From the NCBI GenBank assembly GCA_001804415.1, contig MHGA01000003.1:1-36635 (forward strand): DNA of 36,635 nucleotides, given 5' to 3'. The stretch comes from Candidatus Aquivivens invisus (lineage in GTDB: Bacteria; Omnitrophota; Gorgyraeia; Aquiviventales; Aquiviventaceae). Made by a program: the position numbers and the translations under genes. Position 1 is the stretch's first letter. Each line of letters starts with the position of its first letter. Shown here one piece after another: positions 1 to 36,635 of this stretch. The notes below the pieces were generated by a model. It did not search any database and was not told the origin of the DNA. It saw only the letters and a list, made by a program, of their open reading frames with translations.

Positions 1-3000
1 GCCCGCGTCATCCGTCACGAGCTCTCCCACAAGGCCCATCCAATCCACGGGCCTCCCGCGGTGGTGTGGCCGTTGGTCTGGCTCGCCAGCGAATTGGCGG
101 CCTCCCTCCACGAATGGTTGACACCCGCCCGACCGCCCGCCCCACCGCGTCCGGCGCCCCGCGCCACGGGACGCATTGCCTCACATCCTGCCGGACCTAT
201 TTTTTCTGGCCCTGATGAGCAAGCGCTACCTTTACGGCTCCGGGAGCCGACGCTGCCGACGCGGGAGGCACTTGACATCTTGACTAGAATCATCAGCCGC
301 TCGGCGCAGGAACCATCCCGACTGGAGGACCGGCCGCGAATCGCGCTGATCGGTTCGGCGCTGGCCGCGGCGTTTCGACGGGAGGATCGAGAGGACATCA
401 TGGTGTTCCTCCGGGAGATGCTCGAGGCGCGTCCTCAAGAGGTCCTGCCGGCTGCCGAGCGTCTCATCCGCTCGTATCTAGCGGTCGCCGAGACGACGCG
501 CTACCTGCCCGTGGCGACGGTGTGCCCGCTGCTCAAGGGCGAACCGCCAGCCGCCGTCAAGGAGCGAGTGCGCCGGGCCATCAGCCAACTGCGCGACTTG
601 TATGGCTGGAACCCCACGTGCCGTTGGACGCTCACCCTCGTGACCGACGATTTCTCTGGGCCGGTCTCCATTTACGGCGAGACCCGGAAGCTGCTGATTG
701 AGGAGTATCCTGACCTATTTACCGGCGGGCAGGTGCGTCTCTTCGAGTTGCCGCAAGAGGCGTTCCTCCCGATGCGCCGGATCAGAGATGCTGCGGCCGC
801 GTTTGGTCTGCGCCAGGCGCTCCACGCCGGAGGTGAACAGGTGGTTCTGACCACGCTCGATGGTGCCATCGACCTGCGTCAAGAGGGGCTGATCCTTGAT
901 GCCATCTCGAAGGATCAGAAGACCGTCGCCGTAGGCTCCCGCGAGCTGCTCGGCAGCCCTCGGCCCACAGCCCTCGGGACGCTGGCCAATCAGTTCCCCG
1001 GCTTCTTTTCCCGGTGGGTAGCGCTCCGAGCCCTGCAGGATGCCCAGTGTCGGTTCACCGCGTTCCATCGTGATCTGTTATGGCAAGTCCTTCCCGTGAG
1101 TTCGTACAACGAATTCGACCGAACCAGCCTCACCGCCATCACGTTGGAACCGTTCCTGGTGGCTCGCGCACAACAATTGGGTTGGTCCCTGCAACCGCTC
1201 CCGATTGCCTGGGCTGGCTCGGCGCGCTCACCGGCCCCGCCGTCTGTGAGGCGAGCGGCCGACCTGATCCACCAACAGAAGCGGCAGCTTGGCGTCTGGA
1301 CTCCGTGGCCCCTGCCGACTCTTGATCCGATCCTCCCGGTTCCATCCGTGCTCCTCGGCAGCCAATGGTTCTTGGACTTCGTCGAGCAGGAGAAGGGAGA
1401 GGAGAAGATCCCTCTGACGGAGAAGATTCGCCTCGTGCTGGAGATGTGGGATCTTGGGACGACCGACCCCCAGCACATCGCCGTTTCCAGGCTTCCCGAA
1501 GAAGAGCTGCGACTCCCGGGGGGTCCGTACCCGCTCAAGAAACGAGGCGGTCCGATTAAGCTCACGGTGCTCGAGGGTAACAAGAAAGGGACTGAGGTGG
1601 TGTTGAAGTGGATCGGTTGGACGATCGAAGAAGCACGATGGAGGATCGATGTGAGCCGGCGATGGAGTGCATCGGCACGGCTGGCGAACCTCCCGGCGGC
1701 AGACCTCTGGCCGTGTCGAGGACAACCAGAGGACCGAGTCAGCAGCTACCTTGGCAGGATCGGCGGAGCGTACTGTACACTGGAAACTTTTGTTCACGGC
1801 AACACCATCCACCCGAGCAAGACAAGCCCCCGGCACTGGGAAGACGCAGGTCGCCTCCTGTCACAGATCCATCAGGGGTTGGGGACGGAGATCCCGGAAG
1901 GGCAGAGCACGCAGTGGCCCATTACGGATATCGTCTATGCGCGGGATGACCTCGTGGAGTACCAACGCCGGGTTCAGCAATTGAAAGACGAGAACCCTTC
2001 ACAGCTGACACAGGCCGATGCGCTGTTTCTCGGCATGGTGGACCGGATCCTGAAACAGTTTGATCTCCTCGAGCAGCGCCTCAAGCCGCAGCGTCTTGCT
2101 CAGACGCGGCAGGGCGTTCTGCATCGGGATCTCAGCTTCTTCAACATCCTCTTTACCCCGACCGGGGCCACCGCGATCGACTTTGAGCGCTCGCAATTCG
2201 GGTCGCTGCTGCACGATTTTCGCAGCCTCCTCTTGACGAGGGATTGGGGCCGCACCCGTGGGTTTGTCTGGGAGCATGTCGTTGACACCGTCGCGGCGTA
2301 TCAGCAGGGACCGAACCCGCTGAGCGATGCGGATCTCAAAGTCCTGCCTGAGATCCTGCGGGCGACCCTCCTGTGGGATCTGATCAGCCGCTTTTTCTTG
2401 CGACGAGACCAAATCAACGATCAGGCCAGTCCTCGAAGCCGCATGGCGGTACTCAGCGCCTATCGGGCGCTACTTCGATTCGAGCGCGCCTTCCCAGAAC
2501 GTGGTTCCCTGGAACGCTTCGTTGAGGCTGTGCGCCGGCGGGCTCGTGGCGAGGAGCCACGCGCCGTCCCAGGAGTCGTGAAGAAGGCCTTGCGATTCAG
2601 ACTCCTGAAGGCCGCGCACCCAGAGCTTATGAGCGATCCGGCCGTCACAGCGAACGTGCTCACGCCATTTCTCCAAGTGGTCCTGTCCTCAGCAGAGCAG
2701 GCGGGGCAAGATGGCGAGGGCGTACGAGAGGCGCTCCAGGATGCGGTTTCGTTGCGCCCCGATTCGCCGTACGTGACATTTTGGGAGGCGCTTGCGGCGG
2801 CACACGCCGGCTTGAGGCTCGGCGGCCAACCGCTGTTGGCCGAGGCCTGGGAGCGATTTGTCTCGGCATGGACGCAACACGTCGTGGACAATCCTCATGA
2901 GGCTGCTCGGGCTGACTACGCGTCGGCCCTTCAGCTTCAGCTCATCGAAGAGGTCGCAGCAGCGCGTACCCAAAGCCACGTCTGGGGCACCCTAGAGGAA

Positions 3001-6000
3001 GGCTCTGGCGCCATCGTGCTGGCCAAGGTCGGCGAACCGGTGACACTGCAGACCATCTGGTGGGGGCCGCCGGTCAAGGGACTCCAGGCCGAGCTCTGGT
3101 CGAATCTCACCGGCACATGGGAGGTGGTCGCGGACGTACCCGTCGATGAACGGGCGAGACGTTGCCAAGTCACGGTTCGCCCCGAGCGAGCGGGATGGTT
3201 CAAATACACGTTTCGGTATCGACGCCCGAGCGGAGAGACGTACTGGGCGGACCTCCCGTATGGGAACGGGGTGCTGGATGTGGTCGAGCACGCCCCCAGG
3301 CGATACCAACCCCGCACAATCGTTCAGGTCTCCTACGAAGACCCGCTGCATCCCGCAGGTCCTGCGGAGCAGCGCATCAGCGCGCTCCTCAAGGAGCTGC
3401 CGCGTCTCGGCTACCGCAGCGTCCTCATTATGCCCTGGCATCACGCGCCCATGTACCCCCTTCGAGAGACCGGCCTGACGGTGGACGCGGGTGGCCTTCA
3501 GTTTGATGTGTTGATGACCCGGCTCCATGGCAGCGAGATCTATGCCGTGCGTCATCCAGAGCATTCCACAGAGAGCGCCGGTTGGCGGCCGAGGCCTCTG
3601 TTGGAGGAGGTCGCGCTCTTTTCGCTTGCCACCGTTGAGCTGTTGCGTGTGCTGCGCAGCCGCAGTGAGCTTCCGACCGATCCAGATGTGGTGCACTGTC
3701 ACGGATGGCCGACAGGGTTCGTCCCCCTCCTGCTCAAAACGACTGCTCGAGAGACGTTTCCTCTGACGGCCACCATCTTCAGCGAAACGTCCTCTGCCTC
3801 CCTGGCGCAGGGCGCCGGGCAATTCGAGGCAGAGCGATTCAACCAGCTCGTTGCGTGGGGGATTCCAGAAGAGGCCGACGAAGTCGGCGGAGGCTTCGGA
3901 CACCACGACGGTCTGAACCTTCCAAAGGGGGGCATCATCTTCTCGGACGTCGCCGCGACTGAAGGGCCTTCGAGTGGCGACCCTGAGATGACAGAATTGC
4001 TGCGCAGTCGTGGTCAGTTTTGGATCAGCCTTCCCGCCGATCCGGACGCGCCATCTGCGATCTCGGACTACGAACGGATGTGCCAGTTGGCCCTGGACCG
4101 ACGACTGGGTCATGTGCCAAGCGGCTCGGAGAAGGCGGATCAGGCGGGGGGGGCGGGGGTCCACAGCCCGCTCGGCGCGGCGGCCATCCTGGCAGGCGTC
4201 TTGTGGGAATCGTCCCCGCTACTCGTGGTTGGCCTTGGGCTCATCGCGTGGATGCTCATCCGGCACAGGCTGCAGCTCAGGCGATGGCTGCGGCGGGTGA
4301 TGCCCGCAACGGCCTCGGCGGTGAACGGAAGAATCCCAGCGATCCATGCCATGACGAGTCTACCGCCGGAAGGCAAGGAGCCGGTCGGTCCGGTGTCTCC
4401 GGCGTCTGAGCCAACCCCGGTCGGCGTGCGAGCGAATCAGACCGAGGCACGCACGCTGGCGATTGAGTTCACCAAGGACCTGCGCTTCGTGCCCGATCCT
4501 GAGGTGAAGGTGCTCACGTCGTCAGCGGATTTGCTCAGCCTGATCGGCACCGATCCGGTTGTGGCCGTGGGGCCTCACCCGGATGATCGCGAGATCAGGA
4601 TCGAGGAATTCTTGCGAGCGCTGAGCGCTGTCAATGAGCATGTCTACGCTGTGGATGTGACCGAAGACAGCCGTGGGATCAACGACGCGTTTGCCCTCGC
4701 CTGGCTCCGGGGAGCGCAGGGGCAAAGATCCTTCGTCTCGTGGTTAGCCCAAGCGATCTCTCCTGCGGATGTGGATCGCACGTCGTTGGATACGATCAAG
4801 CAGGGCATTCGGAGGCGTGAGGCGATTGAGGTCGCACGGGCGATGGGCATTCCGGAGGTGCACTACCGCAACCTGGGGATCGAGTTGCCCTTCAATGGAG
4901 TATTCGATACGAAGAACCTTGCGTTGGTCGAGTCCTATGTCCTTGAACGACTCCAACAGAACCGCGCGCGCGTCTGGATCTTGCCGTATCCCTTCACGAA
5001 GACCCCGCATCATCCCCATCACACAGAGACCGCGTTCGCCTTTCTCCGCATCCTCAAGGAGCAGCGCTTTACGGGCCGCATCGTCTTCTATGAACCCTTC
5101 GAGAACGAGACGGATTTTGACCGCGAGGGCGTCCGAGCCAACCTGATGTTTGCATTTCGGCGAGATGGGCTGAACAAGAAAATCAAGATCATCCGGCTCT
5201 TCCCCTCGCAGCTCGACCGGAGACCGTATGATGAGCGTGCCGAGGCGCGAGACGCCGAGCATGCGCTGCAGGAAGCGAAGCGACTGCCGCAAAGCCCAGA
5301 GGAGGAGGCCGAGCGCCAGAAGCTCGTAGGGCGTCCGTACGTCGAGCGGTTGCTCGCCGGTCACCTTGAGTTGCCCGAGCCGCCCACCGCAGCGGCAACG
5401 CACAACACCCCAGCCAGCAAGGTGGTGAAGACGGTCGCGCTCGTCTTGACCGGGCTGGCGACGGGGGCGTGGAGCGGTGGGACCTGGTGGGTACCGCTGA
5501 TCATCCTGGGACTGGCCGCCGCATGGGGGGGCTGGGCCGTTCATCGCGCCCGAACGACCAAGCCAGACACTGGCCAGGTCGAACGCTTGGTCACCCTGCT
5601 GACATCAGGGAGCGCGCGGGATCGTGAGCGAGCCAGTCAATGGCTCATCGCGCTTGCCAAACGCAAAGAGGCACTGCAGAGTCTTGAAGCCAGTATCCCG
5701 CAACTCATCAGCCTCCTTGAGGGATCTGTCTGGTACGAGATGAGGCGGCTGGCAGAAACCGTGCTAGAGGCATTTGCCAAAGCGCACATTGGTGATGACT
5801 CCCCAGCCTGGTGGGCTGGAAAGGGGCGTGGGGGCGAAATCTTCCTTGCGCAACTCCTAGCTGACATTGGCTCATCTGACGCGCAGGTGCGGACACAGTA
5901 TTCCAAGCAACGGTTGACGAGCCTCATGGCGACCGTCAACCCAGAGACGCTTGCCAAGCAGATTCCGTGGCTGGTCTCGCGTCTGGAATCTCAACCTGAC

Positions 6001-9000
6001 GATTGGCACGGGACCGCCATTCGAGAGGTCCTGAGGGCTTTTGCGAAGGCGCAGATCGGTGCAGGGTCTTCTGTGTGGGAGTCTCCCGGGGGGGAGGGGG
6101 TGGAGATCTGGGTGCAGGCGTGCGTAGAGGCGTTGTCGTCGGAAGCAGACGCGTCGATCGTTGAGAAAGCTGAGCAACAACTCCTTTTCCTCGCGAGGCC
6201 AGGTCTTCCTGCCAAAGCGGCTTATGTCCTGATGTGGAAGGTTGGAAACCTCATCCGGAGGTTTGAGGACTGGTTGCCGAATGATCCGAAGAAAGGACGC
6301 ATGACGCGACTACTCACAGAATTGGCCGACAGGAAACTCGGCTGGAACTCTGAGTGGTGGTGGGATGGATGGGGGGAGTTGGTTGGTCTCCTGGCGCCTC
6401 CTGAGTTCTCGTATCTGTATGAAGACTACGGCATGGTCCAAGACATGGAACGCATTGGTCATGCCTACCACCACGGGATCAATCAGGCAGTCGCCGTGGC
6501 GTTACTCGACCGTTTAGTCAGGAACGGGAACTTTCCCCCATCGCTTCCACATTCTGTGCTGATTGCATTCCTCGAAGCGGGCGCTCCGGTTCATGGTCTC
6601 TTCCAAACCCTCTATGAACGGGGCGCCTACTCCCCCGTTGTCTATAACCGCGCGATCACCGTCCAAGCCCGTCGACAGGGGTATAGCGCATGGCAGGTCG
6701 GCTCGATTCTGGTGGTGAGCTACGGGATACTCGATCAGGTGCCGGTCGATGAACCGCTGCCCGCTCCAGGCGGGCCCGTTCCAACCGGCGTCCACGTGAA
6801 ACTTGGCCCCAAGCCTCCGGACGAGTTGGGATACCAACGAGCCTCATTGACCGTCGGGGCTCGCCAGCCAGAGTTTTACCTGTTCCGTCCCGGGTATCAG
6901 GAGTGGGTTGAGCGGGTTGGGTCACCATCCATGCCGTGGCAGGAACGTCTCAACCGACATGAGGTCTTCCTCTTTGGCGTCGACCTTGAAGGGAGTCGTG
7001 TCTTCTACCTGACACCGTGGGGCGAAGTGTTAGCTGTGTGCACGCTGTTTGGGGACTTTGTCCAGGCGTTGGCCGGGCGAATGGCCGAAGCCGATCAGTA
7101 CCTGAGTGCTCACCCAACCCTCCAGGAGCTGTGGAGCCGTCTCCAACAGGAGGGTGACGTCACGCGTTCCATCCAAGACCATCTCTTGAGGGGCGGCAGC
7201 ACTGCGCCAGAAGAGTGGGTCGAGGCGATGCTGGAGTTGCGGACTCAGGATGGCGTGCCGATCTTCCGTGAGCGAAAAGACGCCAGGGAGTTTCTGCGGC
7301 ATGGGTTCACCAAGTACCTTGTTGGGCGTGGAGCCTACTTTGTGTACCGGCTGGGTGTGATGCGGCAGTTTTATGGCCAGGACCCAACCGAGGAGATCGC
7401 TGGGCATAGGCAGGCGATCCGTCAACGCTTTCAACAAGTGGCAGGCGTTGAAGCGGAAGAGACCAACCTCGCTCCTCAACTGCCACCATCTTACCCCATC
7501 ATCGATTTTGCGATTTCGGAGGACACCGCGAGCAAGTTCTTGTTACGGCGAGGAGGATTCCGGGAAGCGTTGCCGGCCAGAGATCTCTGGGATCTGTTGG
7601 GATTGCTTGAGACGGAAGGCATCATTCCAACGGCTGAGGTGCCTGCCCCAGGTCCGCTCAGCAACGAGATTGGATTTACACGGCCCTTGCTCATGCAGTT
7701 AGATGCTGCTCAGAATGCTGGTCTTGAACTCCTCGTCAATGGCCAACCCAGGAAGTGGAAGGACCTCAACAAACCATTTCCAGACCACGCAACAGTGATC
7801 CTGAGGCTTGCTCAACCCTCACCGAGGCTCACTACTCCCGTAACGGCCGCGAAGGTTGGGTTGATGAGCCTGCTAGGGGTGACGTGGTTCTTCACCAGCG
7901 GGTTCATGAATGGGACCTGGTGGCTGGCGCTGTTGGGAGCGTTCACCGTGGTGGCGGTGGCCAAGACGGTGGCTGAAACGAGCGCGCCGTCTCATCCACA
8001 GATCACGTGGGATGCTGTGCAGCAGACGGTGGCGCTGGTGCGAAAGGAAGGGGTGGCGGTTCAATTCGAGGTCGATCAGCCGGGGAAGCAGGTGAGGCTC
8101 ACGTTCGCGCAGCAAGACCAGACGCTCGTCACCCTCGCGCATGAGCCGTGGTCGGGAACCGACGCCGACGTCGCTGAGGGCCTTGCGGTGTGGCTGATTC
8201 AGCACGCGGAGGTGCCCCTGATCGTCCGTTGGCAGTTCGCGAAGATGGTGCAGATCCGCGCGCCGGATCTCTTGGCCAAACTCCTGCCCCCCGAGGCGCT
8301 CGCGACATTCAATCTGAGCATCCTTCCCGCCTTTCCGCACCTGCATCCCCGCGACCAAGAAGCCGTCCGTCTTCTGGCTAGAGAGTTCCTGCCTGATGGA
8401 CTCGGCACAGCACGTCCCAGGCCGATGACTGAACACCTTGCGGACGCGCCTGGCCCACCCGACCTTAAGGAGCGGCAGCGAGCCGCGGCCATGATCGCAG
8501 GAACCCCGTCAGCCGGCGCCCAGGATCAGGCCACAACCGCCCGGCGTGCCGACGCGCCACTTCCTCCTTCGCGTGTTGCGTTCGAACTCCGTGAGCTGCT
8601 AGCACGGCGCCGTGCCGGGCTGCTCGACGCCGAGACGCTGGTTGGCGAACTGACGAAGCGTGGCGTGGCGGTCGATGCGTCCCTCAAGGCCCGCCTGGCG
8701 CGCTTCGGACCTCTACAGCCGACAAGCCCCAGAAACCACGCCGCGTTCGACGAGCAGACGAAGCCGCGGAAACGACGGTTCGGATTCAACACTCATTTGT
8801 GGGGCGGAGAGGCCGGCGTCCTCGCGCTGGGGCTGCTGGTCGGCGGGTTACTGCTCGGGCAGGTAGAACTGCAGGGTGGTGCGGGGAGTGGCGCTGATCG
8901 TCTAGGCGTGCTTGTGGTGGGCCCGGCGTCGGTTGGCGTCCACACGCTCAGCGATCATGACGGTCAGCCAGACCGCGACCGCGAACACCCCAATTCCCAA

Positions 9001-12000
9001 CGCCGCAATGCCAAAGGTGGGCATCTGACTCACTCCTTCACGTCCTGGGGAATCGCAATAAAGCCAAGTCCCCAGCACACGAATGCCATCATGAGGCCTA
9101 ACACCACGAGGACCCAATTCACCGCTGGGCTCGCCAAGCTGCCTACGCCGGTCACCGTCGCAAAGTATTTGGCGACGTCCATCAGCATCTTGCCCGTCTC
9201 GTACCGACGGGTGCGATTAGCCATCGCTTCCAACTTTAGCCGATTGTTCCCCGAAAGTCAATTCGTTCACTCGTCGCGGCGCTGGCTGGGGTGGCTGGTG
9301 GCGTTGGCGATCCTCGGGCCGGTGTTAGTGTCCGCTGGCACCCTTGATCCTGAGACCGCGAGAACGCTCGGCTTGGGACTGGCCGCGCTGCTGGTGAGCG
9401 TGGTGGTCTCCATCGGCTTGTCGATGGTGCTCGATGACATCCGGCGCGACCCGGATGCGCCTCGTGCCACGAGCGCCGGTGCCGGTCCCAGCCCCCGCGG
9501 CCCGCCTCCACACAGCGCTCTGCCCACGCAAGAATCCTCGTCAATCCTTCACGCTGCCCCCGCTCGTCAAGGTCCCGCCGATCCCCACGACCTGCCGGGT
9601 CGGCCCCTGGGGATGTTCGACCGGCACGGCGAAGTGAACATCATTGGAGCGGTCGGGAGCGTTCCGCAACCGGGCACCATGGCTGGCACGCAACCGACCG
9701 CCCCAGGCACCCGCCTCCCGCCGCCCGCCACGGCGACATCGCCTGCCGCAATTCCCTCGGTCTTTGCGCCGCTGCTCATGACCTTCGGAGCGGTCGGGCG
9801 TCCGGAGGAGCGGCCGGATCAGGACGTGTTTCAGGCCGTGGATCTGTCGATCCTGCCAGGTTCGCCGGAACACAACCGCTTGGCGGATAATCTGCGAACG
9901 TTCGAGGCGGCGTCCGAGCCGATCCGCGAGCTGCTGCGTGAGCTTCACGATCGCGCGATCCAGATTCGTTTCATGAATCACTTGGCAACGCCGAGCCTCC
10001 GCGTCGGGCCGACGCTCTACCTCCATCAACGTGTGTTGGATCGAGATGCCGCCACCGCGCCCGAAGCTGCGGCGGTGGTGCTCGAGGGGGCGCTGGTGCG
10101 ACAGTGGGCCGACGAGGGCCTGCTGAGGCTTGAGCCGACGGAAGCGTTCCTCCGCGACGCGACTGCCACGCTCTTTGAACTGGAACCGTACCTGCGCTTT
10201 CGCCGGACGCGCGCCCCGCCGGCGGCGGAGGCGCTGCAGACGTTCTTGGCGGAGCTAGCCCCCGTCACCTCGTTGAGCGCAGCTCAGGTGGCGGCGTGTG
10301 TCGACGTCGTGAATCGCCTCGCCACGGAGGAGTCGTTGTACGCCGAGGCGGTCGGCTACAAGCTCGATGGCATCCGGCACGTTGTGGAATTTCTGAGGAC
10401 GCATGATTTCCGGTATCGAGGCATGGAGTTGTCGGGTGATCTCGCGCAGCGTATCGCGGATCTACGGGATGAACGCTTGTTACGACGCGGCCTGGAGAGG
10501 TTTTCGACGCTGCACCGTCTGGAGCTCGAACCCGAAGGATCGATTTCCCCTTGGGACTATCTCTCTGTGACAGTTTCTAACCAACACCAGCAGCGTGCAT
10601 TCGAGGCGGAGGTCGCCTACCGCGATGCGCTTGGCATGTTGCCCCGCAAGACCAAAGCGCGCGTCGTGCCACCCCCGCCTGAGCTTGAGACCCCGTCTGG
10701 CACCAGGGCGGAGGGATGGGTTTCCCATCCAAGTGGCAGTGGAGTGCTGAATGCGGTACGGACAGCCTTTCTCGAGACCGCGAAGGAACGCGCTGCCCGC
10801 GGAGAGCCCATTCGCAGTCTTGAGGATCTCATTCGCCATCGGAAATGGCTGATCATGTTGTCTGCAGGATCGTCCAAGCGCATTCCACCGTTCGCCGCCC
10901 TGGGGAAAATCTTCATCCCCTTACCTGCCAACGCAACGCTCCTCGGTCCGCGAAAGCTCACCACGACGGTCTTTGATGAACTTCGGGCAGGGCTCAGCAA
11001 TATCGCCGCGAACGTCGACGAAGGGCTGGTGGTGATCCCGGGTGACGCCTTAGTCCTCTACGATCCGGAGAATGTGCAACTGGTGCGCCCAGGGGAGCGG
11101 GGCTACTTCAGTGAGCTCGTTTGGCGTGGACCCGTCAGCGTCGCAGAGGACCATGGGGTGCGACACGCGAATGCCCAGGGACTCATGGTGCGGAGTGTCG
11201 AGAAGGAGAAAGCTCCGCAGCTGCACGCCATGGGAGCTGTGGATGATCACGGGTTGACGAACATTTCCACGGCTCTTATCTATGCCGATCCTGATGCGAC
11301 AGTGGCCTTGGCGAAACTCGCCGGACTGCGTGTTGAGCCGGGGCGGGGGCTCGTGTATGACAAGCAATTGGACTTAGTACAGCAACCCCAGTTTCTCGGT
11401 CGTGATGTCAGTTGGTTTGACGACGTGCTGCCGGCGTTGGCGTTGCAGACGGACCCGAGCGCGTATCTCGCTGCGCACAAGAACGGGGACTTTCGACGCT
11501 GGTTCTGGCGGGCGTTCAGGCAAGAGGCCTCGCTGCGGTATTTCGTGACGTCCACCCGACCGCTGCTCTTCGGCGACTTCGGAAAGACAGATGAATTCAT
11601 GGAGCATCTCAACTCTCCGACCATGCTCCACCGTGTCTACCGGTTCCCCAGTCGCTTGAACGCGCATGTCGCAACCGGGGCGGATGTCTCATGGTCCGCG
11701 ACGGTGTTTGATTCGGTCATCTTGGGGCTGCGGGAGTTGAGGTTCGTCCCGTCCAATGATGTGACGCTCTGGGTGGCCCCCGATGGGACGATCGTGCGCG
11801 ATTCGCAGGGTCTGTGGACTGGCGGAAGGGTCGAGTTGGACGTCGTCGACGGCAAACCGGTCAACGGGTGGCTCACGGCGCCCCGAGGCTCCTGGCTCTC
11901 CGATCGTCAGGTTGCCAACGTCCAGAACGAGCAGATCGTGATCAGTCCTGTGAGAGGCAGCGGGCAGCCCGGCCAGCCGTGGTTGGTCCGTGAGTTGGCC

Positions 12001-15000
12001 GTGACGGTGCTGTCCGATGCCGTGACCGTGACCATCGATCGCGATCACACGATCATTGCGTCCACGGATGCGCCGTGGTTGGTCAACGGAACCGTCGATC
12101 TCATTGGCAGGGTCGTGACTCCGCCGCCTGAGTCTATGATCAAGCCGAGCGATATCGTTGCCATTCAGAGCGAAACATATGAGTCAGGGTCCATTGGAGA
12201 CCGCTCAATCGTTTCCGCGTCGTTCTTAGACGGAGATTTCAAGATTGGACAGAATTGCCTGGTGCTCTTTGTGTTTGACTTGAAGGGAGCGTTACGCCTC
12301 GGAGACGCTACCGTCCTCTATCAGGTTCCCGTGAAGGTCGCCGGAGTCACGAAAGTGGTCAACGTGGTCTTCGGGGCGCCGATCCGAGACGCCAACGGGC
12401 ATCTCGTGACCCCGGCCGATAATCCGAAAGACACTGGATCGCAGGCCACGTTGTTCCGGCAGCCCCTCGTGGAGTGGCTGAAGAAAAACGGCGTCGATGC
12501 CTCGGATTTCCCATACGTGTGGCCGGAGCATCTGCCATTGGATCAGCGGAGTCTCTGGAACGCCAAGCTCTTTGCCCCGGGGGATGACGACTTCATGTTT
12601 GCCAATTGGATGAGCGGGACGGGAACCCCGCGCTCTCCTCCGTCGCAATGGCTGGCGATGCTGCGATCCGGGCAACTGCTCTCGATGGAAGACGTCAATG
12701 CGATGGCCGACCATGAGGCCATCATGGAACGGCGGAGGCGATTGCGGCAGGTCGAAGCGCTCGTGGGTTCAACCTATTTCGATGGCGAGGTGAAAGCGGG
12801 GTGGGACCGGAAGCTCGCTGAGCATGTGGTGCTGTATGATCCACAAGACGACACCCGACAGCAGAGCGCTGTGCTGCGGCTTGCGGACGGCAAACAGGTC
12901 GGGGTGGGGTGGGACGAGGAGGGCGTCATCGTGCGCACCACGAACCATGCGCTGGTGCCGCATGGAACTGTTGTGACCGTGGACACGGACGCCGCCGGGA
13001 CTCGCACGTTGAAGGATGCCACGGGAGCGGTGCTGGGGCACGTGGTGTGGGTGGACGACAGCTTCTGGCGTGTCGAGGTGACCAATCGTGATGGCTTCGT
13101 CATTCGCGTTGACCCTCGTCGAGAAGACCCGACACGTCCGAAGATCTCGCAAGCCGGCGATGTCTTCCAGCCAGTCGCGCCGGGGCAATTCAGTCTCCTC
13201 GACGTCAAGCAACAACAGTACCTGACGACGAAGATCATCAACGGCCGTGCTTTCCTCGTATTGGTGAATAACACGCCGACGATCCGGCACACGATCTTGC
13301 TCACAACGGACGAGCGTCGACCGCAGATCTTGCTGCACCGAGATATCCAAGATGCCTTGGCGATGGTTCGTAACAGCCGCCTGCGGCTGTGGTTCAACTC
13401 GCTCGGGGCGGCGGCGTCGGTCAATCATTTCCACTTCCAGGGGGCGTACGCCGATGAGCTTCCTGCCGGGTTGACGGCGTTTCCGGTGGAGCAAGCGCCG
13501 GTGGCGCATCTGGCCGTCGAGGGGTCCGTGCGGATTGGGGTCTTAGCCGAGTATCCGGCGCAGTCGATGGTCTTTGAGAGCGACAACGAGGGGGAGTTGG
13601 CCGCTGTCGCCTTCCGACTCGTGAACCTCCTCCAAGTGCAGAACATTCCCCATAACCCGTTTTTTTCGCGCAACAAGGTCATCGTGTTTGTGAGGAATGC
13701 GGATCGCCTGTTGACGCGCCTCGGCATCAACCCGGCCGGGCCGGAGCTGGCGGGGATCGTGACGCTTGGGGATCGTCAATGGCTTGGCCGTCCCCCATCG
13801 GCTGACGACGTGCGAGCGGCATTCGCGGAAGGCACGATCGACCATCAAGGACTCCTCGAGCTTTTCCGACAGTTCCAGCGATATCGTGTAGATCTGCGCC
13901 CGGGCTCGGTTGAGGCGCAGCTGCTGTCGGCGTTCCAATCGGCGAACCCATCTCGTATCCGAGCGGCGCTGGCGCAGAAGCTCGAGCAGGGTCTCATGGC
14001 GACGCTGGATGCGATCGAACACGTGCTGAACAGCGCCAACGACGCCGACCGCGTCTACCATGAGGGGGCGGTCATCGCGGTGGGACTCCTGGGGACGGAC
14101 CGAGGATGGGCGCTCCTAACACGCCAGCCCCGCGCGCCACAAGACGACCGCGTGTCCCCCCTGACGGACCCTCGGAACAACGTCCGCCTCGCGGCCGTGA
14201 GGGCGTTTGGTCGAATTCGCGGGAAGGGGGCGGTGGAGGAATTGCTGCCGCTCTTGAATGATCCGTTCTGGGCGGTCCATCGCGAGGCGGCATACGTCTT
14301 AGGAGAATCGCGGGATCCTCGAGCCACGGCGGCCTTGGTGCTCAAGCTAAATCAGGAAGGACCGAATACGTTGGCAATGAGAGAACAGGTCGCCAGGGCT
14401 ATCGGAAAGATTGGTGATGTGGGGCCGGACCATGTGGCGGCCGACAGCGTGATGCGGTGGGCCGAACAGTCACCGGACGAAACGTTGCGCCGAGCCTGCG
14501 TCTGGGCGTTGGGCCAACTGAATTTCGGGACGAATGAAACGCTCCGAGGACACGCGCTGGCCACGGTGCAGGCGCGGCTCAACGATCCGAGCCTTAAGGT
14601 CCGGCTGGAGGCGGGGGATGCTCTGCCGAAGCTGGCGAGCGAGCCGACGAGAGAGACGGTGACAACGTGGCTCAGAGAGCGGCTGGCGGCGGAGCAGGAT
14701 TGGCAAGTGCAGGAGCAGATCGTCCGCAGCCTCGGGATGCTGGCCGGAAGCGACTCCACAATCTTTGCAACACTGGACGATGTGATCACGGGCTCGCACA
14801 ACGACCTCGGCGTTCGAGTGGCGGCGCTCGCGGCCATCGCGGCGCATCACGCGAATCCCGCAGCCCAAGCAGCGCTGCAGCAGGCGGCGCCGAAGCTCTC
14901 AATCCAAGAGCTGGTCCAGCATGCACACGACCCCGCATGGCTGGCGCAGCGGCTGGATGCCGGCAGCCTCGACGCAAGCCTCACCGCAGCCGAGACCGTT

Positions 15001-18000
15001 GGGATTCACGTTGACGTTCGGGTTCCAGACGGACCGCAACCGCTGACGGTCGCCACTCCACCATCCGCGCAGTCGGTCCACAACCTCTGGTGGCGAGAGG
15101 GCTACTGGACGGCATTTGAGGATCGCGCCGAACGGTTGGGCTGGCTGCGGCTGGCGGATGAGATGGTGCCGATGCTGCCGGCGTTCCAACAGTTCGCCGA
15201 GGACCTCGCGCGCGACGGCATCCGAGACATCGTCGTGATGGGGATGGGAGGGGCGACGCAAGGCATCTACACGTACCTGCAGGCGTTCGGGGCGCGCGCC
15301 GAGGGGTCGGCGTTCGTGCTGCCCAACGGGATGCGGGTGCACATCCTGGATACGACCTCGCCGCGGGCGCACGCGATCGATGTCTCGCTGGATCTGGAGC
15401 GCACGGTCTTCATCTTCTCCTCGAAAGCCGGCGGGGTGCCCGAGGGCAACGCGAACTTCACGTATTACTGGGCGAAGGCCAAGGCGCAGTTTGGTGAGGC
15501 CGCCGGGCGGCAGTTCGTTGCGATCACCGATCCGGGATTCCCGCTGGACAAGCAGGCCGCGGATCTGAAATTCCGCGCCGTCTTCCATTCCAAGGTGGAT
15601 GTCGGCGGCCGGTTCAGCGCGCTCAGCACGGAGATGCTCGTGTTCGCCGCGCTGCTGGGCATCGACACGCCGCGGCTGCTGGCCAACGTGCGCGAGCGCA
15701 TGACGCCGTGGCTGCGAAGCGTCACGCCGGTTGAGGACAACCCCGCCGCGCGCATCGCGGCCGTCCTGGAGGCGCTGCGCCGGCAGGGATACGACAAGGT
15801 CGCCTTTCTCACATCTGAGCCGCTCGCGGCCTTCACTCCGTGGGTGGAACAATTACTCTCCGAAAGTCTGGGGAAAGATGGCCAGGGGATCCTCCCGACC
15901 TCAGGCGAAGGCTATGATCCGGCGTTGGCGGCTTCAGGGTTCTATGCGGATCGCGTGTTCGTCCGCATTCGGCGAGCGCAGGACCCGCTGATTGATCTCG
16001 ATCCGAGCCTGCCGGTCATCGACATCGTGCTGCCCTCCGAATTGTCGCTCGGCGAGCTGTTCTACCTGTGGGAGCACGTGACGGCACTGGCCGGCGAGCT
16101 GATGGGCATCAACCCGTTCAATGAGCCGGGGGTGATCGGCTCGAAGCAGCGCGCGGATGAGTTTATCGCGCAGTTGACGCAGGGCACCGTCCCACGGGAT
16201 GCCACGCACGTCGCCGCCAACGCCGATGGAACCATCACCCTCGACTACGGCGCGATCATGCGGATCGGCGGTTCCGAGCTGGCGAAGGCGATGGAGCAGC
16301 TGATGGCCGAACACGGATTGCGGCGCGATCACCCGGCGCATGTGTGGGCCGCGTTGCTATATCTGAGTGCTCAGCGCGGCAAGTCGTATGGCAGCTTGCT
16401 GCCGTACCTGGTCAGCACGCCGAGCGAAACCACCGCGTGGAAACATTGGCAGCAGATGATGACACGCGCCGCGCGGATGGCGACCTTCACCAGCGAAGGC
16501 CCGCGGTTCCAGCACTCGGTGCTGCAGCTGCTGACCGATGGGCCGAAGACCGGGCTGCATGCCCTCGTCGCGTTTGACAACGATGCGACGCCGCTGGTCA
16601 TTGGCGATCCGTCGCGGCCGACGTTGACCTTCGGCCAATTCATCCGCGCGCAGAGCCTGGGCACGGCGAAGTCGCTCGAGGAAAAAGGCCAGTGGGTCAT
16701 GCGCTTCGGCGTGCAGGAGCATTCGGGGTGGGAAACCGAGTTCGGGCGGATGCTTGCTGAGACAGAAGCGACGCTGACACGATTGACGGCGAGCGCATCT
16801 GCGTCAACGTCGACCAACGACATGCGCCCGATGCCGCCGACGCCGCCGAGCGTGCGGCAGATGACCGACACCTCCGGCAGCCCGTCGGATCGCGGCGCGG
16901 GCCATGCCGCGCGGGTGGCCGATGGAGAAGCGGAGACCCGCGAGGGGGTGATGACGAGGGAGGCCGCGATGCGCGCGGCGCTCGCAACCCATTCGGAGCT
17001 GACAGCGTTTCGACAACTGGTGGAGCAGCTTCCCGGTCTCGCTGATACGGATGACTTCCTCAAGAGGGTTCTGCAGGTTGCAAACGAGCGCTATGTGAAG
17101 GCGCTGCCAGAACCGTTCAATGCGGAGGCGGCGATCGATGCGCTCGTCAGCGAGCTGCGGATGATGCGGATGCTCGACCGTCCCTCCAATCCCACGACCA
17201 ATCCGATGCTGCAGTGGCCGAGGACGGCCGAACAACTCGATTCATTCCTGCGGCGAATGGCGCATGCGCTGACGGCGCCGAGCGATTCATCCAGCGTCTA
17301 TCTCACCTGGTTGCCGGGCGGCGGGCACCTGCCGTGGAAGGTCTTCGAAGGCGTGTACCAGCCGGAAGACGCGGACGACAATTCGGGAGCACAGCACCTG
17401 GGACAGGCGCTGGACATGGCCCATCGAGCTGATCCGACGTTGTTTGTGGGTGCGGACGTCTTGGATATGGGAATGGGCTCGGGGCCGCATACGGGTTACG
17501 CACTGTTGCGAGGCGCACGGCGGGCCGTCGGCATCGATGTCCAACAGACCGCACTCGACAACGCGTGGTGGAACCTTGAGCATTGGATGCCGGAGTTGGC
17601 CGGACGTTTCGTGGGTTATGTGGGCGACGTCTGGGATGCGCTGCCGGCGACTGAACAGACCACGACGTTCAAGATCATCATGTTGAATGCGCCGCCGGTC
17701 TACAGTCGCCTGGCGCCTCGCGACGCCAACATTCATGCCGGTGTTGGCGGCGAGATGATTGACCGCTTCGTGCGTGGGTTGCCTCAGCGGCTCGCCCCCA
17801 ACGGCGTCGCCTTCTTGCGCATCTTCCACGGCAACGGCTTTGCCGACCATGGCTACAACAAAGCCCGACTTGAACAACTGATAACGACTGAGCGGCTGCC
17901 GCTTGCGATTCGCGAGGAGCTGGTCGTGGGTTCGTTCACCGTCGTGACGCTCGTGCCAGCCGCGGCTCACCACGAGGTCGCCCCCCTGGCGCCACACGCC

Positions 18001-21000
18001 GATGGAAGCGCGGGCACATCGGAGGCATCGGCGCTTGCCGAACGGAGGCAGATCTGGGAGGAGCTCTCCCAGAAATCGGGTCGGTTCCTCGTGATCGGGG
18101 GCAAGTGGAAAGGCGCGATTGGCGCGCAGCTGAAGGCGTTGGTGGCGGCGGGCCAGTGGGACGAGGCCATCACGCTTGCCCGGCAGCATCCTGATCAGCG
18201 GGAGGATCGGCTGGGCTGGGTCAACGTGCTGGACCGGCTGCTGGCGCAGCCGCAGTTGTTGGAGGAGGTCGAAGCCGAAGCGAGATGGCTGTGGGCGAAG
18301 CGGAGCCATGTGGTCTTCATCGGACAGGGCGGTTCGATCCTGTCGATCCCCGTCGCCCAACAGCTCTGGCCGAATCCGGATGCCCCACAGGTCCATTGGT
18401 TGGATTCCACGGATCCCGAGGCGAAGGTCGCGCTGCTGCTGGCGCTCACCGGTGCGCCGGATCTTGCCGCGCTGAAGCAGATGACCGCTGACGAGCTCAG
18501 GCAGGCCCTCGCACGTGTCCAGTTCATCGTCATCACAAAGTCCGGGGAAACGCGGGAGACCCGCGAGAACCTGAAATGGGTCACGTCGTTGCATCACCGG
18601 ACCGGGCTTCATTCCAAAGATCACGTCTGGGTGTTGACGGACCCGGGCACCTCGCTCTGGAGGGAGGCGCAAGCCAGGGAGTATTACCCATGGGCCTCAC
18701 CACTCGCACGGAGAGAACCGCTGGCGATTCAGCTCGACCGCAAGCCCGATATCGGCGGCCGCTTCTCCGCGCCGGGCACAAGAGTACTGTTGCTTCCGCT
18801 GGCGCTGCTGCGCCCGGGACGGCTTGCGGAGCGGCTTGAGCGGGCGCAGCGCGCACTGATGGATGATGTCGAGCACCCCCACGGCTATCTCGCGCTGGGC
18901 CAGTTCCTGCAGGAGCATGCGGCCCGCGGCCGAGATAAAGTGACCTGTCTGCTGCCCTCGGCGCTGCAACCGGTGGGCGCGTGGGGCGAGCAGCTCCTTG
19001 AGGAAAGCACGGGCAAGTCCGGCAAGGGCGTGATGGTGTTTCCGGATGAAGGCTTGACGCTGGACGATCTGCCGCATCTGAGCCGAGACCGCGTCTTCCT
19101 CCATGTGACGCTCCGTGGACACGCCGATCCCCATGCGGCGCTGGTCGAAGCGCTGAGACGCCGCGGCGATCCGGTGTGGACGATTGCATTGGAGAGCGTC
19201 GATGATGTGCTCAGCCTCCAGCACGGCCTGCAGCTGGCGTTGGCGCCGGTCGGATGGGAGTGGGGCATCAACCTCGTCGATCAAGACGCGGTGGATGGTT
19301 ACAAGCGGATCGTCGAATCGATCTTGAACGACACCGGTGAAGCGGATCCGCTGCGGGAACGGCTCCAGCAGGTTAGTTCTGCCTATCGGATCACCGATCC
19401 GACGACGGGGGTGACGTTCGTCTTCGACGGCCTGATGGCGCTGCTGCCAGACGAGGAGCGGCGCACGGTGCAGCGAGCCAAAGACAACGGGGCGAGCGCC
19501 GCCGAGCTCTACGCGGAAATCGTGCGCCTGATGCAGCGCCGCGAGACGGAGGTTGCGGCGGAACGTGCTGCTGCATCGAGCGCGGCTGAGTCGTTGCCGT
19601 CGGTGGAGTGGTTCGACCTCATCTATGCCGGCAAGCGGCGAGCGCCCCTGCGAGCGGTGCTGGCGACCACGCGCCGCTGGCTGACGCGCACGACGACATG
19701 GCCGGGAAAGATTTCCGGCATTCCCGAGAGCCTGCATTCCACCCAGCAGTACCGCAAGGACGGCCGCAATACCGGCTTCTTGACGCTGATCGTCCACACG
19801 AAGCATCTGGCTCCGCCCGATCTGCCCGGCGTGCCGGCCGCTGCTCATGATTACACGCTGAAAGCGCAGACCCTGGCCACGCTTGATGACCTGACGCAAG
19901 CCGGACGCCGCGCCGTGCTGCTGATCGTGCCCGGCACGCAGGATGAAAGCGGCTGGCGGCTCGAGGCGTTTCTGACGCAGGTCCAGGGACGGCTGGCGCC
20001 GCCACCGGTCTCTGGACCGGAGAGGCCGAATCCAGCGGCGCAGCGGGTGATCGGGGAATCGGGGCCGGTGGCGGCTGAGCCGAAAACGCCGGCGCCTGCG
20101 GCGAGCGGTGCCGCCGCCGTGCGGTCGGTGACCGACCGGACCAAGTTTGCGCTCGAGAGCCTACACGATGAGCCGCTGCCCACCGTCTCGCCAGTCGCCG
20201 GCGGATCGAGCGCGGGCGACCTCACGTCGGGTGGCACGCTCCACGGGAAACCCGTCGGCCCGGCGGAGCCGTCGCCTTCAGGAACCGGAGAGCGTCCCAC
20301 CCCGATCCTCGGCTGGCATGATGTGAACACGCTCATCACGTCGTTGGAGATAATCGTGTGGCTGTCGGTTTATCCGGCTGGTGAGCCGGTGCCCGAGGCG
20401 CCGACGTACGAAACGATCGAAGCCCATCCAGCGTGGCGCGTCCTGATGGAGGCGCGTCGCCAACTCGGGGAGCAGACCGAGTCCGAGCACGTCCGGCAGG
20501 TCCTCGAAGGTCTCGTGCGCCATCCGGTGCTGTCGACGGATGCGGCGATGCAGGCGAAACTCGTTGAGCTGGCACGGGCGAAGGCCCCGAGCCTGCTCTC
20601 CCCGCTGATGCCCAAAGCGCAGTTCGACGATGGGGACGCGTCGGTGCCCTCGAAGGCGGGAACGGCTGGGGAACTGCCGGCAGCGAAGTTCATATACGGC
20701 GCGGAAGTGAATTGGCATCTCTGGGAGCCGGCCACACCCGGTGACTTCACGCTGATTCGGTTCACAGCGAACCCAAGCATCGTCGCGCGTCGCAACGCGG
20801 CGGGCACCTATGACGTCTTCGGCGGAGGGCTGCCGGCCGGCAGCCACCACAGCCCGCGACGACCATGGGGCGCCCCGTCCGGGACGTCGGCACCGGTGGA
20901 CAGTCAGGTGCGCAGCCGGCTCATCGATTACTTCACGCGCACGCGCAGGCACCCAGAGCACTGGTCAGGGAGGGACATCCAGCAGCACATCCAGCCAATC

Positions 21001-24000
21001 CCGATCTTGCCGGAAGATAAGCAGGCGGTCGAGAACACGCTGACGCGCTTCGGAGTGTCTGAGCAAGATCGGGTCAACACGCTGATGTTAATCCTCCACA
21101 TCGCCCAATTCGATGATGCGAAGTTCACTCGGGTCAAGGAGATTCTCGAGCAGGTCCGTGCAGGGACCCTCGCAGCGCCTGCGGCCGTTGTGCAGCTCAA
21201 AGAGCGCGCCGCGGTCCGGGACGACGTGGCCAGAGGGTGGGTGAGCGCTGTCCAATCCGCTGTGCCATCAACGCCGCCTCCTTCCGGGACCGGTCCACGC
21301 GCACCCCCGACGGCACCACCTGCGCAAGTGTTCTCACCTTCATCAGGACCCCCGATCTCCGGCGCGGGTCTGCGCTCGCCGCCGATAGCATTGGTCGATC
21401 TCTTCACGGCGCTCCGCAAGACACCCGACCGTTCGCTGACCTTTGAGGCGCTCCAACAGCACCTCGGGAGCGATGCAGCGACCCTCCAACGACTCCTCGT
21501 CGATCTGGAGTATCTCCTCCTCATCGACAATCCCGGACCCATCGTGACCGAGGCAACACCGATCCGTATCGCTTCAAGCATCTCGTATCCGGCGCTCGCG
21601 TATTTCTCCCCTCAGATTGAGCAGCAACTTCGCGAGTTGGATGGCGTGACCGATCTTGGCGAGCGCGCGCGCAAGAAGGTTGAAGTACTGCAAGCGCTCG
21701 ATCAATTCCTCGGACGCACCCAGCTGGCGGAGCCGAGTGAACCCTCGCCCGCGCGACCGCCGCGGGCAGGAACGGCCCAGTCGTTTGATGACGCCCACCA
21801 ACTCCGCGAACAGCAGGCGCGCGAACGGCGGACCGGCCTGCTGCCGGTCTTCAAGCTGGTCGAGCGACTCGCCACGTCACGTGGTCAGCGTGGCGAACGG
21901 GAGGTGTCGGAACGCGAGCTGTTGATGGCGGCCGATCGAGCAGGGATGGCGGTTCGAAGCGTCGGTCGCGTCTTGGGACTGCTTGTCCGAGTCGGCGCCC
22001 TCTGGACGCGCGAGCGGCAGGCGTACGGGATTCCTCCGGCGCTTGACAACGACGCTCGTCGGCCACGGGTGGCAAGCGTCCTGGCACGCTACGCCGAGCT
22101 TCCACCGCCCGCGATGACTACGTGGGATCTAGAGGGGCTCAAAAGGGACATCAGCCGCATTCGTCATGATCGGGACGCCCCCGCAGCGAGTCCGCCCGCA
22201 CCGGCGCCAACGCCCCCCGCACCCCGACCGACGCCGCCATCGCAGCCATCGCTCACATGGAATGTTTTGCGCGAGAGGGTTGGCCGGGTGGTCACGAAGG
22301 TCGGCGAGACATCCGAGCATGGGCCGGCTTGGGATGATCTGCGCCGTGCGGTCTTTCGACATCTACAGTGGGAACAGACCGATCCAACCGACGCGAGGGC
22401 TGCGATGGTGCTGACGAATCTCCTGAATGATGCAGACCTGCGGTCGTATGACCTCACGCCGCTTCGCGAGTTAGCCGAGCGCGTCGGCCTGCGCCAACAG
22501 ACGCCGCCCGCGGCAGGTCCGCCGCAATCTGAACGTACGCCTATGCCCCCATCCTCAGCGATCGAAACGCTTGTTGAGGAAATCGAGCAGGTTGCGTTCC
22601 ACTTCCAGAGCGAGAGTCGCTCAGGCCAAGTCAAGGCGATCCTCACGAAGTACCAGCAAGACCAGAACAAGGCCGACGCTGCGCGAGCACTGAGGTGGTT
22701 GGCGACGCGCCCTCTCACGTTGACACAGGTGAACGGGTGGTTGCAGCGTCTGGATGAGACGGCAGGTCCGCCGACTGAGCCGGGCTCGACGCCGCCCTCG
22801 CCGTCGCACGGTCCGGACAGGCCGTTGACGCTCGACGTCCTTCGGGAGATGTTCCAAGAAGCTTCTCGGCGCGTCTGGGGGCGGCCAGATTGGGTGGTGA
22901 TCGAGGTCACGCAAGGGGAAGCCAGGGTGTTCTGGGAGCCGACACCAGGACGCGGTTCCGGCCGTGGGTTGGAGCGAGACTATGCGCTGGGAAGGCTGCA
23001 TCATAGAGGCATTCTCTACGGTGATGCGGGCCGGCTCTGGGGGGCGCGTGTGACGGGCCAACCGGGAAACCGAAGGGCGTTCTTCTCGGAGATGGCTGAG
23101 GCGCGGCTGTCGGGGTCTGCCGCGCAGCACGCGCAGGAGGCCGAATCGCTGCGTCGGCTGCTCCAGAAGACGTATCGCGATGGTCCCCTCTTCATCGAGG
23201 CGCTGCGCGTGTTCAATCAACGGTACGCGGAGGGGCTGGGGGAGTCGGAGGACGCTACCCGTCTGAAACGTGGGCTGCGCTTCCTCGCCACGCAGCCCTC
23301 GGCTGAGGTCCAGACGCCGAGTGAAGTGCGCATCACCCTTCCGTTTGAGCTTGAGCCTTCCCTCGTTCACAGGATTGTTCTCTTTGTCTGGTGGGGACCG
23401 GACGAGGACCGCGAGCACTGGCGAGCCGATCCCGCGCACGTCACCTATACGTCGGTGAGCGAAAAAGGCCAACACGTGAGGGGTCAGCTCTCCTCCACGA
23501 TTCATCCGCCCACAGCGTTCCCCGGCCGATCGGGCAAGTTCAGCGTCACAGTGGTTGCCATGCCCCACGGCCTTCGTCCGGATGATCCCGCCTTCGGCGA
23601 TCTGCAGGTCTGGCACAACGCCAACGGCGGCCAGGACGCGACCTTCGAGGTCCTGCCCGCGCCAGCATCGGAGGACTTGACTGCGCCTCCGCCACGGGAC
23701 TTCGGCGTTGGGCCGCAGCCGCCCACCACGCGTGCCTTCATGAGTGATGGGCAGGACGCGAGCCAACCTGGTTTGCAGACCGGCACGAATTTCATGCGCC
23801 CCACCCCGCAGCAGCCCGAGGGCGGACGCCCGCAGCCGATACCCATCACTGCGACGCCGTTGGCTGTGGAAGGGAAATACGCCGAGTTCCTCGCGCGGGC
23901 GCAAGCGACGCCATCTTCTGATCAAGGGAGCCCCGAGCCCGCAGCCCCGCCCGCCCCGGCTCTAGAAGCGCCACACGTGACAAGCGGCGAGTCGACGGAG

Positions 24001-27000
24001 CATGAACGTCCGGCGGTGTTTCGGGTTTTGGTCGTCGACGATTATGGAGGCATTGCTGACGGCATCAAGCGGTTGCTCGAAATTAGGCATAAGGGGTTAC
24101 AGGTGACGACGGCGTCCAGCGGTCGAAAGGCGATTGCACTGCTTGCCGAAGCCGACCCACCATTTGATCTCGTGATCTCCGACGTTGAGATGCCCGAGAT
24201 CGATGGGATTGCCCTGGTGCAGCACATTCACAAGCATCTGCCCCGTGTCCGCGTGGTATTGAATAGTGGGTTGGCTTCATGGCAGGTCGAGCAGAAGTTG
24301 AAGACGGCTAAATTGGACCCCCAAGCAGTGCCAGTCTTTGACAAAGGAGTAAGCGGTGGCCTCGACAACTTGATCAGGCAGCTAATGTCCAGGCAAACTG
24401 CAGCCGAGGTCCCGCCCGCACCAGCATCCACACTCCGCACTCCGCATTCGGAAGCGGCGGAGCCGCTGATCGGGCATGGTGGGTTCACGGTTGAGGAGTT
24501 GAAGCTGGCGGACGTGGAGTCGTGGTCGTCGTCGGAGGCGATGGGCAAGACGATCGCCGATCTGAAGCAGACCCTGCACGATCGCGCGCCGGACGGAGCG
24601 CTGAAAGCCGCGATGCTCACCGCCCTCAATGAAATCCAAGAGGGCCGCGGCGATTGGACGATCGGTATGACTCCCTCCCGCTTTGACCACCCGACGCGCT
24701 ACTACCTCGGCTTTGGTTTTCTGAAGAGAGTCGCCCTCGCCAAAGAGTTCTTCACGCCCAGCCACCCGTTATTCGCCCATCGCGAGGAGGCGTTCTTCCA
24801 CGAGCTCTACCACGCGCTTAACGAGAACCCCAATGCGACCGAGCTCGAAGGGGATCCCCTGATCCACCATGCGGCCCTCCTTTTCCAGGCGGTCCTGTTT
24901 TGGGATTTGACGCCGGAAGAGCATGAGACGGTCTGGGGGCTTCCAACCGATCAGCTCGAGCACCATCCCAAGAACGCCCTCGGCCAGGCGATTCGCGATT
25001 GGAAAACCGGGCAACGTGCCGCGCGCAGCGGATCGGTCACTGAGCGGGCGGAGTGGCGCCAGGCGGCGCAAGAAACCGTCGATCGCTATGTGGCGTTGCG
25101 GCATTGGCTCCTGGGATCGAATGGATGGCAGGCGCTGCCAACCGAGTTGACGGACGTCGGGGTCACCGAGATGCCGAGTGTCGATGACATGGTCAAGAAA
25201 CTCAAGGCAGGAGCCGAGAAGTGGCGCGAGCAGCGTCCGGTAGAGGATTCCGGCTTGGTGGCCCTGACGGACGACATCCCCAACGTCGCGCCGCTCGCGA
25301 AACGGATCAATCGGACTGACTCGGATCCGCAGGCGATCCGTCAGGAGCTCGTGCGACTGCTGACCCAACGTCATGCAGCCGACCTGCCGGCTGATGTTCG
25401 AGATAACTTTGTGCGGCTCGTGACAGCGGCCGTTGCCGCATTACCGCCATCGGTCGATCCATCGATGCCAGCCATCCACAGTTCGACGACGGTGCGCGAG
25501 CCGCTGATCGGGGATGAGGAGACGGCGCTGATCGGGCGCGGGTTCACCCGGGCGGAGCTGGAGCAGATGCCGGTGAAACCAACCCCGCGAGCCTACAAAA
25601 CCCTGCAGGACCTTGCCGGTGTCCTGGCCACATGGCAGACGCCTCCGGAGGGTTTCAGCCAGACGGCACAGATCGAGTGGGCACGGACGATGAAGGATCT
25701 CCAGGCGACGCTCGCCGTGTTCCTGAGTGATCCTGATGGCCGGAGCCTCACCTGGGGCGAAACCGACTCATCCTATCTGCAGTCGGCGCTGTGGTTCCTC
25801 GGGTTCGGCACGCCGCGCCCTCGGTGGGCCCTCGGAGACGTGTTCTTCGATCCCGCCGATCCACTGGCCTCAGAGCGTCTGCAGGCGGCGTTCCATGAGC
25901 TCGTCCAGGCGGCCGGGGGTCAGTTGACCCGGCGCTGGGAAGCGTCTGCCCGGATGACGGTGCACGAATGGGCGATCCGCATGGCGGCCGTGATCTTCTG
26001 GAAATTGTCGCCAGCCGAGGTCGAGCGGATGACCTTGAAGGAGCTGGAGAAGCACGACAGCAACGTGCTGGGCAAGATGATTCGGGACTGGCTGAAGGCC
26101 AAGGAAACGGCCAGGCGCGAGCTGAAGGGTCCGGAGTTCACGGCGCAACGGATCGGCGCCTTCAGACGATGGTGGGAGGGACGGGGGGAGCGCCGCCCGG
26201 AGCACATGGCGGATTGGCAGCGGATGAATGCCATCATGGGGGTGCTGGTGAAGAAAGTCGGTGAAGCCCCGTTCGGCCTGGCCTTGGATGATCTGCTCGA
26301 GCCCTGCCTGGCGGCGCTGGAGGCCCAGGGATTGTCCGTGGGGCCGACGTCGGTCCGTGAGCTGTTGGACCGACTGGCCGGCCTTGGAGCGCTGTCTCAG
26401 CAAGCCGGGTTATACCGGCTCGCACTTCCTGAGCCGGTGGTCGCCGTGAAATTCAAGGCGGTGTGGCACATCACGGGCAAAATCCGCCAGGCGCTTGCGG
26501 CACTCAACGCTCGTCAGCCGAAGGCAGAAGCACACGTTGAGGAGCTGCTCGTCGGTTATGCGAACGCGACACGCCAGTGGCTGGATGACACGCGGGAGAG
26601 CCGCTGGCCGGTGCTGCATGCGATCAGCGTGCTCGACGCCACGGAGCAGGCAGGGCTGCTTGAAGCCATGAAGCGCCTGGAGGCTCGGAACGGAGCGTTG
26701 CGCGCGATGCCGCTCTTCGAAGACATTCACCTTATGCTGGAGCCGCCGCCGGATGGCTGGTTGAGACACCAGGCGCCGCAGCTCGTCGGCCGCACGATCT
26801 ACTACCTCGCGGCGGAGTGCTGGGGACAGGTCGCCGGCGGCCTGGGCCACGTCGGGCGCGCGGGCACGACCGCGGTGCGGCGGCTGATCGGCCATGACGC
26901 CCGCCTGCGGACCGTGGAGCCGTACTATCCGTTTATGGCCGGGCCCGACGGCGAAGCGGCGATCGACTACACCCAGCCGCCGATTGGGATCAAGGACTTC

Positions 27001-30000
27001 CGCCAGATCATGAGCTACACGGTGCGCGTGGGTGAGAACGAGGTGCCGGTGCGGGTCTTCACCGGCAGAAAAGAGCTCGCAGACGGCACCCAGATCGACA
27101 CGTACTTCATCGGAGATGGCAACTCCGATCAAGCCTCGCGCTATGCCCGGAGGCTGTACCAGTACAACCAGGATGGCACATCAAGCGTGGCGGAGTTCGG
27201 GGTGTTTTTCTCGGCGGCGGCTGATGAGCTGCTTCGACGGCTGGATGCGCAGGATCGTGAGCAATTCGGCCCGGCCTGGAAATCGTCGGTGCGATGGTCC
27301 AACGACGGGCAGCTTGGCCTCGTCCCGTTGCTGAAGCTCATGCATCCTGCGGCGCAGGCCGATGCGGAGGAAGCGATCGACGCCTTCTGGGGCCACACGG
27401 TCTACAACCGAATCGACGGCGATCCGGCACGGGACGTGATTCGGTTGGGCCACGTACCGCCGGCTTGGCAGCCGGTCTTCCACCGCTATCACGAGGCCGA
27501 CGCGAGCAGCGCCGGATTGCGCAGCGCAGAAGGGAGAGTCTACGTCAGCGCCGCGCACCGCGAGGTGATGAGCCGGTTGGATCCGAACCTGCCGTCCGTC
27601 GCCATCGCGAACGGGGATGTGCGGGAAGAGTCGGCCGCCGTGTTCCGAAACATCTTGCGTGAGCAGCATGGACCTGGCGTCGATGTCGAGCGTCCGACCG
27701 CTGAGCAGGTGGCCGGCGAGAAAGTGGAGGCCAGGCATCGGTTGGCCCGGCGGCTTGCGGCCCGCGGCGTGACGATCGACCCGCGGCGTCCACTTGTCAT
27801 GACGTCCGTTCGGCTGGTGCCGGAGAAAGCAGGCCGCCCGACCAAGGACCATCCCCAAGGGCCCTTCAGTGACGATAATATCTGGGTCTACCTCCGGGCC
27901 GGCGCGACGGTGTTGTTCGACGGCAACATTCAGCGCGGCAGCACGACGAGCGTGGAGATGGGTCAGGAGCTCTCCCGGTTCGAGAGCGAGATCCGCGAGA
28001 CGATGCAGCGCATCGACCAGCTCATTGACGTCGTGCGCACCCACGGCGCGGCGGGAGACGTCTTCCAGGACGTGCAAGCGCGCCAAGCGCTCATCAAAGC
28101 CTTCGAGCGGCTGGGCATTCCGAAGGCGCCGACGAGCCATGGCATCCTCCGAGCGTACCGTTGGGGGACGCAGGACGTTCCGCTCCTCGTGCACATGGAC
28201 CTTGGAACCGCCTCTGGAACGGAACAGGTGTTGGACGCCATCACACCGGGCGAGAGGTCGATCGGTGCGCTCCTGGGCACGGCCTCGCTGGAAGGCGACC
28301 GGAGTCGGCGCCGCGTTCGCGTGGTGGATGCCGTGACAGGAACGGTCTATGCAGAACCGACCATTGAAGACATGGTGACAGGCGGCATGTCGATTGGGGT
28401 GCCACTGACCGGGCATCTCCAAGTCCTCCGGTTTGAGCTGGTGACGGAGGAGGTGACCGCGCCTGAGGGGAGCGCTGAGCAGCGAGTGGCTTCGGGGCTG
28501 GATGCGCTGCGCCCTGGGCAGTTCATCTTCCGCAGCGGTGTGGGGCCTGAAGAGAAGGCGGAGGCGTTGGCGGCCGCCGACATGGTGGTGCTCGGGTCCC
28601 ATCAGGATACCGAGGCCTCTGGTGCCAGCGAAGTCAACGGGCCGGTCAACGCCGCAGTCATTGTCGCGCCGCCCTATCCTGAAGGGACGCTGCAAGCGCA
28701 GGGGGTGGTGCTGGATCGCACCAAGCCGGGTTCAGGCAACATCCTCATCCCGGCCGATCACACCTCCAACGCGTATCGCGAGGCGATCCTCTGGGCGATC
28801 GAGCAGGCCAAGACCGGCAGGCTGGCGCCGTACCAGGCGGTGTCGGTTCCGCTGAGCCGCGTCTTCACCGCGGAGCTCGCCGGCGCGGAGTCCCTGAGGT
28901 ACTTCAACAGCCTCGTGGAGCAGCGCTCGGCCGAGCGGCCTCTGGATCGGCTGGAGCGCTGGCGGCAACAAAACCAGGTGGAGGCTCAACACTTCCGCAA
29001 CCCACGCGCGCGCTTGGAGCTGGTCCACGCGCTGGATCGGTCTCAGGAGTGGATGCGCCTGGACACGCAGCACCAGACGATTCACGTGCACCGCGAGACA
29101 ATCACCAACGGGACCGTCCGTGTGGTGGCGGCGGACTTGCGAGAAGATCAAACCGAGGGGAAAGAATGGGATCGTCTCCCGGCCGGTGAGGCGTCGATCG
29201 GCGCCCTCTTGGGCCCGGCGGCGCTGGCGGGCGACCGAAGGCAGCGCCGCGCTCGCGCAGTGGATGAACGTCATCCGGACCAGATCTACTGGGAGCACAG
29301 CGTTGAGGAACTGGTCCGCGACGGGGTGGGCATCGGGGTGCCGCACGACGGCCACCTGCAGGCGTTTCGGATTGAGCTCGTGGGCCCTGAAGTCGGCGAG
29401 GCCTCGCCGGTCGCGTCGGCGCCAGCCACAACACCCGCGGTGTCGCCCGTGACCTCAGGAAGCGCTGCAGGAGCGGAGACGGCCGGCGTGACCGGGGTCG
29501 TCAAGGCGGTTGCCTCGGCCGTCTCGCTGCTCCTTGCGCCGCTTGTCCTCGTCGCCTGGCTGTGCCTGGCTGCCCTAAGCCAGGCCCGCGCGGACGTGCC
29601 GCCGGTTCCGGTTGACCGTCCGGTGCCGGTCGAGTTCTCGCCCGAGGCCCCACGAGCGCCGCCGCGCGCCGACTCGAAGCGGTTCAGCCGGCTGCCCATC
29701 TCAACCAGTGGCCAAGTGGCCAAGTGGCCAAGTGGCCAGGACAATGCGTTTGGGACGCACGCTGAACGCGCCACGCCGGCGGCGAATGAACGCTCGCCGG
29801 ATCAGCCAACCCCTGTGGCCTCCGTGCCACCCGCAAACGATTCGCGCACCCGCGGATCGTTTGTTGGTATTCGGGGACTGTCGGATGGACCTTCTCGCAG
29901 GCCCGACACCGTGTCGTCTGCGAGCGACACCGGTGTTGCGGCGGGGTTGGTTGAGCCAATTGGTGGGGTGCTCGGCGGGGGTGGGGCGGGAATCGGTCCG

Positions 30001-33000
30001 GCGGCGCTGGTTTCAGCAGAGGGGTTGGTCGTGACGGTCGTCATCCTCCTGCTCTCGGCGATGCGGGCGGCCCGGAACGAAAAACTGTATGCGGCGATTC
30101 TCGCGCAGTTCCACGGCCGCGAGGTCACACGGTTGGAGCAGTGGACGCTCGTCCGTCAACACCTCACCGACGGTGGGCTCACGGGACTCGTCGACCGCCT
30201 GGACCACTTGCGCTATTTCCGCATGGGCGGCGGCTTGCTCGAAGAGTCCAACCCGACGGTCATCATCGAGGAGATCGGCCGCCTTCCCTTATCCGAATCT
30301 GAGCGAGCCCTCATCCGCCTCGCCTTCCTGACGCCGCACGAAGGCGGTGGGCCGCCCATCCGGACCCCCCACCACAGCGGTTTCCAGGGCCGGCGAGCGC
30401 CTCCATCGGCGGCGGAGCGGGCGATCCGGGCTGCGCGGGGTCAATTGTTGACGCACATGTCTCCGGAACAAGACCCGTTTGTGCAGATGATGGCGCCGAA
30501 GGCGATCGAAGACGTGTTGAGAGGGCTGGCTAAAGGAGCCGATGCCCAAGGCCTGAATGCGGCCGTGACGACGATTGACAACATGCTGGGTCTTCCGAGC
30601 AGTGAGCTGCAAACCTCACGCGAGATCGTGGAGCAACTCGTCACACAGCTCCACACGCCTGCCGGTCCGCCGGCCGTACCCGCCGTTGAAGCAGCCCCTC
30701 CGCAAGCTCCCGCAGCCAATCGTCCTGACCTCGCCACGACGGCCCCCATCACCGCTCACCTCCAGCTTCTCATTGAGAAGATCCAGGCGCTCAATGCCAA
30801 TCACCCGGCTGCCACCGCGTTGTCCGCGGTCAACGCACATGGGCAGCCGGTGTCCCGGACGGTCCGGGCCGTCTGGGCGATTGCGCATCAGTACCGGTTG
30901 TTTGAGCCGCCATCATTGTCCTCGATTCTCAAAGCGCTTCTCGCGCTCGCTCCCCTCACCCTCTACGGCAACGTCCCGGTTGATTGGCGCGCGTGGCGGC
31001 CGGTTCAGCAGTGGGACGCCACGACAGAGGTGACCCAGATCACTCACATCGCCAACCCCCGGTTCGTGGCGAGGTTGGGAGCGGATGGACGCTACCACCT
31101 CGGGTGGAGGAACCTCATCACCGAAGCCTGCTATCAGCTGTTGGCTCCAACACTCACCAGGACGATGCTGCGCTTCACGCCGCCATTAGCCAAGGATCGA
31201 ACGCCCACGCTGCACGGGCACGTCGTAGAGGATGAAGCAGCGTTTCTCCAGGTCATCCCGAAGATGTTCGCGACACCACCCGCGTCGTTGCGCATGACGG
31301 TGGTGCCTGCCGAGGCTGACCGCAGCTTGGCCAACGGCAGGACCGACGTCGACTGGATTGCGTTCATCACCGCGCAGCCTCCTCCGCGGCGACGTGGTGA
31401 GGACCCGGCTGAGCGCGAGGTGGAGCAGGCGCGCCGGCAGGTCGGGAACGAATTCGTCGACCAGGCGCTGGAGCTGAAGGTGGCGCTGCGTGAAGTGCCC
31501 ATCGTGGCTCACATGATCCGCGATCTCGGGTTGGACAAGGTCCGTCATCTTCTTGCGGGAGACTTCACGCTGACGACCGAGGGAACGCGGGAGTGGACGC
31601 GGCGGCTCCTGCCGGCCGTGATGCCGTTGCTCCTCCCGCTGGCCGCCATCGGCGGGACGGTGAACGGCGGTTCGCCGGGCTCGTGGCCGGCGCTCGCGGC
31701 GCGGTTGAGCGGGCCCATGGTGGGTGATGTGGACTTCGTGGTCGCGCTCGTGTTGCTGGGGCTCTTGGCCGTCATCGCATGGGCCGGGCTTCCTCATGGG
31801 GTGCGCGATGCCGCAGACTGGGGCCGTCGGCGACGCGAACGGCTCCCCCGCGCGCTCGCCGCGATCGCTGGCTTCGTGGCGGTGTTCTACGCAGGGATGC
31901 TCAACGCGACAGCGCAGTCCGGCCATTGGAGGGTGGCGCTCATGATCGCCGCGATTATTGGTGCCCTCGCGTTCAGTACCGGGGTTGTATGGAAGGTGCT
32001 CACGTCCGACCTGCACCGGCACGGCGCCTCACCTGTCCGCCTGAAGGCACTCCTGCCGTGGCTGCTGGGTGGCGCGTTGGCTGGAGGACTGGTCTGGCGG
32101 GCCTACCAACAGCAGCAACAGGACGCGACGCCTCCTCGGCACACCGCGCCGATACCGATCCTTGCCGTGACGCTACCAGCGCTCATGCGGAGGAAGACGG
32201 ATTCGGAGGAGGCGCCATCGCGGATGGATCACCTCGCCCCGCCGCCGATCGCGCCGCGGCATGATCCCACGGGCAAGGCGGATGTCCTGAAGACACTTGC
32301 CCAACAAGAGGTCGCACGCCTGCAGGCTACGAAACAGTTGCTGCCCGCCGTGGAGGAGGCGCTGTGGCGGGAGGGTGAGCCGGCGGTCATCGAGGCTCGC
32401 GCCCTGGGGGTGGACTGGGCTGATGTGCCGACCGTCGCTCGCGTGCTGCGCGAGCGCGGAAGCGAGTGGACGCGCAGGCTCATTGAGGCCGGCCGGTATA
32501 CCGCGTCGGTCCCTGGCGTGTGGCTGCCGATCTCGTCTGCGGATCATGATGCGCTGCTGGCCGAGCTGCAACGGGCGCGGCCTGGGCAGCCGGTGCAGGC
32601 GTTTCGGAAGGAGGTCTACAGGAGACATCCGGAATGGCGCGGGTTCTTCCCGGTCCTTGAGGCGTGGGTTGGGGGAGCGACGGCGCTGACCCGCGACGAC
32701 CTCGACGAATGGCAGGAACTGCTGGAGCGGTCCCGGCGCGCTCATGCGTTCAGGGCGCGTGCCGGCGTGCGCCCATTCGGCGTGCAGGTGAGCGTGAAGC
32801 CGTTTGTGTTCGGCCAGCCGGCGCGCGCCGAGACGCTCGTCATGCGGCTGCAGCCTGATGTCGACGAGGCGGCGTTGATCCGTCAGGAACAGGCCGAGGC
32901 GGTGCTGCAACAGGGCCATCATCCCGGAGCGCTGGCGTTTGCGTACCTCCTCCTGGATGGCGATGCGCTGATCGTCACGACCCTGCAAAGCGATCTCTTT

Positions 33001-36000
33001 CGGCCGCTGGATGGGGTACCGCCATTACCCAAGACGCTCGCCCGTCGCTACAATGTCTGGCCCGACGTGCTCTTGACCGCCATCGAAGACTACGCCCGTC
33101 ATCTCGGCCTCCGGCGCGTGCAGATCGTCTCTGCCGATGATCAGCTACGCCATGCACAGAGATTTTCGGCCATCCAGGCCGACCGCCTCTACAGGTCGGT
33201 TCCGGAACGGCACGGCTACAAGGAGTACCCCGTTGAGCCGGAACGGCGTGACGGGATGGTGGTCACCGCGGTGGAGGAAGCCGTGTTGCCGACGGCCCGT
33301 GCGCCCGGCGGCTCGCTGGCCCGACCGCTCCACCGCACCTCGAGCATCCTGTTCATCGAACGGCCCGAGGGGCCGGTGGGTGGCGAGGCGCCGGCGGTGG
33401 GCGTCGTGGAGAAAGACGCCGGTGCGTCGGCGTCGTCATCTCCGAGCCCCTCGCCCAGCGCGTATGAGCATCTGCAAGGTATATTCCGCGAGGTCACCAA
33501 CAACCTGTGGCGACAACACAAGACGCCGGAGGCACGGGACCTCCTGATCTCCGAGCATGGGGATCAGCCGCTCGTGCTCTTCTTGCAGGAAGGCCGTGCG
33601 ACCTTCCTCGGCAAGGAGAATCGGCGGAAGGAGGCGATTGAGTACCTGCGGACGACCGCCCTCCCGAAGGCCGAGGAACTGCTCCAGCGAGCTTCGCAAG
33701 GTCAGCTGTCCGAGCTGGGTGATGCGCAAAGCGCAGTGGCCGTCATTCAGGAACTTCAGGCGCATCTGCTCGTTCGTCTTGCCGAGTTGTTGGCAGCGGA
33801 GGCGACAACAGAGTCGCCGGGCGCGGTCGGGATCGTCGATCAGGCGGCGTTCGACGAAGCGGTGAGCGTGTTGTCCAACCTCCCGCCGCCGTCTGAACGA
33901 CTGCGCCAACCGCCCCATGATGCGGGACGCCGGCGGACGTTCTCGTATGAGATTGCGGCGGCTCGCCTGGCTGGCCTCTATCAGCATCCGCGCGTAGGAC
34001 GGCTTGACGACGCCCTCGCGGTCTTGAGTCCTGACGAGGGGCGGCACGTTCATGAGCGTCTGTTGCTTCGTCGCCTCAACAAGAACCCCGAGGCGCCCGC
34101 GGTGATTTGTCCGGCGATTCAGCTGCAGTTCGCGCGCGTGCTGGCGCAAAAAGCTGAGGCGGAGACGGAGCCGGCTGTGAAGGTCCGATGGCTTGAGCGC
34201 GCGCACGCGCGCCTGCAGGGGCTGGATCGTCGACGACCGGAGGAGGGGAGTGTGGTGGACCGGGTGAACGAGGCGCTCAGCCGCCTGCGGCCAAGCCAGA
34301 CGCTATCCGCCTCCGAGGCGCAACAGGCCGCAGCCGCCGCCGCGCCATCACTGGCGGCCGAGCCGCCCGTTGCGGAACCCGCCGGCACTGAAGCCGTACT
34401 CCCGCCGGTCGCGGCGCCACCCGCCGGGACGCCGAAACCGGAATGGGTCGTCCGCGTGGAGCGATGGAACGGCCCTCCACCCCAATTTCCTGGGGTGCGA
34501 TTCCGTGTCATGGTCAGCGACTCATTGCCCAGAGTCCGGAAGGTGAGCATCACCGTGCGGCGTCCCAAAGCGGATTCGACGGAGCCGATGCTCGTGGTCA
34601 TTGCGAGAACGCCGGATGCCGGATGGTCGCCGTTCTCCCGGACGGTTCGCGGGAGAAGGTTCCCGCGGGATCTGCCTGACGATGTGGTCGAGGCGCTGAT
34701 GCGTCTTGCACGGGAACAATCGGCGGCGCCGGCTGCGGAGGCTGTCGAATACGAGGGAACAGCGACGCTTCCGGATGCGGTGACGCGTCGGATCGGCGAA
34801 GCGGTCCGCGGCGCTCAGCGGATGGGGCAAGACGCGCTGCGCGATGGCGATCCTCAGCAGATGAGACAGGCCGAGCAGCAGTTCCGTCAGACGCTCGAGG
34901 CCACCCACGACAGCATGGTGGCGGTTGGCGTGTGCTTAGCCTTTGCGGCGTTTTATCGCGACTGGGGAAGGGACGACGCCGCACGGCTCGATGATGGCAT
35001 TACCCTGTTGCGCCAAGATGCGCAGCGTCTCCTTGAGGGATTGGAGCAACAGGCTCGAGAGCAACGTCTCGCTCCCGGCGAAGCCGAGATCCTGCGAACC
35101 TTGTGGTTCCAGGTGACGCGCGCCCAGGCCGCGCTGTTGGGGGACCGGTTCTTCGCACAACGGTCTCACCGCGACTTTAACGAGGCCATCCACCTCCTTC
35201 AAGGGCTCCTGCCCGACCCCTCTGCGGCGTTGCTGCTAACCCGTATCGCTCGCTGGCACCGGGCGTACGGTCTCGGGATCGGCACGCTGAGTGCCGATCA
35301 TGGGCAGACGCTGCGTCCCGAGTACGCCGGCAATCGGAACCTGCGCGTGTCTTTGGCCTGGCTGCTCCGTGATAGTTCCGCTGAGTTCCGCCGGCAACTG
35401 CCCTTGGCGAGCGCTCATCTCAGCCTGCCGGATGACCCGGCCACACTCGATCCGGACCTTGAAGCCATCCCGGATGCCCTGCGGCTGTTCCAATCGATCC
35501 GTGAGCGACTCCATGACCGGGACCTCCAGCACGTCAGATGGCATCAAGTGCGCGACGGCCGCGAGTTGGCTGGCCTCGGCGCCAGGCATTTTCAGGAGGG
35601 GCGCCAAGAGGAAGGTCGCGCCGCGTTTACGCAGGCCATCCGTCTCCTGCAGGACGCGGCACGGCTCGCTCGCGACGAGGACCTCGCGCTGCGAACCTCC
35701 CTCGAGTTAGGGGAGACCTGGCTTGCCTGGTTCCGCGTTGATCCATCCCATCGAGCGGAGTGTCGCCGGCAGATCCACGGGTTGTTGGATGGCGAGATCG
35801 CCCAGCGACTCGGTCGCCTCGACGCGCGCGCGACCGAGCCGGAGTTACAGAAACAGTTCAGGCGGTTTCGGAACCGACGGAATAAGCTGGCGGCTGGACT
35901 GGACCAGCTTCCAGCCGAGACAGCCGACGCTCCAATCCCCGCCCCTCCCCCCGCGGCGTCATCTGGCACCGCGCCCAGCGCGCCGCAACAGCAAACCGGT

Positions 36001-36635
36001 GATGACGTATTGCCTCAGCTCGGCGGCAACCCGCAGATTCGCCTTCTCGCCGTCATCGGCGCGCTCGCGGCGGCCGTGGCGGTGGCGGCGGATGTCGCCT
36101 GGAATGAGGGGATCGTGTCGCTCGTCGTGAATCTGTTGATCGGACCGGTGGGGCTGGTGGTACTGCTGGGGATTGGGACCGTGATGCTCGCGCGAGATCT
36201 GATGCGTCGCATGCGCGCTCGCGACGACGCCGGCGAAGAGCTGCCCGATTCTGACGCGCCTCAAGGATCCTCCTGGAAACCATCGCCGACCAGCTGGAAG
36301 CCGGGCCGGGAGTGGACGGGGACAACCTATACCGATGGTCCAGACACGAGGCGGCGCGGAGAGTGGTGGAAAGATGGGGACGCGCCGCCTGCCTGGAACA
36401 CCGGCGAGGACGATGACCCTCGCGAAGGCGGCAACCCGTTGATCGCACTGCTCGTCGCGACCAGCGCGTCCTCGGCGGGGCTACTGGTGTTGGGGGGAAT
36501 GGTTCTCGGTCAGCCGGAGTTGGTCGACTGGGCCGCTGCGCCGCTGGCTGTCGTCGTGGCGGGCGTCGCGTGGGCCGTGGGCCGGCGAACCGCGGAGGGA
36601 CGGTTCGGGTTACTTCTGTTGCGCCGGAACTTCTT
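1..36635 (+). CDS. Giant multidomain membrane protein, internal fragment (no start or stop in window), >=12,211 aa
   Basis: Frame +1 reads without a stop from base 1 to the end. All + ORFs in the supplied track have starts with coordinate mod 3 = 0 or 2, none = 1; an internal stop in frame 1 would have produced a listed frame-1 ORF. Recognisable protein families occur in this frame along the whole length. Confidence 0.95.
601..1236 (+). other. Domain: GT2-like (GT-A) glycosyltransferase, probably degenerate
   Basis: Frame 1: LTLVTDDFSGP...VVLTTLDGAIDLRQEGLILDAISKDQKTVAVGSREL...DAQCRFTAFHRDLL...LQPLPIAWAGS. Resembles the GT2 pattern TDADLS-DL-QEGLLLDPI / VAIGSR / DTQCGFKAF / PI-W-DS, but the DxD region is altered (TTLD). 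Confidence 0.55.
1561..2460 (+). other. Domain: APH/choline-kinase-type phosphotransferase-like
   Basis: Catalytic-loop motif HRDLSFFNILF (about 2122-2154) followed by AIDFERSQFG (about 2176); upstream LHRD context and VLKW near the N-lobe. Confidence 0.7.
2995..3306 (+). other. Domain: Ig/CBM-like beta-sandwich preceding a starch-synthase-like domain
   Basis: VGEPVTLQTIWWGPPVKGLQAELWSNLTGTWEVVADVPVDERARRCQVTVRPERAGWFKYTFRYRRPSGETYWADLPYG; beta-rich, with W-x-Y/F spacing typical of Ig/CBM modules. Confidence 0.5.
3310..3990 (+). other. Domain: GT5 glycogen/starch synthase N-terminal half-like (truncated)
   Basis: DVVHCHGWPTGFVPLLLKT...FPLTATIFSE...NLPKGGIIFSDVAATEG, corresponding to GT5 DVIHxHDWxTAxVPxLLK...TIHN...NxLKGGIxxADxVxTVS. 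No KxGG motif or C-terminal GT-B half found here. Confidence 0.7.
4156..4275 (+). other. Transmembrane hairpin
   Basis: PLGAAAILAGVLWESSPLLVVGLGLIAWMLIRHRLQLRRW: two hydrophobic stretches then a basic cluster. Confidence 0.65.
4531..5370 (+). other. Domain: PIG-L/LmbE-type de-N-acetylase-like
   Basis: VVAVGPHPDDREIRIEEFLRAL (PHPDD at about 4573-4587) and ARVWILPYPFTKTPHHPHHTETAFAFL (second His cluster at about 5005-5022). Confidence 0.7.
5428..5556 (+). other. Transmembrane hairpin (TM-GTWW-TM)
   Basis: VVKTVALVLTGLATGAWSGGTWWVPLIILGLAAAWGGWAVHRART. Confidence 0.75.
5581..6240 (+). other. Domain: HEAT/ARM-like solenoid with 89-aa tandem repeat
   Basis: Copy A from 5695 (IPQLISLLEGS...VLEAFAKAHIGDDSPAWW...GGEIFLAQLLADIGSSDA); copy B from 5962 (IPWLVSRLESQ...VLRAFAKAQIGAGSSVWE...GVEIWVQACVEALSSEA). 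Period 267 nt. Confidence 0.65.
7843..7980 (+). other. Transmembrane hairpin (TM-GTWW-TM)
   Basis: AAKVGLMSLLGVTWFFTSGFMNGTWWLALLGAFTVVAVAKTVAE; same layout as 5428-5556. Confidence 0.75.
8806..8868 (+). other. Transmembrane segment
   Basis: WGGEAGVLALGLLVGGLLLGQVEL. Confidence 0.65.
8902..9024 (-). CDS. Small single-span membrane protein, 40 aa, second gene of antisense pair
   Basis: ATG at 9024, TAG at 8902-8904: MPTFGIAALGIGVFAVAVWLTVMIAERVDANRRRAHHKHA. Preceded on the minus strand by AAGGAG-8nt-ATG (AAGGAGTGAGTCAGATG), the SD lying in the end of the upstream gene. N-terminal hydrophobic helix plus basic tail. Confidence 0.7.
   Translation of the reverse strand: MPTFGIAALGIGVFAVAVWLTVMIAERVDANRRRAHHKHA
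9030..9224 (-). CDS. Small membrane protein, 64 aa, first gene of antisense pair (possibly similar to small DUF-type membrane proteins)
   Basis: ATG at 9224, TGA at 9030-9032: MANRTRRYETGKMLMDVAKYFATVTGVGSLASPAVNWVLVVLGLMMAFVCWGLGFIAIPQDVKE. Two hydrophobic helices, protein-like composition unlike the Arg/Pro/Ser-rich shadow ORFs. The track extends it to a TTG at 9233; ATG 9224 is the better start. Confidence 0.7.
   Translation of the reverse strand: MANRTRRYETGKMLMDVAKYFATVTGVGSLASPAVNWVLVVLGLMMAFVCWGLGFIAIPQDVKE
9233..9261 (-). promoter_or_regulatory. Candidate sigma70-type promoter for the antisense small-protein pair
   Basis: Minus strand reads TTGACT (9261-9256), 17-nt spacer, TAAAGT (9238-9233), then TGGAAGCG-ATG. 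Locally AT-richer than its surroundings. The short gap implies a leaderless or near-leaderless mRNA if used. Confidence 0.45.
9277..9429 (+). other. Transmembrane hairpin
   Basis: SRRWLGWLVALAILGPVLVSAGTLDPETARTLGLGLAALLVSVVVSIGLSMVLDD. Confidence 0.75.
10831..12780 (+). other. Domain: L-fucose-1-phosphate guanylyltransferase/fucokinase (FKP-type) pyrophosphorylase-like
   Basis: RHRKWLIMLSAGSSKRIPPFAALGKIFIPLP (FKP-like SxGxSxRxPxxxxxGKxxxPxP), GLVVIPGDALVLYDPE, beta-helix-like GSIGDRSIVSASFLDGDFKIGQNCLV, then SLWNAKLFAP. Confidence 0.65.
13141..13740 (+). other. Domain: HIT-type GDP-sugar phosphorylase-like (GDP-glucose/GDP-L-galactose phosphorylase family)
   Basis: RLWFNSLGAAASVNHFHFQGAY with HxHxQ (HFHFQ, 13426-13440); flanks FLVLVNNTPTIRHTILL and NIPHNPFFSRNKVIVFVRN. 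Confidence 0.7.
14050..14895 (+). other. Domain: HEAT/PBS-lyase-type repeats
   Basis: DPRNNVRLAAVRAFGRIRGKGAVEELLPLLNDPFWAVHREAAYVLGESRDPRATAALVLKL...DETLRRACVWALGQL...DPSLKVRLEAGDALPKLASE. Confidence 0.8.
15064..16800 (+). other. Domain: phosphoglucose isomerase/SIS-like, copy 1
   Basis: DIVVMGMGGATQGIYTYLQAFG, FIFSSKAGGVPEGNANFTYYW, VGGRFSALSTEMLVFAALLGID, GINPFNEPGV, GPRFQHSVLQLLTDGPKTGLHALVAFD...FGQFIRAQSLGTAKSLEEKGQWVMRF. Matches Tal-Pgi-style PGI; SKSGTT is replaced by SKAGGV. Confidence 0.8.
17290..17965 (+). other. Domain: class I SAM-dependent methyltransferase (PrmB/HemK/RsmC-like)
   Basis: Motif I ADVLDMGMGSGPHTGYALLRGARRAVGIDV; NPPY-like motif LNAPPVY (about 17683-17703). Confidence 0.75.
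18020..20010 (+). other. Domain: phosphoglucose isomerase/SIS-like, copy 2
   Basis: SHVVFIGQGGSILSIPVAQQL, HWLDSTDPEAK, QFIVITKSGETRETRENLKW, DIGGRFSAPGTRVLLLPLALL, GIPESLHSTQQYRKDGRNTGFLTLIVHT, LKAQTLATLDDLTQAGRRAVLLIV. Confidence 0.8.
21385..22095 (+). other. Winged-helix-like helical modules
   Basis: DLFTALRKTPDRSLTFEALQQHLGSDAATLQRLLVDLEYLLLI and ELLMAADRAGMAVRSVGRVLGLLVRVGALWTRERQAYGI; wHTH-like periodicity only. Confidence 0.35.
23296..23655 (+). other. Domain: Ig/CBM-like beta-sandwich, second WWGP-type copy
   Basis: VRITLPFELEPSLVHRIVLFVWWGPDEDREHWRADPAHVTYTSVSEKGQHVRGQLSSTIHPPTAFPGRSGKFSVTVVAMPHG...GGQDATFEV; shares WWGP with 2995-3306. Confidence 0.45.
24013..24390 (+). other. Domain: response-regulator receiver (REC), catalytic residues intact
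   Basis: FRVLVVDDYGGIADGIKRLLE...LQVTTASSGRKAIALL...FDLVISDVEMPEIDGIALVQHI...VRVVLNSG...PVFDKG; phospho-acceptor Asp codon at 24181-24183. Confidence 0.9.
24460..25200 (+). other. Domain: zincin-like module, copy 1 (HELYH)
   Basis: EPLIGHGGFTVEEL...YYLGFGFLKRVALAKEFFTPSHPLFAHREEAFFHELYHALNE...FWDLTPEEHETVWGLPTDQLEHHPKNALGQAIRDWKTGQRA; HELYH at 24799-24813. Confidence 0.6.
25498..26150 (+). other. Domain: zincin-like module, copy 2 (HELVQ, degenerate)
   Basis: EPLIGDEETALIGRGFTRAEL...WFLGFGTPRPRWALGDVFFDPADPLASERLQAAFHELVQAAGG...FWKLSPAEVERMTLKELEKHDSNVLGKMIRDWLKAKETA; HELVQ at 25894-25908, colinear with copy 1. Confidence 0.6.
26785..28110 (+). other. Domain: GT5/GT-B glycogen synthase-like, second copy
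   Basis: TIYYLAAECWGQVAGGLGHVGRAGTTAVRRLIGHDARLRTVEPYYP (cf. AAEC-P-AKVGGLGDV--ALP-AL--LGHDV-VV-P-Y) and VEARHRLARRLAARGVTIDPRRPLVMTSVRLVPEKAGRP (C-terminal half pattern). Confidence 0.65.
28252..28443 (+). repeat. SIGALLG protein repeat, copy 1 (about 64 aa)
   Basis: ERSIGALLGTASLEGDRSRRRVRVVDAVTGTVYAEPTIEDMVTGGMSIGVPLTGHLQVLRFELV. Confidence 0.8.
29185..29382 (+). repeat. SIGALLG protein repeat, copy 2 (about 66 aa)
   Basis: GEASIGALLGPAALAGDRRQRRARAVDERHPDQIYWEHSVEELVRDGVGIGVPHDGHLQAFRIELV; colinear with 28252-28443. Confidence 0.8.
29491..29592 (+). other. Transmembrane segment
   Basis: VTGVVKAVASAVSLLLAPLVLVAWLCLAALSQAR. Confidence 0.7.
29707..29738 (+). repeat. Perfect 8-bp tandem repeat, (AGTGGCCA)x4
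   Basis: Read directly: agtggcca agtggcca agtggcca agtggcca, followed by gg. Encodes SGQVAKWPSGQ in frame 1. Confidence 0.95.
30007..30066 (+). other. Transmembrane segment followed by wHTH-like module
   Basis: ALVSAEGLVVTVVILLLSAMRAARN, then EKLYAAILAQFHGREVTRLEQWTLVRQHLTDGGLTGLVDRLDHLRYFRM. Confidence 0.55.
31609..32110 (+). other. Polytopic membrane region (about 5 TM segments)
   Basis: LLPAVMPLLLPLAAIGG; VDFVVALVLLGLLAVIAWAGL; ALAAIAGFVAVFYAGML; VALMIAAIIGALAFSTGVVW; ALLPWLLGGALAGGLVW. Confidence 0.75.
32761..33240 (+). other. Unassigned globular domain, weakly GNAT-like at its C-terminus
   Basis: GALAFAYLLLDGDALIVTTLQSDLFRPL...LARRYNVWPDVLLTAIEDYARHLGLRRVQIVSADDQLRHAQRFSAIQADRLYRSVPERHGYKEYPVE. 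Confidence 0.35.
34801..35900 (+). other. TPR-like alpha solenoid
   Basis: MRQAEQQFRQTLEATHDSMVAVGVCLAFAAFYRDWGRDDAARLDDGITLLRQDAQRLLEG...AIHLLQGLLPDPSAALLLTRIARWHRAYGLG...GRAAFTQAIRLLQDAARLARDEDLALRTSLELGETWLAWF. Confidence 0.5.
36037..36204 (+). other. Transmembrane hairpin
   Basis: IRLLAVIGALAAAVAVAADVAWNEGIVSLVVNLLIGPVGLVVLLGIGTVMLARDLMRRMR. Confidence 0.75.
36433..36588 (+). other. Transmembrane hairpin
   Basis: NPLIALLVATSASSAGLLVLGGMVLGQPELVDWAAAPLAVVVAGVAWAVGRR. Confidence 0.75.

What the first reader, a model, noticed from the sequence alone, without database searches (positions are those of the whole stretch)
1..36635. A single reading frame open across 36.6 kb: giant protein of at least 12,211 aa
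Frame +1 has no stop anywhere, and the ORF track independently requires this because it lists no frame-1 ORF. Both termini lie outside the window, so the true protein is larger. Few bacterial proteins approach this size, and this one is an enzyme-module/TM mosaic rather than an NRPS/PKS or a simple adhesin repeat protein. Giant genes have been reported from Candidatus Omnitrophota; assignment to that group is inference from module content only.
Basis: partly seen in the sequence, partly recalled or inferred. Interest (0 to 1): 0.88.

Follow-up and report, generated by a model that had tools for sequence, protein, structure and literature searches.

The report
Contig-filling fragment of giant exported protein
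The whole 36.6-kb contig is the middle of one enormous bacterial protein from an Omnitrophota cell, a string of enzyme-like parts, almost free of cysteine, that probably sits outside the cytoplasm; such giants are already known in this phylum, but the shared N-terminal 'head' and the cysteine purge found here give a handle on what they are.

Summary
Observation confirmed. Frame +1 is open over all 12,211 codons; the other five frames hold 113-342 stops each (chance about 10^-140). The window is an entire contig of a 1.42-Mb, 93%-complete genome whose class-mates are named Candidatus Omnitrophota. A second whole contig (C25, 6,769 aa) is likewise one open frame. A third (C1) carries the only start of this type in the genome: a Sec-type signal peptide plus a roughly 550-aa head running off the contig end. 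The likely gene is therefore at least ~20,700 aa, broken by the assembly; this join is inferred.

Two new facts. (1) The head is a family absent from Pfam, found in 75 of 147 class genomes, always N-terminal behind a signal-like leader, either alone (~540 aa) or leading ORFs up to 9,878 aa; weak evidence places it near ChaN/Tiki. (2) Window, C25 and C1 are almost cysteine-free (1.3-1.7 per 1000 against ~10 in the same genome's other genes). In a same-family relative, the only two cysteines in 7,767 aa are the PCxxC zinc ligands of a deaminase module.

Best reading: a Sec-exported, membrane-anchored multi-module giant; a new member of a known kind (Omnitrophota giant ORFs) with useful new anatomy.

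The parts
1..36633 (+). single open reading frame, 12,211 codons, open at both contig ends
1765..2262 (+). APH/CotS-type phosphotransferase domain (aa 589-754); HRDxxxxN and DFE motifs kept
   Evidence: Pfam PF01636 E=1.7e-12; motif read
3379..3960 (+). GT5 starch-synthase N-terminal domain only (aa 1127-1320); KxGGL motif lost
   Evidence: Pfam PF08323 E=6.8e-16; NCBIfam glgA far below cut-off; motif
4564..5049 (+). PIG-L deacetylase domain (aa 1522-1683); HPDD and a His-rich second motif (HHPHH) kept
   Evidence: Pfam PF02585 E=7.8e-8
9286..9429 (+). transmembrane hairpin (aa 3096-3143)
   Evidence: hydropathy
10840..11721 (+). fucose-1-phosphate pyrophosphorylase domain (aa 3614-3907; further weak match to aa ~4252)
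   Evidence: Pfam PF07959 E=1.9e-39; NCBIfam PRK13412 below cut-off
14161..14340 (+). HEAT repeats (best of four stretches, aa 4721-4780)
   Evidence: Pfam PF13646 E=1.3e-22
15067..16716 (+). phosphoglucose isomerase-like module 1 (aa 5023-5572); no Cys; catalytic E, R, K kept, SKSGTT phosphate loop lost
   Evidence: NCBIfam PRK09533 3.4e-97, below cut-off
17458..17679 (+). methyltransferase-like domain (aa 5820-5893), weak
   Evidence: Pfam PF13649 E=0.0015, below gathering score
18157..19347 (+). phosphoglucose isomerase-like module 2 (aa 6053-6449, continuing to ~6670); TKSGET, GGRFS, ESTGK and LHST motifs kept
   Evidence: NCBIfam PRK09533 3.5e-48
24025..24285 (+). response-regulator receiver domain (aa 8009-8095); DD, D, S and K residues kept
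   Evidence: Pfam PF00072 E=2.9e-15
24799..24813 (+). HExxH metallopeptidase-like motif (aa 8267-8271, HELYH)
   Evidence: motif only
29521..29577 (+). transmembrane segment (aa 9841-9859)
31606..31989 (+). cluster of four transmembrane segments (aa 10536-10663)
36043..36579 (+). cluster of four transmembrane segments (aa 12015-12193)

Best explanation
The window is the interior of one giant gene of an Omnitrophota bacterium, broken by the assembly. Shown: the frame is coding over the whole contig; a second whole contig (C25) has the same character; C1 carries the only head-type start in the genome. Inferred: C1-head, C3 and C25 are one protein of at least ~20,700 aa (order of C3 and C25 unknown, stop not found). 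Inferred mechanism: the Sec signal peptide sends the chain out of the cytoplasm; scattered TM segments and hairpins anchor it in the inner membrane; the head, HEAT repeats and enzyme-derived modules lie on the outer side as a tethered surface or periplasmic chain used in cell-cell contact, as proposed for the 39,678-aa coat protein of Ca. Velamenicoccus archaeovorus. Some modules keep catalytic residues and others have lost them, so the chain is probably part working, part structural.
For: Open coding frame. Whole-contig C25. C1 start with signal-like leader and head. Exactly one head in the whole genome by profile. All other contig ends checked carry ordinary genes or short frames. Same-family relative contigs also wholly open (G004:C148 23.3 kb at 45% GC; G010:C96 9.5 kb). 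Complete giants with start and stop inside a contig: 7,861, 6,547, 9,166 and 5,383 aa, the last in a single-contig genome. One relative (L208) carries head plus a phosphoglucose isomerase module like the window's in one closed 2,770-aa ORF. Cys 1.72 (C3), 1.33 (C25) and 1.72 (C1) per 1000 against 10.1 in other long ORFs of the genome, log10 P about -29, at most 3 Cys in any 300 aa. The genome's own separate isomerase has 8 Cys in 588 aa; the two modules have 0 and 1. G004:C148 has 2 Cys in 7,767 aa, both in the deaminase PCxxC. Anaerobes tend to exclude cysteine from exported proteins: PMC12453122. Peptides of the V. archaeovorus giant rise 3-fold in attached cells: PMC10066038.
Against: No read, transcript or peptide data. 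No sequence overlap joins C1, C3 and C25. Several modules (phosphoglucose isomerase, receiver, kinase, pyrophosphorylase; HTH domains in C25) are cytoplasmic types whose substrates are not normally found outside cells. TM topology rests on simple hydropathy. C25 has a 28-N gap and C1 a 14-N gap. Cys depletion was only roughly calibrated on this genome's signal-bearing ORFs (7.2 against 12.1 per 1000, noisy ORF set).
Confidence: 0.7

Rival explanations
1. Two or more separate giant genes: C3 and C25 belong to different proteins, and the head on C1 belongs to only one of them.
For: No overlaps link the contigs; some relatives carry many head proteins (G004 12 and G012 13 profile matches, including fragments); genome 93% complete, so a second start could be missing.
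Against: Only one head in the whole genome; no second giant-type start or any stop at the contig ends checked; same Cys depletion in all three pieces.
Confidence: 0.25
2. A polyprotein: translated as one chain, then cut into separate exported enzymes.
For: Pro/Ala/Ser/Thr/Gly-rich linkers lie between modules; HExxH motifs are present in C3 and C25.
Against: No known processing site was recognised, and TM segments inside the chain would leave pieces membrane-bound; not testable here.
Confidence: 0.2
3. A structural surface coat built from dead enzyme folds; the modules are beads without activity.
For: GT5 module lacks KxGGL and its second domain; isomerase module 1 lost its SKSGTT loop; no enzyme module reaches its NCBIfam equivalog cut-off.
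Against: Receiver, APH, PIG-L and second isomerase motifs are largely kept; in G004 the only cysteines kept are zinc ligands.
Confidence: 0.3
4. Assembly or binning artefact, or chance open frame at high GC.
For: Metagenome-type assembly with N gaps in neighbouring contigs; long antisense ORFs exist at 64% GC.
Against: P about 10^-140; same codon usage as the genome; same phenomenon at 45% GC in a relative and in a single-contig genome.
Confidence: 0.03

Closest known systems
Giant ORFs (>20 kb) of Omnitrophota (Seymour et al. 2023, PMC10066038), including the 39,678-aa protein of Ca. Velamenicoccus archaeovorus with 42 TM helices
   Same: Phylum, length, many TM segments, few annotated domains, poor conservation between genomes
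   Different: The window shows sugar-phosphate, kinase and receiver modules where the Omnitrophia examples there show discoidin, laminin or dockerin adhesion domains; here a common N-terminal head and a Cys purge are added, neither of which I found in the passages read
Giant genes of West-Roberts et al. 2023 (bioRxiv 10.1101/2023.11.21.568195; known only through its citation in PMC12057145, up to ~85,800 aa)
   Same: Giant genes in Omnitrophota and neighbours, proposed predatory surface proteins
   Different: Primary text not held, so overlap with the head family could not be checked
ChaN/Tiki (PF04187), TraB and erythromycin-esterase superfamily (compared with the head only)
   Same: Head has invariant D-x-H, EG and GGFH motifs; 2 of 58 heads match PF04187, best E 2.5e-4; EreC, 3b55 and ChaN are among weak fold hits
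   Different: No fold match at E<=0.001; large helical insertion; no gathering-level Pfam match shown
Large secreted ~6,000-aa protein of Ca. Menyafoubacter (PMC12057145)
   Same: Signal peptide and large extracellular chain in the PVC group
   Different: Adhesin/lyase domains and no TM helix

Membership tests
Omnitrophota giant ORF | single ORF longer than 20 kb | tested here: met
   36.6 kb open
Omnitrophota giant ORF | host genome is Omnitrophota | tested here: met
   class-mates correspond to contigs titled Candidatus Omnitrophota; the window's own record is not named
Omnitrophota giant ORF | multiple predicted transmembrane helices | tested here: met
   12 strict, 20 lenient segments in C3 by hydropathy
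Omnitrophota giant ORF | expressed as one product | not testable with these tools
   no transcripts or peptides
Head-led exported giants (family described here) | N-terminal signal leader plus head | tested here: inconclusive
   present on C1 of the same genome; join to C3 inferred
NRPS/PKS megasynthase | condensation, adenylation, ketosynthase or carrier domains | tested here: not met
   none in Pfam or NCBIfam scans
Repeat adhesin | long arrays of similar domains | tested here: not met
   self-BLAST gives one 65-aa C25/C3 match, in the HEAT region
ChaN/Tiki superfamily (head only) | sequence profile match and shared fold | tested here: inconclusive
   PF04187 2/58 at <=0.01, best 2.5e-4; fold search not significant

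The most novel reading that the evidence does not exclude
Head-led giants are a phylum-wide export platform: a signal peptide and ChaN/Tiki-like head lead a long, cysteine-purged chain carrying working enzymes (sugar-phosphate enzymes, kinases, deaminase, Fic-like, receiver and DNA-binding modules) that act outside the cell or inside a contacted prey cell, a multi-effector counterpart of cell-contact toxins used by predatory or epibiotic Omnitrophota.
Probability: 0.15. Interest if true: 0.8.

Novelty: new member of a known kind. Interest (0 to 1): 0.55.

Why it matters
Omnitrophota giant proteins have been described as poorly conserved and hard to interpret (PMC10066038). A shared N-terminal head gives a sequence tag to find and count them, even in broken assemblies, and stand-alone heads offer a protein small enough to express. 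The uniform cysteine purge is direct sequence evidence about where the whole chain works, and the two zinc-ligand cysteines kept in a relative suggest that at least some modules are under selection for catalysis. Together they make location and activity testable.

Tried and rejected
Frameshift or fusion artefact: rejected by codon statistics. Linking C1, C3 and C25 by end overlaps: none found. Finding the C-terminus among contig ends: only ordinary genes or short frames. Close homologs of the window by protein pattern in genome contigs: none. The aa 8701-9800 region in the GTDB family: no homolog outside the genome. PDB by sequence: isomerase modules only. Head fold against PDB: no significant match. 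Profile hits of the head to calmodulin-like chains fall in its helical insertion and were taken as chance. An initial reading that G010:C138's head ORF runs off its contig was wrong: it stops at 212. A dN/dS test was not possible for lack of close homologs.

Full report
Observation. The window translates in frame +1 without a stop over 12,211 codons; the other five frames have 113 to 342 stops each, and the chance of an open frame at this stop rate is about 10^-137 to 10^-151. Codon usage of frame +1 correlates 0.946 with 238 ordinary ORFs of the same genome, and the frame scores best in 762 of 811 windows; the exceptions are small and mostly favour the mirror frame on the other strand. The window is the whole of contig C3 of a 1.42-Mb genome in 46 contigs, 93% complete, so both ends are assembly ends.

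Surroundings. I read at least the ends of all 46 contigs. C25 (20,310 bp) is also one open frame from end to end on the minus strand, 6,769 codons with one 28-N gap. C1 carries on its left end a minus-strand ORF of 1,823 codons that runs off the contig and begins with a Sec-type signal peptide (…LRRALSLTLAIAVGTSCLPVFPHHALA). The other contig-end frames that were long enough to judge are ordinary genes: alanine and valine tRNA ligase, DnaK, DnaJ, MurC and others, named by eye. No contig-end overlaps join the three pieces. A profile of the head finds exactly one copy in the genome. The simplest reading is one gene with one start, two interior contigs and a missing end: at least 1,733 + 12,211 + 6,769, about 20,700 aa. 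This join is an inference.

Head family. The C1 N-terminal region matches 75 of 147 genomes of the same class, in frames up to 9,878 aa. In nearly every locus examined the head starts near the ORF's N-terminus (16-103 residues before the head in the loci), and 82 of 83 leaders have a strongly hydrophobic stretch. It occurs alone (~515-570 aa) or leading longer ORFs, also within the window's own family, where 11 of 27 genomes have it. The named relatives are Candidatus Omnitrophota, with Auribacter as an outlier. Complete giants with start and stop inside a contig measure 7,861, 6,547, 9,166 and 5,383 aa. The head model is confident (pLDDT 89, pTM 0.76). Its invariant residues (D29, H31, E59, GGFH 423-426), two weak PF04187 ChaN/Tiki matches and weak fold hits to EreC and ChaN point to that superfamily without proving it.

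Modules. In the window: APH kinase, half a GT5, PIG-L, fucose pyrophosphorylase, HEAT repeats, two phosphoglucose isomerase-like modules, a weak methyltransferase and a receiver domain, plus an HExxH motif. C25 has several Cro/C1-type HTH domains, HEAT repeats and an Rce1-like match. Relatives carry a similar mixture: cupin, PfkB, methyltransferases, deaminase and a weak Fic match in G004; SecA pieces and a glucan-synthase match in G030; phosphoglycerate kinase, nucleotidyltransferase, phosphoglucomutase, PPDK and isomerase in closed head ORFs; a tally over 59 post-head segments gives mostly one-off enzymes. L208 holds head and isomerase in one closed ORF, its isomerase being the one giant-borne relative of the window's that BLAST found. 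Catalytic motifs are kept in some modules (receiver, APH, PIG-L, isomerase 2) and lost in others (GT5, the phosphate loop of isomerase 1).

Cysteine. C3 has 21 Cys in 12,211 aa, C25 9 in 6,769 and C1 3 in 1,742: 1.3-1.7 per 1000 against 10.1 per 1000 in the genome's other long ORFs. The depletion is even along the chain, at most 3 in any 300 aa, including the cytoplasmic-type modules; the genome's separate isomerase has 8 Cys and the two modules 0 and 1. G010:C96 has none in 3,156 aa, and G004:C148 has two in 7,767 aa, both in the PCVKC of its deaminase, whose HAE motif is also present. Head ORFs of at least 1,000 aa in the wider set have a median of 4.3 per 1000 against 8.75 for neighbouring ORFs. 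Exclusion of cysteine from exported proteins is described for obligate anaerobes (PMC12453122). A rough in-genome calibration gave 7.2 per 1000 in signal-bearing ORFs and 12.1 in cytosolic-like ones.

Conclusion. This is a fragment of a very large, probably exported and membrane-anchored protein, a new member of the Omnitrophota giant-ORF class (PMC10066038). What is added is a shared head, the mosaic of metabolic-enzyme modules, and a cysteine pattern that argues for a single extracytoplasmic chain. Whether the modules work, and where, remains open.

Noticed in passing
G004:C148 (L080, L081): A 23.3-kb contig open end to end (7,767 aa) at 45% GC with only two cysteines, both in a deaminase PCxxC.
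   Followed up: yes
L010 (G000:C1) 1-5228, minus strand: Signal peptide plus head: the only head-type start in the genome, running off the contig end.
   Followed up: yes
L118-L119 (G030:C3 217205-240787): A complete 7,861-aa head-led ORF with SecA-like pieces, LysM and a match to the 1,3-beta-glucan synthase family.
   Followed up: partly
L033 (G000:C25), aa ~3480-4080 of its frame: Several Cro/C1-type helix-turn-helix domains inside the cysteine-poor giant chain.
   Followed up: partly
L134, L177: Closed head-led ORFs carrying phosphoglycerate kinase, nucleotidyltransferase and phosphoglucomutase (L134) or PPDK (L177) behind a signal-like leader.
   Followed up: partly
window 5420-5541, 7850-7975, 31852-31989 (aa ~1807-1847, 2617-2658, 10618-10663): Look-alike TM hairpins with a short SGGTWW/NGTWW-type turn between modules.
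   Followed up: no
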